This document shows positions 1 to 64,000 of a stretch of DNA of 64,000 bases, in pieces. Under the pieces are notes generated by a model. That model did no database searches. It saw only the letters and a list, made by a program, of their open reading frames with translations, and was not told where the DNA came from. The DNA is from Actinopolyspora alba (GTDB taxonomy: Bacteria > Actinomycetota > Actinomycetes > Mycobacteriales > Pseudonocardiaceae): contig NZ_FOMZ01000002.1 of the NCBI RefSeq assembly GCF_900112765.1, positions 62,001 to 126,000 on the forward strand, written 5' to 3'. Each line of letters opens with the position of its first letter. Positions within the stretch are counted from its first letter, which is position 1. The position numbers were made by a program, and so were the translations under genes.

Positions 1-1296
1 GGCCAGCGCGGTGGTCGAGGAGTCCGGGTTGACCGCCATGCTGATCTGGTCGAAGTAGCCGGTTCCGGCCTCGCGCTGGTGCTTGGTGGCCGTGTAGCCG
101 TCCTTCTCCGCGGCGAACTCCCTGTCCTGCAGGTCGACGTAGGCCGTCATGTCATCCGAGGCGTAGTTCTTCGCCAGGTCGAACATGCTGTAGTTCAGCG
201 CGTGGAAACCGGCCAGCGTGATGAACTGGAACTTGTAACCCATCTGGCCGAGCTCACGCTGGAACTTGGCGATGGTGCTGTCGTCGAGGTTCTTGCGCCA
301 GTTGAACGACGGCGAGCAGTTGTAGGCCAGCATCTTGTCGGGGTACTGCGCCTTGATGGACTCGGCGAACCGCTTGGCCACGTCGAGGTCCGGTGTGGAG
401 GTCTCCATCCAGATCAGGTCGGAGTACGGCGCGTAGGCCAGCCCGCGGTCGATGCAGGGCTCGATGCCGTTGTTGACCTTGTAGAAGCCCTCCGAGGTGC
501 GCTCGCCGGTGACGTACTTCTGGTCACGCTCGTCGACGTCGCTGGTCAGCAGGGTGGCTGCCTGCGCGTCGGTGCGGGCGACCACGAGGGAGGGAACCCC
601 GGCGACGTCGGCGGCCAGCCGGGCGGAGTTGAGGGTCTTGACGTGCTGGCTGGTGGGGATGAGCACCTTGCCGCCGAGGTGGCCGCACTTCTTCTCGGAA
701 GCGAGCTGGTCCTCCCAGTGCACACCGGCGGCGCCCGCCTGGATCATGCCCTTCATCAGCTCGTAGGCGTTGAGCACACCACCGAAACCGGCCTCGGCGT
801 CGGCGACGATCGGGGCCAGCCAGTGCCGGTCCTCCTGCTCGACCTCGTTGGCCTCGGCGTCCAGCGCCTCGGCCCAGGCGACCTGGTCGGCGCGCTTGAG
901 CGCGTTGTTGATCCGCCGAACCACCTGCGGGACCGAGTTGGCCGGGTACAGGCTCTGGTCCGGGTAGGTCTCACCGGCGAGGTTCGCGTCGGCGGCGACC
1001 TGCCAACCCGAGAGGTAGATGGCCTGCAGTCCGGCGCGGACCTGCTGGACGGCCTGGTTCCCGGTCAGCGCACCGAGCGCGTGGATGTAGTCGTTGTCGT
1101 GCAGCAGGTTCCAGAGCCGTTCGGCGCCCAGCCTGGCCAGGGTGTTGTCCTCCTGCACCGAGCCACGGAGTCGGATGACGTCACCAGCGGAGTAGGTGCG
1201 CTCGACGCCCTTCCAACGGGGGTTGGTCTCCCAGTCGCGCTGCAGGTCCTTGGCGGCCTGCAGGGCCTGTTCACGGGTACCGGGCTGAGGGGTCAT
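1..1296 (-). CDS. aceA: isocitrate lyase, 3' end cut by window edge
   Basis: Isocitrate lyase cleaves isocitrate to glyoxylate and succinate in the cytoplasmic glyoxylate shunt. 432 codons are visible from ATG at 1296. The family is about 430 residues in mycobacteria, so only about a dozen C-terminal residues should be missing. The catalytic loop KKCGH lies at residues 202-206, and the C-terminal S-S-T-T-A-L stretch typical of actinobacterial Icl1 ends the readable part. The start is supported by GGAAGGTG upstream. It is divergent from the RamB-type regulator across about 115 bp that holds a perfect palindrome. RamB controls aceA in corynebacteria and mycobacteria, so acetate- or fatty-acid-responsive control is expected. 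Confidence 0.97.
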
Positions 1297-1375
1297 GGCT
1301 TTCACCTTCCGATCGCTTGCGGCCTGTTGACCCCAGTGTTGGTACCCGACCAAGAAAAAACGAGCCCCAATCTGG

Positions 1376-1387
1376 ACAAAATTTTGT
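1376..1387. promoter_or_regulatory. candidate RamB operator, 12-bp perfect palindrome
   Basis: ACAAAATTTTGT is a perfect inverted palindrome in the AT-rich part of the aceA-ramB intergenic region, 25 bp before the regulator start. Known RamB sites are AT-rich and contain a TTTGCAAA-like core. This site is similar in style but not identical. Assignment as the operator is inference from position and symmetry. Confidence 0.5.
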
Positions 1388-1411
1388 ATTTTTTCTGCTA
1401 GGGTGAACTGC

Positions 1412-2887
1412 ATGTCGGAGTTTACGGCTGAGTCGACGGAAGAACGCGGCACTTTTTCCAACGAGCAGGACCTGCTCGTCTTCGGGCAGCGGCTGCGCCA
1501 CATGCGCAAGGCGGCCGGGTTGACCCTCTCCGAGCTGGGACAACGGGTCGATCGGGCACCTTCGCAGCTCTCGCTGCTGGAGAACGGGCACCGCGAACCG
1601 AAGCTGTCGCTGCTGCGCTCGCTGGCCGTGGCGTTGAACAGCTCGGTGGACGAGCTGATGTCCAAGAAGCCGCCGAACCGGCGTGCCGAGCTGGAGATAG
1701 CCGTGGAGCAGGCACAGCTGGACCCGCTCTACCAACAGCTGGACGTGCCACCGCTGAAGATCGGCAAGCGGGTCCCCACCGAGGCGTTGGAACACGTGCT
1801 GGCGCTCTACGAGGAGCTACGGCGCAGGGAGACGAAACGGGTGGCCACACCCGAGGAGGCCCGGGCGGCCAACGCGGAGCTGCGCGGCATGATGCGCGAA
1901 CACGGCAACTACTTCCCCGAGATCGAGAAATCGGCGGGCGAGATCCTGCGGGGCGTCGGTTACCACGGCGGGCCGCTCTCCGAAGGGCTGATCCAGTCGA
2001 TCGCCACACATCTCGGGTACGGGCTTCGCTTCGTCACCGATCTGCCCCGTTCGGTGCGGTCGGTGACCGACCTGCGGCACAACCGGATCTTCCTGCGACG
2101 CGAGTCGCTGGGAATGCACAGCCCCCGCACGATCCTGCTGCAGACCCTCGGGCACCTGAACCTGGGACACCGCCAGCCACGCGACTTCGCCGACTTCCTG
2201 CGGCAGCGCGTGGAGGCGAACTACTTCGCCGCCGCCGTGCTGATCCCCGAGAGCGCCGCGGTGAGCTACCTGCGCCAGGCCAAAGCGGACCGGGACCTGG
2301 CCGTGGAGGACCTGCGTGACGTGTTCTCGGTCTCCTACGAGATGGCCGCCCACCGGTTCACCAACCTCGCCACGCAGTACCTGGACCTGGTCTGCCACTT
2401 CGTGCGCAACGACGAGACCGGGATCATCTACAAGGCATACGCCAACGACGGGCTGGAGTTCCCCGCCGACCCCACCGGGGCGATCGAGGGGCAGCGGATG
2501 TGTCGGTACTGGGCCGGACGGCAGGTGTTCGCCTCCGCGGACCGCTACTCCACCCACTACCAGTACACCGACAAACCCGGTGCCACCCACTGGTGCGTGG
2601 CGCACGTCGACCCGAGCAGGGGACGCGACTTCGCCATCACGCTCGGCGTCCCCTACACCGAGTCCCGCTGGTTCCGGGGGCGTGAGACCACGAACCACTC
2701 CAAGTCGGGTTGCCCGAACGGCGAGTGCTGCCAACGCCCGCCCGCCGAGCTGGCCAACCGGTGGCAGGGCATGGTCTGGCCGTCGGCCCGGGCGCACTCC
2801 CACGTGCTGTCGGCACTTCCTTCCGACACCTTCCCCGGGGTGGACGAGGCCGACGTCTACTCGTTCCTGGAAACCCACCAGGGTTGA
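1412..2887 (+). CDS. ramB: RamB/ScfR-family transcriptional regulator of acetate/fatty acid metabolism
   Basis: Cytoplasmic DNA-binding regulator of 491 residues. An XRE helix-turn-helix lies near residues 25-85 ([20 protein letters not shown]). A central M78/IrrE-like domain near 190-310 has the zinc motif degraded to H-L-N-L-G-H instead of HExxH, so peptidase activity is not expected. A C-terminal cysteine-bearing DUF2083-type domain (GCPNGECC) follows. This architecture is that of RamB/ScfR regulators, which sense short-chain acyl-CoA status. I chose ATG 1412 because AGGGTG stands 7 nt upstream. A GTG at 1403 is the alternative. The divergent aceA neighbour supports the RamB identity over other XRE-M78 proteins. 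Confidence 0.88.
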
Positions 2888-2935
2888 ACCCCGGTTCCGG
2901 GAAGGACGTCCCGGGAAACGGCGTGCCAGGAAAAA

Positions 2936-2968
2936 GACGCTCCTCCCGCGGGCTGCGGGAGGAGCGTC
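2936..2968 (-). terminator. hairpin terminator between convergent ramB and BCCT gene
   Basis: A 14-bp perfect stem (2936-2949 with 2955-2968) and 5-nt loop. Read on the minus strand it is followed by five T residues (2931-2935), as in an intrinsic terminator for the BCCT gene. It can also fold in the ramB transcript. Confidence 0.85.
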
Positions 2969-3227
2969 CACAACGGCGCGAAGCGCCGAGGGTCACGTGG
3001 CGACCGACTCGGCGTGATGACCCATGCGTCGGAGCCGCGGGAAGGGAAATGCACGCGCCGGCCGCTGCCGACGAGCCGCCCGCTGTCTCCTCGGCCCACA
3101 GCACACACGCCACCAATCCGAGCACGGTTGCCCCGTGTCCGAGATACACGGTCAACGGGAACCGAATCGGTCCAGCGACACCGGGACAGATCCGGCTATC
3201 GCGGGTGCCGGTGATCAGTCGTGGTGG
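2969..3227. other. convergent intergenic spacer
   Basis: Together with the terminator this makes about 340 bp between the ramB and BCCT stop codons. Short open frames on both strands lack ribosome-binding sites and recognisable residues. I see no further gene. Confidence 0.6.
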
Positions 3228-4862
3228 TTACTGAAGGCGCACCCGCTCGGCGGAATTTTCCTCGTACCCGGTTCGCCTGTCCTCGGGATCGCTGTCCTGG
3301 GAATCGCTGTCCTGGGAATCGGTAGCTCGGCTGTACGAGGGTTCCACCGCGGGAGGAGCGTGCTCCCTGGACAGGGTTTTGTGGAGGGCCACGCAGATGC
3401 CGATCAGGACGACCGTGAACGGTGTACCGATGAGCACCGAGGCTTTCTGCAGCGCGCCGAGCCCGCCGGAGACCAGCAGGACCGCCGCGACGCCCGCCAG
3501 CAGGAGTCCCCAGAGAAGTCGGACCCAGACCTTGGGATTCGCGGAGCCGCCGGTGGACAGTTCACCCAGTACCACGGTACCGGCGTCGGCACCGGCCACG
3601 AAGAACACCCACAGCACCACCAGCGTGATGATCGACAAGAGTACTGGCAGCGGGTACTGCTGGATGAAGACGAACATTCCCGCGGCCGGGCTCTGCGCCA
3701 CGGTCCCGGCGATGTCGGAGGCCTGCCCGTCGCGAGCCAGCCGCAGCGCCGCTCCACCGAACACGGCGATCCAGATTATGCTGACCACGCTGGGGACCAG
3801 GACAGTGGCCCCGACGAACTCGCGGATGCTGCGTCCGCGGGAGATGCGCGCCATGAACATTCCCACGTACGGGGCCCAGGCGATCCACCAGGACCAGTAG
3901 AAAACGGTCCAGCTCCCCAACCAATCCGTGTTCGTGCTGAACGCGTCCAGCCGGAAGCTCATCGGGACGATGTTGGTCAGGTAGTTGCCGATACCTTCGG
4001 TGAGGACGTTGAGCTGTGTGACGGTGGGTCCGACGACGAAGTAGAAGACCAGCAGCAGCGGGGCGATGAGCATGCTGATGTTGGCGAGCCACTTGATGCC
4101 GTGCTCGATCCGTGTCGTGGCCGAGACCATGAACGCCGCCGTGGTGAGGCCGAGGACCAGGAGCTGCACCAACATCACCGTGGGCAACCCGAACGTCTGA
4201 CCGAGTCCCGCTGTTATCTGCAGTCCGGCCTGCCCCAGGGCGACGGCGATACCGAACACGACCGCCAGTACCGCAAGGATGTCGATCGTCTTTCCCACGG
4301 GACCGTCGACGCGATCGCCGATCAAAGGGCGGAAAATGGCGCTGACCAGTGCCTTCTCACCTTTGTAGTGGGTGAAGTAAGCCACGGCCAGGCCGGCGGT
4401 GGCGTAGATCGCCCAAGGGTGCAACGCCCAGTGGAAGAAGGAGTACTGCACAGCCACCCCGGCCGCTTCCTCCGAACCGGGCTCGGCGAGGCCGAACGGC
4501 ACGTTGACGTAGTGCGACAGTGGCTCGGCCAGGCCCCAGAAGATGATGGAGGGCCCCATACCGGCCTGAAACATCATGGCGAACCAGGACAACCGACCGA
4601 AATCGGGTCTGTCGTCCTTCTTCCCGAGTTTGATCCTGCCGTACCTGCTCAGCCCCAGGTAGATCACGAAGACCAGAAACAGGTTCGCCGCGAGCAGGAA
4701 AAGCCAACTCAGATCCGAAACGACGTGGTCGAACAGTCGATTAGTGGCGGCTTCGAAGCCCTTCGGCGCCGCCACGCCCCACAGGACGACCAGTGCCGAG
4801 ACCGCGACGGAGACGAAGAAAACGACTCCGATCGCGGACCGATTCTTTCTTAACGTTTGCAT
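3228..4862 (-). CDS. BCCT-family betaine/choline/carnitine transporter
   Basis: Secondary transporter of about 544 residues with roughly 12 membrane helices. Members take up glycine betaine, choline, carnitine or ectoine with Na+ or H+, mostly for osmoprotection. The family signature is clear: WTVFYWSWWIAWAPYVGMF followed by ARISRGRSIREF. The glycine segment is GMGPSIIFWG, differing from the GMGIG of Na+-coupled BetP, so the ion and substrate cannot be assigned. The C-terminal tail is acidic, with repeated DSQDSD encoded by 15-bp tandem repeats near 3290-3321. ATG 4862 (MQTLRKNRS) sits just before the first helix. An open frame continues upstream but looks non-coding, and no strong ribosome site is visible. 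It is monocistronic. Confidence 0.93.
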   Translation of the reverse strand: MQTLRKNRSAIGVVFFVSVAVSALVVLWGVAAPKGFEAATNRLFDHVVSDLSWLFLLAANLFLVFVIYLGLSRYGRIKLGKKDDRPDFGRLSWFAMMFQAGMGPSIIFWGLAEPLSHYVNVPFGLAEPGSEEAAGVAVQYSFFHWALHPWAIYATAGLAVAYFTHYKGEKALVSAIFRPLIGDRVDGPVGKTIDILAVLAVVFGIAVALGQAGLQITAGLGQTFGLPTVMLVQLLVLGLTTAAFMVSATTRIEHGIKWLANISMLIAPLLLVFYFVVGPTVTQLNVLTEGIGNYLTNIVPMSFRLDAFSTNTDWLGSWTVFYWSWWIAWAPYVGMFMARISRGRSIREFVGATVLVPSVVSIIWIAVFGGAALRLARDGQASDIAGTVAQSPAAGMFVFIQQYPLPVLLSIITLVVLWVFFVAGADAGTVVLGELSTGGSANPKVWVRLLWGLLLAGVAAVLLVSGGLGALQKASVLIGTPFTVVLIGICVALHKTLSREHAPPAVEPSYSRATDSQDSDSQDSDPEDRRTGYEENSAERVRLQ

Positions 4863-5190
4863 GGAAACCACTATCCACAAGATTGGATACACGCGGACAA
4901 ATCGGACACTTTCATCGCTCGGGCAGCAACACCACCCGGCGCGAGCAGCGAATTCGAACCCGAAAGAATTTTCGAATCCCTCGCGGACGAATCGGATTCC
5001 GAAGCGAGCGGGATCGTCCGTTCCCTCCCTTCCGTTCACGGTTTCACCCACCGACGAACGAACACGGAGAGAATCATTCGAAAATCCTTCCGCACCAGAA
5101 CGACCAGTAGATTCTCCGCTGTTCAACGGTTTCGTCGTGCCATTCGAAACGGGTTTCGAACAACTCTGTCCGCCCCGCACAGCACCACTA
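4863..5190. other. BCCT upstream region, TTCGAA-rich
   Basis: This 328-bp region is poorer in GC than its neighbours and has repeated TTCGAA words. It ends with the inverted repeat TTCGAAAC-GG-GTTTCGAA at 5143-5160, 31 bp after the LysR gene stop. It probably contains the BCCT promoter. The inverted repeat could be a terminator of the sulfatase operon or an operator. Confidence 0.5.
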
Positions 5191-6093
5191 CTACCCGGAG
5201 CGGTCTCCCGGCCCGCGTCGCACGAGTTCCTCCACCAGGCTCACGAACTCCGCCGCCGAGGGAGACAGCGGACCGCGACGCCAGAAGAGCACCCCGCGCC
5301 GGATCACCCGGGGCCGCAGCGAGACGGTCACCGCGCCGCGCTCGGCGGCCTCCCGCGCCATCGACGCGGGCAGCAGCGTGGCACCCGCTCCGGCCAGCAC
5401 GCTGGGCACGATCATCGCCTGGTGGGCGGTCTCGACCGCCACGTGTGGACTGCTTCCCTGGGTGCCCACGGTGTTCTCGATGACCTCGCGGGGCGCGGTT
5501 CCCTTCGGGGTACTGACCCAGTCCAGCGCGGCGAGGTCGGCGGGCGCCAGCGCGGAACGTCCCGGATCGGCCGAAGCGGGCAGCACTGCCAGGAACTCCC
5601 GCCCCGGCAGCACCATGCTTCCGAGATCGTCCACCGTCTCCTCTGTGGAGTCGACCATGCCGAGCTCGCACTCGCCCGCCCGCACGGCGGCCGTGACATC
5701 GGAGCCCAGCTCGGGATCCGTGATGCGCACGGCCACCTTCGGATGCACGCGCAGGAACGAACCGACCAGATCGGCCAGCGGATCCACGGCCAGGGTGGTC
5801 TGGGCGACGATGTCCAGCCTGCCGCCCGCGAGCCCCAGCACCCTGCGCACCGAGTCGGTGGCCGTGCTGAAGTCACGCATCACCTGCCGTGCCGGTTCCA
5901 GCAGAGCCTCGCCCGCCGGGGTCAGGCTCACCCCCTGTGCGAGCCGGTGGAACACCCTGCCGCCGAGCCGGTTCTCCAGCGAAGCGATCGCGTGCGACAG
6001 CGAGGGCTGCGCGACGCGCAGCGTCTGGGCCGCGGCCGTGAAACTGCCCTGGTCGGCAATGGTCAGGAAGTACTCGAGCTCCCTGCGTTCCAT
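5191..6093 (-). CDS. LysR-family transcriptional regulator
   Basis: A 300-residue LTTR. The N-terminal winged helix-turn-helix (residues 1-60, ending FHRLAQGVSLTPAGEALL) is followed by a substrate-binding effector domain (about 88-290). The start ATG overlaps the end of the formylglycine-generating enzyme gene by 31 bp on the same strand, so the two are co-transcribed with the sulfatase. That position suggests it may sense a sulfated substrate or sulfate status and control this operon, but LysR genes are usually divergent from their targets, so this is inference. The effector is unknown. Confidence 0.9.
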   Translation of the reverse strand: MERRELEYFLTIADQGSFTAAAQTLRVAQPSLSHAIASLENRLGGRVFHRLAQGVSLTPAGEALLEPARQVMRDFSTATDSVRRVLGLAGGRLDIVAQTTLAVDPLADLVGSFLRVHPKVAVRITDPELGSDVTAAVRAGECELGMVDSTEETVDDLGSMVLPGREFLAVLPASADPGRSALAPADLAALDWVSTPKGTAPREVIENTVGTQGSSPHVAVETAHQAMIVPSVLAGAGATLLPASMAREAAERGAVTVSLRPRVIRRGVLFWRRGPLSPSAAEFVSLVEELVRRGPGDRSG

Positions 6094-7070
6094 CCCGCCG
6101 CCTCCTGATCCTCGTCACTCGGCCACACGTCGCGGACGCACCGGAACCCGATGTTGCCGATGGACGAGTCAGGGGTTACTCCCTGACGCGCCGAAACCCG
6201 GTAACGCCTGCAGTAGGACTCGTGGCACAGGTAGGAACCGCCGCGCGTACTGCGTCGTTCCCCCCGGTCGGGTCCCCTCGGGTTGATCCGGGTGTCCCGT
6301 GCCGGGAATTCCGGGTCGAACCGGTCGGCACACCACTCCCACACGTTGCCGGTCGTGTTGTGCAGCCCGTAACCGTTCGGTTCGAAGGCGTCCACGGGGC
6401 AGGTTCCGTACCAGCCGTCCGAGCACTCGTTGCGCCCGGGGAACTCACCCTGCCAGACGTTCATCCGGTGCCGACCGGAAGGCTCCAGCTGTTCACCCCA
6501 CGGAAAGGGGCTTCCCTCGAGCCCTCCCCTCGCCGCGTACTCCCACTCGGCCTCGGTCGGCAGTCGCAACCCGGCCCAGTCGCAGTAGGCGAGCGCGTCC
6601 CGGAAGGACACGTGCGTGACCGGATGGTCCGGGCGGTCCCCGGCATCGGAGCCCGGCCCCTCCGGCCGCCACCAGTAGGCGCCCTCGACCTGGCGCCACC
6701 AGGGAGCGGCGGCGACTCCGCGCGTGGGCGGGAAGTCGTCCGGCAGCAGCCCGCCGAACACGAACGACCACCCCCAACGCTCGGCGTCGGTGCGGTAGGC
6801 GGTGGCGTCCACGAAGACGGCGAAGTCGGCCACCGACACGGCCGTCGGGCTGATCCAGAACGGGTCGAGCCGCACCGTCCGCACCGGGCCCTCGCCGTCC
6901 TGCGGGTACGCCTCGTCCCGCTCGCTTCCCATCCGGAACTCGCCGCCGCCGAGCCGCACCAGCCCCACGGTGGAACCGGAGTGGACCCGGGTGCGTACCG
7001 TCTCCGTCCGCGAGGCCTCACCCGCGGGCCGCGTGGGTGCGCAGCAGTCTCCCGTCGTCGTGTCAGTCAT
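6063..7070 (-). CDS. formylglycine-generating enzyme (SUMF1/FGE family)
   Basis: Copper- and O2-dependent enzyme converting the cysteine of a sulfatase C-x-P-x-R motif to C-alpha-formylglycine. The 335-residue protein keeps the two catalytic cysteines in GGSYLCHESYCRRYR (about C282 and C287), the arrangement of true aerobic FGEs rather than generic SUMF1 domains. The N-terminal LVRLGGGEFRMGSE and the C-terminal GNIGFRCVRD are also family features. The start is ATG 7070, overlapping the sulfatase stop by 8 bp (ATGACTGA), which implies translational coupling. An upstream in-frame start at 7097 would extend further into the sulfatase gene. The adjacent CSPTR sulfatase is the obvious client. Confidence 0.95.
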   Translation of the reverse strand: MTDTTTGDCCAPTRPAGEASRTETVRTRVHSGSTVGLVRLGGGEFRMGSERDEAYPQDGEGPVRTVRLDPFWISPTAVSVADFAVFVDATAYRTDAERWGWSFVFGGLLPDDFPPTRGVAAAPWWRQVEGAYWWRPEGPGSDAGDRPDHPVTHVSFRDALAYCDWAGLRLPTEAEWEYAARGGLEGSPFPWGEQLEPSGRHRMNVWQGEFPGRNECSDGWYGTCPVDAFEPNGYGLHNTTGNVWEWCADRFDPEFPARDTRINPRGPDRGERRSTRGGSYLCHESYCRRYRVSARQGVTPDSSIGNIGFRCVRDVWPSDEDQEAAGWNAGSSSTS

Positions 7071-9426
7071 GAGCCGCCCTGAACAGTTCGCGGTCACGTT
7101 CGCTGTCGCTGTCGCTGTGCAGATCGTCGCCGAGATCCACCCGCACGCTGTGCAGCGTGCCCGCGTAGGCGTTGTCCACCGGCGGGTAGTCGTCGGTTAC
7201 CGGTGACGCACGGTCGACTCCGATGTCGAACGTCTCGTCGAAGGCGAAATAGTACGGAATGGTGCCGCCCACCCGCTGCTGCCCGCGCTGCTCACCGTCG
7301 ACGTGGAGGGTCGCGGTACCGCCCATGCCGACACCGCCGCCGTCGTAGGCGAAGTCCAACACGATCTCGTGCTCGCCGGGCGGGAGCGGCTCGTTCGTGC
7401 TCACCCGGTAGACCTCGAGTCCGAAGTAGTTGTACGCGTAGCAGGCGTGCCCCCGGTGCACGTACAGCGACCAGCCGCCGAACCGTCCGCCCTGGGCCAC
7501 CAGCACTCCGTCCGCACCGGCCTCGGGGACCTCGACACGGGCGGTCAGGGTGTGCGAGCGGTTCTTGACGTTGGGCGCCGTCTCCTCGGTCAACCGCGAA
7601 GCGGAGGCGTGGAACGTGATCGACCGACGGTCGCCGTGCAGGTCGCGCCGCCCGGCCTCGCGCGGGTTCTCCCGCTCGGTCATGCGGTCGTCGAGGGGGA
7701 ACACGTTGTGACGGCTGGCCTCCACCAGGAAGAGCTGTTGCAGTTCCCGGAGTTTGCCCGGGTGTTCCGCCGCCAGGTCGTGGGCCTGGCTCCAGTCCAC
7801 ATTGGTGTCGTAGAGCTCCCAGCGATCGTCGTCGAAGTAGTGCCGGGTGCCGTCCTGCACCATGTCCCACGGAGTGCCGTGCCTGGTGACCGCCATCCAG
7901 CCGTCGTGGTAGATGCCCCGGTTGCCCACCATCTCGAAGTACTGGATCCGGCGGCGTTCCGCCGCCGAGGCGTCGTTGAAGCTGTAGAGCATGCTCGTGC
8001 CCTCGACCGGCTGCTGCGTGACCCCGTTGACCTCCTCGGGCTGTGGGATCCCGGCCGCTTCGAGGACGGTGGGCAGCACGTCGATGACGTGGTGGAACTG
8101 GTCGCGGATACCACCGCGCTCGGCGATACCGCGTGGCCAGTGCACGATCATGCCGTCCCTGGTTCCGCCGAAGTGCGAGGCGACCTGTTTCGTCCACTGG
8201 TACGGCGTGTTCATCGCCAGCGCCCAGCCGACCGGATAGTGGGCGTGCGTGGTCGCGTCACCCAGTTCCTCCCGGTGGCGGTTGATCGTCTCGGCGTCGT
8301 CGGGGATACCGCTGGCGTGCCGGTGCTCGTTGAGCGTCCCACCGAGTCCTCCCTCCGCGGAGGCGCCGTTGTCGCCGAGGATGTAGACGAACAGGGTGTT
8401 GTCGAGTTCGCCCTGCTGCTCCAGCTCGTCGACGAGACGACCGATCTGGTCGTCGGTGTGCTCGGCGAATCCCGCGTAGAGCTCCATCAACGAGGCGGCG
8501 GACTCCCTCTCCTGTTCGGACAGTTCGTCCCAGTGCGGCACGCCCTCGGCCCACGGGGCCAGTTCCGTTTCGGGGGGAACGACTCCCAGTTCCTTCTGTC
8601 GCTGCAGGGTGATCTCACGCTGTCGGTCCCAACCGTGGTCGAACCTGCCCCGGTACTTGTCGCGGTACTCCTTCGGAACGTGGTATGGCGCGTGGGTCGC
8701 GCCGAAGGGGAGGTAGGCGAAGAAGGGGGTTTCGGGCTTGAGTGACTTCTGGTCGCGCACCCAGTCGATCGCACGGTCGACCAGGTCCTCGGAGAGGTGG
8801 TAGCCGTCCTCCGGCCCACGCTCGGGTTCCACCGGTGTGGTGCCGTCGAACAGCACGGGATACCAGTGGTTCATCTCAGCGCACAGGAATCCGTAGAACT
8901 TCTCGAAGCCCTCACCGGTGGGCCAGCGGTCGAACGGGCCCGCCGCGCTGACGTCGCGCGCCGGGGTCTGGTGCCACTTGCCGAACGCCGCGGTGTTGTA
9001 GCCGTTACCGGCCAGGATCTGACCCATCGTTCCCGCGCTCAGCGGCCGTATCCCGTTGTACCCCGGAGCGGCGCTGGCCATCTCGGTGGTGACTCCCATT
9101 CCCACCGAGTGGTGGTTGCGTCCGGTCAGCAGCGACTGCCGGGTCGGTGAGCACACCGCGGTCACGTGGAACCGCGTGTAGCGCAGCCCGCCCCCGGCCA
9201 GCCGGTCGGCCGTGGGCATCTCGCACGGCCCGCCGAAGGCGCTGGGGGCGCCGAACCCCATGTCGTCCAGCAGCACGACCACCACGTTGGGAGCCCCCTC
9301 GGGCGAGCTCGGCGGCTCGGGCGGGGAGAACGGTGGGTCCTGCTCGCGGATGTCCAGCGATGACGCGTGCTGCCGAGTTGCTCCCCGGATGGGGAGACTC
9401 GTCCGCGACATCTCCGGATCACTCAT
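7063..9426 (-). CDS. type I arylsulfatase
   Basis: A 787-residue alkaline-phosphatase-superfamily sulfatase that hydrolyses sulfate esters. The metal-binding LLDDMGFG lies near residues 52-59, and the formylglycine site CSPTR at 92-96 fits the C-x-P-x-R consensus processed by FGE. K-W-H (FGKWHQTP) and DNG (ILGDNGAS) active-site elements follow. The last 150 or so residues form a beta-rich domain seen in large arylsulfatases. No signal peptide is evident, so the enzyme looks cytoplasmic. AGGAGG lies 5-10 nt before ATG 9426. First gene of the sulfatase-FGE-LysR operon. The substrate cannot be read from sequence. Confidence 0.95.
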   Translation of the reverse strand: MSDPEMSRTSLPIRGATRQHASSLDIREQDPPFSPPEPPSSPEGAPNVVVVLLDDMGFGAPSAFGGPCEMPTADRLAGGGLRYTRFHVTAVCSPTRQSLLTGRNHHSVGMGVTTEMASAAPGYNGIRPLSAGTMGQILAGNGYNTAAFGKWHQTPARDVSAAGPFDRWPTGEGFEKFYGFLCAEMNHWYPVLFDGTTPVEPERGPEDGYHLSEDLVDRAIDWVRDQKSLKPETPFFAYLPFGATHAPYHVPKEYRDKYRGRFDHGWDRQREITLQRQKELGVVPPETELAPWAEGVPHWDELSEQERESAASLMELYAGFAEHTDDQIGRLVDELEQQGELDNTLFVYILGDNGASAEGGLGGTLNEHRHASGIPDDAETINRHREELGDATTHAHYPVGWALAMNTPYQWTKQVASHFGGTRDGMIVHWPRGIAERGGIRDQFHHVIDVLPTVLEAAGIPQPEEVNGVTQQPVEGTSMLYSFNDASAAERRRIQYFEMVGNRGIYHDGWMAVTRHGTPWDMVQDGTRHYFDDDRWELYDTNVDWSQAHDLAAEHPGKLRELQQLFLVEASRHNVFPLDDRMTERENPREAGRRDLHGDRRSITFHASASRLTEETAPNVKNRSHTLTARVEVPEAGADGVLVAQGGRFGGWSLYVHRGHACYAYNYFGLEVYRVSTNEPLPPGEHEIVLDFAYDGGGVGMGGTATLHVDGEQRGQQRVGGTIPYYFAFDETFDIGVDRASPVTDDYPPVDNAYAGTLHSVRVDLGDDLHSDSDSERDRELFRAAHD

Positions 9427-9882
9427 GCCAGACCTCCTGAAATCGTAATGCTCGGGACAGCGTCCGGTAGCCCACCGGTCGAAAACGAAAAACCGCGGGT
9501 GGCGGACGAGGATCGTCTTTGATCAATCACGCGCACCCGTGGGCACCAACCGACGATTTCACCGGATTACCGAACTCGTCGAAACCGCCGTTATTCGCTG
9601 GGGCATACTAGCCGACGGCGTCGGAAACGCAACCCCCAAGACCCCGACACGGCTCACCGCACCGCCACGCGGAATCGATTCCAACGAAAGATAAACGCAG
9701 GCCACCACACAAATCAGACACTTGCCAGACAATTTTTGAATTAAAGACATAGACAGTATCTATATGCAATAGCGAAAACGGCGGCGCGGGACAGGCGTCA
9801 CACCACCCGAATATTTGTCGTGACCGGAGAAGTGACCAACGAACTACGCTGAGTGCCCGAAGCGGAGTGATATCCCACCGCG
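9427..9882. other. sulfatase operon upstream region
   Basis: With the palindrome at 9883-9918 this is a 530-bp region without a gene. Positions about 9690-9780 are strikingly AT-rich for this genome and are the likely promoter zone for the sulfatase operon. No open frame here has a convincing ribosome site. Confidence 0.5.
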
Positions 9883-9918
9883 CCCGGGTGTCGATTTCGC
9901 GCGAAATCGACACCCGGG
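9883..9918. repeat. palindrome family A, copy 1 (36-bp perfect)
   Basis: CCCGGGTGTCGATTTCGC followed by its exact reverse complement, 39 nt after the OsmC-gene stop. Core ATTTCGCGCGAAAT recurs eight more times in the window. Position suggests a transcription terminator for the OsmC gene. Confidence 0.85.
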
Positions 9919-9956
9919 GCTCCGGGGAGAAGAAGGCCGGATCGCCCCCGGTCCGC

Positions 9957-10430
9957 TCAGCTCGCCACGCGGATACCGGGCTCGTGACGGACCGGAAAGT
10001 TCACGGAATTGGCGATGAAGCACTTGCGGTGCGCCTGCTCGTGCAGTCTCTCGGCCCTGTCGCGCATCGACTCGCTCCGCACCGTCACCACCGGTCGCAG
10101 CACCACCTCGGTGAAACGACCTCCACCGCCCCGTTCCTCGGTCATGGTGCCGCGAGCCGCGTCGCGGTAGTCGGTGACCACGACCCCGGAGGAGGCACAG
10201 ATCCCCAGGTACCAGAGCATGTGGCACTGCGCGAGCGAGGCCACCAGCAGCTCCTCCGGATTCAGCAGTTCCGGGTCCCCGAGGAAGGCCGGATCGGCCG
10301 AGCCGCGCAGGGGCGCCTTGCCCGCGACCTCGACCAAGTGCTCACGGCCGTAGGAGTCGTACTTCTCGGTACCGCTTCCACGATTCCCGGTCCAGCGCAC
10401 CACGGTCTCGTACTCGTGTCGTTCGGACAT
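9957..10430 (-). CDS. OsmC-family peroxidase-like protein
   Basis: A 157-residue OsmC/Ohr-superfamily protein; members reduce organic hydroperoxides with a two-cysteine site. The two reactive cysteines are present at C69 (LLVASLAQCH) and C137 (HRKCFIANSVNFPV). ATG 10430 is preceded by GAGGGAAC. A longer open frame upstream is rejected because it lacks a ribosome site. It is followed by a strong palindrome and stands alone. Placement in OsmC, Ohr or the YhfA-like subgroup is uncertain. Confidence 0.9.
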   Translation of the reverse strand: MSERHEYETVVRWTGNRGSGTEKYDSYGREHLVEVAGKAPLRGSADPAFLGDPELLNPEELLVASLAQCHMLWYLGICASSGVVVTDYRDAARGTMTEERGGGGRFTEVVLRPVVTVRSESMRDRAERLHEQAHRKCFIANSVNFPVRHEPGIRVAS

Positions 10431-10647
10431 CGTTCCCTCGTTTCGACCCTCGACTACGACGAAGCTCGATTCTAGGGAACACGGTCCGGTGTGGACTCGC
10501 CGTTTTCCCGGACCGCGCGACGGTTCGACGCGCTCCGGCAGGCTTCGACGCAGGACGAGCACCGGCCCCGAAGGAGCGGAAGTTCCACCGAACGAGCCCG
10601 GCGAAAACCGGGGTGACGACAAGGCCTCACCGCTACTTCCCGTCGGG

Positions 10648-12510
<1,863 letters not shown>

Positions 12511-12688
12511 TGAAGTCTTCCTCGCGGGATGTCGACTCGCGTACGGGCAGGGCTGTGTGCCCATGGTCCCACGAAAGTGCGGAATACCCGACCCCAACCC
12601 GGGAGTGCGTACCGCACGAGACCCGTCGCGGCGGAGCGGGGCGGGGCGACCGGTCCGGCCGCCCCGCCGGGGCCGCACCGACAGCGTG

Positions 12689-13072
12689 TCAGGGAGGTTG
12701 CCGAACGTCACTGCGCAGCGGATGTTCGGGGGGCACCTCCACCAGCACGATCCGCATCCCGTCGGGGTCGGCGACGGTGCCCTCGATCAGCCCCCAGGGT
12801 CGCCGTTCCGGTTCGGCGAGCACCGCAACACCGAACTCGCGCAGTTCACGGACGCTCTCGGCGGCGTCCCGCACCTGCAGCCACAGCATCTGGTCCTCGC
12901 TGGGGCCGCTGTCGCCGGTCCCGGACACTTCCAGCAGTCCCTGCCCGAGGAAGAACACCGTGCCACCGGGAAACTCGCGGTGGATCGCGAGCCCGAGCGT
13001 GTCGCGGTAGAACCGCACCGAACGATCGTGGTCACCGGGACGCAGAATCACCCTGCTGCTGAGAACCTCCAT
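12689..13072 (-). CDS. VOC-superfamily (glyoxalase/dioxygenase-like) protein
   Basis: A 127-residue single-module vicinal oxygen chelate protein with paired beta-alpha-beta-beta-beta units: [13 protein letters not shown] in the first half and [15 protein letters not shown] in the second. Such proteins include glyoxalases, dioxygenases and antibiotic-binding proteins. No specific activity can be assigned. It lies 178 bp upstream of lepA on the same strand and may share its transcript. Confidence 0.85.
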
Positions 13073-13125
13073 GCCCCCGTCCTACCCGATCACGTGAGGA
13101 TCCGCCGAACAGCGGCAACGCTCGG

Positions 13126-13151
13126 CGGCGATTTCGCGCGAAATCGCCGCG
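13126..13151. repeat. palindrome family A, copy 2 (26-bp perfect)
   Basis: GCGGCGATTTCGC plus its exact reverse complement, 53 bp upstream of the VOC gene start and downstream of a decayed minus-strand gene. Confidence 0.85.
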
Positions 13152-13202
13152 CGAATCGAGGGGAATCGACAGGGCACAGCGCTGTTGCCGTGTCAGAGCA
13201 CC

Positions 13203-13218
13203 GATTTCGCGCGAAATC
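13203..13218. repeat. palindrome family A, copy 3 (16-bp core)
   Basis: GATTTCGCGCGAAATC, only the core conserved; 51 bp from copy 2. Confidence 0.75.
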
Positions 13219-13259
13219 CACGAGCGGAGCGGGGAGTCTCGGTAAGCCGACGGCGACAA

Positions 13260-13576
13260 CAGCCCCACGAGCATCACTTCGCGCCGATTACCGGAACAGA
13301 CATGCGCGATCCGGTTCCTCCTGCTCCAGGCGTACGGCGCGAACAGCACCACTCGGGCCAGCTGGTTGGGCCAGTCGAACAGCAGCGGCGACAGCGCCAG
13401 CTCGATGACGGCGTAGGCGTCCCAGACACGGACATGTCCCCGGCCGAGTAACCCCGCTGCGGCAACGCGAAGTACGCGAGAGGCAGGACAGCACTGACGA
13501 CACCGCCGAACAGCCCGATGCGCAACGGCGGCGGTCCGACGTGCAGCACCACGAGCGCCACCGCCGCCGGTCCCAT
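13260..13576 (-). pseudogene. frameshifted small membrane protein remnant
   Basis: ATG 13576 opens a hydrophobic frame (MGPAAVALVVLHVG ... AVLPLAYFALPQRGYSAGD). Near 13435-13445 the coding signal passes to another frame, which reads HVRVWDAYAVIELALSP and LARVVLFAPYAWSRRNRI. Joined, they form a plausible membrane protein of about 100 residues with two or three helices. No single frame carries it. I do not recognise the family. It may be a decayed gene or a sequencing error. Confidence 0.35.
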
Positions 13577-13752
13577 CCGAACTCCCCTCCGGCCGGGCCA
13601 AACCGACACGTGACGCTCCGCGAAGACGTCGACGGCGTGCTCGGTTCGCCGCTCGGCCGCCGGGGGCAGCCCAACCTCCTGTTTCCCCACCGTTCCCCCA
13701 CGAGTAACCGAGATCATCTGGCGATTTCCGGCTTTGACCCCACCCCGAAAAA

Positions 13753-13762
13753 GTGATATCAC
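13753..13762. promoter_or_regulatory. SPFH gene upstream palindrome with -10-like element
   Basis: GTGATATCAC is a perfect 10-bp palindrome followed at once by TATGAT (13763-13768), 41-46 bp before the SPFH start. Sites with ATGATATCAC-like cores are bound by PadR-type repressors in several bacteria. No PadR gene lies in the window, so the binding protein is unknown; the ribbon-helix-helix protein downstream is another candidate. Confidence 0.4.
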
Positions 13763-13808
13763 TATGATGTCTTTTCGAAAGCAAGGAACACGATCGGGGA
13801 GGAAACGG

Positions 13809-14726
13809 ATGAGCACGGAGGAAGCCGGAACGGGAGTGGCGATGCCGGAACCGGAGATCAGGGAACAGCCCGCGAGAAGAGCCTCGGGGCTCCCGATGCT
13901 CGGGCTGGGCGTACTGCTGCTGCTCCTGGCCGCCGCACTGGCCGCTCTCGGCGGAGTGAACTCCACCTGGTGGCTGCTCGCGGTCGGGATCGCGCTGGGG
14001 ACAGTCACCCTGGTCGGAATGGCGGGGCTGGTGGCGGTCTCCCCCGGCGAAGCGAGGGTGCTGCAGTTCCTCGGCCGCTACACCGGGACGCTGCGCCAGG
14101 AGGGGCTGCACTGGGTCAATCCGCTGACCACCGACCGGACACGCATCTCCACCCGCATCCGCAACCACGAGACCAGCGTCATGAAGGTCAACGACGCCGA
14201 GGGCAACCCCATCGAGATCGCCGCCGTGGTGGTCTGGCAGGTGGACGACACGGCGCAGGCGTCCTTCAGCGTCGACGACTTCGTCGAGTTCGTGCGGACC
14301 CAGACGGAAACGGCGGTGCGGTACATCGCCACCAGCTACGCCTACGACACCAGGGGCGGGCAGGAACTCTCGCTGCGGGAGAACGCCGAGGAGATCACCG
14401 CCAAGCTCTCCAAGGAGATCGCCGACCGGGTTCACTCGGCGGGAGTGAAGGTCGTCGAGTCCAGGCTCACCCACCTCGCGTATGCTCCCGAGATCGCGCA
14501 GTCGATGCTGCAGCGCCAGCAGGCCGACGCGGTCGTGGCCGCACGGCAGCGCATCGTCGAGGGCGCGGTCGGCATGGTCGAGTCGGCGCTCGGCCAGCTG
14601 GCAGCGGACGAGATCGTCGAACTGGACGAGGAGCGCAAGGCGTCGATGGTCAGCAACCTGCTGGTCGTGCTCTGCGGTGACAAGGCGACCCAACCGGTGG
14701 TCAACACCGGCTCGCTGTACCAGTGA
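13809..14726 (+). CDS. SPFH/band 7 domain membrane protein
   Basis: A 305-residue stomatin-like protein. Two N-terminal hydrophobic segments (about 37-55 and 57-85) anchor it. The SPFH domain follows ([17 protein letters not shown]), then a coiled-coil-prone region ending in [25 protein letters not shown]. Such proteins scaffold membrane microdomains. ATG 13809 is supported by GGGAGG; an in-frame upstream extension overlaps the promoter elements and is rejected. The next gene starts 9 nt after the stop. Confidence 0.92.
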
Positions 14727-14735
14727 GGTAGTCGC

Positions 14736-14942
14736 GTGGCATCCCGCAAGAGCTTCCTGCTCCGCCTGGATCCGGCGGTACACGACGCGCTCGCGCGTTG
14801 GGCTGGCGACGAGCTGCGCAGCACGAACGCGCAGATAGAGTTCCTGCTGCGCAAGGCACTACAGGACGCGGGCAGGCTGCCGGGGGAGACCGGACGGCAG
14901 CGCGGCAGAGGAAGGCCCCGCAAGGACGACGACGCGGACTGA
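14736..14942 (+). CDS. ribbon-helix-helix (Arc/HicB-like) small protein
   Basis: A 68-residue protein starting at GTG 14736. The beta strand [14 protein letters not shown] is followed by two helices, as in Arc/MetJ-type DNA-binding proteins, and the tail is basic ([10 protein letters not shown]-hook-like). It lies 9 nt after the SPFH stop, with GAGG overlapping that stop, so the pair is an operon. Function is unknown. It may repress its own operon, or bind something linked to the SPFH scaffold. Confidence 0.8.
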
Positions 14943-15249
14943 GCGACCACGACGGCCCCCACCCGCGCTACCGGGCATACGGGTGGGAACTCCTGGCCCC
15001 CTCATCGGGCATCTCCAGCGGGCAGCGCCCTGACCAGCGGAACCGGGCGCGGCGGCGTGGCGCGGTGTTGCTACGATGGTCGATCGCACCGCGCGGCATT
15101 TCCGACGTGGAGGAAGGCTGCCCGCGAACCGTCGTGCCGGAACCACCGGTGAACCGGGAAATCCCGGCGAACCGAAGCGTTTCGCGACGGGGCAGCGCCG
15201 TTCGAGCGCGGTCGCGACATTCGAGTCGATCAGCGAAAGAGGCGCAACA
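14943..15249 (+). promoter_or_regulatory. rpsT upstream leader region
   Basis: This 307-bp interval before rpsT has no supported gene. A -10-like TACGAT lies at 15072-15077, giving a possible leader of about 165 nt. No -35 at normal spacing is clear. Ribosomal protein S20 genes are often autoregulated through their leaders, which is consistent but unproven here. Confidence 0.4.
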
Positions 15250-15510
15250 GTGGCCAACATCAAGTCCTCCAAGAAGCGAGTCCTGATCAACGAGCGCAAC
15301 CGTCTTCGCAACAAGTCGGTCAAGACGTCGATGAAGACCGCGATGCGCCGGTTCCGCGAGGCCGCTGCCACCGGCGACAAGGAAAAGGCCGCCGAGATGG
15401 AGCGTGCCGCCACCCGCCTGGTCGACAAGGCCGCCAAGAAGGGCGTCATCCACCGCAACCAGGCGGCCAACAAGAAGTCCTCGATGGCCAGGCAGCTCAA
15501 CCAGCTCTGA
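15250..15510 (+). CDS. rpsT: 30S ribosomal protein S20
   Basis: An 86-residue S20 that binds 16S rRNA in the body of the 30S subunit. The Lys/Arg-rich helical sequence begins [18 protein letters not shown], and the ending [15 protein letters not shown] is diagnostic. GTG 15250 follows AAAGAGG at good spacing; the open frame upstream to 15076 is rejected because S20 always starts with this motif. Convergent with holA, as in mycobacteria. Confidence 0.97.
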
Positions 15511-15565
15511 TCGGACTCCCCGGACGGGCGACGGCGATCGGGAACCGTCCGGGAAACGCCGGTAC

Positions 15566-15598
15566 ACGGGCCTCTTCGCACGCCGCGGAGAGGCCCGT
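15566..15598. terminator. bidirectional hairpin between rpsT and holA
   Basis: 10-bp perfect stem ACGGGCCTCT / AGAGGCCCGT (15566-15575 with 15589-15598) and 13-nt loop between two convergent genes. No T tract, as is common in high-GC actinomycetes. Confidence 0.75.
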
Positions 15599-15646
15599 AG
15601 GCCGCCGGTCCCCTTCGCTGCCCGATGCCCCGCCCGGGCCTCCCGC

Positions 15647-16627
15647 TCAGCTCTGGTTCCGGGAACTCCGGGTCGCGATCAATCCCAGCACCGCGCGTTC
15701 CAGGGCGTAGTCGGCGTCGGCGGCCTGTCCCTTGACCTGGCCGTTGAGCGAAGCGACCAGCCGCATCGCCTCGGCCACTCCCGCCGCGTTCCAGCCCCGG
15801 GCCTGCGAGAGCGCCTTCTTGACCTTCCAGGCCGGCATGCCGAGCTCCCGCGCGAGCCGGTACTGATCCCCTCCTCCGGCACTGGCCACTCGCCCGATGG
15901 TGCGCACGGCGTCGGCCAACGCATCGGCGATCAGCACGTGCGGCACACCCAGCTGCAGCGCCCAGCGCAACGCCTCCAGAGCGCCGGCGCGGTCCCCCAT
16001 CACGGCCTTCTCCGCCACCACGAAGCCGGTGACCTCCGCCTTGCCCTGGTGATAACGCCGCACCGCGGCCTCGTCGACCTTGCCGTCGGTATCGGCGACC
16101 AGCTGGGACACCGAGGCGGACAGCTCGCGCAGGTCGTTGCCTACCGTCTCCACGAGAGCGCTCACCGCGGCCGAGTCGATGCGCCCACCGGCCCTGGTGG
16201 CCTCCGCGCGGACGAAGCTCTCCCGCTCGGCGGGCCGCGTGATCCGGTCGCACTCGGTGACGGCGGCCCCCATGCCGCGCAGCTCGCCGGGGAGTTCCTT
16301 GGCGTGCTTGGCCCTGCCACCACCGTTGTGCAGCACCACGAGCACCACCCCTTCGGCAGGAGCGCGCGCGTGGCGGAGCACCGCCTCGGCGATCTCCTTG
16401 CTCGCGTCCTGCGCACTGTCCAACGCGATCACGCGCCCCTCCGCGAACAGCGAGGGACTCAGCATCTCGTCGAGTTCGGGAGGGGTGAGGTCACTCACCT
16501 TGGAACGACGTAGCTCGGCTTCGGGATCGGCCCGGCGAGCGGCGGCGAGGGATTCGGAAACAGCACGCTCGACCAGCAGTTCTTCGTCACCGAGCACGAG
16601 ATGCAACGAGGCGGGAGCCGAGTTCAT
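15647..16627 (-). CDS. holA: DNA polymerase III subunit delta
   Basis: A 326-residue clamp-loader subunit that opens the beta clamp. It has an N-terminal AAA+-like fold without a Walker A motif (LHLVLGDEELLVERAVSE), a middle lid domain and the C-terminal collar domain (YALERAVLGLIATRS). The length is typical. Of two ATG codons, 16627 is preferred because GGGAGA lies 9 nt before it but directly abuts the other at 16636. The gene order rpsT-holA-comEC matches mycobacteria, although here the threonine-synthase-family gene intervenes. Confidence 0.93.
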   Translation of the reverse strand: MNSAPASLHLVLGDEELLVERAVSESLAAARRADPEAELRRSKVSDLTPPELDEMLSPSLFAEGRVIALDSAQDASKEIAEAVLRHARAPAEGVVLVVLHNGGGRAKHAKELPGELRGMGAAVTECDRITRPAERESFVRAEATRAGGRIDSAAVSALVETVGNDLRELSASVSQLVADTDGKVDEAAVRRYHQGKAEVTGFVVAEKAVMGDRAGALEALRWALQLGVPHVLIADALADAVRTIGRVASAGGGDQYRLARELGMPAWKVKKALSQARGWNAAGVAEAMRLVASLNGQVKGQAADADYALERAVLGLIATRSSRNQS

Positions 16628-16730
16628 GGTCCGCATTCTCCCACTGGGGCCGACGGTCAACCCCGTCCCGGATGCTGGATCGAAGTGGTCGGATGACGGG
16701 TTCATGCCGTAGCGTTGCCGAAACAACTTG

Positions 16731-16866
16731 GATAGCTCATCCAGAGGGGCAGAGGGACCGGCCCGGCGAAGCCCCGGCAACCAGCGTCGGCACCGCGACC
16801 ACGTTCGTGGCGCGGGCCGACGAAAACGGTGCCAATTCCGACCCGCCAGCGGGACAGATGAGGGGA
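16731..16866 (+). ncRNA. SAM-I (S-box) riboswitch upstream of thrC-like gene
   Basis: The segment from 16741 reads CCAGAGGGGCAGAGGGACCG, then GGCCC, GAAGCCCCGGCAACC and later GGTGCCAATTCC. These are the conserved S-box core elements, including the P2/kink-turn and the J3/4 SAM-contact region. P1 can form from CTCATC (16736-16741) and GATGAG (16857-16862). The 3' strand of P1 abuts the ribosome-binding site GGGGAAGGA (16862-16870) of the gene starting at 16878. SAM binding would stabilise P1 and restrict ribosome access, a translational OFF switch. This is SAM-I, not SAM-IV, by its core motifs. Confidence 0.88.
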
Positions 16867-16877
16867 AGGACCTCGCG

Positions 16878-18149
16878 ATGACAGCTGCCGCCCGAACACA
16901 GTCCGAGACGACCGACCGGAAGTTCGACCTCGGCCCCGCGGCCGAGCTCGTATCCAAGGAAGAGGGGCATCGGCAACCCCTGGCTCCGGAGTTCGTCTGC
17001 CTGGAGGACTTCTCGCCGCTGGAAGTCGCCTACGACTTCGGCCGCGTGCGCAGGGAGGACATCGAATCCGGCCCGCGCTCGATCTGGCGCTACAAGAGCC
17101 TGCTGCCGGTTCCGTCCGATGTGGAACGGCACCCGAACACCGATCCGGGCTGTACGAGGTTGGTCCGGGCCGACGCGCTCGCCAACGCGCTGGGCGTCAA
17201 ACGCATCTGGATCAAGGACGACACGGGAAATCCCACCCACTCCTTCAAGGACCGGGTCGTGGCGGTGGCACTGGCGGCCGCGCGCGAGTTCGGTTTCAAG
17301 GTACTGGCGTGCCCCTCCACCGGTAACCTCGCCAACGCGGTGGGAGCGGCCGCGGCACGCGCGGGCTGGGACTCGGTGGTGCTCGTTCCCTCCTCGTTGG
17401 AACGCGCCAAGGTGCTGATGACCGCCGTCTACGACGGCTCGCTGCTGGCCGTCGACGGCAACTACGACGATGTGAACCGTCTGGCCACCGAGCTGGCCGG
17501 GGAGCACGAGGACTGGGCGTTCGTCAACGTCAACGTGCGGCCCTACTACTCGGAAGGTTCCAAGACCCTCGCCTTCGAGGTGGCCGAACAGCTCGGCTGG
17601 CGCGTTCCGGAGCAGGTCGTGGTCCCCATAGCCTCCGGCTCGCAGCTCACCAAGGTCGACAAGGGCTTCCGCGAGCTCGGCGAGGTCGGGCTGGTGGAAC
17701 AGAGTCCCTACCGGATCTTCGGTGCGCAGGCCACGGGCTGCTCCCCCGTCGCGGACGCCTACAAGCAGAACCACGACGTGGTGCAGCCGGTGCGACCCGA
17801 CACCATCGCGCGTTCGCTGGCGATCGGCGCCCCCGCCGACGGTCCGTACGTACTCGACACCGTGCGCCGCACCAACGGGGCGATCGAGGACGTCAGCGAC
17901 GAGGAGGTCGTCGAGGGCATCCGGCTGCTGGCTCGCACGGAGGGCATCTTCGCCGAGACCGCGGGCGGCGTCACCGTGGCCACCACGAAGAAGCTGATCG
18001 AGTCCGGACAACTGGACCCGGACTCGGAGACGGTGCTGATGATCACCGGTGACGGTCTCAAGACGATGGACTCGCTGCAGGAGCACGTCGGCCCGAAGGC
18101 CACCGTGGCGCCGAGTACCGAAGCAGTGGACGAGGCACTGAACCTCTGA
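16878..18149 (+). CDS. thrC: threonine synthase family PLP enzyme
   Basis: A 423-residue fold-type II PLP enzyme. Threonine synthase converts O-phosphohomoserine to threonine. The PLP lysine is in HSFKD (K124), with the phosphate-binding glycine loop STGNLANAVG and a late SGSQL/GDGLK region. The N-terminal FVCLEDFSPLEVAYDFGRV belongs to the longer actinobacterial ThrC type, distinct from the roughly 350-residue ThrC usually encoded between hom and thrB. No hom or thrB is adjacent. Control by a SAM-I riboswitch is unexpected for threonine synthesis and suggests a paralog acting on phosphohomoserine in methionine formation. That function is inference. Confidence 0.85.
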   Translation: MTAAARTQSETTDRKFDLGPAAELVSKEEGHRQPLAPEFVCLEDFSPLEVAYDFGRVRREDIESGPRSIWRYKSLLPVPSDVERHPNTDPGCTRLVRADALANALGVKRIWIKDDTGNPTHSFKDRVVAVALAAAREFGFKVLACPSTGNLANAVGAAAARAGWDSVVLVPSSLERAKVLMTAVYDGSLLAVDGNYDDVNRLATELAGEHEDWAFVNVNVRPYYSEGSKTLAFEVAEQLGWRVPEQVVVPIASGSQLTKVDKGFRELGEVGLVEQSPYRIFGAQATGCSPVADAYKQNHDVVQPVRPDTIARSLAIGAPADGPYVLDTVRRTNGAIEDVSDEEVVEGIRLLARTEGIFAETAGGVTVATTKKLIESGQLDPDSETVLMITGDGLKTMDSLQEHVGPKATVAPSTEAVDEALNL

Positions 18150-18180
18150 AGAACGGTACCGCTGAGCGCCTTTCGCGCTC

Positions 18181-18271
18181 GGTCGGTCATCGGTCGCTGA
18201 GGCGGACGCTTGCCACGTTGGGCCGCTCTTGAGTAGGCCGCTACGCGGCGAGCGGCCCTGCCTCGCAATCG
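18181..18271 (+). repeat. structured intergenic repeat, family C copy 1
   Basis: Hairpin with basal stem GGGCCGCTC (18220-18228) / GAGCGGCCC (18250-18258), and apical stem GTAG (18233-18236) / CTAC (18241-18244) around GCCG. Conserved flanks on the left (GGCGGACGCTTGCCACGTT) and right (CCTCGCAAT). It lies about 70-110 nt after the thrC-like stop. Confidence 0.75.
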
Positions 18272-18335
18272 AACCACCTCAACGACCGGGGTTCTGTCGT
18301 TCCGAGCCTGTTGCCGGAGTTGTCGAAGTACTGCG

Positions 18336-18455
18336 TGGCGGAACCTCTCGCACCGCTCTCGCTGCGGGAGGCCCGACATCGGGTAGCGACTACACAACGT
18401 CGGGCCTTCCTCGCGAGAGCACCACGAGAGAACCCGCGACGGTGCCGACTGCGTA
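18336..18455 (+). repeat. structured intergenic repeat, family B copy 1
   Basis: Starts with the conserved box GTGGCGGAACCTCTCGC (18336-18352). Basal stem AGGCCCGAC (18370-18378) / GTCGGGCCT (18400-18408); apical GTAG (18384-18387) / CTAC (18391-18394) around CGA. An outer stem CTCTCGC / GCGAGAG (18357-18363 with 18414-18420) lengthens the hairpin. The rest of the 411-bp thrC-comEC convergent gap holds no gene. It likely terminates both transcripts. Confidence 0.75.
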
Positions 18456-18560
18456 CGTGGGCGTTCGGCGCTGCCGCGCCGAGGAACAGCAGCGGTCTAC
18501 CGCACCCGAACAGAGCTCGGATATCTACTCCTCGGCCACATCCCGCCCCGGGATTGATTC

Positions 18561-20942
18561 TCAGTCGTCGGGGCGGAACGGGTCGCCGGTGCTGGCGGTC
18601 CGCATTCCGCGGTTTCCGCCCAGCACTGCGATGTCGCCACGGCGATCGGTGCGGCGTACCACGGCGCCGAGGCCGCGCAGCGTCGTGACGATCCCGTCGC
18701 TGGGATGCCCGTAGTCGTTCCCGTGCCCCACGCTGATCAGCGCCACCCGTGGGGAAACCGCTCGGAGGAACTCGTCACTGGTGTACCGGGAACCGTGGTG
18801 CGGCACCTTGAGCACTTCCGCGTCCAGCCGAACATCCGCCGAGAGCAGCTCGCGCTGCCCGGCCAGTTCGATGTCGCCGGTCAGCAGTACCCGCCCTGCC
18901 GGAGTGTTCGCCCGCAGCACCACCGAGGCGTCGTTGACCCGTTCCGCCGCCACGGGCTCGGCGTCTCCTTCCGGTGCCAGCACCTCGACCTCCAGAGCGG
19001 GCCAGCGGATCAGCTGCCCCGCGGACAGTCGCACGAGATGCGCGTCGTTGTCGCGCGCACGTCGTCGAACGTCGGTGTCCGACCAGATGGACGGACGGGC
19101 CGCTCCCGTAGCCACCGCATCGACCTCGCGTCCCACCAGCACCCCGGAGATGCCGGCGTAGTGATCGGCGTGCGGGTGGGTGAGCACCAGCAACGGCACG
19201 TGCCGCACCCCGAGGCGGTCGAGACACCGATCGACCAGGGCGGCGCTGGGACCGGTGTCCACCACGACGGCGGAACCGCGGACTCCGGTGGCCAGTACCA
19301 GGCTGTCCCCCTGTCCGACGTCGCAGGCCACGACGCTCCAACCCGTCACAGGCCAGCCACCGGGCCGCAGCCCGACCGTGACCAGCAGCAGTAGCACGGA
19401 CAGCAGCGAACCGCCCAGGAGCAGTCTGCCGGTGCGGAACCGGAGCAGCAGCAGGATCGCGGCCACCAGGGCGACCACGAGCGGGATCCCCCGCGCCCCG
19501 GAAGGCAACGGGATCGTCGCCAGCGAGGAACTCGCGGCACACCGGGCCACCAGCAGCACCCACTCCAGTTCCGGAGCGGCAAGCAGTACCGGGAGCTCAC
19601 CCAGCGGGGAGAACCAGGGAGCGAGCAGCGTCGCGGCCACACCGAGCACCGTGGCCGGGGCGATCACCGGTTCCACCAGCACGTTCGCGGCGACACCCAC
19701 GAGGCTGAGCTCCCCGGACAACGCGACCACGAGCGGTGCGGTGGCGAGTTGCGCGGCAGCCGGCGCCACCAGCGCCTGGGCCAGCCGGAGGGGCACCCCA
19801 AGTCGCCGCAGCCACCCCGACCATGTCGGGGCGAGCAGCACCAGGGCGGCCGTGGCCGTGACCGACAACGCGAACCCGGGGCTCACGGCCAGCTCGGGGT
19901 GCCACAACAGCAGCAGGATCACACAGCCCGCGAGCGCGGGCAGTGCCGTTCCGTTACGCCCCAGCACGAGCGCGAGCAGTCCGAGCGCCCCCATGACGGC
20001 CGCACGCAGCACGCTGGGCTCACCACCGGCGAGAACCACGAATCCCGCCAGCGCTGCCCCCGCGCAGCCCGCGGCCAACGACGGCGGAGCACGCATCGCG
20101 CGAAGCAACAGCAGTACGGCACCGCAGACGATCGCCAGGTTCGCACCGGACACCGCGGTCAGGTGGGTCAGCCCCGCCCTTCCGAAATCACGGCGGACCG
20201 TGTCGAGCAACCCGCTGGTGTCCCCCACCACCAGGCCGGGAAGCAGTCCTTCGGCGCGTGGGGAGAGTGCGGACTCGGAAACATCGCGCAGTCCCGCGCG
20301 CAACCTCTCGGCGAACCGTTGTGACACGGGCGGCCGGGTCACGTTCTCCGGCCGCTGGTGGACCGCGAGAACGATCACCAACAGATCGGCTCCACGCGGA
20401 CGGAGTGCCGCACCGGTGGTGGTGGCTCGCTGCCCCCGCAACAGTCCGCCCCAGGATTCGGCGGGCACCAGCAACAGCACCGAACCGGACTCCGAGTGCC
20501 ACCGCTGCCGCTGCCGTACCGCACGGATCCGGGCACGCACCACCGACCGTTCCCCGATCCCGCCTCCGCCCCCTGCCGAGGTACCGCTGACGGGTGTGGG
20601 GCGTTCGGTGAGTTCGACACGCAGCCGTACGCTCTCTCCCCGCGAGGCGGCTTCCCGAAGCGGGTGATTCTCGACGGGTCGCAATCGCACTGCCAGCCCG
20701 AAACCGGCGGTTCCCACCAGAACCGAGCACACGATCACCCCGATCGCCCATCTCCGGCCCACGACGAACAGGCACGTCGCCGCGGCCGTGGCACAGCAGC
20801 ACGCCAACAGGACGGCGGCGACCCAACCGGTGCGCAACCCGACCAGCGTGGCGCCCCAGACTCCGAGCGCTGCCGGCACCAATCGGAGGTCCAGTGGGCG
20901 AGCCACCGACGCGGCAGTGTCCGGGCCTGCCCGGTCGGTCAT
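18561..20942 (-). CDS. comEC: ComEC/Rec2-type DNA uptake channel
   Basis: A 793-residue polytopic membrane protein that moves single-stranded DNA across the membrane in natural transformation. The N-terminal helices are followed by an OB-like region, the Competence domain with many helices (HLTAVSGANLAIVCG is its signature), and a C-terminal metallo-beta-lactamase domain with THPHADHY and VPHHGS metal ligands. All three modules are intact. ATG 20942 is preferred over the overlapping GTG 20945 because GAGG lies 5 nt upstream. It starts 7 nt after the comEA stop. Whether this lineage is naturally competent is unknown. Confidence 0.95.
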   Translation of the reverse strand: MTDRAGPDTAASVARPLDLRLVPAALGVWGATLVGLRTGWVAAVLLACCCATAAATCLFVVGRRWAIGVIVCSVLVGTAGFGLAVRLRPVENHPLREAASRGESVRLRVELTERPTPVSGTSAGGGGGIGERSVVRARIRAVRQRQRWHSESGSVLLLVPAESWGGLLRGQRATTTGAALRPRGADLLVIVLAVHQRPENVTRPPVSQRFAERLRAGLRDVSESALSPRAEGLLPGLVVGDTSGLLDTVRRDFGRAGLTHLTAVSGANLAIVCGAVLLLLRAMRAPPSLAAGCAGAALAGFVVLAGGEPSVLRAAVMGALGLLALVLGRNGTALPALAGCVILLLLWHPELAVSPGFALSVTATAALVLLAPTWSGWLRRLGVPLRLAQALVAPAAAQLATAPLVVALSGELSLVGVAANVLVEPVIAPATVLGVAATLLAPWFSPLGELPVLLAAPELEWVLLVARCAASSSLATIPLPSGARGIPLVVALVAAILLLLRFRTGRLLLGGSLLSVLLLLVTVGLRPGGWPVTGWSVVACDVGQGDSLVLATGVRGSAVVVDTGPSAALVDRCLDRLGVRHVPLLVLTHPHADHYAGISGVLVGREVDAVATGAARPSIWSDTDVRRRARDNDAHLVRLSAGQLIRWPALEVEVLAPEGDAEPVAAERVNDASVVLRANTPAGRVLLTGDIELAGQRELLSADVRLDAEVLKVPHHGSRYTSDEFLRAVSPRVALISVGHGNDYGHPSDGIVTTLRGLGAVVRRTDRRGDIAVLGGNRGMRTASTGDPFRPDD

Positions 20943-20949
20943 CACCGCC

Positions 20950-21795
20950 TCACACCCGAACCAGATCGCGCAACCGCGAGAACCGCACCGTCCCGATCCC
21001 GTCGACCTCGCGAAGCTGGGTCACCGACTCGAATCCACCGTTCTCGGAACGCCAGCGCAGAATCGCCCCGGCAGTGACCGGACCGATGCCGGGCAGTTCC
21101 CGCAGCCGCTGTTCGTCAGCCCGGTTGAGATCCACCTTCGAGGACTCGGTGGTGGTGCCGTCCGGTGCCGACCTCGAGGCGAGGGAGGGTACCGGCACCC
21201 CGACGTAGAGCTGTTCCCCGTCGGACAGTTCCCGAGCCAGGTTCAACGCCAGGGTGTCCGTCTCGGGCAACGGACCTCCCGCAGCTCGCAGCGCGTCGGC
21301 GACACGGGATCCGGTCGCCAGTGTCACCAGCCCCGGTTCGTGCACCCTGCCCACCACGCTGACCACCAGCTCGGTCTCGGAGGAGGCGGTGACGACCGCA
21401 TCGGTCACCGCTGCCGGTCCCGGAGCGGGAAGCCGAGTCGACGGAACCGCCACGGTCCCGCCACCGGAATCGCGGCTCACCAGCAGGACGACGCAGCCGA
21501 TCACCGCGGCGAGAACCACGCCGAGGCACCCCGCTCGGCCCGGGTCCAGCAACACCTCACGTGGTGTTCGGGGCAACCACCGCCGCGCCCGACCCCCGGT
21601 CTCCGGCGTCTCACGGTTTTCCGGCGTCTCGGCGGTCCCCGCCGTATCGGCCGCTGAGTTCGCCTCGGAGGCACCGCCCTCGGAAGCCATCAGCTGCCGC
21701 AGCCGTCGACGAGCCGGGGGGAGCTCGTCAGTGGTCGCGGCGACGATTCGTTCCTCCCAAGGGGACGATCCGTCGGACCGGAAAAGATCGGGCAT
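20950..21795 (-). CDS. comEA: ComEA-type DNA-binding competence protein
   Basis: A 281-residue single-pass membrane protein that binds double-stranded DNA outside the membrane. It has a cytoplasmic N-terminus, a helix near 95-115 (AGCLGVVLAAVIGCVVLLV), an SLBB domain (VSVVGRVHEPGLVTLATGSR) and a C-terminal pair of helix-hairpin-helix motifs (VDLNRADEQRLRELPGIG, then VDGIGTVRFSRLRDL). ATG 21795 is chosen; the frame remains open upstream but looks non-coding. Operon with comEC. Confidence 0.93.
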   Translation of the reverse strand: MPDLFRSDGSSPWEERIVAATTDELPPARRRLRQLMASEGGASEANSAADTAGTAETPENRETPETGGRARRWLPRTPREVLLDPGRAGCLGVVLAAVIGCVVLLVSRDSGGGTVAVPSTRLPAPGPAAVTDAVVTASSETELVVSVVGRVHEPGLVTLATGSRVADALRAAGGPLPETDTLALNLARELSDGEQLYVGVPVPSLASRSAPDGTTTESSKVDLNRADEQRLRELPGIGPVTAGAILRWRSENGGFESVTQLREVDGIGTVRFSRLRDLVRV

Positions 21796-22039
21796 ACCGG
21801 CGAAGCTAACCGGCGGTGCACCCACCGGGAACACCGAAGAACGCCTCCGGTGGACAACCGAGCACGTTGTGGACAAACACGCACGCGGCCAGCCGCACGA
21901 TACGAGATTGAGTCGAGTGCCGCGAGGCGATGTGGAAAACCGGAACGCGCCGCAGGGCGCCTTGCCCGAACCGGCTTCCCGGCCACGCTTTTGCGTTCCG
22001 CTGAGCCGGCGTCCCGACAACCCGGGCGGAAAATTCCGA

Positions 22040-22951
22040 TCAGTCGTCGAAAGGTGCGGTGCCGGTGGCACTCCACCCACCGGGCAGCACGACGACCCCC
22101 ACCGAGCCCGGCCCGATGTGAGCTCCGATGGTGGCTCCGACCTCGGAAACAACGCAGTCGGAGCACCCCGGCAGTCGCCCTCGGATATTTCGGGCGAGCG
22201 TCTCGGCCCGTCCCGGTGCCGCCAAGTGGTGGACGGCCAGCGCCGGTCGGTGCGGATCACCGACGGGGGACTGCCGCGTGGACTCGGTCGTGGCCACCTC
22301 GACGGCCAGTTGCTCCAGCCTTCGCACGGCCGCGCTGGTGGTCCGCACCTTCTCAGCGGCGTCGATCACGCCGTCGTGCAGCCGCAGCAGCGGTTTGATC
22401 GCCAGCGCCGTTCCCAGCAGGGCGGATGCGGTGCCGATGCGCCCGCCACGGCGCAGGTACTCCAGCGTCTGAACCGAGAACAGGATGGTTCCGCGCGCCG
22501 CGACGCGCTCGGCCACTCCGGTGACCTCCTGCAACCCGGCGCCTCCCTCGGCCAGCTCCGCGGCAGCCAGCACGGCGAATCCCAGCCCCATGGCAACGGA
22601 GCGGGAGTCGAGCACGTTGATGACCGAGGGCGCCACTTCGCGCGCGGCGGTGCGAGCGGCATCCACCGTGCCGGAGAGTTCACCGGAGAGGTGGATCGAG
22701 AGCACACCCTCGGCTCCCGCGTCCAGCGCCGCGCGGTAGGCCGCGGCGAACTCGGCAACCGTCGCCCCCGAGGTGGTGACACGCCTGCCGCGGCGCAGCT
22801 GTTCGGTCAGGCGCCCCGGACCGAACGAGGTCTCGTCGCTGTACTGCTCGGCCTCCGTGCTCACGTGCAGCGGAATCACACGCACGCCGTAGTGCTCGAC
22901 CCGTCGCGCGGGCAGGTACGCGGTCGAATCGGTGACCACGGCGACGCTCAA
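22040..22951 (-). CDS. DegV-family fatty-acid-binding protein
   Basis: A 303-residue DegV protein. Members bind a long-chain fatty acid and, in some bacteria, pass it to a fatty acid kinase. The N-terminal VAVVTDSTAYLP and the IHLSGELSGT/DSRSVAMGLG segments are family hallmarks. Start is TTG 22951 with GGAG 9 nt upstream; no ATG or GTG fits. It lies between comEA and gpgP as in mycobacteria, where the DegV gene occupies the same slot. A 244-bp empty spacer separates it from comEA. Confidence 0.92.
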   Translation of the reverse strand: MSVAVVTDSTAYLPARRVEHYGVRVIPLHVSTEAEQYSDETSFGPGRLTEQLRRGRRVTTSGATVAEFAAAYRAALDAGAEGVLSIHLSGELSGTVDAARTAAREVAPSVINVLDSRSVAMGLGFAVLAAAELAEGGAGLQEVTGVAERVAARGTILFSVQTLEYLRRGGRIGTASALLGTALAIKPLLRLHDGVIDAAEKVRTTSAAVRRLEQLAVEVATTESTRQSPVGDPHRPALAVHHLAAPGRAETLARNIRGRLPGCSDCVVSEVGATIGAHIGPGSVGVVVLPGGWSATGTAPFDD

Positions 22952-22991
22952 CGCGGGCTCCGCCGAGAACCACGAGCGATCCGGGGGAGTG

Positions 22992-23606
22992 TCATTCGAC
23001 GAACCCGCCGTTGTAGGTCGTCAGCCGCCAGCCGTGCTTGCCGAGGGTGCTGCGGGAGAGCACGGCCCAACCGCAGTTGCCCACCCCGCCGAGGCTGGAC
23101 CAGATCTCGGTCGGCCACCCCAGCAGTCTGGCGGTCAGCGCTGTTATCAGACCGCCGTGCGCGCACAGCAGCGCCGTGCCTTCCACGGCCTCGTCGAGTT
23201 CGGACACCACCTCGTAGGCGCGTTCGGCGACCTCCACCCTGGTCTCGCCGTCCGGTGGCGCGAAGGTGGGCTGGGTGCGCCACGCACCCATCGCCCCGGG
23301 CCACCCCTGCTCGACCTCGGCGCCGCTGAGTCCCTGCCACTGCCCGAGGTTGGTTTCGCGCAGCCGCTCGTCCAGCCGGACCTCCTGCCCGGTGACCTCG
23401 GCGAACGCCGCGGCCGTGGTGCTGGCACGACGCAGATCCGAGCTCACCGCCACTTCGGGACCGAACCCCGCCACCAGCGGCGCGGTGCGTTTGGCCTGTT
23501 CCAGTCCGAGTTCGGTGAGTTCGGAATCGAGATGCCCCTGGATACGACCCGCCAGGTTGTAGTCCGTCTCGCCGTGCCGCCAGAGCACCAGCCGTTGCAG
23601 GGTCAC
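22992..23606 (-). CDS. gpgP: histidine phosphatase, probable glucosyl-3-phosphoglycerate phosphatase
   Basis: A 204-residue branch-1 histidine phosphatase. The phosphoryl-accepting histidine is in LWRHGETDYN (H11), and the second histidine is in CAHGGLITAL. SSDLRRA and LRETNLGQWQGLS closely follow mycobacterial GpgP, which dephosphorylates glucosyl-3-phosphoglycerate for glucosylglycerate and methylglucose polysaccharide synthesis. The position between rsfS and degV is also the same as in M. tuberculosis. GTG 23606 overlaps the rsfS stop by 4 bp (GTGA). Substrate rests on similarity and synteny. Confidence 0.85.
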   Translation of the reverse strand: MTLQRLVLWRHGETDYNLAGRIQGHLDSELTELGLEQAKRTAPLVAGFGPEVAVSSDLRRASTTAAAFAEVTGQEVRLDERLRETNLGQWQGLSGAEVEQGWPGAMGAWRTQPTFAPPDGETRVEVAERAYEVVSELDEAVEGTALLCAHGGLITALTARLLGWPTEIWSSLGGVGNCGWAVLSRSTLGKHGWRLTTYNGGFVE

Positions 23607-24013
23607 GCTTGACTGCCCTCTTCGCTGTGCTGTTCGGCGGAGTCGTCGGGAGCACCGTCGTGGTCGAACTCGATGACCGGGCAGTCCTTCCAGAGCCGTT
23701 CCAGCTCGTAGAAGGCGCGCTCCTCGGAGTGCTGCACGTGCACGATGACGTCGACGAAATCGAGCAGCACCCAGCGCCCTTCCCGGGTGCCCTCCCTGCG
23801 AACCGGTTTCGTCCCCGCGGCCCGCATCTTCTCCTCGATCGCTTCGACTATCGCTCCGACCTGCCGTTCGTTGGAGGCGGAGGCGATCACGAAGCAGTCG
23901 GTGATGATCAGTCGGTCGGACACGTCCAGCAGAAGCAGTTCCTCGGCCTTCTTGTCCGCAGCCGCCCGCGCGGCCACCAACGCCAAACTGCGGGCGTTCT
24001 CACTGGCTGCCAC
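23603..24013 (-). CDS. rsfS: ribosomal silencing factor RsfS
   Basis: A 136-residue RsfS/Iojap protein that binds L14 on the 50S subunit and blocks subunit joining during nutrient stress. Diagnostic segments are LLLDVSDRLIITDCFVIASASNERQV, split here as LIITDCFVIASASN, and GRWVLLDFVDVIVHVQH. GTG 24013 follows AGAGGAGC; the upstream open frame is rejected. The C-terminal tail is acidic. It overlaps gpgP by 4 bp and is 174 bp downstream of nadD. Confidence 0.95.
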   Translation of the reverse strand: MAASENARSLALVAARAAADKKAEELLLLDVSDRLIITDCFVIASASNERQVGAIVEAIEEKMRAAGTKPVRREGTREGRWVLLDFVDVIVHVQHSEERAFYELERLWKDCPVIEFDHDGAPDDSAEQHSEEGSQA

Positions 24014-24187
24014 ATCGCTCCTCTCGGTGGTCACCGTCTGCCACCCATACTCCGAACGAGGATAACCGTCCCCCGCTCGACGGGCGGAATCCACCGGACC
24101 GTACCGGTCGCCGCGGGCGAGGTGCCGGACGAGTGGGAGAGGGCCGGAGCGGTGCCCGCCGCACGCGTACCGTTCGGCCCGAGGTGC

Positions 24188-24811
24188 CTACGGCCCCCAC
24201 TCCTGCGCCGGTGACTGCCCGAAGCGGCGGTAGAGGCCTCGCTTGCTGATGTACTGGACTATTCCGTCCGGAACGAGGTACCAGACCGGAAGACCGGACG
24301 CGACGCGCTGCCTGCATCCGGTGGAGGAGATGGCCATGGCCGGGATCTCGACCAGGCTGACCGAACCACGCGGTAGGTGCTCGTCGTCCAGGGAGTATCC
24401 CGGACGTGTGACTCCGATGAAGTGCGCCAGATCGAACAGGTCGTCCACCCGGTGCCAGGAGAGGATCTGCTCCAGCGCGTCCGCCCCGGTTATGAAGTAC
24501 AACTCCGCGTCGGGATACTGCCGCCGCAGATCGGAGAGCGTGTCTATCGTGTAGGTCGGCCCGTTGCGGTCGATGTCGACCCTGCTGACCGAGAACCGCG
24601 GGTTGGAGGCGGTGGCGACCACCGTCATCAGGTAGCGGTCCTCGGCCGAGCTCACATCCTCGTGGCCCTTCTGCCAGGGCTGCCCGGTCGGCACGAACAG
24701 CACCTGCTCCATGCCGAACTGGGCCTGCACCTCACTCGCTGCGACGAGATGGCCGTGATGGACGGGGTCGAAGGTTCCCCCCATGACGCCGATTCGGCGA
24801 GGACGCGACAT
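24188..24811 (-). CDS. nadD: nicotinate-nucleotide adenylyltransferase
   Basis: A 207-residue NadD that adenylates nicotinate mononucleotide in NAD synthesis. The nucleotidyltransferase motif [11 protein letters not shown] is at residues 11-21. The ISST motif of the (H/T)xGH family follows as [12 protein letters not shown]; isoleucine-arginine is usual after ISST, so the G-C-R spacing is a small deviation. ATG 24811. The rsfS-nadD order is conserved across bacteria. Confidence 0.95.
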
Positions 24812-24939
24812 GGTGCCCCAGCATAGTCGCCACGCGACGGAAAGATCCCGGAAGGACGCCGTGCCGTGACTGACCCCACGGGGGACGGAGCACGATCATT
24901 CGCGGGTCGCGGCGCGGAATCCATGGGAACGCGCCCCGG

Positions 24940-25161
24940 TCACGGCTCGGGTGCCAACGTGCGGCCGGACTGCGCGTCCCGAACGCGGATCGCCTCCACC
25001 GGACAGGACTCGGCGGCGTCCACCACGTCGTCATCCGGTTCGGTCTCCGTTCGTAACGGGCGCGAGACACCGTCGACCAGCTGGAAGTGCTCCTCGGCGA
25101 TGGCGGCGCACATTCCCGAGCCGATACACGTCTCGCCGTCGACCTCTACCTGCCAACTCAT
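24940..25161 (-). CDS. 3Fe-4S ferredoxin
   Basis: A 73-residue electron carrier. Three cluster cysteines are visible, C12 and C18 (CIGSGMC) and C53 (CPVEAI). The cysteine normally between the first two is replaced, so a [3Fe-4S] cluster is expected, as in ferredoxins that serve actinobacterial cytochromes P450. ATG 25161. It lies 128 bp downstream of the P450 on the same strand and is its likely redox partner. No ferredoxin reductase gene is in the window. Confidence 0.93.
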   Translation of the reverse strand: MSWQVEVDGETCIGSGMCAAIAEEHFQLVDGVSRPLRTETEPDDDVVDAAESCPVEAIRVRDAQSGRTLAPEP

Positions 25162-25289
25162 CCGATCACCTTTCACGTTTCCGACGCTGACGTCGCCGGT
25201 TCCGCGTGTTCGTCCCACGGCTCGTCCCCGCCCGGTGAGACCGACGGAAGGCTCCGCCGGAATCCGGGTGGCGTGGTGCTGTCACCGGA

Positions 25290-26489
25290 TCACCAAGTCA
25301 CCGGGAGATTCCTCGGTCCGCGCACCAGCATCCCGGTCTTCCAGGAGACATCCGGTTCGTCCACCGCGAGCCGCAGATCCTCGAAGTCCCGAAGCAACGT
25401 GCCCAACGCCACCTGCAGTTCCATCCGCGCCAACTGCGCTCCGAGGCAGTGGTGCGGACCGTGCCCGAAGCCGATGTGGGAGTTGGAGTCGCGTCGCAGA
25501 TCGAGCTGGTCGGCATCCTCGAAGACGGACTCGTCCCGATTGGCCGAAGCGAGGCTGGCAAGGACCGGCTCACCAGCGCGGATCAGTACACCGCCGAGCT
25601 CGACATCCTCCAGGGCATAACGTGGAAAGGCCGCGTTCACCCCCAGCGGGACGAACCGCATGAGTTCCTCGACGGCCGCGGGAATCCGTTCCGGATCGGC
25701 ACGCAGCCAGTCGAGCTCCTCGGGATGCGTCAGCAGTACATAGACGAAGTTGGGGATCTGGGTGGCCGTGGTCTCGTGTCCGGCCACGAGCAGCCCCACG
25801 GAGAGGTCCAGCAGTTCGGTCTCGGAGAGTTTGTCCTGTTCGTCCCTCGCCTGGATCAGCGCGCTGAGCAGATCGTCGGTGGGATGTTCCCGCCGCTGCT
25901 CGACCAACCCGGCCATGTAGGCGCGCATCTGTCCGATGTAGTCGTTGACCTGCTGCTCGGACAGCTTGCTCGTGGACAGGAAGGCGTCCGACCAGACCCG
26001 GAAGTCGGTTCTGTCCTCGTAGGGAACCCCGAGGAGTTCGCAGATCACGGTGATCGGCAGCGGCAGCGCGAACTCCTCGACCAGATCCAGCGGCGGCCCG
26101 CCGCGCCGCATGGCCCGACTCAGGTCATCGGCGATCCGCTGTGCGCGGGGTCGCAGCTGCTCGACCCTGCGAGCGGTGAACGCCTTGGCCACCAGCTTGC
26201 GCAGCCTGGTGTGCTCCGGTGGGTCCATGGTCAGGATGCCGGTCTGCTGCGGGATCGGGCGCGCGCGTGGCTCGTCCTTGTCCACCGTGGCCGCGCGGCT
26301 GAACCGCGGATCCGCGAAGACGGTGCGTACATCGGAGTATCTGGTGGCCAGCCATGCCGCTTCGCCGTAGGGAAGCTGCACCCGCGACACCGGTTCCTGC
26401 CTGCGCAGCTCCGCGTAGAACGGGTCCAGCCGCAGCCTGTCGGGCGCGCTGAACGGATAGGTTCGCGGCGTCGGGTCGATGGTGGTCAT
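25290..26489 (-). CDS. cytochrome P450
   Basis: A 399-residue soluble class I P450 monooxygenase. The I-helix AGHETT is at 236-241, the K-helix E-x-x-R lies in EELMR, and the heme-binding loop GFGHGPHHCLG has C348 as thiolate ligand. GILTMDPPEHTRLRKLV is typical of CYP105/CYP107-like bacterial families, but the subfamily and substrate cannot be fixed by eye. ATG 26489 with GGGAGC upstream; an in-frame TTG at 26516 lies inside the operator and is rejected. A TetR operator precedes it and a TetR gene is next upstream. Confidence 0.95.
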   Translation of the reverse strand: MTTIDPTPRTYPFSAPDRLRLDPFYAELRRQEPVSRVQLPYGEAAWLATRYSDVRTVFADPRFSRAATVDKDEPRARPIPQQTGILTMDPPEHTRLRKLVAKAFTARRVEQLRPRAQRIADDLSRAMRRGGPPLDLVEEFALPLPITVICELLGVPYEDRTDFRVWSDAFLSTSKLSEQQVNDYIGQMRAYMAGLVEQRREHPTDDLLSALIQARDEQDKLSETELLDLSVGLLVAGHETTATQIPNFVYVLLTHPEELDWLRADPERIPAAVEELMRFVPLGVNAAFPRYALEDVELGGVLIRAGEPVLASLASANRDESVFEDADQLDLRRDSNSHIGFGHGPHHCLGAQLARMELQVALGTLLRDFEDLRLAVDEPDVSWKTGMLVRGPRNLPVTW

Positions 26490-26515
26490 GCTCGGCTCCC
26501 GCACACGAGACGACA

Positions 26516-26533
26516 AGTAAGCAACCGCTTACT
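26516..26533. promoter_or_regulatory. TetR-type operator before the P450 gene
   Basis: AGTAAGC-AACC-GCTTACT is an 18-bp perfect inverted repeat with a 4-bp spacer, 27 bp upstream of the P450 start and downstream of the TetR gene. Size and symmetry fit TetR-family operators. Confidence 0.7.
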
Positions 26534-26652
26534 ACTCGCATGGTAAGAGCCCGAACCGTGCCACGCACTCCGCCGAACAGGTAACGGGAACACCCATCGC
26601 CCAGGAGTCCCCGCGCTCGGGAGTCCGCCCCGGAACGACCGGAGAACATCGC

Positions 26653-27276
26653 TCACTCGTCATCGGCAGGCGCGTTCCGCTCCAGGAGCAGCGGAACGGC
26701 CCGCATCAGGTAATCGACGATCACCTCGGGCGAAGCCTCGGCCAGTGGACTCTTGCGCAGCACGGATCGCATCATGCCCACACCGAAGAACCAGGCCAGC
26801 ACGAGATCGGCACGCAGCTCGGCATCGGGGGCGTCGGTGAGCGAGGCCAGCCGCTCCGAGTAGGAACCACCCAGCTCGTCGCGCAACAACGTGGCCGCCC
26901 GCTCGTCGCTGAGGGAACGCAGCAGAGCCACCAGCGTGTGCTCGGCACCGGAACGCGTGTGCTCGGAGAGCACGCTCTCCAGGATGCGACGCGGCAGCTC
27001 CGCCGCGGGGCCGCTCCGCAGCAGTGCCTCGCTGTTGTGGCTGAGCACCTCGGCGAACAGTTCCTGCTTGGAACCGAAGTACCGGAACAGCAGTGCCTGG
27101 TTGACCTCGGCACGCGCGGCGACCTCGCGGACCGTGGTCTGATCGAAACCGCGCTCGGCGAACAGTTCGCCCGCCGCACGCAACAGCGCCGTTCTGGTCG
27201 CCGTCGGATCACGCTTTCGCCGTGGCTGCCGGTCCTCGCACAAACCCGCCTCCCGAGACGGTGCCGACACGCTCAT
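26653..27276 (-). CDS. TetR-family transcriptional repressor
   Basis: A 207-residue TetR regulator. The DNA-binding domain (about 22-70) reads TRTALLRAAGELFAERGFDQ then TTVREVAARAEVNQALLFRY, a standard TetR helix-turn-helix. The C-terminal ligand-binding domain is helical and resembles TetR_C with no named effector. ATG 27276. It lies just upstream of the P450-ferredoxin pair, whose promoter contains a matching palindrome, so it probably represses them and may respond to the P450 substrate. Confidence 0.92.
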   Translation of the reverse strand: MSVSAPSREAGLCEDRQPRRKRDPTATRTALLRAAGELFAERGFDQTTVREVAARAEVNQALLFRYFGSKQELFAEVLSHNSEALLRSGPAAELPRRILESVLSEHTRSGAEHTLVALLRSLSDERAATLLRDELGGSYSERLASLTDAPDAELRADLVLAWFFGVGMMRSVLRKSPLAEASPEVIVDYLMRAVPLLLERNAPADDE

Positions 27277-27615
27277 CCGATCACCGGAAGTGCCGCACCG
27301 ACCGCCGGAAATCGTGACACGACCCACTACAACACAGGAGTGAGCCGAGCAACACTTCAGCCGTGTCCGGTTGATGGTCACCCAACGCGGTCGGCCGTGC
27401 TCGGCCGCACCCTATCGCTCCGCTCGATCCTCCGCGGCTGGTTCGGCGGGCCGCGCCGCCGCTCCACGTCGCCGGGCCACGTCGCCGGTCCACCGAACCG
27501 TACGCGAGCCACGTGGGCGTCGCGGTGCTTCAACGGCACCGGAGCAGCCGACATGCGACGGGCGAGCACCCACCCGTTGGGCCCGACGACAGCGGGTTTC
27601 GGTAAGAATCGGCCC
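27277..27615. other. divergent tetR-recQ intergenic region
   Basis: This 339-bp region between divergent genes must contain both promoters. Open frames here are Arg-rich translation noise. I found no clear -10/-35 pair and no repeat. Confidence 0.5.
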
Positions 27616-29730
27616 GTGGACGAACAGGCGCTTCGAGAAATGGCCGAGCAACACCTCCGCGCGCTGGCCGGACCGACGGCCACGCTGCGCGAGGACCAGT
27701 GGAGCGCCATCCGCGCCCTGGTGTTGGAGCGGCGCCGGGCCCTCGTGGTGCAGCGGACCGGTTGGGGCAAGTCGGCCGTCTACTTCGTGGCCACGGCCCT
27801 GCTGCGCGACCTGGGCGAAGGGCCGACCGTCATCGTCTCCCCACTGCTGGCGCTGATGCGCAACCAGGTCGAGGCCGCCGCCGCGGCGGGTGTGCACGCC
27901 GCCACCATAAACTCGGCCAACCAGGAGGAGTGGGCCTCGATCGAGGAGGAAGTCGCCGTCGGCGATGTGGACGTACTGCTGGTCAGCCCGGAGCGACTGA
28001 ACAACCCCGACTTCAGGGACAACGTACTGCCGGAACTCACCCGCAACACCGGGCTGGTGGTGGTCGACGAGGCCCACTGCATCTCCGACTGGGGACACGA
28101 CTTCCGGCCCGACTACCGCAGACTGCGAACCCTGCTGACCGAGCTGCCCGACGGGGTACCGGTACTGGCCACGACCGCCACCGCCAACGACCGGGTGGTG
28201 CACGACGTCTCCGAGCAGCTCGGCGTCACCGAGGACTCGGCCTCCCCCAACACCCCGCTGGTGCTGCGCGGCTCGCTGGACCGCGAGAGCCTGCGACTCG
28301 GCGTGGTCCCGCTGCACTCCACCCGGGAACGCCTGGCGTGGCTGGCCGACAACCTCGAACGTCTTCCCGGATCCGGGATCATCTACACCTTGACGGTGTC
28401 CACCGCGGAAGAGGTCGCGGACTTCCTGGCGGACCGCGGTTTCGCGGTCAGCTCCTACTCGGGCCGAACCGAGGCGAACGAGCGGGCCGCAGCGGAGTCG
28501 GCACTGCTGAACAACGAGGTCAAGGCGCTGGTGGCTACCTCGGCGCTGGGTATGGGCTTCGACAAACCGGACCTCGGTTTCGTGATACACCTGGGCGCAC
28601 CCGCCTCCCCGATCGCCTACTACCAGCAGATCGGTCGCGCCGGACGCGGTGTGGAACGCGCCGAGGTGGTGCTGCTGCCCGGCGACGAGGACCGTCGGAT
28701 CTGGGACTACTTCACTTCACTGACCTTCCCCGGCGAGGACACCGTGCGCGCGGTACTGGCGACCCTGGAAAGCGCCGACAAGCCGCTCTCCACCGCCGCG
28801 CTGGAACCGCACGTGGAGCTGAGCAGGTCCCGGTTGGAGATGGTGCTCAAAGTGCTCGATGTGGACGGTGCGGTGCGGCGCGTGAAGGGCGGCTGGACCA
28901 GCACCGGCGTCGAGTGGTCCTACGAGAGCGAACGTTACGAACGGATCGCGCGGCAACGAGAGGTCGAACAGCAGTCGATGCTGGAGTACCAGCGAACCAC
29001 GAAGTGCCGCATGGAGTTCCTGCGTGCCGAGCTGGACGATCCCCACGCCGCACCGTGCGGACGTTGTGACAACTGCACCGGAACGGTCTACTCCACAGCG
29101 GTGAGCCCGGACACCTCCGAGTCAGCCCGGCAACGACTGGAACGCGCCGGGATCACGCTGAGCCCCCGCAAGATGTGGCCGAACGGGATGCGGGAGGTCG
29201 GAATCCCGGTCTCGGGCAAGATCCCACCGACCGAACAGCACGAACCGGGACGTGCGCTCGGCAGGCTGAGCGACATCGGGTGGGGTGACAAGTTGCGCGA
29301 GCTGCTGCGTCCGGACACTTCCGATCGCGAGGTTCCGGAGGAGCTGGTGCAGGCCTGTGTACGGGTGCTCGCCGAATGGGACTGGAAGGAGCGACCGGTG
29401 GGGGTCGTGGCCATGGGATCGTCCTCGCGACCGATGCTGGTTTCCGGGCTGGCGGAGCGCATCGCCACCATCGGCAGGCTGCGGTTGCTCGGTCACGTGG
29501 CACACGATCCGAGCCGGACACCGCGACGCAGTCACAACAGTGCACGGCGGTTGGCCGGGCTGTGGTCACGGTTCAGTCTGCCGGAGGAAGTTCCCCTCAC
29601 CGATCTCGGCGGGCCGGTGCTGCTGGTGGATGACTACGCCGACACCGGATGGACCCTCACCGTGGTGGCCCGCATGCTGCGCGAGTCCGGCGCGCCCGGG
29701 GTGCTCCCGCTGACCCTCGCCAGCACTTGA
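27616..29730 (+). CDS. recQ: RecQ-family DNA helicase fused to a phosphoribosyltransferase-like domain
   Basis: A 704-residue protein. The superfamily 2 helicase core has Walker A TGWGKS (48-53), DEAHCISDWGHDF (about 151-163) and motif VI QIGRAGRG. It is followed by the RecQ zinc-binding segment (a cysteine near 464 and CGRCDNC about 480-487). The C-terminal 150 residues end in PVLLVDDYADTGWTLTVVA, the PRPP-loop signature of type I phosphoribosyltransferases, as in ComF. This fusion recurs in actinobacteria. The role of the extra domain is unknown. GTG 27616 is the likely start; its ribosome site is weak. Confidence 0.92.
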   Translation: MDEQALREMAEQHLRALAGPTATLREDQWSAIRALVLERRRALVVQRTGWGKSAVYFVATALLRDLGEGPTVIVSPLLALMRNQVEAAAAAGVHAATINSANQEEWASIEEEVAVGDVDVLLVSPERLNNPDFRDNVLPELTRNTGLVVVDEAHCISDWGHDFRPDYRRLRTLLTELPDGVPVLATTATANDRVVHDVSEQLGVTEDSASPNTPLVLRGSLDRESLRLGVVPLHSTRERLAWLADNLERLPGSGIIYTLTVSTAEEVADFLADRGFAVSSYSGRTEANERAAAESALLNNEVKALVATSALGMGFDKPDLGFVIHLGAPASPIAYYQQIGRAGRGVERAEVVLLPGDEDRRIWDYFTSLTFPGEDTVRAVLATLESADKPLSTAALEPHVELSRSRLEMVLKVLDVDGAVRRVKGGWTSTGVEWSYESERYERIARQREVEQQSMLEYQRTTKCRMEFLRAELDDPHAAPCGRCDNCTGTVYSTAVSPDTSESARQRLERAGITLSPRKMWPNGMREVGIPVSGKIPPTEQHEPGRALGRLSDIGWGDKLRELLRPDTSDREVPEELVQACVRVLAEWDWKERPVGVVAMGSSSRPMLVSGLAERIATIGRLRLLGHVAHDPSRTPRRSHNSARRLAGLWSRFSLPEEVPLTDLGGPVLLVDDYADTGWTLTVVARMLRESGAPGVLPLTLAST

Positions 29731-29820
29731 GAATTCTCGGGACCGTTGCCGTGGGTGCTTCCGTGGTGGAACCTCCGACGGCGCCTCGCTGTGTTGCTGG
29801 GGTGGTCGCGCTGGCGTGGT

Positions 29821-29882
29821 GGTCGAGTAGCCGGCGCGTGGGTCGGCGCCTCGCGGCATTGGGCCGCTTTGAGTAGCGACCC
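29821..29882 (+). repeat. structured intergenic repeat, family C copy 2 (3'-truncated)
   Basis: GTCGGCGCCT, GGGCCGCTTTGAGTAGCGAC match the left half of family C, but the right stem is missing. Followed at once by family A copy 4. About 100 nt after the recQ stop. Confidence 0.6.
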
Positions 29883-29890
29883 CACCTCTC

Positions 29891-29914
29891 CGTCAATTTC
29901 TCGCGAAATTGACG
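29891..29914. repeat. palindrome family A, copy 4
   Basis: CGTCAATTTC-TCGC-GAAATTGACG: 10-bp arms with a 4-nt centre. Confidence 0.75.
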
Positions 29915-29944
29915 CTCCAGTACGGCGGTGCGGTCCCCGAGCTC

Positions 29945-29968
29945 CGTCAATTTCTCGCGAAATCGCCG
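29945..29968. repeat. palindrome family A, copy 5
   Basis: Same left arm as copy 4 (CGTCAATTTCTCGCGAAAT); the right end diverges to CGCCG. 54 bp from copy 4. Confidence 0.65.
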
Positions 29969-30051
29969 CGCCCTTGGTGCTCCGAAAGCCGAGCCCCAAC
30001 CACCAGTGCAGGCCGAACCCCGACCATCAACGCAGGCCGAGCCCCCACCAC

Positions 30052-30176
30052 CCTCGCATCCAGCACCGCCGCGGGTTCCCCCGTGCGGCTATCGCGAGAA
30101 AGGCCCGACGTTGTGTAGGCCGCTACCCGATGTTGGGCCTCCCCAGCGAGAGCGGTGCGAGAGGTTCCGCCACCCG
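30052..30176 (-). repeat. structured intergenic repeat, family B copy 2 (inverted)
   Basis: Reverse complement of family B. Basal arms at 30101-30109 and 30132-30140, apical GTAG/CTAC at 30115-30118 and 30123-30126 around GCCG, and the conserved box GCGAGAGGTTCCGCCAC near 30157-30173. It lies 34 nt after the proB stop. The remaining bases of the 480-bp recQ-proB convergent gap show no gene. Confidence 0.75.
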
Positions 30177-30209
30177 GCCAACCGAGCAAAGCACCGTTCC
30201 GAGCGAAAC

Positions 30210-31346
30210 TCAGGTGAGGGGGGCCAGATCATCGGCGTGCACGACCTCACGCCGCTGTTCGAACGGCAGCTCGTGGCTGGAACGGCCGATCAGGTCGGGC
30301 AGCTCGGCGGCGTCGAAGCACACCACGCCGCGTGCCACCACCGCGCCGGACGGTCCGGCAAGTTCGACGACGTCGCCGCCCTCGAACGCCCCCTCGACAC
30401 CGGTGATACCGGCGGCCAGCAGCGAACGCCGTCGCCGCAGCACGGCGTCGACGGCTCCCTCGTCGAGGTGCAGCCTGCCCTGTGCTCCGGCGGCGTGTGC
30501 CAGCCAGAAACGTCGCGCGGACAACCGCGGTCCGGTCGCCGCGAACACGGTGCCCACGTCGGCCTTCCCGAGGGCCTCGCCGGCCAGGTCCGCGGAGGTG
30601 AGCAGGACGGGGATACCGGCCGAACAGGCCACCCGGGCGGCCTGCACCTTGGAGGCCATCCCGCCGGTCCCCAGCCCGGAGGCTCCGCTCGAACCGACCG
30701 TGATCCCCTCCAAGTCCCGCGCTGCCGAGATCTCGCGAACCGGACCGGCCGCACCGTCACGCGGGTCGCCGTCGTAGAGCGCGTCGACGTCGGAGAGCAG
30801 CACCAGGGCGTCGGCACCGACGAGATGGGCCACCAGCGCCGCCAACCGGTCGTTGTCACCGAAGCGGATCTCGGCGGTGGCGACCGTGTCGTTCTCGTTG
30901 ACCACCGGGACGGCACCGAGGTTCAACAACCGGTGCAGCGTGCGGTGCGCGTTGCGGTAGTGCGCCCTGCGGACGACGTCGTCGGCGGTCAGCAGTACCT
31001 GTCCCACGGTGAGTCGGAACCTCGCGAACGAGGCGGCGTAGGCGTGTGCCAGCGCCTGTTGCCCCACGCTGGCGGCAGCCTGCTGGGTGGCCAGGTCCTT
31101 GGGCCGTTTCCCCAGTTCCAGCGGAGCGATTCCCGCCGCGATGGCTCCGGATGAGACGAGCACGAGCTGACTGCCCTCCGCCATCCGTGCGGCGACGGTT
31201 TCCACCAGAGCCGTCAGACGGTTCTCGTCGAGACCGCCCTCCGCCGTGGTCAACGAGGAGGAACCGATCTTGACCACGACCCGGCGCGCCGCCGAGATCG
31301 CGTTCCGGGTCGGAGATGTCAGGGCGGCGAGTTCACCGGAACTCAT
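30210..31346 (-). CDS. proB: glutamate 5-kinase
   Basis: A 378-residue enzyme that phosphorylates glutamate in the first step of proline synthesis. The amino-acid-kinase domain ([12 protein letters not shown] near 23-34; [20 protein letters not shown]) is followed by a C-terminal PUA domain, giving the full-length form. ATG 31346 overlaps the obgE stop by 4 bp (ATGA), so translation is coupled to obgE. proA is not adjacent. Proline is also an osmoprotectant, in keeping with the BCCT gene, but that link is speculative. Confidence 0.96.
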
Positions 31347-32839
31347 AGCGAGTCGTCCTCGTCGTCGGAGTCCTCGATCGTGTCGTACTCGGCCATGGGG
31401 TGCCCGGACTCGTCGGTCGTCCCGGTACGTCGGGCGCGTTTGGCGGCCTTGCGCTGGTCGGCCGAGGTCCGGGGCTGTCCCCCGGCACGAGTGGCACGCA
31501 CGGCGGCGTTGCCCTCCGGGGTGGTTGGTTCCCAGTCGAAGGTGACCGAACCGATCGTGACCTGACTGCCGGGCTGGGCCCCCTGTCTGGCCAATTCCTC
31601 CTCGACACCGAGTTTGGCCAGCCTGTCGGACAGGTAGTCGACGGCCTCCTCGTTGTCGAAGCTGGTCTGCAGTACCCACCGCTCGGGCTTGTCCCCCCGC
31701 ACCACGTAGGCATCGGGCTCTTCGGGATCGGCTTCCACGGTGAAACCCCCGCTGTCGACGGCCTTCGGCCGCACCGTCGGGCGGCTGGGCTCGGGGGCGG
31801 GCAGGCTCGCCCGGAACCGCTCCACCTCCTCGGCCAGGGCGAAGCGCAGTTCCCGGAGCCCGTCGTGGGTGGCGGTGGAGACCTCGAACACCGGCCAACC
31901 GCGTTCGCGCACCTGCTCGTGAACCAGATCGGCCATGGCGCGACCGTCGGGGATGTCCATCTTGTTCAGCACGATCAGTCGCGGTCGTTCGGCGAGGTCA
32001 ACCGCGCCCTGCTCCTCGCTCAGGGCAGGGGTGTAGCGGTCCAGCTCGCTTTCCAGCGCGTCGATGTCGGAAAGCGGGTCGCGCTCGGGGTCGAAACTCG
32101 CGCAGTCGACCACGTGAACCAGCACCGCGCACCGTTCGAGATGCCGCAGGAACTCCAGCCCGAGGCCGCGTCCCTCGCTGGCACCGGGAATGAGCCCGGG
32201 AACATCGGCGACGGTGAAGACCTTGTCGTCCGCGCTCACCACACCCAGGTTGGGAGTCAGCGTGGTGAACGGGTATTCGGCGATGCGGGGTTTCGCGGCG
32301 GAAAGCACCGACACCAGGGAGGACTTACCGGCCGAGGGGAACCCGACCAGCCCAACGTCGGCTACCGACTTCAGCTCCAGCACCACGTCCTGCCGCTGGC
32401 CGGGCTCGCCCAGCAGCGCGAAGCCGGGAGCCTTGCGGGCCCTGGAGATGAGCGCGGCGTTGCCCAGTCCGCCTCGGCCGCCACTGGCGACCACGAACCT
32501 GGTGCCCTCACCGACGAGATCGGCCAGCACCTCCCCGTCGGGGGTGGAGACGACGGTTCCCTCCGGAACCGGCAGTTCCAGGTCCGCACCGGCGGCGCCG
32601 TTGCGCATACTGCCGCGGCCCTGGGTACCGCGGGTCGCGGTGACGTGCGGACGGTAGTGGAAGTCCAGCAGGGTGTGCACCCCGGAGTCCACCACGAGCG
32701 TGACGTCACCACCCTTGCCCCCGTTGCCGCCGTCCGGTCCCCCCAGTGGCTTGAACTTCTCCCGGTGGATCGAGGCGCAACCATTACCTCCGTCACCTGC
32801 GGCGACATGAATCGTCACGCGATCGACGAAGCGCGACAC
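31343..32839 (-). CDS. obgE: Obg GTPase (CgtA)
   Basis: A 498-residue essential GTPase for 50S assembly and stress control. The glycine-rich Obg fold occupies about 1-160. The G domain has GFPSAGKS (166-173), DVPGLIPGA and NKMD. It is followed by an OCT domain and a charged actinobacterial tail ending DDEDDSL. GTG 32839 is set by GGAGG 5 nt upstream; the further upstream frame is rejected. Order rplU-rpmA-obgE-proB is conserved in actinobacteria. Confidence 0.97.
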
Positions 32840-32868
32840 GAAAACCTCCAGGACCGGGGAGAAACCAA

Positions 32869-32911
32869 GCGAGGGGCGGGTCACGGTGCACGGACCGGAC
32901 CCGCCCCTCGC
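32869..32911 (-). terminator. hairpin between rpmA and obgE
   Basis: 14-bp perfect stem (32869-32882 with 32898-32911) around a 15-nt loop, 109 nt after the rpmA stop and 30 bp before obgE. It may terminate or attenuate rplU-rpmA transcription into obgE. Confidence 0.75.
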
Positions 32912-33019
32912 GGAGAACAAGTGTGTGCCCGAAAGCGGATCGCCCTACCGGAGTCGATCACCTCGTGCGAGGGAGTCCGGTCCGGGAGTTCCCGCTCCGG
33001 GGCACGTAGCGAAGCCGGT

Positions 33020-33277
33020 TCAGGCCTCGCTCGGTACGACGTTGACAAACTTCCGGCCGCGCCTGCGCGCGAACTCCACCGAGCCGGCCGAGAGCGCGAA
33101 CAGCGTGTCGTCGCCGCCGCGCCCCACGTTGCCGCCGGGGTGGAACTTGGTACCGCGCTGCCGCACCAGGATCTCGCCTGCGTTTACCTTCTGGCCGCCG
33201 AAACGCTTCACTCCCAGGAATTTGGGATTCGAGTCACGGCCGTTCCGAGAGTTGGACGCGCCCTTCTTGGTTGACAT
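33020..33277 (-). CDS. rpmA: 50S ribosomal protein L27
   Basis: An 85-residue L27 located near the peptidyl transferase centre. [20 protein letters not shown] and [15 protein letters not shown] are diagnostic. It starts MSTKKGAS rather than the common MAHKKGAS. No cleavable N-terminal extension like that of Firmicutes L27. It lies 14 bp downstream of rplU in one operon. Confidence 0.98.
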
Positions 33278-33291
33278 GTATTCTCACGCCC

Positions 33292-33600
33292 TCACTTGGT
33301 GATGCCGGTGACCTCGACGCGGGTCAGCTTCTGCCGATGTCCCAGCCGCTTGTGATAGCCGGTCTTGTTCTTGAACTTGTGGATCCGGATCTTGGGACCC
33401 TTGGTCTGCTCGACCAGCTTGCCGGTCACCGAGACCTTCCGCAGCGCTTCGGCGTCGGCGGTGACTTCGGAGCCGTCGACGACCATCAGCGCCGGGAGGG
33501 TGACCTCGGAACCCTGCTCGCCCTCGAGCTTCTCAACCTCGACGACGTCCCCGACGGCCACCTTGTATTGTTTGCCGCCGGTCTTGACGATCGCGTACAT
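33292..33600 (-). CDS. rplU: 50S ribosomal protein L21
   Basis: A 102-residue L21 that binds 23S rRNA. It begins [14 protein letters not shown] and ends in [19 protein letters not shown], both diagnostic. First gene of rplU-rpmA. A -10-like TATGAT reads on the minus strand about 220 nt upstream (near 33825-33830), which would leave a long leader; ribosomal L21 leaders regulate this gene in other phyla, but I cannot match a known structure. Confidence 0.98.
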
Positions 33601-33891
33601 GAGTCGGAAGTCTCCTGCTGCTCGGTTTCGCTAGTTCACCAGTCTGCGACGGACGCCCTCCCCGGCTGTCCGGAGATCCCAGTACGCCGACCAGGCGGCG
33701 TCACAGGGGGTTCTCGCCACAGCGACGAAGCTGCCCCTGCCGGGTGAGCCCCATTCGGATGAGCCCCGTCTCCTACAGGCGTGGAACCCCTGCCGCCCGT
33801 CCGGCGGCGAGAATTTCCCGCTTATCATACAGTCCGACATCCGGCGTCCCGCCGCAGGGGCCGAACCGTGCCGAGCCGGTGGGACAGTCGA

Positions 33892-34752
33892 TCATTCCAG
33901 GGTTATCCCCGCACCCGGTATGAACAGTTTACCGCCACTGAGCTCGGCGTTGCGCACCACCGCGTCGCTGAACGTCAGCTCGGGCAGTTCCAGGAAGCCG
34001 AGATCCACGTCGGGCAGCAGGAACGCCTCGGGCGACATCTCCACGGGGACCAGCGGATAGCCGACCACGTTGAGCGTGCCGGTCAGTTTCTGGGTGTAGA
34101 GCTCGATGGGCCCCTCGGTGATGGTCGACACCGACCCCGGGTCCGCCGCCACCCGGGCCACCTTGCCGTTGCCCAGGTCGCCACGCTGCACGAGGTCGCG
34201 GATCAGCAGCTCGTCGACGGTGAAGTGCATCGTGCGCACCTTCTCACCAGCTACTTCCCGCATGGCGAAACCGTGGTAGTGCACCCCGCGCAGCGTCAGG
34301 GAGCTCGCGGTCAGCGTCCAGCTGCGCCCCGGGCCCGGGCGTACGTCCGGGGATCGCTCCGAGGCGAGCGGGAGCCGGGTGTCCCCGTTCTCGGAAGCGG
34401 ATGTCGCGGCACCGGTCTCCGTGGAAGCCGAGGGCGAGGAGCTCGTCCCGGTCTCCGAGGAAGGCGCCTCCGCTGCCGGGGGGACCGTGGATTCCGGAGG
34501 CGCGGTTCTCTCCGGAGTAGCGGTGGCTTCCGGCCCGGCGGACGGTGAACCCGGTTCGCTCGGCGCCACTTCCGAGCCCGACGGCTGCGGCTGTTGTGCC
34601 GCCACGAGCGCGGGCCGGGTCAACCCGCCCGCGCTTCCCAGCACCACCAGCCCGGCGAGCAGCGCGACCACGGCGCCGACCCGGGGACGAGGGGGCACCA
34701 GTCCCGACACTCGCCCCGGGCCGCCCCACCGAGTTCGCTGTTCCTCCCTCAC
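33892..34752 (-). CDS. membrane-anchored Pro/Ser-rich surface protein, third gene of DUF6230 operon
   Basis: A 286-residue protein. An N-terminal hydrophobic helix (about 25-50, VGAVVALLAGLVVLGSAGGL) acts as anchor or signal. A Pro/Ser/Thr/Glu-rich linker (about 55-140) follows. A folded domain of about 145 residues (WTLTASSLTLRGVHYHGFAM) resembles the beta-rich domain of the DUF6230 protein two genes upstream: both have alternating short strands with the NVVGYPLVPVE/TLNNVQIG pattern. GTG 34752 overlaps the previous stop by 4 bp. Likely exported. No function known. Confidence 0.7.
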   Translation of the reverse strand: MREEQRTRWGGPGRVSGLVPPRPRVGAVVALLAGLVVLGSAGGLTRPALVAAQQPQPSGSEVAPSEPGSPSAGPEATATPERTAPPESTVPPAAEAPSSETGTSSSPSASTETGAATSASENGDTRLPLASERSPDVRPGPGRSWTLTASSLTLRGVHYHGFAMREVAGEKVRTMHFTVDELLIRDLVQRGDLGNGKVARVAADPGSVSTITEGPIELYTQKLTGTLNVVGYPLVPVEMSPEAFLLPDVDLGFLELPELTFSDAVVRNAELSGGKLFIPGAGITLE

Positions 34753-35330
34753 TTGTCTCCTTCACCGATTCTCGTCGCCTCGGTCACCTCTGCCGTCTCC
34801 CCGTCGCGTGCTGTCTCCCCGTCACGCGCCCCGTTCTCCCGGGGAACCGGGGAGGGCTTGTACGCGGCGGGTCCCCGCCGACGGCGCTCGGAGCGTCCGG
34901 AGCGGTCGGCGGTGGTTTCGCGGGTTTCGCGCCCCGGCGCGCGCCGGGGCGACCAGGCGATCGCGAGCGAGGAGCCGATCACTCCCAGCATCGTTCCGAT
35001 CAGGAAGGACCCGAGATTGACGACCACCAACGCGACCAGGGACAACAACAGCGCCACGATGCCCGCGGACAACCGCCACTCGGGACGGATCCAGAACGAC
35101 AGGGCACAGGCGATCATCACCACTCCGATCACCAGAGCGGAGATCCCGGCCGTCGTACGCAGTGACACCTCGATGTCGCCGAACTTCAACGAGGCGTAGG
35201 GCGGATACAACAGCAGCAGCGCCGCGAGCAGGGTGAACAGCCCACCCCAGAAGGGTCTCGTGCGACGCCAGCGCCGGAATCCGGCCAGCACGGCCGGGAC
35301 ACCGCCACGGTTGCCGATGGTTCCTCTCAC
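34749..35330 (-). CDS. DUF6114-type four-helix membrane protein
   Basis: A 193-residue integral membrane protein. Four hydrophobic helices lie in the first 130 residues (PFWGGLFTLLAALLLLYPPY, LVIGVVMIACALSFWI, LLLSLVALVVV, FLIGTMLGVIGSSLAIAW), followed by a charged cytoplasmic tail. DUF6114 and DUF6230 genes are commonly paired in actinobacteria. GTG 35330 follows GGGAGGACC. It is the middle gene of a three-gene operon inserted between rplU and rne. Role unknown. Confidence 0.75.
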   Translation of the reverse strand: MRGTIGNRGGVPAVLAGFRRWRRTRPFWGGLFTLLAALLLLYPPYASLKFGDIEVSLRTTAGISALVIGVVMIACALSFWIRPEWRLSAGIVALLLSLVALVVVNLGSFLIGTMLGVIGSSLAIAWSPRRAPGRETRETTADRSGRSERRRRGPAAYKPSPVPRENGARDGETARDGETAEVTEATRIGEGDK

Positions 35331-35432
35331 CGTTGGTCCTCCCTCCCGGTGTGACCGAGCCGTGGGCCCGTTCCGTCTTCCCGAGCGGACGGCGAGGCCG
35401 CCCACCGCGGACCCGGAAAGTCCACCGCGTAA

Positions 35433-36065
35433 TCAGAAGCAGGGGTGATGACCGGGTTTGGTCGTGATCTCCACGTCCCGGAGATTGAGGGTGGAGGCGG
35501 TGGTCGACCACGCCTGTTGCCGCAGACCGTCGATCCGCGCGCCGGTGGCCTGGATACCGAACGCCCCCGGGGAACCGCCCACGCCCTCGGGACCGAGGTC
35601 CAGCTGGGAAGCGTCCCTGCCGATCTGCACGTTGTTGAGGGTGAGGTCACCGTTGACCTTCTCCACCCCGAGCACGAGGCGCTGCGCCTCCATGCCGCCG
35701 GGCGCCTCGATGCGGACGGTGGCGTCACCGATCCCGGGCAGGTCTTCCACCACGAAGGACTGGCAGAAATCACTCAGCTCGGCGTGCTTGAACGCGTTGA
35801 CCAACACGGGGTGGTTCTTCTCGCCTGATCCCTTGTCATAGGCGCCGAATTGAGCCACGCCCTCGGCCACCAACTCGTCGGCGGATGCCTTGTAGGTGAC
35901 TCCCGACACGGCGAAGTTGGCGGCCATCGCTCCCTTGGAAAGACCGGTCAGCATCAACGCGATCGCGGAAAAACTTCCGAACAACATCAGCGCGAAGACG
36001 CGCCACCGGGTACGCCCGTTGGGCGCGTTGCCGTCATCGGTTTCGGTCTCGCGATTCGCCGCCAT
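35433..36065 (-). CDS. DUF6230-family membrane-anchored protein
   Basis: A 210-residue protein with one N-terminal helix (about 22-50, VFALMLFGSFSAIALMLTG) and an extracytoplasmic beta-rich domain with one cysteine pair candidate (C near 99 and the penultimate residue C209). Homologues are often mislabelled cholesterol esterase; no catalytic motif is visible. ATG 36065 follows GAGGTGAA. First gene of the DUF6230-DUF6114-surface protein operon. It may belong to the cell envelope. Confidence 0.75.
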   Translation of the reverse strand: MAANRETETDDGNAPNGRTRWRVFALMLFGSFSAIALMLTGLSKGAMAANFAVSGVTYKASADELVAEGVAQFGAYDKGSGEKNHPVLVNAFKHAELSDFCQSFVVEDLPGIGDATVRIEAPGGMEAQRLVLGVEKVNGDLTLNNVQIGRDASQLDLGPEGVGGSPGAFGIQATGARIDGLRQQAWSTTASTLNLRDVEITTKPGHHPCF

Positions 36066-36147
36066 GTATTCACCTCGGTGTGTGCGGTACTTGATCAGAC
36101 AGTCCCCACCGGAGCGTTGCGACACAGAACACAGTGAGTGACCTGCA

Positions 36148-36239
36148 TTACTCTTACCGAGGAGTAACCATAGACGGAAATCACAGCGAACACCATACCG
36201 TGAGACTAAACACGAATGACTTTCGTGAAGTTAGTCACG
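36148..36239. promoter_or_regulatory. two inverted repeats upstream of the DUF6230 operon
   Basis: TTACTC-N8-GAGTAA (36148-36167) and a longer imperfect pair CGTGAGACTAA (36199-36209) / TTAGTCACG (36231-36239) stand 80-175 bp before the operon start in AT-richer sequence. They look like regulator sites; the regulator is unknown. Confidence 0.45.
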
Positions 36240-36970
36240 CTCTGCCACTGTACGTGTCCGAACGAACCGGCAAGGCCGCCACCTGAAACAACGATCGCAC
36301 CACGAGAATCTCGCACGAAAGAATCGGACGGAACCGATCAAGCCGTTCGTGACCCACACGATTGAGTGAATATCGATCGCGAAGCGGAAGAAATGGAACG
36401 CGACGGCCGTCATCGCCGAAGCTTCGGCGAAGTCGAAGACGCGATCCCAACCGCCACGAAAACCGAAATCGGCCGGGACGACGAAAGTCACGCACCGGGG
36501 CCGATGTCACGGCGTCCCGGAAACCGTTTCCCGATTCGGGAAGAACCAACACCGCGACGTGCCGAACGGGCCAATCGAACTCCACGCGCGACACACGAAA
36601 TATCGGACTTGTCCGAAAGCACCGTTCGAACACCGCGGGTGCTTCCGCGACACCGTCCAACGGCCGACGGCTAGCGGCCAGCCCGCCGGAACATCGACTC
36701 GCGGGTGTTCTCCGGCGTAGCCGACCACCGAAGAACGCCCCCGAAGTCCTCCCATCGTCGGCCTCGGGTCGGCGACCAGCCGGTAACGGGCAGGCGACGT
36801 GGGGGCTCCCGCCTCACCCTCTCCCGGGTAGGGACCGACGTGGTACAGCTGCCCACTCGATGTCGGTCCCACCCCGCGAGCGCGGGCGGGAGGATCCGCC
36901 AACCGGATGTCCCGGCGAACCGGGACGACAACACTCCGTTACGACTCGGCACGAAGCGACCGGGCCGGTA
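36240..36970. other. gene-free region downstream of rne
   Basis: About 730 bp without a supportable gene. Several overlapping open frames on both strands are Arg-rich, lack ribosome sites and have no recognisable domain. The rne terminator candidate is at 36909-36926. Confidence 0.5.
36909..36926 (-). terminator. hairpin downstream of rne
   Basis: GTCCCGG-CGAA-CCGGGAC, a 7-bp stem with a stable CGAA tetraloop, 45 nt after the rne stop. Confidence 0.6.
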
Positions 36971-39900
36971 TCACTCCGATTCGGAGTCCGCCCCCGCCGC
37001 CGCGGGAGGTCCGGCCGCACGTCCCGCCGCACGCCGGGACGAACGTTGTACCGGACCGGCGGAAACCGCCGTGGAACTCGTGGAGTCGGCGGATTCGGAG
37101 ACGTTGCCCGCGGTCCGCTCCGCGGGATCCAGCACGACAGGCTGCGGAGCCGTACCGGTGATACCGGTCGGCCTGCTGGCCTTGCGCCTGCCCCGCTGAG
37201 CCGGTTCGGTCTCGTGCTGAGCGGCCTCGTCCGAAGTGGCAACCGCCGCGCCGTGCTTGCCGCCAGCGGCGGGCTCGGCGGCAGCGGCGGGCTCGACGGC
37301 AGCGGTCCGCTGAGCCACCGGGGCAGCCGAGGCCTCCGGATCCGCCGAGGACTCCTCCGAGTGCGCACTTCCGTTGGCAGCCGACTTGGCAGGCTGCTCG
37401 GCCACGACGTCCTTGGTGGGCTCGGTGGTCCGACGCACCGCCTGATCCGCGTTGCCCGAACCGTTCTGACGTCGCTGACGTCGACGGGAACGGGAGTCGG
37501 ATCCGTTTTCACCGTCGGCACGGGTGGTCTCGCTCTCGACCGCCGGGGTCTCCGCACGAGCGGATTCCGTCACCTCACCGGTGCTCTCGGCCTGCTGACC
37601 CGACTTGTTGCGCTGCTTACCGCGGCGGGAACCGCTCGCGGCCGTGACGTGCTGACTGTGATCGATCGGTTCCGTGGAAACAAGGACACCACGACCACGG
37701 CAGTGCTCACAGGTACTGCTGTAGGCCTCCAGCAGACCCGTACCGACCCGCTTGCGGGTCATCTGCACCAGACCGAGCGAGGTCACCTCGGCGACCTGAT
37801 GCCGGGTCCGGTCCCTGCCGAGGCACTCGGTCAACCTGCGCAGCACCAGATCGCGGTTGGCCTCCAGAACCATGTCGATGAAGTCGATGACGATGATGCC
37901 ACCGATGTCGCGCAACCTGAGCTGACGCACGATCTCCTCGGCGGCCTCCAGGTTGTTGCGGGTCACCGTCTCCTCGAGGTTTCCGCCGGAACCGGTGAAC
38001 TTGCCGGTGTTGACGTCGATGACGGTCATCGCCTCGGTGCGGTCGACCACCAGGTATCCCCCGGAAGGCAACCAGACCTTGCGGTCGAGGGCCTTGGAGA
38101 TCTGCTCGTCGATCCGGTACTCGGTGAAGACGTCCTTGGTTCCGACGTGCTTGCTCAGCCGGGTCAACAGATCCGGTGCCACGTGCTTGACGTAGGCCTC
38201 GATCGTTTCCCACGCCTGGCCGCCCTGCACCGCCAGCGAGGAGAAGTCCTCGGTGAACAGGTCCCGAACCACCTTGATCAGCAGGTCCGGTTCGGCGTAG
38301 AGCAGCTGCGGGGCCTGCGCCCCGGAGGACTCGGCCTTGTCCCGGATGTCCTCCCACTGCGCCTGCAACCGACGAACGTCCCGGTCCAGCGCCTGCTCGC
38401 TGGTTCCTTCCGAGGCGGTACGGATGATCACGCCCGAGTCCTCGGGGACGATCCGCTTGAGGATGTCCTTGAGCCGCTTGCGCTCGTTGTCCGGCAGTTT
38501 GCGGCTGATACCGGTGGCACCGCCGCCCGGCACGTACACCAGGAAACGTCCCGGAAGGCTGATCTGGGTGGTCAGCCTGGCGCCCTTGTGCCCCAGCGGA
38601 TCCTTGGTGACCTGCACCAGCACGCTGTCGCCCGTGGAGAGGGCCTGCTCGATCCGGCGGGACTTGCCGGCCAGCCCGGCGGACTCCCAGTCGACCTCAC
38701 CGGCGTAGAGCACCGCGTTGCGGCCCCTGCCGATGTCGACGAACGCGGCCTCCATGCTCGGCAGCACGTTCTGCACGCGCCCCAGGTAGACGTTACCGAC
38801 CAGTGAGCCACTGCCGGAGGAGGTCACGAAGTTCTCGACCAGGACGTCGTCCTCCAGGACGGCGACCTGGGTCTGCCCCTCGTTCTCACGCACGACCATC
38901 TTGCGGTCGACCGACTCCCTGCGTGCCAGGAACTCGGACTCGGACAGCACCGGAGCACGTTTGCGGCCCGCTTCCCTGCCGTCCCTGCGCCGCTGGCGCT
39001 TGGCCTCCAGCCGGGTGGAGCCCTTGACGGAGCGGACCTCGTCCTCCGCGTCCTGCCGGGAGTTGTCGGGCGCGGTCTCGCGCACGTGCACGACGGTGTT
39101 CGGCGGATCGTCGTCCCGGCTGGTCACGTTCTCGGACTCACCCGAGGACTTGCGGCGCCTGCGGCGCCTGCGCTTGCTGCCGGCGCCACCGCCGGAGTCG
39201 GTGTCCTCGTCCACCGCATCGGAGCGTTCGGCTTCCCGCGCACTCGTCTCGGCCGGTTCCTCCGAGCCGGAGCCACGGGATCCCCCGCCGCGCTGCCCGT
39301 TGGACTTGTTCTCACCCTCCGCGGACTTGTCCTTCTTGTCCTTCTTGTTCTTCTTTTCCTTCTTGGGTCCCCGGGAGGATTTCTCGACGTTGTCCGGCTC
39401 GACGGCGGTCTCGGCTTCCGCGCCGGACTCGGAACCCGAGCCCTCCGAGTCGGCGGAGCTCTCGGAGTCACCCTCACCGCCGCGCCCACGACCACGACCG
39501 CGCCTGCCCCGACGCCGCCGACGGCGCGTGGCGACGCTCTCGGACTGCTCCTCATCCGAAGGTGTCCCGTCGGACTCGGAGGGGGACTCCTCGGTCTCCG
39601 CCACGGCCTCGGTGGCGGTTTCCGCGGATTCCGACCGCGACGACGAGCTCGTCTCGGACGGAGCCAGGAACATCGCCTGCGGGGCCGCGAAGGCCGGCGC
39701 GAGCGCACTGTTGTCCGAAGTACCGTCGCCGGTGGCGGCATCCCCGTCGGAACCGCTGTCACTACCCGTCCGCACCTCGTCGGAGGCGGTGCCGCTCTTC
39801 ACTGCCGCATCCTCACCGCTGTCGGTTGCCGCCCCCTGGTCCCTCGTCGACGTGCCCGTGGCGGACCGCGCCTCGGAAGCACTCGACTGCCGGGAACCGG

Positions 39901-40261
39901 AACCACCCGCCGAGTGGCCGCCCCCGGTGTCCGACGTCGTGACCCGGTCGTCGGTGGCCTGCTGCTCGGACTTCCCCTCCGACTCGGAATGGATCCGGTC
40001 CGGACGCAACGAGCGCACCACGTTGAGTGCGACATCCCGGGTGATGTTGGACTGCGCACTGCGCACGGACTCACCGAGTTCACCGAGTGTGGCTATGACC
40101 TCACGGCTGGTGGCCCCCAGCATCTTGGCCAGTGCGTGTACCCGCAGCTTGGCGGGCATCTCGAAAGTCCGGTGAGCGGATTCGCCCTGCGCCCGCTCTT
40201 GCTGCTCCGATGTAGCCGAAGATCCGCTGGAGTTACCAGCGGACGTCTCCCTGTTCAACAT
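36971..40261 (-). CDS. rne: ribonuclease E/G
   Basis: A 1096-residue endoribonuclease at the centre of RNA decay and rRNA processing. The conserved core runs from about 440 to 880: an S1 RNA-binding segment (SGSGSLVGNVYLGRVQNVLP), catalytic aspartates in MTVIDVNTGKF (about 747) and IIVIDFIDM (about 795), and the zinc-link CEHCRGRG (about 853). Flanking arms are long, acidic or basic and repetitive, as in actinobacterial RNase E. Residues 35-85 (MPAKLRVHALAKMLGATSRE) resemble the N-terminal domain of initiation factor IF-2, an unusual addition. ATG 40261. rplU and rpmA lie downstream as in mycobacteria. Confidence 0.96.
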   Translation of the reverse strand: MLNRETSAGNSSGSSATSEQQERAQGESAHRTFEMPAKLRVHALAKMLGATSREVIATLGELGESVRSAQSNITRDVALNVVRSLRPDRIHSESEGKSEQQATDDRVTTSDTGGGHSAGGSGSRQSSASEARSATGTSTRDQGAATDSGEDAAVKSGTASDEVRTGSDSGSDGDAATGDGTSDNSALAPAFAAPQAMFLAPSETSSSSRSESAETATEAVAETEESPSESDGTPSDEEQSESVATRRRRRRGRRGRGRGRGGEGDSESSADSEGSGSESGAEAETAVEPDNVEKSSRGPKKEKKNKKDKKDKSAEGENKSNGQRGGGSRGSGSEEPAETSAREAERSDAVDEDTDSGGGAGSKRRRRRRRKSSGESENVTSRDDDPPNTVVHVRETAPDNSRQDAEDEVRSVKGSTRLEAKRQRRRDGREAGRKRAPVLSESEFLARRESVDRKMVVRENEGQTQVAVLEDDVLVENFVTSSGSGSLVGNVYLGRVQNVLPSMEAAFVDIGRGRNAVLYAGEVDWESAGLAGKSRRIEQALSTGDSVLVQVTKDPLGHKGARLTTQISLPGRFLVYVPGGGATGISRKLPDNERKRLKDILKRIVPEDSGVIIRTASEGTSEQALDRDVRRLQAQWEDIRDKAESSGAQAPQLLYAEPDLLIKVVRDLFTEDFSSLAVQGGQAWETIEAYVKHVAPDLLTRLSKHVGTKDVFTEYRIDEQISKALDRKVWLPSGGYLVVDRTEAMTVIDVNTGKFTGSGGNLEETVTRNNLEAAEEIVRQLRLRDIGGIIVIDFIDMVLEANRDLVLRRLTECLGRDRTRHQVAEVTSLGLVQMTRKRVGTGLLEAYSSTCEHCRGRGVLVSTEPIDHSQHVTAASGSRRGKQRNKSGQQAESTGEVTESARAETPAVESETTRADGENGSDSRSRRRQRRQNGSGNADQAVRRTTEPTKDVVAEQPAKSAANGSAHSEESSADPEASAAPVAQRTAAVEPAAAAEPAAGGKHGAAVATSDEAAQHETEPAQRGRRKASRPTGITGTAPQPVVLDPAERTAGNVSESADSTSSTAVSAGPVQRSSRRAAGRAAGPPAAAGADSESE

Positions 40262-41255
40262 TCAGCTCCTTCGCCCCCGGGCGCGTCCGACGCGGACGCG
40301 GCCGCACGAGGGTCTGCATACGTTCGCTGCCCTCCGCCACTGGTGGCGGTAATTCTGTTCGCTCCCCCTGCTTCCCTGGTCCGAACCCAGGAACCGCACG
40401 GTGGGTCGACGGCGTCCCCGCCGAATCCGTCACCCTAGGGTGAGATCCACCTGTCGAGATCCGGCCGCCGCCCTGTCCTCGGACAGCGGTTCGGCGATCG
40501 CGCCTCCTCCGTCGGGCCGACCCTGCGCCAACCGTGTGGCTCGCGCAACCCCCGGCACGGGCGAGTCGGCGACGACGCGAAGGGCGTCGAGTACGTCGTC
40601 GGGTCGCACGACCGGAGTAGCATGCCGTACGACCATTACGATTATCCCATATTGTCTCGCGCGATCCGGGCAATCGTCCGTCTGTGGGGCGTCAACCGAA
40701 AAACGGTCACGCACCGCGTTCAACCGGACACCTCGCCCGGAAAAACCGTGGATCGGCAGACCACCACCGTGCCACGGGTTTCACAACACGTCGCCACTCG
40801 TGACGACATACTTCTACCGCCGCTCGGCTACCCGCTGCGACGGCCGGGAAACCGGTACCCGTGAGCGGATCGGCGGGGGTACCGACCGACTCACGGAGCC
40901 GGGTAACGCGTGCTCGAAAGTACGCGCCGGATCACGATGCGAGACGAACCGCGACTGATCACGTCCGAAGCCCCGGTCAAGAGCTCTCCGCGAGGCCACG
41001 GCCTGGTAATGACTCAGCGTTTCCTCCGTAGTCCGATCGAAGGTCCGCCCCGCCGAAACCGCTCGGGAGGCACCCCGCACCCTACAGCCTAGGCCGGGGG
41101 GCACACGGCCGCTTCGAAGGCAGCGTTTCGGACGGTTTCGGAGGCGTTCGGACCGCGAGGACCAGGCGGCCCCAGCGGATCCGAAACCGACCACTCCGCC
41201 ACACCGAGGCGCCGTCCCGCACGGTGGGACGGACCAGGTCGCTCGGAACGTCCGG
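40262..41255. other. long rne upstream region
   Basis: Nearly 1 kb between the GNAT gene and rne. Many actinobacteria have a radical-SAM/DUF2344 gene here; none is present. It includes an AT-rich patch at 40630-40660, the possible small frame at 40430-40636, and presumably the rne promoter with a long 5' leader, which RNase E genes use for autoregulation. No other supported feature. Confidence 0.5.
40430..40636 (-). CDS. possible small protein upstream of rne
   Basis: ATG 40636 opens a 68-codon frame beginning MVVRHATPVVRPDDVLDAL. A -10-like GATAAT ends 4 nt before it, so a leaderless transcript is conceivable. Codon third positions are GC-rich but not decisive. I do not recognise it, and it may be non-coding. 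Confidence 0.25.
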   Translation of the reverse strand: MVVRHATPVVRPDDVLDALRVVADSPVPGVARATRLAQGRPDGGGAIAEPLSEDRAAAGSRQVDLTLG

Positions 41256-41792
41256 TCAGAGGTCGCGAGTCAACCAGACCTCGTCCCTCGGTTCACCTTC
41301 CCCCACGAGCAACGAGCCGGGCCAACGACCACGCTCGGTCCAGCCCCGCTCGGTGTAGAAGCTCTCGGAGTCGGGGGCCGAACGCATCCGCAGCTGCAAC
41401 CGGGTGATCCCCAGCGCACGGGCGTGCGACTCGGCGGCGTCCAGCAGCTGTGCACCGATGCCCCGCTCGACCACCTGCGGATCGACCAGCAACCACTCCA
41501 GCTCGGCCCGGTGCCGCTCCACCGGGAGTTCTCCCGGCCGCAGCACCACCGCACCGGCGAGGGTGTGCTGCTTGCCCGCCGTGAGCACGTGGCGTCGTTT
41601 CGGCCTGGTGGAAGCGTCGTCGACGATCGCCTGCGCGGTCGTGGTCAACGTCTCCAACTCGGCATCCGCGGTGAAACCGGTGGCACCGCCTGCCACGGTG
41701 ACCCGCCCCAGCAGGTCGGCCAGCGCCTGCGCCAGCTCGGGATGCGGCTGGTCCACCCGATGGGGGCCGCTGATGAACTCCGCTTCGGTCAT
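41256..41792 (-). CDS. GNAT-family N-acetyltransferase
   Basis: A 178-residue acetyl-CoA-dependent transferase. The C-terminal half carries the acetyl-CoA site: [20 protein letters not shown] (pyrophosphate-loop type V-x-x-x-x-x-G-x-G), then [18 protein letters not shown]. The acceptor is unknown. ATG 41792 overlaps the ndk stop by 4 bp (ATGA), so it is translated from the ndk message. Pairing with ndk is not one of the deeply conserved arrangements. Confidence 0.87.
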
Positions 41793-42205
41793 GCCGCCAG
41801 GTCCGGGAACCACAGCTTGAGCTCGCGCTCGGCCGACTCGGCGGAGTCGGAACCGTGCACCAGGTTGTACTGCACTTCCAGCCCGTAATCGCCACGCAGA
41901 CTGCCCGCCTCGGCCTTTTCCACCGGGTCGGTGCCGCCCGCGAGCTGCCGGAAAGCGGCAACGGCCTTGGGGCCCTCCACAACGGCGGCCACCACGGGCC
42001 CCGACATGATGAACTCCAGCAGCGAACCGAAGAAGGGCTTGCCGTCGTGCTCGGCGTAGTGCTGCTCGGCGAGTTGTCGGTCGACCTGGCGCATTTCGAG
42101 CGCGACCAGCTTGAGCCCCTTGCGCTCGATTCGGCTGATCACCTCACCGACCAGACCTCGCTCGACGCCATCGGGTTTGACGAGGACGAGAGTGCGCTCG
42201 CTCAA
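41789..42205 (-). CDS. ndk: nucleoside diphosphate kinase
   Basis: A 138-residue NDK that transfers phosphate between nucleoside di- and triphosphates through a phosphohistidine. The N-terminus [17 protein letters not shown] and the active-site NLVHGSDS (H117) are diagnostic, and all nucleotide-binding residues of the family look intact. Start is TTG 42205, with AAGGAG 9 nt upstream; a much longer open frame upstream is rejected. Syntenic with mycobacterial ndkA near rne and folC. Confidence 0.97.
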
Positions 42206-42248
42206 CGGGTGTTCTCCTTGGTTTGCCGGGGCCGTCGCGGGCCCGGTC

Positions 42249-42274
42249 GACAACGGTCGATGCTTATCGTTGTC
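42249..42274. promoter_or_regulatory. inverted repeat in ndk / alcohol dehydrogenase divergent region
   Basis: GACAACG-N12-CGTTGTC, perfect 7-bp arms. It lies 44 bp before ndk and 142 bp before the dehydrogenase start. Candidate operator for one or both; no regulator is adjacent. Confidence 0.5.
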
Positions 42275-42415
42275 AAGGGTATTCGCAACCGGTGCGCTAC
42301 CGACGGGGTGGGTAGCTCCCCCGCTGTCAAGTCTGGTCCGCGATTCGTTCGCGCGATAGCTTCTGGTCGAGCATACCGACTGGCTGGTCTGTCGCCGAGT
42401 GATTAGGAGCCCCGC

Positions 42416-43513
42416 ATGCGCGCCGCCGTACACACCGCAGTGAACGAGCCGCTGCGGATCGAGGAGATCGAAGCAGAGCGTCCCGCCGAGGGTGAGGTGG
42501 CCATCGACGTGACTTCCTGCGGTGCGTGCCACTCGGACCTGCACGTGCTGAAGGGCGAGTTGCCGTTTCCGACCCCAGCGGTGCTGGGTCACGAGGTCGC
42601 CGGGGTGGTCAGCGAGCTGGGAAGCTCGGTCAGCGGCCTGGAGGTCGGTGACCGCGTGGTCACCAGCTTCATCATGCCGTGCGGCAGGTGCGCGCAGTGC
42701 GCGGCGGGCAACGAGGAGATCTGCCTGGAGTTCTTCGCCTACAACCGCGCCAAGGGGCAGCTCTACGACGGGCGGACGAGGCTCTCGCGCGACGGCGAGC
42801 CGGTCTGGATGTACTCGATGGGTGGGCTGGCCCAACGCGCGGTAACCCCCGCCACCTCGGTGTACCGGGTGCCGGACGGGGTTGAGCTGACGGACGTGGC
42901 GGCTGTCGGATGTTCGACCATGACCGCCTACGGGGCGCTGCGACACGCCGCCGACGTGCGGGTGGGCGACACGGTGGCCGTGGTCGCGGCCGGAGGCGTG
43001 GGCTCGGCGCTGATCCAGCTGGCGCGGGTCTTCGGGGCCGCCGAGATCATCGCGGTGGACGTCGCGACGGAGAAGCTGGCGGCGGCTCGGGAGCTCGGCG
43101 CCACCAGCACGGTCAACTCGACCGAGACGGACCCGGCGACGGCGGTCCGCGAACTCACCGGTGGACGCGGTGTGGACGTCGCCTTCGAGGCGCTGGGCTC
43201 GTCCCGGACCTTCGAGGTGGCGCGGGACTCGGTGGTCGAGGGCGGTCAGGTCGTCGTGGTGGGCATCGCGCCGCCCGGCGACATGGGTGAGCTGAACCTG
43301 GGCACCATCGCTCGACGCAAGCTGCAGGTCAAGGGCTCCTACGGCGCCAAACCCCGCAGGGACATGCCGGTGCTGCTGGATCTGGTGGCCCGTGGACTGC
43401 TGCGGCCGCAGGACGCGATCAGCGAGCACTACCCGCTGGAGCGGGCGGCCGAGGCGTTCGCCGCGCTGGATCGGGGGGAGATTCGCGGACGGGCCGTGAT
43501 CGACGTGGCGTAG
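42416..43513 (+). CDS. zinc-dependent alcohol dehydrogenase (MDR superfamily)
   Basis: A 365-residue medium-chain dehydrogenase. Catalytic zinc ligands are C35 and H59-E60 ([18 protein letters not shown]), and structural zinc cysteines lie in [16 protein letters not shown]. The Rossmann motif is [15 protein letters not shown]. It oxidises alcohols or reduces aldehydes with NAD(P); the long form with [12 protein letters not shown] resembles actinobacterial class III-like enzymes, but the substrate is open. ATG 42416 follows AGGAG. It stands alone, divergent from ndk. Confidence 0.92.
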
Positions 43514-43555
43514 TGGTTACTTCGGCGTCCCGGGAGCTTGGCGGGGTGCGTGAAG

Positions 43556-43680
43556 TGGCGGAACCTCTCGCTCCGGCGAGGCCCGACATCGAGTAGCGAC
43601 CTACGCCACGTCGGGCCTTCCTCGCGAGAGCCGTACGCGAGAACCAGCGGGGGTGCCGACTGCGTGAGTGGTCGGAGTTC
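43556..43680 (+). repeat. structured intergenic repeat, family B copy 3
   Basis: Conserved box GTGGCGGAACCTCTCGC at 43556-43572. Basal stem AGGCCCGAC (43579-43587) / GTCGGGCCT (43610-43618); apical GTAG (43593-43596) / CTAC (43601-43604) around CGAC. It begins 43 nt after the dehydrogenase stop and abuts a decayed toxin gene. With it, the 303-bp gap 43514-43816 is explained. Confidence 0.78.
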
Positions 43681-43689
43681 GGCGTGCGT

Positions 43690-43820
43690 AGTGGGAGTTC
43701 GACTTCGGGAACGCCGGAGAAAACCAGCGGGAGGATTCCGCCACCGAGCTCCTGTCCCACCGATGAGGAGAATTCCGTTTCCCATGCGGAGACGAAGACC
43801 TTCACATCGCGGGCGATCAC
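43690..43820 (-). pseudogene. remnant of a VapC/PIN-type toxin gene
   Basis: GTG 43820 overlaps the antitoxin stop by 4 bp (GTGA), the usual layout of vapBC operons. The first residues VIARDVKVFVSAWETEF resemble the opening strand of PIN-domain toxins (M-x-x-x-D-x-N-V-x-V), with Lys where Asn is usual. After about 45 codons the frame becomes unrecognisable as it enters the repeat element. No PIN catalytic acids beyond the first are visible. Interpretation is tentative. Confidence 0.35.
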
Positions 43821-44059
43821 TCGTCGTCCATCACATCCCGCAACGAAGCATTGTCCGAAATATCCACACCTGGCTCGCAGCCGCCCAGGTCAACGGTCGC
43901 GAGCGTGAACGGCTCGGGTTGCCTCCGCATGCTGCTCAACCGCCCCCGCGGACTTTCCCCCACGAAGTCGCTCACCGTCCGATGGGCCTGCGAAGCCTGC
44001 TGCTTGACTTCTTCCAGTAATCCCTGATCGAGAGTGATGGTCGTTCTCGTGGTGGCCAT
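43817..44059 (-). CDS. VapB-like ribbon-helix-helix antitoxin
   Basis: An 80-residue protein. The N-terminal TTRTTITLDQGLLEEVKQQA has the strand-helix pattern of VapB/CopG-type DNA-binding antitoxins. The C-terminal part is the flexible toxin-binding tail. ATG 44059 is chosen over upstream TTG/ATG codons because the motif begins there. A perfect 11-bp inverted repeat covers its start codon. Its toxin partner appears decayed, leaving an orphan antitoxin. Confidence 0.7.
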   Translation of the reverse strand: MATTRTTITLDQGLLEEVKQQASQAHRTVSDFVGESPRGRLSSMRRQPEPFTLATVDLGGCEPGVDISDNASLRDVMDDE

Positions 44060-44079
44060 GTATCCGAGCATGGCCACCA
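44050..44079. promoter_or_regulatory. 11-bp inverted repeat spanning the antitoxin start codon
   Basis: TGGTGGCCATG-TATCCGAG-CATGGCCACCA, perfect arms with an 8-nt loop. The antitoxin ATG lies in one arm. It can act as the antitoxin's own operator in DNA or as a hairpin hiding the start in RNA. Confidence 0.65.
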
Positions 44080-44164
44080 TGCACACTGATGCGCATCGCT
44101 CGAACGAGCGAGATCCGAGGAAGGCCGTCGGACGAATCCCTGGGCGGCACGACCGCGAGCGGCC

Positions 44165-44629
44165 TCACCGCGGCGGCGGGTAGCCGGGCGGGTGGCCGAG
44201 CTGGTCGGCCAGCCGCCCCTCCCGCATCCGCTTGGCCACGTCGTGCCGCACGTACAGGATGTAGCCCCAGATGAGCGCGAAGATCACTCCCATGATCCCC
44301 ACCGCCGGGTGCACGAAGTAGCAGCCGATCAGGCACAGCTGCAGCGCCAGCGCCACGCCGAGCCCCCAGCGGCGGCCCTGCACCCCGCTCGCCGCCAGCA
44401 GCAGCACGGTCAGCACCGCGACCACGAGGAACCCGGCGCTGCTCACTCCCGACCCGAGCTGCCAGACCACCGGCAGCGCCAGGCCGAAGACGATGAACTC
44501 CAGCACCAGCGTGCCCGCCATGATGCCGCGCAGCCCCTTCCAGGGATCGCGCACCTCGGGCGGCGCCTCGGGAAGTCCCGAGGAACGCCGCCCGGAGTCC
44601 TCGCCGGGGGAATCACGCTGGTCGCTCAC
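44165..44629 (-). CDS. DUF4233 membrane protein
   Basis: A 154-residue protein with four predicted helices between residues 34 and 128 (GIMAGTLVLEFIVFGLALPV; FLVVAVLTVLLLAASG; LGVALALQLCLIGCYF; MGVIFALIWGYILYV). DUF4233 genes follow folC throughout actinobacteria (Rv2446c in M. tuberculosis). GTG 44629 overlaps the folC stop by 4 bp. Function unknown. Confidence 0.9.
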   Translation of the reverse strand: MSDQRDSPGEDSGRRSSGLPEAPPEVRDPWKGLRGIMAGTLVLEFIVFGLALPVVWQLGSGVSSAGFLVVAVLTVLLLAASGVQGRRWGLGVALALQLCLIGCYFVHPAVGIMGVIFALIWGYILYVRHDVAKRMREGRLADQLGHPPGYPPPR

Positions 44630-46053
44630 GTGGGCTCCTTGCCGAACAGGGCGCGGGCCTCGCCCGCGGTGACCACCGAACCGGTGATCACGATTCCCGC
44701 CCCCGAGATGGACTCGCTCGGATCGGTGGTGTGCTCGGCGAGACTGATCGCCGAGGCGACCGCGTCGTCCAGCCTCGGCTCGGTGTGCACCCGATCCCTG
44801 CCGAAGAGTTCCTCGGCCAGCACCGCCAGGTCGTCCGGGTCCATGGACCGAGGCGCGGAGTTGCGGGTGACGACGAGTTCCTCGACCACCGGTTCCAGTT
44901 CCGCCAGGATACCCCTGGCGTCCTTGTCGGCCATGACACCGACCACGCCGATCAGCCGCCGGAACGAGAACTCGGAGCTGACCGCGTCGGCCAGCGCACG
45001 TGCGCCGTGGGGGTTGTGCGCGGCGTCGACCAGCACGCTGGGGGCGGAGCGGACCCGCTCCAACCTGCCGGGGGTGATCACCTCGGCGAAGGCGTCCCTG
45101 ACCTGCTCGATGTCGAGCTGGCGCTCCGAACCGGCACCGAAGAACGCCTCCACGGAAGCCAGCGCCAGCGCGGCGTTGTGCGCCTGGTGCTCACCGTGCA
45201 CGGGCAGGAAAACGTCCTCGTAGACGCCGCCCAGCCCCTGCAGCCGCAGCATCTGGCCGCCGACGGCCACGGAGCGCTCCAGCACGCCGAACTCGTGGCC
45301 CGCGCGGGCCACGGTGGCGTCGACCTCGGCCACCCGTCGCAGGATCGGCTCCTGCGCCTCGGGGGTCTGCGAGGCCAGCACCACCACCGAACCCTCCTTG
45401 ATGATGCCCGCCTTCTCCTCGGCGATGCCCGCCACGTCGTTGCCGAGGTACTCGGCGTGATCCAGCGAGATCGGGCAGAGCACCGCGACCTGGGCGTCGG
45501 CGACGTTGGTGGCGTCCCAACCGCCTCCCAGGCCGACCTCCAGCACGGCCGCCTCCACCGGGGCCTCGGCGAACGCTGCGAAGGCCATGCCGGTCAGCAC
45601 CTCGAACTTGCTCATCGGGACCTCGCTGTTGGAGTCCACGATGGACACGTACGGCGCGATGTCGCGGTAGGCCTCGACGTAGCCGGCCGGGCTGATCGGA
45701 GCGCCGTCGATGCTGATGCGCTCGGTGACCAGCTGCAGGTGCGGGCTGCTGTAGCGACCGACCCGCAGGCCGATGCGGCTCAGCAGCGCGTCGACCATGC
45801 GGGCGGTGGAGGATTTGCCGTTGGTCCCCCCTACGTGCACGACCGGGTAGCCACGCTGCGGCTCGGCGAGCAGATCGGTCAGCGCCCTGATCCGGTCCAG
45901 CGTGGGCTCGATCTTGGTTTCGGGCCAGCGCTCGTTGAGCTCGGACTCGACGACCCGCAGTTCCTGCAGGTTGCCGGGCTCGGAGTCGGCCACCAATTCA
46001 CTCTCCTCCCAGGTGCGGCCGTCTCGCTCGACGGCCGCACCGGACACGGTCAC
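44626..46053 (-). CDS. folC: bifunctional folylpolyglutamate / dihydrofolate synthase
   Basis: A 475-residue Mur-ligase-superfamily enzyme adding glutamate to folates and, in bacteria, making dihydrofolate from dihydropteroate. The P-loop [10 protein letters not shown] is near 73-82, followed by the [12 protein letters not shown] motif and the C-terminal [16 protein letters not shown] 46053 overlaps the valS stop by 4 bp (GTGA), giving a translationally coupled valS-folC-DUF4233 operon identical in order to mycobacteria. Confidence 0.96.
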
Positions 46054-48698
46054 GCCCCCGGAAGCGATTCCAGCCGGGTGTTGATTCGTTCGATCTCGGC
46101 GAGCGCGTTGGCGCGCCGCGTGCGGATCTTCTCCACGACCTCGTCGGGTGCCTTCTCGGTGAACGAGGGGTTGTTCAGCTTCTGCTCGGTACCGGCGAGT
46201 TCCTTCTCGGCGGCCTCGAGATCCTTGTTCAGGCGCTTGCGCTCCGCCGCGACGTCCACCGCCCCCGACAGGTCCAGCCGCACGGCCACGTCGCCGCCGG
46301 ACAGGCCGACCTTCAGCTCCGAGGAGGCGTTGAAGTCATCCCCCGGTTCGGTGAGCTTGACCAGCGCACGGATCGCCGCCTCGTGCTCGGCGATGCCGAC
46401 CTCGGGCAAACCGTCCAGTTCGGCCGCGACCTTCTGGTTGGGTTTGACCCCCTGATCCGCCCGGAACCTGCGGATCTCGGTGACCAGCGAGCGGACCGCG
46501 TCGATCCGCTCGGCCGCCGCGGTGTCGGCCGGGTGCCGTGTCGGGGTGGGCCAGTCGGCGATGACGACCGACTCCCGACCGGTCAGCGCCGTCCACAGCG
46601 CCTCGGTCACGAACGGGATCGTGGGGTGCAGCAGCCGCAGCAGGACGTCGAGCACGTGGCCGAGCACCTCTCGGGTGGCCTCGGCGCGCCGCCCGCCCTC
46701 GTCCAGCTGGACCTTGGACAGCTCCACGTACCAGTCGCAGAACTCGTCCCAGGTGAAGTGGTAGAGCGCCTCGACCGACTTGGCGAACTGGAAGTCCTCC
46801 AGCAGCTCGTCCACCTCGGTGACCAACGCGTCCGCCCGGTCCAGGATCCAGCGGTCGGCGTCGGTGAGCTCGGCGCGCTCCGGCAACCGCTCGGGGACGT
46901 GGGCGTCCTTGCCGAGGGCGAACTTGGTGGCGTTGAACAGCTTGGTGACGAAGCTGCGCGCCCCGGCGACCCACTCGTCGCTCATCGGCGCGTCGGCACC
47001 GGGGTTGGCTCCCCTGGCGAGCGTGAACCGCACGGCGTCGGTGCCGTAGGTCTCGATCCACTGCAGCGGGTCCACGGTGTTGCCGGAGGACTTCGACATC
47101 TTCTTGCCGTGCTTGTCCCGCACGATGCCGTGCAGCGCGATCCGGCGGAACGGCACGGCCTGCTCCGGCTCGCGGTCGGACATGCCGTAGAGCCCCAGCA
47201 TCATCATCCGCGCCACCCAGAAGAACAGGATGTCGTAGCCGGTGACCAGCACGCTGGTGGGGTAGAACTTGCGCAGGTCGGCGGTGTCGTCCGGCCACCC
47301 CAGGGTGGAGAACGGCCACAGTCCGGAGGAGAACCAGGTGTCGAGCACGTCCTCGTCCTGGTACCACCCCTCGCCGGTGGGCGGCTGCTCGTCCGGGCCG
47401 ACGCAGACGACCTCGCCCCGCGGTCCGTACCAGATGGGGATGCGGTGGCCCCACCACATCTGCCTGGAGATGGCCCAGTCGTGCAGGTTGTCGATCCAGT
47501 CGAAGTAGCGCTTGGCCAGTTCGGGCGGGTGCACCTCGACCCGGCCGTCGCGCACCGCGTCCCCGGCGGCCTTCGCCAGCGGGCCGACCTTGACGAACCA
47601 CTGCATGGAAAGCCGCGGCTCGATGGGCTCCTTGGAGCGCGAGCTGTGGCCCACGCTGTGGGTGTAGGGGCGCTTCTCCGCGACGATGCGGTCCTGCTCG
47701 CGCAGGGCCTCCCGCACGGCGACGCGGGCCTCGAACCGGTCCATGCCGTCGAACCGGGTGCCGGTTCCGGCGATCCGGCCCCGCTCGTCCATGATCGTCG
47801 GCATGGGCAGGTCGTGCCTGCGGCCGATCTCGAAGTCGTTCGGATCGTGTGCGGGGGTCACCTTGACGGCGCCGCTGCCGAACTCCGGGTCGACGTGCTC
47901 GTCGGCCACGATCGGGATCCCGCGCCCGGTCAGCGGGAGCTCGATCTCGGTGCCGATCAGGTGGCGGTATCGCTCGTCGTCGGGATGCACCGCGACCGCC
48001 GTGTCACCGAGCATGGTCTCCACCCGCGTGGTGGCCACCTCGAGCGCCGAGTCCCCGTCGCCGTAGCGCATGGTGACGAGCTCTCCCTCGACCTCGCGGT
48101 GCTCGACCTCGATGTCGGAGATGGCGGTACGCATCTCCGGCGACCAGTTGACCAGCTGTTCGGCGCGGTAGATCAGCCCGTCGTCGTAGAGCCGCTTGAA
48201 CATCGTGTCGACAGCGCGGGAGAGTCCGGCGTCCATGGTGAACCGCTCGCGGGTCCAGTCCACCCCGTCACCGAGGTGACGCATCTGGGACAGGATCGAA
48301 CCGCCGTGCTGTTCCTTCCACTGCCAGACCCGTTCCAGGAAGCCCTCCCGGCCGAGCTCGCGGTGATCGATGCCCTCCTGCTGCAGCTGTCGTTCGACCA
48401 GCGCCTGCACCGCGATGCTGGCGTGGTCCATGCCGGGCAGCCAGAGAGCCTCGTAGCCCTGCATCCTGCGACGGCGCGTGAGCAGATCCATCAGGGTGTG
48501 CTCGAACGCGTGACCGATGTGCAGGCTGCCGGTGACGTTCGGCGGGGGGATGACGATCGAGAACGGCGGGCGGTCGCTGTTCGCGTCAGCGGTGAAGTAT
48601 CCGGCGTCTACCCAGCGCTGATACAGCTCGGCCTCTACGTCGGCCGGGTTCCAGGTCGACGGAAGTTCACGGGGCTGTGCTGGGCTGGTCTGTGTCAC
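46050..48698 (-). CDS. valS: valyl-tRNA synthetase
   Basis: An 882-residue class Ia synthetase that charges tRNA-Val and edits misactivated threonine. HIGH is at 60-63 and KMSKS at about 532-536; the CP1 editing domain lies between. The C-terminal coiled coil ([20 protein letters not shown]) is the ValS tRNA-binding arm. GTG 48698. Full length for the family. First gene of valS-folC-DUF4233, divergent from the next gene. Confidence 0.98.
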
Positions 48699-48786
48699 AC
48701 CGGGATTCTACGAACCCCGTCGGGCATCCTTGTACGGTGCTAGGCTTCAACGGCGGAACCGAGCGTGGGAAGGCGGCCTGCGAACC

Positions 48787-49464
48787 ATGGACGAAGCCGG
48801 TCTCGACCCCGTCCGGGAGGGTCACCACAGACTGCTTGACCTGGTCAGCGAGCTGGAGACCAGCGATCTCCGCGAACCCTCCGGGTTGCCGGGGTGGTCG
48901 CGCGCCCACGTGGTGGCGCATCTCGCCCACAACGCGATCGCACTGGCGAACATGACCAGCGCCGCCGGTCGCGGTGAGCTGGTCGACCCGTACCCGGACG
49001 GCGACCGCGACGAGGCGATCGAGCGCGACGCCGCCCAGGACGCGATCGGGCTGGTGCAGCAGACCGCAACCGCCCACGCGCAGCTGGAGATCGTCTGGGA
49101 CTCGGTGGCCGAGCAGGACTGGCAGCGGCCGGTGCGGCTCCGCGACGGCACGGTGGCGGGCCTGGTGTCGTGCCGGTGGCGCGAGCTGGAGATCCACACG
49201 GTGGATCTGGACCTGGGTCACACCGAGCTGGAGTGGTCGCCGGAGTTCTGCGAGCACACCATCGACTTCCTGCTGCCCCGGCTGGAGGGCACCGGGGTCG
49301 TGCTCGCTCCCAGCGACCTGGAGCGCACCTGGGAGATCGGCGACTCGCCGACGCGGAAAATAGAGGGCTCGTGCGCCTCGCTGGCGTGCTGGCTGGCGGG
49401 CCGGACCCCGCAGCGGCTCCCGAGCGGCGACGGGCCGCTGCCCGAGCTGGGTCCCTGGCCGTGA
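48787..49464 (+). CDS. maleylpyruvate isomerase / DinB-like metal-dependent protein
   Basis: A 225-residue protein of the mycothiol-dependent maleylpyruvate isomerase N-domain family, a four-helix bundle with a three-His/Glu metal site. Candidate ligands are in GHHRLLDLV, AHVVAHLAHN and ELEIHTVDLDLGH. Actinobacterial members use mycothiol as thiol cofactor; the substrate here is unknown. ATG 48787 preferred over an upstream open frame. Divergent from valS. Confidence 0.85.
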   Translation: MDEAGLDPVREGHHRLLDLVSELETSDLREPSGLPGWSRAHVVAHLAHNAIALANMTSAAGRGELVDPYPDGDRDEAIERDAAQDAIGLVQQTATAHAQLEIVWDSVAEQDWQRPVRLRDGTVAGLVSCRWRELEIHTVDLDLGHTELEWSPEFCEHTIDFLLPRLEGTGVVLAPSDLERTWEIGDSPTRKIEGSCASLACWLAGRTPQRLPSGDGPLPELGPWP

Positions 49465-49488
49465 CCGCTCCCCTGCCGTGACCCGCGC

Positions 49489-49513
49489 GGCGATTTCGCG
49501 AGAAATTTACGCC
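49489..49513. repeat. palindrome family A, copy 6
   Basis: GGCGATTTCGCGAGAAATTTACGCC, imperfect, 25 nt after one stop codon and 46 nt from the convergent one. Likely bidirectional terminator. Confidence 0.7.
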
Positions 49514-49558
49514 CCTTCGACCGCAGAGCTGCCGTCAACGATGCGAGAGCAGCTATGC

Positions 49559-50422
49559 CTAGATCGTGTTCGCGTTGTTTCTGGTCAGGGACAGCCGGAG
49601 CCCGTCGTTCAGGCGTGAGAGCCGGGTCAGTCGGTATTCGTCGGGCAGGTGCGGAAGGTGCGCCGTCTCGTGCGGGCTGTGGGCCTCGATGTGGTCGATC
49701 AGACCGGCATCGAGATACGGCCGGATTGCCGCACCGCCCACGGCCAAGCCGACTGTTCGAGCTCCTTCGTGTTGGAGAGCGGTAAGCGCCTGGTGCGGAT
49801 CGTGCGGCAATGTGGACAGCGTCCTGACGACAGGCCTTTCGATAGCGGTGGTCATGATCGTGCTCGTGTCGTCGTGAACGAGCGTGTCGATCTCGCCCGG
49901 CAGGACCGTGCCGTCGCCTGTCAGACTTCCCTGCCGGGGGAGGCAACAGCCCCAGGTGAGCACCGGGCGCTGCCACTCCAGCGCGGCCAACCACGGGCCG
50001 AGCACCAAGTGGGCTTCCTCGACGAGCAATCCCTCAACCACGTCGATCCCGGCCTCGCGCAGCAGGGCGGCCCCGCCACGTCCTCGGGAAGTCGGGTCGA
50101 GAACGGCGATGACCACGCGGGCGATGCCCGCCTCGATCAGTGCCCGATGACAGGGCGGGGTACGCCCGTGATGGCAACACGGTTCCAGCGTGACCACGGC
50201 GGTCCCACCATCGGCGGCGCTTCCCGCCTGCGCGAGGGCGTAGGCCTCGGCGTGCGGCTCGCCTTTCCGGCGATGCCACCCCTGCCCGACCAACCGCCCG
50301 TCACCGTCGAGCACGACACACCCCACCGGAGGATTAGGGCTGGTGGTGCCGTGTCCCCACGCCGACAGCGCGATCGCGTGACGCATCGCGCGAGTCTCGA
50401 CCTCAGCCGTGGTGATCGTCAT
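49559..50422 (-). CDS. RibD-like deaminase with degenerate reductase domain
   Basis: A 287-residue protein. The N-terminal cytidine-deaminase-fold domain is complete: zinc ligands in HAE (57-59) and PCCHHGRTPPC (81-91), as in riboflavin RibD. The C-terminal reductase part is only about 140 residues, against more than 200 in RibD. It lacks the usual L-K-x-A-x-S-x-D-G-R opening (here VLTWGCCLPRQGSLTGDG), keeping only a weak GGAAIRPYLDAGLIDHI element. No rib genes are near. It may be a stand-alone pyrimidine deaminase or a decaying RibD paralog. ATG 50422. Confidence 0.75.
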   Translation of the reverse strand: MTITTAEVETRAMRHAIALSAWGHGTTSPNPPVGCVVLDGDGRLVGQGWHRRKGEPHAEAYALAQAGSAADGGTAVVTLEPCCHHGRTPPCHRALIEAGIARVVIAVLDPTSRGRGGAALLREAGIDVVEGLLVEEAHLVLGPWLAALEWQRPVLTWGCCLPRQGSLTGDGTVLPGEIDTLVHDDTSTIMTTAIERPVVRTLSTLPHDPHQALTALQHEGARTVGLAVGGAAIRPYLDAGLIDHIEAHSPHETAHLPHLPDEYRLTRLSRLNDGLRLSLTRNNANTI

Positions 50423-50431
50423 GAAGCTGGT

Positions 50432-50542
50432 CTAGCAGATCGACGGGGTACGAATCGGGGAATGCTTCCAGTTCATCGCCTCCAGTTGGGCGATCACGGG
50501 CAGCTCGACGGCTTCTTCCACGCTGGGCAACCCCACGGTCAC
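50432..50542 (-). pseudogene. short fragment resembling the N-terminus of type I restriction subunit HsdR
   Basis: GTG 50542 opens a 36-codon frame reading VTVGLPSVEEAVELPVIAQL then EAMNWKHS. The E-x-P-x-I-x-Q-L-x-x-M-x-W pattern is that seen at the start of HsdR proteins. It ends at TAG 9 nt before the RibD-like gene. If real it is a scrap of a deleted restriction gene; similarity is by eye only. Confidence 0.3.
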
Positions 50543-50614
50543 TGATTCACTCCACGATCGGATTCGACTTCGCGAGTGATCCTAACTCGCAGCCACGACA
50601 CGATGGGGTGAGAT

Positions 50615-50631
50615 GGTGACGAAGAGTCACC
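50615..50631. terminator. small hairpin downstream of DUF397 operon
   Basis: GGTGAC-GAAGA-GTCACC, 6-bp stem, about 185 nt after the last DUF397 stop on the minus strand. Weak candidate. Confidence 0.3.
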
Positions 50632-50655
50632 CATGATGGATCACAGGTCGCCTCG

Positions 50656-50886
50656 TCAGTACCGTTCCTCGTCCCGCTTCATTCGGACGAGTTGCCCACT
50701 GTCGTGGTCCTGCCGTATCCGGCCACACGGTCGTGGCATCGGCCCTTCGACAGTGGACACCTCGAACTCGTCGCCTCTTCCCGGCTCCAGCGACGACTCC
50801 GGAAAGGCGATACGCCTACGCTTCGGCACGGAGACTCGCCAGGAAGGATCTCCATTGAGCAGCAGGGACCGCGAGCACACCCGCAT
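50656..50886 (-). CDS. possible small overlapping ORF
   Basis: A 76-codon frame from ATG 50886 overlapping the DUF397 gene end. Residues VSVPKRRRIAFPESSLEPG then GDEFEV faintly resemble the SpoVT/AbrB swapped-hairpin pattern. There is no clear ribosome site, so non-coding is at least as likely. Confidence 0.22.
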   Translation of the reverse strand: MRVCSRSLLLNGDPSWRVSVPKRRRIAFPESSLEPGRGDEFEVSTVEGPMPRPCGRIRQDHDSGQLVRMKRDEERY

Positions 50887-51025
50887 CGGGCGATTTCGAG
50901 TCCCGCACAGCGGCGAAACCCTCACCGAAGGCGACCTCGACGCAGTTGCCACTGCCGCTGCCAGCACCTCCAGAGCGGCTGCTCTTGCGCCAGGCCAGAC
51001 CAGCTGACTCCCCCGCTACGAACAT
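50816..51025 (-). CDS. DUF397 protein, copy 2
   Basis: A 69-residue DUF397 protein: WRKSSRSGG, NCVEVAFGEGFAAVRDSKSP and WRSFLASLR. Such genes accompany XRE/DUF5753 regulators in actinomycetes, sometimes in bld/whi-like developmental or toxin-antitoxin-like pairs. ATG 51025 follows GGAGG at ideal spacing, 10 nt after the previous stop. The core of about 100 bp is nearly identical to the gene upstream, indicating recent tandem duplication or gene conversion. Confidence 0.85.
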   Translation of the reverse strand: MFVAGESAGLAWRKSSRSGGAGSGSGNCVEVAFGEGFAAVRDSKSPDAGVLAVPAAQWRSFLASLRAEA

Positions 51026-51035
51026 CTTCGCCTCC

Positions 51036-51260
51036 TCAACTGCCGTACTCATAACGATCGCTGTGCAATCCACTCAAGAAGGACCGCCACTGGGCAGCGG
51101 GCACCGCGAGGACACCCGCATCGGGTGATTTGGAGTCCCGCACAGCGGCGAAACCCTCACCGAAGGCGACCTCGACGCAGTTGCCACCGCCAGGCCCACC
51201 GCTACCGGAGCGGCTGCTCCTGCGCCATGTACTTGTCAGTCGAAGAGCATTACCAGTCAT
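51036..51260 (-). CDS. DUF397 protein, copy 1
   Basis: A 74-residue DUF397 protein with WRRSSRSGSGG, NCVEVAFGEGFAAVRDSKSP and WRSFLSGLH. ATG 51260 with GGAGTG upstream, 18 bp after the XRE regulator. It forms an operon XRE-DUF397-DUF397. The two copies differ mainly in the Gly-rich loop and the C-terminus. Confidence 0.87.
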   Translation of the reverse strand: MTGNALRLTSTWRRSSRSGSGGPGGGNCVEVAFGEGFAAVRDSKSPDAGVLAVPAAQWRSFLSGLHSDRYEYGS

Positions 51261-51278
51261 GTCGCACTCCTTGCAGTC

Positions 51279-52163
51279 TTACGAGTAACGCTTCGCTGCC
51301 TGCTCGAACAGATCCATCGAAGCAGCTTGGGAGTAGGAACGTTCCGTCAGTATTCCGAACTTGAGGGTGCAGCTACGCACCGAAGAACGGTCCTCGATGT
51401 ACACACCACCGCCATGACCTTCGGCGTACCCAAAATCAGGTATGGGATCGGGCAGCGTAAGTAGCGAAAACGGACCGTCCAACGCTGGTGTCGCTCCGGC
51501 CGACTTAGGAAGCACCTGGATCGTCACATGCTCACTGGAAGCTTCATCGACCAAACGACGAAACTGATTGCGCATGACGCGGCTGCCTCCAACCGGGCGC
51601 TCCAGCACAGCTTCTTCCAGGATCACATGGTATTGCAACGGTTCCGAACGGTTGAGCACCTGCTGCCGAGCCATCCGCGCGGTGACTCGCCGTTCCACCA
51701 CGTCCTCGGCCAAGCCTGGGTCGGCTCCGTTGATGAGTGCACGGGTGAAGTCAGGGGTTTGCAACAGTCCCGGAACCACCATCGTCTCGAACTGGCGTAG
51801 TGCGATCAGCGAACTCTCCACACCGAGGAACGAGTGGAAGTCCTCGGGAAGGTCCTTACGCAAGGCAAGCCAATAGCCACGTTCGTGGGCGGTCTCAGCC
51901 AGCTCAAGAACCCACTCTCGTAATGCGGTATCGCTTACTCCGTAAGTGTCGAGGAGCTGCACGACCTCACGAGCGCGTACTCCCTGGTCACGCGTCTCGA
52001 TCCGAGACAGTTTGGAACTGGACCACTTGCCGGAGCTGGCTTTGAGCCATGAGACCGCCTGATCAATAGTGAGCCCGGCATCCTCACGCAACCGCCGAAG
52101 CGTCTCGGTGAGCTGCCACCTTCGCACTGTCGCATTGACAGCTTCGCCGTTTCCCTGGGACAT
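51279..52163 (-). CDS. XRE-family regulator with DUF5753 domain
   Basis: A 294-residue protein. An N-terminal helix-turn-helix (about 15-75, LRRLREDAGLTIDQAVSWLK) is followed by the DUF5753 domain (FETMVVPGLLQTPDFTRALI ... VTIQVLPKSAGATPALDGPF). This is the standard partner of DUF397 proteins and a very abundant actinomycete regulator pair related to BldB/WhiJ systems. ATG 52163 follows AAGGAGGC. It faces a divergent small gene across an inverted-repeat-containing spacer. Confidence 0.93.
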   Translation of the reverse strand: MSQGNGEAVNATVRRWQLTETLRRLREDAGLTIDQAVSWLKASSGKWSSSKLSRIETRDQGVRAREVVQLLDTYGVSDTALREWVLELAETAHERGYWLALRKDLPEDFHSFLGVESSLIALRQFETMVVPGLLQTPDFTRALINGADPGLAEDVVERRVTARMARQQVLNRSEPLQYHVILEEAVLERPVGGSRVMRNQFRRLVDEASSEHVTIQVLPKSAGATPALDGPFSLLTLPDPIPDFGYAEGHGGGVYIEDRSSVRSCTLKFGILTERSYSQAASMDLFEQAAKRYS

Positions 52164-52220
52164 CGTTCGCCTCCTTGGGTGAACACCGCCGCACGATGTG
52201 CCTCCCTTCGAGTGAAGTGA

Positions 52221-52252
52221 GTGGGATACCACTTTTTTATCTGCAATCCCAC
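52221..52252. promoter_or_regulatory. inverted repeat between XRE regulator and divergent small gene
   Basis: GTGGGAT-N18-ATCCCAC, perfect 7-bp arms around an AT-rich centre with six T residues. Likely operator of the XRE protein controlling both directions. Confidence 0.55.
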
Positions 52253-52309
52253 AATCATCATTGATGTTGCACACCGTAATCAGGAAGCTACATCTTGCGG
52301 GAGGAAGTC

Positions 52310-52636
52310 ATGTCGGGAGGCTCAACCAACGGGATCACTCCTGAAACGGAGTGGCTCACCACACAGTCGAACAGCGACGTGGAAAAGTTCGAGAGCAACG
52401 TTGCTCTGAGTGACTCAGCCCCACGTGTGTTCGCCCTGCTGGAGAGAACCGACCCCGAGTCCGGCGAGCTGGAGCTGTACGCCTGGGGTGTGGAAGTGGG
52501 TGGGAGCGCCAACGTGTTCCGGGCCGACGGCCACGTGCTCGCTCACTGCTGCTCGGCCGAAGGGGCGCGACGCATGTTCGGCATCATCCGCGACGTCGTG
52601 CTGGTCTGGCCCGAGGAAACCAACCTGACCGAGTGA
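52310..52636 (+). CDS. hypothetical protein divergent from the XRE/DUF397 operon
   Basis: A 108-residue soluble protein with no recognised domain. The readable core is VFALLERTDPESGELELYAW then GVEVGGSANVF, with a mostly strand-like pattern and an acidic C-terminus. ATG 52310 follows GGGAGGAAG. It shares the intergenic inverted repeat with the XRE regulator and may be part of the same system. Confidence 0.6.
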   Translation: MSGGSTNGITPETEWLTTQSNSDVEKFESNVALSDSAPRVFALLERTDPESGELELYAWGVEVGGSANVFRADGHVLAHCCSAEGARRMFGIIRDVVLVWPEETNLTE

Positions 52637-52811
52637 AAATCGGCGGGAGCACCTTACGCACCGAGAGTCCGACCCCTACGAAGAAACCGGACCACCCGGC
52701 GGCGCTGAAACAGCGGAGATCGCCGGGTTGGTTCACCGGTAACCAGCCCCGCATTCGGCACGCGAAGCAGAACGAGCGGAACCGACGGTAATCTAGGGAC
52801 ATCGAGGCGAC

Positions 52812-53272
52812 ATGATCAGCGCATTCATCGAACGTGTTCCCACCCGACTCGTTGCCGATACGTCCGACGAATTCGAACGCGTAATCGAAAAACTGCTGTC
52901 GGGTCCCGAGGACTATCCGGTCGGAAGCGTGGAGGATCCCCACGTCATCGCGGACCTGTATCCCGGCGATGTGGACGGCGCGGAGGATGAGGACGAGCAG
53001 CAGCTTCCGATCGGGTGGCTACACGTCAGCGTCCAGCCGCAGGACAGCGTCGGCGCGATCAACTACATCCGGACCGACGGAACGACGATCGAGTCCTGGG
53101 AAGCCTCCGGCTCCGAGCATAGCCGGGGCTGCTGTACTCGCCCCACAGCGGCAGCCGGTTCGACACCGACGCCGCTCTCCCGGTGGACACCGTCGCACGA
53201 GCGGTCCGCGAATTCGCGGAAAGCGGCACAAGGCCAACATGCGTGACCTGGTGTCAGGGAATACTCGTCTGA
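52812..53272 (+). pseudogene. Imm1-family immunity protein, single frameshift
   Basis: From ATG 52812 (GAGGCGAC upstream) a frame encodes an Imm1-like N-terminus (DEFERVIEKLLSGPEDYPVG ... INYIRTDGTTIESWEA). At the G run 53125-53128 the similarity passes to the -1 frame, which continues LLYSPHSGSRFDTDAALPVD, VREFAESGTRPTCVTW and stops at 53272. The R-P-T-x-V-x-W ending is typical of Imm1. Restoring one G would rejoin about 154 residues. Imm1 proteins neutralise polymorphic deaminase-type toxins; no toxin gene is adjacent. Confidence 0.7.
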
Positions 53273-53604
53273 AACGCGAGCCGAGCAAGACGAGTCGTTC
53301 CCGGAACGACTACCGGTCGTGGATCCCACACCTCAACAGACAGATCGATGTTACGCCGAAAACATCGCTCGGTCAGTTTCACATGGTCAGACGACATCGC
53401 CGACGTTCATCCGCTCGTTTCCTGCTTCGGCCCGAATGGCGAGTGCGGCCCGTGGCTCGGCCTGGGACGGGAGCGCACAAACCAGCCCGCCATCGGCTCA
53501 CACCAGGAAACCGATCCCAGTAACGGATCCGGTCGGCAACGGCGTCCAGTAAGACTGCGTAGCGGACGCCTCGCGGTCACGCCGTGATCCGCGAACAGCC
53601 CCCT
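53273..53604. other. gene-poor interval after the Imm1 remnant
   Basis: 332 bp without a supported gene. One plus-strand frame (53348-53587) contains FTWSDDIADVHPLVSCFGPN but has no ribosome site and no family I recognise; it could be a scrap of an accessory gene. Confidence 0.4.
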
Positions 53605-54285
53605 TCAGGAACAGTCGGCAGCCTCGATTTCCACGACGATGGCGGTGTCGACCTCGCGGACGTCGTACTCGGGCTGGGTGGGCGCGCCGTGGCAGCTGGT
53701 GACCCCGATCGCGGCCTCCTGCACCTTCTCGAAACCGCCCAGATAGCGCACCTCGGCCACGGTGGGCAGCTCGGGCTCGATCGCCTCGCGCAGCTCACCG
53801 CCCGCAGTGGCGTGCGTGAACGTCACACCGAGGAAGTTCTGCCCGGACATCTCCACCGGTTTGCCCGAGCCGGGAGCCTTCGGATAACCGTCGAGGTACT
53901 TCACCCGGTAGCTCGGCAACTCGCTCTTGCCACCGACACCGTCGAACCGGAAGACGACCCGCGCGGAAGCGCCCTCTCCCCCCTGGACGTCCACACCGGT
54001 CAGCTCGGCGAGATCCCCACCGGCTCCGGAATTCGCCCCGTCACCCGAACCGCCGGAGTCCGCGGCCGTGGAACGGCCGTCGGAGAAGCTGTCGACGACA
54101 TCGGTGGCGGTACTTTCCGCGCTGTCGCCGTCCGAGCTCGCGCTGCCTGCCCCGATGGAACCACTGGCCTCGGCGCCCGTCGCGGCTCCCGATGAGGACG
54201 CCGAGTCCGAGGCGCATCCGGCCAGCGGCAGCACCAGCGCGGCCGCCGCGCCCGTCAGCAACATCCGTGCACCACGACGTCGCAT
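53605..54285 (-). CDS. secreted lipoprotein with AMIN-like domain
   Basis: A 226-residue lipoprotein. The signal peptide ends in the lipobox LAGC (C24), a Ser/Gly/Asp-rich linker spans about 25-95, and a C-terminal domain of about 125 residues (GASARVVFRFDGVGGKSELP) resembles AMIN-like domains found on actinobacterial surface lipoproteins. ATG 54285 sits 9 nt after GGAAGG. Probably anchored outside the membrane; ligand unknown. Confidence 0.8.
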   Translation of the reverse strand: MRRRGARMLLTGAAAALVLPLAGCASDSASSSGAATGAEASGSIGAGSASSDGDSAESTATDVVDSFSDGRSTAADSGGSGDGANSGAGGDLAELTGVDVQGGEGASARVVFRFDGVGGKSELPSYRVKYLDGYPKAPGSGKPVEMSGQNFLGVTFTHATAGGELREAIEPELPTVAEVRYLGGFEKVQEAAIGVTSCHGAPTQPEYDVREVDTAIVVEIEAADCS

Positions 54286-54538
54286 CTCCCTCACCCTTCC
54301 AAGTGATCTCACCGCGTCGTTCTGACATTCCGTGTGACGCCCGATCGTTCCGACAGGTTGCGAGCGAGCCGGGAGAACTACGCCTCGATACCGAGGACCA
54401 TCGGTTACGACTCGCCCCGCCCCGAACGCGTCGAATCGGCCGAACGGCGGAGCCGCTCCGACGCCCCGCTCGCTAGAGTTCGAGTCCGCTCGACTGATCG
54501 TCAGTACCGAGCGAACCTCGACTCACCTGGGAGAATCG

Positions 54539-54892
54539 ATGAGACGAATCCTGTCGCTCGCGATCATGCTGCCACTGTTGATCCTCGCGCCCGCCACCGC
54601 CGCCGCGGCCGCGCAGGGCTCCGAGACCACCCAACAGAGCGCTGCTCGACTGGCGGCCGCGGCGCAGTGTCCAGACACCCTCTCGCGAGGTAGCTACGGC
54701 GAGATGGTCGTGGCGCTGCAGAACACGCTGAACAACTATCCGTACGAGGTCACCGGCCCGGACCTGGTCCCGGACGGCATCTACGGCCCCAAGACCGAGG
54801 CAGCGGTGATCAACTTCCAGAGCTGGTACGGCCTGCGGGTCGACGGAATCACCGGCCCCGAGACGTGGGGCCAGCTCGGCGCCTGCTGGTGA
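54539..54892 (+). CDS. secreted peptidoglycan-binding protein
   Basis: A 117-residue exported protein. A signal peptide covers residues 1-25 (ILSLAIMLPLLILAPATAAA). A single PG_binding_1 domain (about 48-115) follows: GSYGEMVVALQNTLNN, VPDGIYGPKTEAAVINFQSW and VDGITGPETWGQLG. It has no catalytic domain. Two cysteines (near 44 and 116) may form a disulfide. ATG 54539 after GGGAGA. Binds cell wall; partner enzyme unknown. Confidence 0.88.
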   Translation: MRRILSLAIMLPLLILAPATAAAAAQGSETTQQSAARLAAAAQCPDTLSRGSYGEMVVALQNTLNNYPYEVTGPDLVPDGIYGPKTEAAVINFQSWYGLRVDGITGPETWGQLGACW

Positions 54893-54902
54893 TCAGTGCA
54901 CG

Positions 54903-54927
54903 GGGAGCGCTCCGCACGAACGCTCCC
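54903..54927 (+). terminator. hairpin after the peptidoglycan-binding gene
   Basis: GGGAGCG / CGCTCCC (54903-54909 with 54921-54927), 11-nt loop, starting 10 nt after the stop. Confidence 0.6.
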
Positions 54928-55057
54928 GGTGATCTCTCCTTCCCCCGCAGCGCCCGTCCGGCCTGCCTTGGACACGCCGCGTGAACGACGTGGGAGTTAT
55001 GCTGTGCCTCCACGACGCCGGTGACGACTCGGAGAGCTGGCTTGGAGGCCCACCCGC

Positions 55058-55900
55058 ATGGGACGGATCACGGTACGCAGGCCGGTGCGACGCATCGGCC
55101 CGAACGGCGAGACCACCCGCCCCGACACGCTGGCCGCCGAGGAGCCGCTGGAGATCCGGCTGGACGGCAAACCGCTGACCGTGACCATGCGCACCCCCGG
55201 TCACGACGTGGAACTCACCCACGGCTTCCTGCTGACCGAGAGCGTCGTCACCGCGCGGGAGGACGTCACGGCGGCGCGCTACTGCGACAGCCCCGGCCCC
55301 GACGGGCGCAACACCTACAACGTGCTCGACGTACAGCTGGCTCCCCACGTCCCCCGGCCGGACAACTCGGTGGAGCGCAACTTCTACACCACCTCGTCCT
55401 GCGGAGTCTGCGGCAAGGCCGCACTCGACGCGGTGCGGCTCCGCAGCGCGCACCCGCCGGAATCCGACGACTCCCGCGTCAGCACGGAAACGCTGGTCGA
55501 GCTGCCGGAGAAGCTGCGGGCGGCGCAACGCGTGTTCGACACCACCGGTGGGCTGCACGGCTCGGGACTGTTCGACACGGCGGGCGAACTGTTGGCGGCC
55601 CGGGAGGACGTGGGCAGGCACAACGCGGTGGACAAGGTGCTCGGCTGGGCGCTGCTGGACGGCCGCACACCACTGCGGGGTCACGTGCTGATGCTCTCGG
55701 GTCGCGCCTCGTTCGAACTGGTGCAGAAGGCCGCGATGGCGGGCATCCCGACGATCGCGGCCGTTTCCGCACCCTCGTCGCTGGCAGCCGAGCTGGCCGA
55801 GGAACAGGGCATCACCCTGATCGGCTTCCTGCGCGGCTCCTCGATGAACGTCTACACCCGACCGGACAGGCTGTCGGGGGCCGAGGCACCCGAAGAGTGA
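55058..55900 (+). CDS. fdhD: FdhD sulfurtransferase for formate dehydrogenase
   Basis: A 280-residue FdhD that passes sulfur from a cysteine desulfurase to the molybdenum/tungsten cofactor of formate dehydrogenase. The mobile-loop cysteines are in SSCGVCGK (C115 and C118), and [14 protein letters not shown] is represented by [15 protein letters not shown]. The length is normal. ATG 55058 after TTGGAGG. No formate dehydrogenase gene lies in the window. Confidence 0.95.
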
Positions 55901-55927
55901 GCCCGACAGCTCCAAGGACGGGACCGG

Positions 55928-56566
55928 TCACACCAGGCGGAACGTGCTCGGGGCCGCTCCCCCGGTCTGGGGTGGCGTCTCGAACCTGTCCGCCACCGGC
56001 GTGGTGCCGTGCGAGACCCAGCGCAGCACCGCGGGCCAGGGGCCGTAGCCCGCGTCGGTGTTGAGGTGCTCCCCGTCCGGGATCACGTCCAGCGCTACCC
56101 GCATGGTCTCGGCCAGGTAGTGCCCGTCCTGCACGGAGAGATACGGATCGCCGGTACCGACGACCATGCGCGTGGAGCCCGCCGCCCTGCGCAAGGCGTG
56201 CGCGTCGACCGGATAAGGGGTGATGCCGTGGACGTCGGGATGACGCCAGTCCGGTCCGGGCGGTGCGACCAGCAGCACCCGGTCGGCACGGCGCGCGGTG
56301 CCGTGGATGGTCGCGGCGTGGTGCAGCCACAGTGCCGCCCCGCAGGAATGCGCGGCCACCACCAGCTCGGACTCCGCGGGAACGTCCTCCAGCCGCGAAC
56401 GAAGCACGGCCAACCATTCCTGCAGCACCGGTTGGTCCTGTTTGGGCAACCGCGGCATCTCACAGGTCACGCCCAGTTCGTTCAGCCGTCCACTGAGCCA
56501 CTGCTGCCAGTGCCACGGCCCCGAACCACCGAACCCGTGCACCAGCAGGACATGCATCTCACTCAC
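55928..56566 (-). CDS. RBBP9/YdeN-family alpha/beta hydrolase
   Basis: A 212-residue serine hydrolase of the RBBP9/YdeN type. The oxyanion region is VLLVHGFGGSGPWHW, the nucleophile is AHSCGA (S74), and the late acid and histidine are in GTGDPYLS and DGEHLNTD. GTG 56566 follows GGGAGGGG at 6 nt. Substrate unknown. It converges on fdhD with a 27-bp gap. Confidence 0.87.
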   Translation of the reverse strand: MSEMHVLLVHGFGGSGPWHWQQWLSGRLNELGVTCEMPRLPKQDQPVLQEWLAVLRSRLEDVPAESELVVAAHSCGAALWLHHAATIHGTARRADRVLLVAPPGPDWRHPDVHGITPYPVDAHALRRAAGSTRMVVGTGDPYLSVQDGHYLAETMRVALDVIPDGEHLNTDAGYGPWPAVLRWVSHGTTPVADRFETPPQTGGAAPSTFRLV

Positions 56567-56698
56567 CGTGTTCCCCTCCCGACATCGGCAATCACGATGG
56601 TCGGCACCATGATTGCCCATCGGGGGACATTACGCGCGCGGTACACGCGGAGGGGAACACCATCCGGCTATGACAGGCGCACAGCGGACTTGCACGGC

Positions 56699-56795
56699 TG
56701 GTCGGTTAGCCGGCACGTGAGTCGGCGCCTTGCCGCGTTGGGCCGGCTCTTGAGTAGCGACCTACGCGGCGAGCGGCCCGGCCTCGCAATGCATC
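56699..56795 (+). repeat. structured intergenic repeat, family C copy 3
   Basis: Left arm GGGCCGGCTC (56740-56749) and right arm GAGCGGCCC (56771-56779), with one bulge. Apical GTAG (56754-56757) / CTAC (56762-56765) around CGAC. Flanks match copy 1 (GGCGCCTTGCCGCGTT; CCTCGCAAT). Confidence 0.75.
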
Positions 56796-56860
56796 CGACT
56801 CACGCACCGAGGACACCCGCGCTGCTTAGGCGCGTGCTCCCGTCCCGACAGGCGGCCCGA

Positions 56861-56878
56861 CAACTTCGCGAGAAATTG
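56861..56878. repeat. palindrome family A, copy 7
   Basis: CAACTTCGCGAGAAATTG, one mismatch from perfect symmetry. Confidence 0.65.
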
Positions 56879-56895
56879 ACGCCGTAGCTGCGCGG

Positions 56896-56960
56896 GTGGC
56901 GGAACCTCTCGCACGGCTCTCGCTGCGGGTGCCCCGACATCGGGTAGTTAGCTGCTTACC
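56896..56960 (+). repeat. structured intergenic repeat, family B copy 4 (truncated)
   Basis: GTGGCGGAACCTCTCGCACG then GCTCTCGCTGCGGG match copy 1; the left arm is present but the right half after GGGTAG is lost. Confidence 0.7.
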
Positions 56961-56998
56961 CACATGGTCACTTCCCGATGGCGGTCTCGGGGCGCAAC

Positions 56999-57019
56999 GA
57001 TTTCGCGCGAAATTGACGC
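56999..57019. repeat. palindrome family A, copy 8
   Basis: GATTTCGCGCGAAATTGACGC; core ATTTCGCGCGAAAT at 57000-57013. Confidence 0.7.
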
Positions 57020-57048
57020 TCATCCGGGCAGTGATCCCCCTGGCCCGA

Positions 57049-57066
57049 CGATTTCGCGAGAAATCG
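57049..57066. repeat. palindrome family A, copy 9
   Basis: CGATTTCGCGAGAAATCG, 25 nt after the clpX stop; likely its terminator. Copies 7-9 with B4 and C3 fill the 524-bp gap 56567-57090. Confidence 0.72.
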
Positions 57067-57090
57067 ACACCGCGTCGGGGGCGAGAGGAC

Positions 57091-58377
57091 TCAGGCGGAC
57101 TTCTCGCGGCGCTCGTGGCGGCTGCTCTGGCGGGCGACGATCGTGGGATTCACGTTCTCGTCGACCGTCTTCTCGGTGATGACGACCTTGGCCACGTCGG
57201 ACCGGCTGGGAATGTCGTACATCACCGGCAGCAGCACCTCTTCCAGGATCGCCCGCAGCCCACGGGCTCCGGTGCCGCGCACGATCGCCAGGTCCGCGAT
57301 GGACTCCAGCGCGGCCTGGGTGAACTCCAGCTCCACACCGTCCAGGTCGAACAGCCGGGTGTACTGCTTGATCAGCGCGTTGCGCGGTTCGGTCAGGATC
57401 TTGACCAGCGCGTCCTTGTCCAGGTTCGAGACGCTGGCGACGGTGGGGAGCCTGCCGATGAACTCGGGAATGAGCCCGTACTTGATCAGATCCTCCGGCA
57501 GCACCTCGCCGAAGTGGTCCGCCGATTCGATCTCGGCCTTGGAACGCAGGTCCGCGCCGAAGCCCACGCTGTGCTTGCCGACCCGGTCCTCGACGATGTC
57601 CTCCAGACCGCCGAACGCACCGGCGACGATGAACAGCACGTTCGTGGTGTCGATCTGGATGAACTCCTGGTGCGGGTGCTTGCGGCCACCCTGCGGGGGG
57701 ACGCTGGCCGTGGTCCCCTCCAGGATCTTGAGCAACGCCTGCTGCACGCCCTCGCCGGAGACGTCCCTGGTGATCGAGGGGTTCTCGCTCTTGCGGGCGA
57801 TCTTGTCGACCTCGTCGATGTAGACGATGCCCTTCTCGGCCTGCTTGACGTCGTAGTCGGCGGCCTGGATCAGCTTGAGCAGGATGTTCTCGACGTCCTC
57901 ACCCACGTAACCCGCCTCGGTCAGGGCGGTGGCGTCGGCGATGGCGAAGGGAACGTTGAGCATCTTGGCCAGCGTCTGCGCCAGGTAGGTCTTGCCGCAG
58001 CCGGTGGGGCCGAGCATGAGGATGTTGGACTTGGCGAGTTCGACCTTCTCGTCCTTGCCTTCCCGGGAGCCCTGCTGCTCACCGGCCTGGATGCGCTTGT
58101 AGTGATTGTAGACGGCCACCGAGAGGTTGCGCTTGGCGCTGGACTGGCCGATCACGTACTGGTCGAGGAAGTCGTGGATCTCACCCGGCTTGGGGAGTTC
58201 GTCGAGCTTGACCTCGCCCGATTCGGCGAGTTCCTCCTCGATGATCTCGTTGCAGAGGTCGATGCACTCGTCACAGATGTACACGCCGGGGCCGGCGATG
58301 AGTTTTTTCACCTGCTTCTGGCTCTTCCCGCAGAAGGAGCACTTCAGCAGGTCGCCGCCGTCACCGATACGTGCCAT
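57091..58377 (-). CDS. clpX: ClpX ATPase, ClpP unfoldase subunit
   Basis: A 428-residue AAA+ unfoldase that feeds substrates to ClpP1P2. The N-terminal zinc-binding domain has C13, C16, C35 and C38. Walker A GPTGCGKT is at 123-130, Walker B is [10 protein letters not shown], the pore loop is GYVG, and the sensor region follows. Full length. ATG 58377. It is separated from clpP2 by 422 bp and so is probably transcribed from its own promoter, as well as any read-through. Confidence 0.98.
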
Positions 58378-58799
58378 GCCGCTGACCTCGTCCCCTCCGG
58401 CACGCAGCCGCGTGCGCGCCTAACCTGTTTTCACCGTCGGTTCCGCATTCGACGGTACCCGCCATTTCGACCCAGCGGGGTGGATCACGGTCCCGAATTC
58501 GTTCGTCCGGCCGAGACCGTTCCCCGTCCGGGAGGGGGCGCGGGGCACCGCCTGATCAACACCTTGCCTCGCCGGACCGAGCACGTCGAAAACATCGACA
58601 CGCTCGGCGTGTCGGCGATTTCACGCCTGGTTGACCACTCGGTCCGCCGACCGGCGCGACTCGACCTCCCGCGGAGCGCATCGGGCCGGCCGGAACCACA
58701 TCCGCCGTCCCGTGGCCCACACCGGCCCACTAGAGCGCCGAGAACGCCCCGGTCGACACGGACCGACACACCAACCCGAGAAACGGGCCGGTCGCGCTC
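58378..58799. other. clpP2-clpX spacer
   Basis: 422 bp between co-directional genes. I see no supported gene and no strong hairpin. The clpX promoter is expected here but no clear hexamers stand out. Confidence 0.5.
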
Positions 58800-59432
58800 T
58801 CAGGACTTCTTGGCCGAGAGCTTGCGGTACGGCATGACCTCGTCGATCAGACCGTAATCCTTGGCCTGGTCGGCGGTCAGGATCAGGTCCCGCTCGACGT
58901 CCTTGTGGATCTGCTCCTGCGAACGCCCGGTGTGCACCGACAGCGTGGCCTCCATCTGGTTCCGCATGCGCTGCACCTCGTTGGACTGGATCTCCAGGTC
59001 GGAGACCTGCCCGTAGATCCCCTCGGTGGCGGGCTGGTGGATCAGCGCACGCGCGTTCGGCAGTGCCATCCGCTTACCGGGAGTACCGGCGGCGAGCAGC
59101 ACGGCCGCGGCCGAGGCGGCCTGGCCGAGGCAGGCCGTGCGGATGTCGGGCCGCACGTACTGCATCGTGTCGTAGATCGCCATCAGCGCGGTGAACGAGC
59201 CGCCCGGCGAGTTGATGTAGAGCTGGATCTCGCGGTCGGGATCATCGGACTCCAGGTACAGCAGCTGGGCCATGATGTCGTTGGCCGAGACGTCGTCGAC
59301 CTGGACCCCGAGGAAAACGATCCGTTCCTCGAACAGCTTCTGGTAGGGGTTCGACTCCTTGACCCCGTAGGCCGTGCGCTCGACGAACGACGGCACCATG
59401 TACCGGGATTGGGGGAGCTGGAATGAGCTCAC
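58800..59432 (-). CDS. clpP2: ATP-dependent Clp protease subunit ClpP2
   Basis: A 210-residue serine protease subunit that forms the mixed ClpP1P2 tetradecamer. Catalytic S107 (GQAASAAA), H132 (LIHQP) and D182 are present. KESNPYQKLFEERIVFLGVQ is typical of the actinobacterial ClpP2 type. GTG 59432 has GAGGAG 8 nt upstream; a shorter start at ATG for MVPSFVERT is possible and would match processed ClpP2. It lies 52 bp downstream of clpP1. Confidence 0.96.
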   Translation of the reverse strand: MSSFQLPQSRYMVPSFVERTAYGVKESNPYQKLFEERIVFLGVQVDDVSANDIMAQLLYLESDDPDREIQLYINSPGGSFTALMAIYDTMQYVRPDIRTACLGQAASAAAVLLAAGTPGKRMALPNARALIHQPATEGIYGQVSDLEIQSNEVQRMRNQMEATLSVHTGRSQEQIHKDVERDLILTADQAKDYGLIDEVMPYRKLSAKKS

Positions 59433-59484
59433 TGGGGTGACTCCTCGTGAGTGTGATGCCGGCAGGGCTCGGTGGTTCGTAGGA

Positions 59485-60111
59485 TCAGCTGCTCGGCAGG
59501 TTGGCACGGTTGGCGATGTGGTCCACGAAGCCGTACTCGAGCGCCTCGTCGGCGGTGAACCAGCGGTCACGGTCGGAATCCTCGGTGATCTTCTCGACCG
59601 TCTGGCCGGTCTGCTCGGCGATGAGCTGGGCCATCTCCCGCTTCTGCCTGGAGAACACATCCGCCTGGATCGCGATGTCCGAGGCCGTACCGCCCAGACC
59701 GGCCGAGGGCTGGTGCATCAGCACCCGCGCGTGCGGCAGGGCGAATCGCTTGCCCTTGGCGCCCGCGGAGAGCAGGAACTGCCCCATCGAAGCGGCGAAG
59801 CCCATCGCCACTGTCGCCACGTCCGGCTTGATGAGCTGCATCGTGTCGTAGATGGCCATTCCGGAGGGAACCGAGCCACCGGGCGAGTTGATGTAGAGGG
59901 CGATGTCGCGTTCCGGGTCCTCGGCCGCCAACAGCAGCATCTGCGAGCAGATCTGGTTGGCGATGGTGTCCTCCACCTGGGACCCGAGGACGATGATGCG
60001 TTCCCGCAGCAGCCGCTCGTAGACCGAGTCGTTGAGTGAAAGCCCGTTGCTACCGGTCCGCATCTGCGGTGACTGCGCGTCGAACGCCGGAACAGTCTGT
60101 TGCTGGGTCAC
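59485..60111 (-). CDS. clpP1: ATP-dependent Clp protease subunit ClpP1
   Basis: A 208-residue ClpP paralog. The triad is S108 (GFAASMGQ), H133 (LMHQPSAG) and D182, with the handle helix [20 protein letters not shown]. Its active site complements ClpP2 in the mixed protease. GTG 60111 follows AGGGAGAC. The N-terminal 20 residues are probably removed on maturation. Operon clpP1-clpP2, downstream of tig as in mycobacteria. Confidence 0.97.
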
Positions 60112-60230
60112 GTCTCCCTGCCTTCTTCCACAATGGACCCGGTAAGCGCTTCGTCGAACCGGGCCCGCCTGAAGTATTGCCCGTTACCGGGGTGCCGGAG
60201 TCCGGGTGATCCGTTACAACCGACCCTAAC

Positions 60231-60270
60231 GAACGTGGGCGGCACCAGCTTCCCGGTGCCGCCCACGTTC
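60231..60270 (-). terminator. 16-bp perfect hairpin between tig and clpP1
   Basis: Arms 60231-60246 and 60255-60270 with an 8-nt loop, 66 nt after the tig stop. No T tract. It probably separates tig from the clpP operon. Confidence 0.85.
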
Positions 60271-60335
60271 GCTGAGAGCTTGTTAACCGAGTCGGGATCG
60301 TCGTCGGATCCGACCGGCGCTCCACCACCTGTCGC

Positions 60336-61730
60336 TCACTGCGCGGTGGTGCGCTCCTCCTCGTCGGCTACCGCACCCTCGACCTGCTCCGGCTGCTCCT
60401 GGTCCTCGTCCTGGGTCCCCAGCAGCTCGTCCATGTCCAGCTGCTCGCCCGCCGAGTCGGTGACCGTGGCCTGCCGAACGACGGAGAACAGGGCCTTGCT
60501 GCGCCGGATGTCGGAGTAGATGCGGCCCAGCTGCCCGGACTGCTGGATCTGCTGGACGTACTGGTCCGGGCTGATGCCGGACTGCTGCGCCTGGTAGATG
60601 ATGCGCTCGGTGAGCTCGTTGTCCGAGACCGAGAGCTCCTCGCTGTCGGCGATGGTGTCCAGCACCAGCTGGGTCTTGACCGCCTCCTCGGCTTCCTTAC
60701 GAGTCTCGGCGTCGAAGTCCTCGCGGGTCTTGCCCTGCTCGCGCAGCGACTCGGCGAAGCGCTCCTCGTCGTGGTCGTAGGGGTGGACCGCGTCGTGCTC
60801 GCGGATCTCGACCTCGGACTGCACGACGCTCTCCGGCAGCGGAACCTCGACCTTCTCCAGCAGGGACTCCAGGACCTTGTCCCTGGCCTGCATGCCCTGC
60901 TGCATCCGCTTGACCCGGCCGAGCCGCTCGCGCAGATCGGCGATCAGCTCGTCTATGGTGTCGAACTCGCTGGCCATCTGGGCGAACTCGTCGTCGGCCT
61001 CGGGGAGCTGACGCTCCTTGACCGAGTTCAGCGTGACCTCGACCTCGGCCTCGCGGTTGGCGTACTCCCCCGCCACCAGCGTGGTGGTGAAGTGCTTGGT
61101 CTCGCCCTCGCTCGCGCCGATCAACGCCTCGTCGATGCCCTCGACGAGCTCATCCGAACCGATCTCGTAGGACAGGCCACTGGTCTGGGCGTCCTCGACC
61201 TGCTCACCGTCGACGGTGGCCGAGAGGTCGATGCTGACGTAGTCACCGTTGGCGGCGGGACGCTCAACCCCGGTCAGCGTCCCGAAACGGGCACGCAGCT
61301 CGTCCAGCTGTTCCTGGACGTCCTGCTCGGTGACCTCCTGGTCGTCCACGCTGACCTGGATGTCGTCGTAGGCGGGAACGGTCAGTTCCGGCCGTACGTC
61401 GACCTCGGCGGAGAACTCGATCTGCTCGCCGTCGGCGATGTTGGTGACCTCGATCTCCGGGCGACCCAGTGTCTGGACCTCGTTGCTGGTGACGGCCTCC
61501 GTGTACTTGGAGGGAACGGCCTCGTTGACGACCTCGTCGAGCACGGGTCCACGGCCGATCCGGCTCTCCAGCACCTTGGCCGGAACCTTGCCGGGACGGA
61601 AGCCGGGGATCCGGACCTGCTTGGCCAGTTCCTTGTACGCGCGGTCGAAGTTCGGCTTGAGCTCGTCGAACGGCACCTCGACGTTGAGCCGTACGCGCGT
61701 CGGGCTCAGGTGCTCGACGGTGCTCTTCAC
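60336..61730 (-). CDS. tig: trigger factor chaperone
   Basis: A 464-residue ribosome-associated chaperone and prolyl isomerase. The N-terminal ribosome-binding domain carries the signature in RIPGFRPGKVPAKVLESRIG. The FKBP domain (about 150-240) and the C-terminal arms follow. The tail is acidic (DEDQEQPEQVEGAVADEEER). GTG 61730 follows GAGGAGACC; a very long open frame upstream is rejected. The tig-clpP1-clpP2 order is conserved. Confidence 0.97.
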   Translation of the reverse strand: MKSTVEHLSPTRVRLNVEVPFDELKPNFDRAYKELAKQVRIPGFRPGKVPAKVLESRIGRGPVLDEVVNEAVPSKYTEAVTSNEVQTLGRPEIEVTNIADGEQIEFSAEVDVRPELTVPAYDDIQVSVDDQEVTEQDVQEQLDELRARFGTLTGVERPAANGDYVSIDLSATVDGEQVEDAQTSGLSYEIGSDELVEGIDEALIGASEGETKHFTTTLVAGEYANREAEVEVTLNSVKERQLPEADDEFAQMASEFDTIDELIADLRERLGRVKRMQQGMQARDKVLESLLEKVEVPLPESVVQSEVEIREHDAVHPYDHDEERFAESLREQGKTREDFDAETRKEAEEAVKTQLVLDTIADSEELSVSDNELTERIIYQAQQSGISPDQYVQQIQQSGQLGRIYSDIRRSKALFSVVRQATVTDSAGEQLDMDELLGTQDEDQEQPEQVEGAVADEEERTTAQ

Positions 61731-61919
61731 GTGGTCTCCTCGTGCGAACGTGCTTGAAAGACTCCCGACCTCCCTGGGCTTCCCACGGCTTTCACCACGG
61801 GAAACACTTTCCGTGCCGGGCTGACCTCCGATTCTATGGCCTGAGCTCGCGGGGGGCCGTTCCGGGTACCGACCCGCCCGAGCGGGCGAATTACGACACC
61901 CTCGTGCTTGAGTGGAAAC

Positions 61920-62852
61920 GTGCAGGATCCACGGGAACAAGCCGGTGCGGCGCCGCGGACGTGCGCGGCGTGGTCCGAGACCCTCTCGGAGCCCCTGGCC
62001 GGCACCGCTGCGGTGGCGGCCAGCTGGTTGTGCCTGGAACAGCCGGGCCCCTGGGGCGGGGACGCGCTGGTGCGGAGCCATCTGGATCCCGACATCGGAG
62101 CCCGACTGGCCGAGCGTGCCGCCGAGACCGGGGTACGGGTCCAGCTCATCCGCAAACCGGGCAGGCACCCGGACACCGGGGTGGACGCGCCGCGCACCGT
62201 TTACTTCGCCCACACCCGCCCCGGGGCGAGTTGGCTGCGCCGCACGGAACTGACCGATCCGGCGGAACTGCTCGACCTCGACTTCCGGGCCTTCGCCCGC
62301 GGCGAACACGGCGGCTGGGGAACCCCCGTCACCGAGCCGGTACTGCTGGTGTGCACCAACGGACGCCGTGATCAGTGCTGTGCGCTGCGCGGGATCTCCC
62401 TGCTGCGCGAGATGGGACCGCGACACGAGGGCAAGCTGTGGGAAACCACACACACCGGCGGTCACCGGTTCGCGCCCACGGGGGTGGTACTGCCGTCGGG
62501 CTACAACTACGGGCGTCTCACACCGCACGGCGTGGACGCGGTGCTCTCCGCCGCGACGGCCGGAAAGATGACAACGGCACACTGCAGAGGGCGCTCCGCG
62601 TTCTCACAGCGCGCCCAGGTGGCCGAACTGGCGCTGCGCGAGAACCTGGGCGAACACGCGGGGGAAGCACTGACCGTGGCCTCGGAAGCCGACGAGGAAG
62701 TGGTGCTGCGGCACCGCGACGGGCGCCGCTGGAGCATCCGACTGCGCGAGATCACGCTGTCACCGCCGCGCCCGAACAGCTGCGGCAAGGCTCCGGTGCA
62801 GACGGGCACCTGGACCGCCGAGCGGATCCGCCGGCTGCCGGATCCGGAGTGA
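61920..62852 (+). CDS. sucrase/ferredoxin-like (Apd1-type) protein
   Basis: A protein of about 310 residues in the sucrase-ferredoxin family (thioredoxin-like ferredoxin). Apd1-type members bind a [2Fe-2S] cluster with two cysteines and two histidines. Candidate ligands are in CTNGRRDQCCALRG and the H-x-x-x-H of THTGGHRFAP. It may act in redox or iron homeostasis. Start is uncertain: GTG 61920 (VQDPREQ) is preferred, and TTG 61908 is the alternative. Divergent from tig. Confidence 0.82.
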   Translation: MQDPREQAGAAPRTCAAWSETLSEPLAGTAAVAASWLCLEQPGPWGGDALVRSHLDPDIGARLAERAAETGVRVQLIRKPGRHPDTGVDAPRTVYFAHTRPGASWLRRTELTDPAELLDLDFRAFARGEHGGWGTPVTEPVLLVCTNGRRDQCCALRGISLLREMGPRHEGKLWETTHTGGHRFAPTGVVLPSGYNYGRLTPHGVDAVLSAATAGKMTTAHCRGRSAFSQRAQVAELALRENLGEHAGEALTVASEADEEVVLRHRDGRRWSIRLREITLSPPRPNSCGKAPVQTGTWTAERIRRLPDPE

Positions 62853-62914
62853 ACCGGGTTCGAGAGCGGCGGCTTCGCGGCGCCCGACACGAACCTCGGG
62901 GCCCGACACGAACA

Positions 62915-62944
62915 GGGCCGGACATCCCGGGGGATATCCGGCCC
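62915..62944. terminator. bidirectional hairpin between Apd1-like gene and tRNA-Pro
   Basis: 13-bp stem with one mismatch, arms 62915-62927 and 62932-62944, tight 4-nt loop. It serves the gene on one side and the tRNA on the other. Confidence 0.75.
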
Positions 62945-62949
62945 GAACG

Positions 62950-63023
62950 TCGGGGTGGCGGGATTTGAACCCACGGCCCCTCGCACCCAAAGCGAGTGCG
63001 CTACCAAGCTGCGCCACACCCCG
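62950..63023 (-). tRNA. tRNA-Pro (anticodon TGG)
   Basis: 74-nt cloverleaf on the minus strand. Acceptor CGGGGTG/CACCCCG with discriminator A, D arm GCGCAGCTTGGTAGCGC, anticodon loop TTTGGGT, T loop TTCAAAT. The CCA end is not encoded. Confidence 0.96.
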
Positions 63024-63187
63024 ATGACCCCATCGGAACGACTCCACCAGGAGAATTCCCACGAAAGGGGTCCTTCGCGTGCACTCTATCGCTGTTGGCT
63101 AGAATACGGCACACGTGGTCGTCGAGATCGGCGGGACCCCCGGGGATCACCCACGGGGAGCCACTGTTGTAGTATCGGTGGCGCACT

Positions 63188-63259
63188 GCGGGTGTAGCTC
63201 AATGGTTAGAGCCCCAGCCTTCCAAGCTGGTTATGCGGGTTCGATTCCCGTCACCCGCT
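63188..63259 (+). tRNA. tRNA-Gly (anticodon TCC)
   Basis: 72-nt cloverleaf. Acceptor GCGGGTG/CACCCGC with discriminator T, anticodon stem CCAGC/GCTGG with loop CTTCCAA, T loop TTCGATT. The CCA end is not encoded. Divergent from tRNA-Pro. Confidence 0.96.
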
Positions 63260-63269
63260 CGGTCTGTCG

Positions 63270-63308
63270 AATCGGTGGTCATCCGCACTGCGGGTGACCA
63301 CCGATTTT
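63270..63308 (+). terminator. intrinsic terminator of tRNA-Gly
   Basis: 12-bp stem (63270-63281 with 63295-63306), 13-nt loop; the T run 63305-63308 overlaps the end of the 3' arm. Starts 11 nt after the tRNA. Confidence 0.85.
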
Positions 63309-63581
63309 CATGGCAGGCGCGGGTTCTCACGGCAGGCTCGGACATCCTCGGATCCGGTCGCGTTCCGGCACGACCGTCGAATCACCGTGCGGCTCCGTCG
63401 TCCGAGGAGCACCGCACCGGACACGACGCCGGTCCAACGGCGTCCCCGAGGAATCTGGTTGGCCCGCTGCGCGCGGTGCGCGCATCCTGAACGTTCGCCC
63501 ACGCACCCCGGTCGACGCTTCCCAGCGTTCCGCTCCGGGATGCCGCGCGTTCCACTCGACACTTACGGAGGCGATGCGCCG
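63309..63581. other. spacer upstream of exporter gene
   Basis: With the terminator this is a 322-bp gap. It should contain the exporter promoter, but I see no clear motif or operator. Confidence 0.4.
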
Positions 63582-64000
63582 TTGCGACGGCTCGAGTACA
63601 AGTGGCTCGTCGGGATAACTTTCGTACTGGCACTGGTCATGCAGATCCTGGACATGACCATCCTCAACGTCGCGCTGGCGACACTGGGAAAACGGTTCGA
63701 CGTCGACGCCGGAACCCTGCAGTGGGTACTGACGGCCTACATGATCAGCCTGGCGGTGTTCATCCCCTCCTCGGGCTGGATCTCCGACCGATTCGGCAGC
63801 AAACGAACCTTCCAGTTCGCCGTGATCATGTTCACCGGGGCTTCCGTGATCTGCGGCGCGGCCCCCGGGATCAAAACGCTGATCGCCGCGAGATTCCTGC
63901 AGGGAATCGGAGGCGGCATGCTGGTCCCGGTCGGACAGGCGATGCTCTTCAGGGCGTTCCCGGCCGATGAGCGCGCCAAGGCTTCCGCGATTCTGGCCAT
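63582..64000 (+). CDS. DHA2/EmrB-type MFS drug exporter, 3' end beyond window
   Basis: The first 139 codons of a 14-helix major facilitator exporter. The DHA2 signature LDMTILNVALATLGKRF lies in helix 1. It is followed by LQWVLTAYMISLAVFIPSSG, and the loop 2-3 motif GWISDRFGSKRTF (MFS motif A). RFLQGIGGGMLVPVGQAML is the helix 4 region. Members export drugs with H+. Start TTG 63582, with GGAGG 10 nt upstream; an ATG at 63574 is out of frame and closes quickly. Confidence 0.88.
   Translation, partial: MRRLEYKWLVGITFVLALVMQILDMTILNVALATLGKRFDVDAGTLQWVLTAYMISLAVFIPSSGWISDRFGSKRTFQFAVIMFTGASVICGAAPGIKTLIAARFLQGIGGGMLVPVGQAMLFRAFPADERAKASAILA

Follow-up and report, generated by a model that had tools for sequence, protein, structure and literature searches.

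Message ending in GC-rich actinobacteria is only partly understood, and many of the mapped transcript ends lack a U-tract. REP and BIME elements of Escherichia, Pseudomonas, and Stenotrophomonas are multi-copy intergenic palindromes, often located near stop codons, with suggested roles in mRNA stability as well as in translation and termination, and REPs have a RAYT partner. ERIC and similar long intergenic palindromes are imperfect, about 100-130 nt in length, and present in many intergenic copies; palindromes of this type are not known to show strict stop-codon spacing. In the accessible parts of the cited reports, REPs are ~20-40 bp long with a terminal tag, the stop codon is often provided by GTAG REPs themselves (PMC3733652), and a REP reduces translation only if it is no more than 15 nt from the stop (PMC12306157). 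For Streptomyces clavuligerus, 353 structured, U-lacking transcript ends are given in the accessible part of the report (PMC8269248).

The intergenic repeats B and C of Actinopolyspora alba are probably, as judged from their sequences, copies of one ancient structured 3'-UTR element, which would form transcript ends or protect them.

Elements in the window

The window, i.e. the whole 64-kb stretch of DNA analysed, had been described in a first-pass annotation as containing seven such elements. All seven were found at their places, and the stems of both types and the GTAG-(3 or 4)-CTAC apex agree with that description. Three features had been missed, namely a decayed B copy (36819..36899, minus strand; model 1-83, 24.8 bits), the leader common to B and C, and the outer arms. 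Element boundaries are those of the profile census, converted to window coordinates, with gene context added for C1, B1, B2, and B3. The full C-type hairpin C1 (18182..18281, plus strand) begins 32 nt past the stop of a PLP-dependent enzyme gene (16878-18149, plus; Pfam PF00291), and the full B-type hairpin B1 (18338..18437, plus; row 1 of alignment A1) stands second behind C1, 188 nt past the same stop. At the orthologous loci of B1 in the relatives G009 and G005, the copy is cut at the apex. C2 (29820..29881, plus) is a C-type 5' half with the end GAGTAGCGACC. The full B element B2 (30071..30170, minus) begins 39 nt past the stop of an amino-acid kinase/PUA gene (30210-31277, minus), and B3 (43559..43647, plus), a B-type element with a shortened 5' arm, begins 45 nt past the stop of an alcohol dehydrogenase-like gene (42440-43513, plus); its locus holds 5' halves in G009 and G005 and a full copy in G003. 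The full C element C3 (56699..56806, plus) lies within a C-spacer-palindrome block upstream of B4 (56899..56958, plus), which is a B 5' half ending just past GGTAG. The C3 block is missing at that position in G009, G005, and G003. The B4 locus carries a full B in G005 and G003, and in G005 this B is flanked on the opposite side by the 3' part of a C.

Architecture of the hairpin

B is an imperfect hairpin of ~101 nt, in which the fixed boxes GCGGAACCTC/GAGAACCCGC, CTCGCTGCGGG/GTCCTCGCGAG, and the apical GTAG..CTAC alternate with freely varying stems. The outermost stem, GCGG/CCGC, is located above an AAC/AAC internal loop. The stem previously called basal is real, but its position is that of the upper stem of one long B hairpin. 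Rather than the two families formerly proposed, B and C appear to be variants of a single element: leader, stop-codon slot, and apex are common to both, and B/C chimeras, joined at the apex, were observed.

Copy number and distribution

The repeats are far beyond chance and are present throughout the genus and the family. In its own genome, B gave at least 40 strong matches (the best 40 scored of 226 candidates) and 12 weak antisense matches, with the best E-values of 2e-79 for the query itself and 4e-45 for the next, and C gave at least 40 matches (the best 40 of 98 candidates), mostly of 91-97% identity. The covariance-model search suggested in the first-pass annotation was run and matched 65 of the 249 genomes of the family, in 14 of its 46 genera; among 296 genomes of the class, the own genome alone was matched. 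Within these searches, the element is apparently limited to one actinobacterial family, and every named record in which the exact C core was present came from Actinopolyspora. Rfam 15 identified just two tRNAs and a SAM riboswitch in the window, neither B nor C matched any family above the gathering score, and the miRNA and sRNA matches of C1 and B1 at E<=5 were all below threshold. No paper was found on Actinopolyspora intergenic palindromic repeats or on Saccharopolyspora repetitive extragenic palindromic sequences, and the element was not described in the titles and abstract openings returned by looser literature searches.

Position past the stop codon

Full copies of B are placed in a nearly uniform way: 45 of 50 lie downstream of a gene and point in its sense direction, and 41 of 50 are both sense and start 28-60 nt past the stop, vs 3.7-4.7% by chance. 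Full C copies are sense in 10 of 11 cases, and none of the 61 full copies (50 B and 11 C) is located in a divergent spacer. Some of the 50 full B copies form orthologous pairs between G000 and G003; when the syntenic stretch of G003 is set aside, 31 of 34 are sense and 27 of 34 start at 28-60 nt. The spacing recurs in 17 of 22 in G022, which belongs to another genus, and in further genera a gene stop was present within 100 nt at 14 of 19 loci, all but two of these 14 at 36-53 nt. Partial B copies are sense in 13 of 19 cases, with 2 in divergent spacers. Both the sense orientation and the spacing had gone unnoticed in the first-pass annotation and lend independent support to its reading of a structured RNA. 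Hairpins at 140 sampled 3' ends lacking B or C had an energy of -26.5 kcal/mol, vs -20.1 kcal/mol in 115 divergent spacers; the stronger hairpins at ordinary 3' ends indicate that the B/C slot is where terminator-like hairpins are expected.

The genes upstream of B and C have no common function, and gene-specific regulation was rejected since the 18 scanned were functionally mixed. Release of a ligand-sensing element or of a small RNA acting in trans from the 3' UTRs would agree with the 3' UTR position and with a structure that is long and conserved and has fixed internal loops, but is very improbable, as the large copy numbers beside such mixed genes are unlike one regulon or ligand.

Pairing of the stems

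The paired change of the arms was strongly confirmed when covariation, as called for earlier, was counted. In 70 copies, 93.6% of the cells were paired vs 85.1% in shuffles, and 134 cells had double changes vs 38.8, with 0 of 500 shuffles reaching the observed values. Swapping of the 3' halves, which is alignment-free, changed the folding energy of the pooled 70 copies from -57.6 kcal/mol (native) to -46.7 kcal/mol (swapped), a cost of ~11 kcal/mol (0 of 20000 permutations). Within single genomes, the count was 0 permutations in G000, G009, and G022 and 109 of 20000 in G003. A hand-set structure of 31 pairs and this swap were used instead of the RNAalifold consensus, which contained just 18 pairs because the arms were misaligned in A1. 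In 67 of the 70 copies, the fold of the antisense strand is the more stable one. Stem changes between close orthologs left 57 pairs broken, 25 kept by one change, and 10 kept by two; with so many single changes breaking pairs, any one copy is only loosely constrained, and the double changes could have arisen by gene conversion. The near-fixed distance past the stops, together with paired stems that change together, suggests that the ends of messages carry an RNA signal not yet catalogued.

Partial copies

Truncation had been taken earlier as a sign of mobility or decay. Decay is the part that held, mostly in a single kind, and mobility was mostly not supported. Partial B and C copies are common and most are 5' halves, and at several half-copy loci a full copy is present in relatives. 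An assembly artefact is not favoured for the half copies, since the far ends in G009 and G005 differ at one locus and halves recur in several assemblies. Replication-strand-specific breakage was dropped, as the apex-cut copies lie on one strand in the first region (by eye) and on both strands in another region of G009.

Among the partial B copies with the 5' end kept, 30 of 50 stop at model positions 46-60, around the apex, vs 1 of 9 with the 3' end kept that begins at 44-60. These breakpoints, the full copies in relatives at several apex-cut loci, and the chimeras joined at the apex would suit a DNA-level hairpin, cruciform or single-stranded, read by a DNA-binding or DNA-processing protein, e.g. 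one that organises or repairs chromosomes, and cleaved at the apical loop. The stem wobbles would suit it too, since G-U (67) and A-C (47) occur in the stem columns at similar rates and no strand preference is visible. However, a near-symmetric DNA hairpin would explain neither the sense orientation of 45 of 50 copies nor the stop spacing, and the apex-cut copies that favoured one strand in one region did not do so in another, which leaves this explanation improbable.

Orthologous loci in relatives

For the 18 full B copies of a 400-kb stretch, compared at mappable sites only with full or half B counted, B was present at the same site in 14 of 16 in G009 and 11 of 15 in G003. Among 95 orthologs of G009 and G022, the element follows both genes in 4, a single one in 3 and 2, and neither in 86 (p=1.6e-4; p=0.0024 without one weak match). 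This comparison superseded a smaller set from other genera, in which 7 orthologs of at least 72% identity (counted by eye) included 4 with B or C in Actinopolyspora. At two of the genes shared by G009 and G022, the stems were replaced with the pairing kept, the native energies being -58/-65 and -58/-60 kcal/mol and the swapped ones -35/-42 and -43/-34 kcal/mol.

Such retention of sites, and of some genes in another genus, leaves the non-autonomous mobile hairpin formerly proposed mostly unsupported. REP- or MITE-like DNA repeats could be spread by a putative transposase, with the stop placement arising from insertion preference and purging, and the pairing from palindrome self-correction or gene conversion. 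Their many copies of high identity, frequent truncation, mosaic blocks with palindrome D, the recent gain of the C3 block, and C-like units of G022 with inverted ends of about 22 nt speak for this explanation. It is nevertheless unlikely, because most copies stay at the same loci, DNA insertion has no obvious means to measure ~38 nt from a stop (farther positions are tolerable yet few), and the conserved internal loops remain unpaired, although self-correction would close them. No coding parent was found among the Y1 transposases searched. The sole Y1 gene of the genome is of the IS605 type (PF01797), and its 3.4-kb locus has no B match and one chance-level C match (6.9 bits); RAYT/REP mobilisation was rejected, as this single gene is at a position unrelated to the repeats. 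At the few loci read by eye, no clean duplication accompanied one gain, in which ~24 nt were replaced, and the other differences look like deletions.

Proposed function

Of the two earlier readings, the structured RNA terminator or processing element was the better, given the positive covariance-model search and covariation. For the 3'-UTR element, the message of the upstream gene would carry a leader of ~25-40 nt past the stop, followed by an imperfect hairpin of ~100 nt whose internal loops are fixed. Once transcribed, this hairpin would most likely stop or pause RNA polymerase and/or block 3'-to-5' exonucleases at the transcript end, and the fixed boxes (AAC/AAC at the base, CTCGCTGCGGG/GTCCTCGCGAG in the middle, and GTAG at the apex) may be read by a protein or a ribosome-associated factor. 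Points that speak against this reading are the missing U-tract, the more stable antisense fold and the absence of strand preference in the stems, the loose constraint on individual copies, the many partial copies, the mixed functions of the upstream genes, and the orthologous pairs among the 50 B copies. More tentatively, the family may possess a dedicated transcript-end system, in which a hairpin ~38 nt past the stop, with internal loops read by a putative protein or ribosome-linked factor, ends or caps messages without a U-tract at the same genes across genera, its stems being rewritten by compensatory change. Being large, covarying, and set at a measured stop-codon distance, the hairpin family offers ready-made test sites and a covariance model to find them, and natural full, half, and lost alleles exist at the same genes in close species.

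Comparison with known systems

Like intrinsic terminators, B and C form a GC-rich hairpin shortly past the stop, but the hairpin is directly followed by GC-rich sequence, e.g. GGCGGTGCCG after GAGAACCCGC, and not by a U-tract (copies read by eye); B/C is therefore not a canonical intrinsic terminator. REP and BIME elements share with B/C the multi-copy palindromic form in intergenic regions, whereas B is ~100 nt long, has its GTAG at the apex, starts ~38 nt past the stop, and shows fixed sense orientation and strong covariation, with neither a RAYT gene flanked by the repeats nor a palindrome of 20-40 bp with a terminal GTAG or CGTC tag. ERIC, as described, would resemble B/C in size, in its imperfect palindromic form, and in its many intergenic copies. 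The I-shaped (U-less) terminator hairpins of GC-rich actinobacteria resemble B/C in being GC-rich transcript-end hairpins without a U-tract, the ends of B/C being predicted. For the U-less ends of S. clavuligerus, no shared sequence boxes are reported in the accessible part of the source (PMC8269248), whereas the boxes and internal loops of B/C are fixed across genera.

Architecture of the element

The seven repeats claimed by the first-pass annotation were all present in the window (C1 18181-18271, B1 18336-18455, C2 29821-29882, B2 30052-30176, B3 43556-43680, C3 56699-56795, and B4 56896-56960). Form B is a single long hairpin, whose 5' side runs from GCGG-AAC-CTC through a variable arm, CTCGCTGCGGG, a variable upper stem, and an internal loop to GTAG-loop-CTAC, and whose 3' side returns through GTCCTCGCGAG and a variable arm to GAG-AAC-CCGC. 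Form C has the outer stem CGTGAGTCGG/CCGACTCACG, with an upper stem closing on the GTAG apex common to B. Both were preceded at the 5' side by a leader of the form TGGTCG(C/G)TT(A/G)GC, the signal of which was weak for B (<1 bit at most positions). In G022, a genome of another genus, B forms with the C-type apical loop were found, plus a single B whose apex was that of Actinopolyspora B. B/C chimeras joined at the apex were also found. Owing to the common leader, the C-type loops on these B forms, and the chimeras, B and C were treated as one element, of which they are probably two forms. The apical hairpin annotated as common to two related families stood; the families themselves are probably better seen as variants of a single element.

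Paired change in the stems

The annotated paired change in the stems with a kept apex was borne out for B. With a 31-pair structure and 70 copies, 93.6% of the cells paired (85.1%, sd 0.4, in shuffles), 15 pairs were changed on both sides (10.3 in shuffles), double-change cells numbered 134 (38.8 in shuffles), and the covariation score was 0.207 (0.080 in shuffles); none of 500 shuffles attained any of the four values, and sliding the structure dropped the pairing to 34-52%. Since this structure was set by hand from the same sequences and the shuffles ignored relatedness, an alignment-free half-swap was added, in which each 5' half was joined to the 3' half of another copy. The native mean of the 70 copies was -57.6 kcal/mol, compared with -46.7 kcal/mol after swapping, and the native value was attained in 0/20000 permutations for the pooled copies as well as within the own genome (n=18), G022 (n=13), and the syntenic relative G009 (n=18); in G003 (n=11), another syntenic relative, it was attained in 109/20000. 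Conservation of the boxes in B was partly built in, as they were used to collect the copies, while the stem pairing was not. By inspection, the C stems differed visibly yet still paired in the own genome, G022, and G007, another species of the genus, the statistics being those of B alone.

Placement after stop codons

In the own genome, G003, and two other regions of G009, leaving out matches below 18 bits as well as one lying at the edge of a stretch, 45/50 full B and 10/11 full C copies were in sense and downstream of a gene, as judged with a home-made gene caller that was reliable for stops, unreliable for starts, and missed some genes. None of these 61 copies was in a divergent spacer. Full B started 28-60 nt past the stop in 41/50 copies, most commonly at 35-45 nt, compared with 3.7-4.7% for random spacer placement; as the own genome and G003 are syntenic, the 50 copies are partly orthologous pairs, and without G003 the values were 31/34 in sense and 27/34 at 28-60 nt. 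Some farther B copies stood behind a C holding the slot, like B1 behind C1. Partial B copies obeyed the rule less (13/19 in sense, 10/19 at 28-60 nt, 2 in divergent spacers). A gene stop lay within 100 nt upstream at 17/22 loci of G022 (distance 30-53 nt) and at 14/19 loci of further genera (about 36-45 nt, one at 88 nt). The gene with C1 and B1 at its 3' end encodes a PLP-dependent enzyme, and a SAM riboswitch (16734-16864) lies upstream of it.

Age and turnover

Syntenic stretches of the own genome were compared with those of G009, G005, and G003, the aligned blocks being roughly 95%, 95%, and 85% identical. For the 18 full B of the own genome, a B (full or 5' half) was found at 14/16 mappable sites in G009 and 11/15 in G003. 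Between G009 and G022, 95 orthologous genes were scored for the element in sense orientation up to 130 nt from the stop; it was present in both for 4 genes, in G009 alone for 3, in G022 alone for 2, and in neither for 86 (Fisher p=1.6e-4, or p=0.0024 when one of the four, a weak partial G022 match of 17 bits, was dropped). Two of the four carried full B in both genera, behind the genes of an M24 peptidase and of the RNA polymerase beta' subunit. Their stems were replaced between the genera, with native folds of -58 to -65 kcal/mol and exchanged halves of -34 to -43 kcal/mol.

Across 26 comparisons of close orthologs, the pair was broken by 57 changes and kept by 25 single and 10 double changes; division of these counts showed paired positions to be about 3 times slower to change than unpaired ones. 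The pair-breaking changes count against strong constraint on each copy, and gene conversion among copies could be another source of double changes.

Six stretches contained 74 full B, 42 parts keeping the 5' end, and 5 keeping the 3' end; the corresponding counts at loci in other species were 42, 8, and 4, with orthologs counted more than once. Thirty of the 50 5' parts ended at positions 46-60 of the B profile, around the apex, some of them broken elsewhere by eye (such as 211816 of the own genome and 139203 of G009R1), and 1/9 3' parts began at 44-60. Such half copies were almost missing from G003. Because a relative or outgroup had a full B at several of these loci, the half copies resemble products of deletion starting at the apex and extending in the 3' direction, over roughly 140-1040 nt in the examples inspected. 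In G009, one internal loss sits between short direct repeats. An explanation of the one-sided truncation by replication strand failed. Truncation of both forms at the apex, the 5' half remaining and the 3' half being lost along with downstream DNA, was seen at 56947 and 29881 of the window and in the G009 and G005 copies of 18390.

Copy number and distribution

At least 40 strong B matches (the best 40 of 226 candidates) and 12 weak antisense ones were present in the own genome (5.24 Mb in 42 contigs), as were at least 40 C matches (the best 40 of 98), many 93-97% identical across about 99-116 nt and longer ones as low as 91%. An exact scan of named genomes, possibly excluding the own genome, found the 22-nt C core in 70 stretches, all Actinopolyspora (A. 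righensis, mzabensis, xinjiangensis, and biskrensis). Among 61 genomes searched for C, all ten of the genus, own included, matched, G022 matched weakly, and the remaining 50 gave no match. G007 had only 2-3 B/C matches, compared with at least 16 for B among the matches listed for each of the other nine, making it a natural near-loss genome.

The covariance-model search of relatives proposed in the first-pass annotation was run with R1, a model of B, which at E<=1e-4 matched 65/249 family genomes, spread over 14/46 genera including its own; many of the 65 carried at least 16 matches. At E<=1e-5, R1 matched the own genome and no other in a class-wide sample of 296, in which the family was represented by at least one further, non-matching genome; both runs were strictly filtered. 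In the B copies inspected from other genera, the end boxes were nearly unchanged and the paired arms quite different. A small AGCGGCTTCGCCGCT-like hairpin lay within about 60 nt downstream of B in several of them (L304, L306, L308, L310, L311, L313).

Other repeats nearby

A third palindrome, of the type CGATTTCGCGAGAAATCG, occurs among B and C at 9886-9916, 13123-13153, 29888-29972, 49485-49515, 56855-56885, and 56992-57073. Counted on both strands, its profile rows numbered 83 in the own genome (400 kb), 52 in G009 (378 kb), 22 in G005 (191.5 kb), and 9 in G003 (360 kb); the far lower number in G003 points to recent expansion within a single clade. In G022, a C-like core lies within a unit of about 230 nt with inverted ends of about 22 nt (L050, L221-L224, L226, L239), which looks MITE-like and begins at or beside a TGA, which in some copies is the upstream gene's stop. 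The window also holds a 153-nt direct repeat at 50840-51227 (86% identical, start-to-start 235 nt).

Possible role and comparison with known systems

The sense orientation and the stop spacing, together with the genes that carry the element in both genera with its stems rewritten, speak for a function within the upstream gene's RNA. In a sample of 140 other 3' ends, the 45-nt hairpins were stronger (-26.5 kcal/mol) than those in 115 divergent spacers (-20.1 kcal/mol), so the element occupies the slot expected of a terminator hairpin. There, the hairpin probably forms or protects the transcript end, and the fixed loops may be recognised by a factor. The strand test was not supportive, as the antisense strand had the more stable fold in 67/70 B copies, which we attribute to closure of the fixed AAC/AAC and similar loops by G-U pairs on that strand; this can be read, short of proof, as a sign that the loops stay open in the sense RNA.

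No Rfam 15 family reached threshold at B or C, and literature searches, which covered few subscription journals, found no published description of the element. REPs were compared through PMC3733652 and PMC12306157; B and C differ from REP/RAYT systems in size, tag position, and the missing RAYT. They differ from intrinsic terminators in their fixed sequence boxes and in the U-tract, none being seen by eye after the hairpin in the copies inspected, and were compared with U-less transcript ends through PMC8269248.
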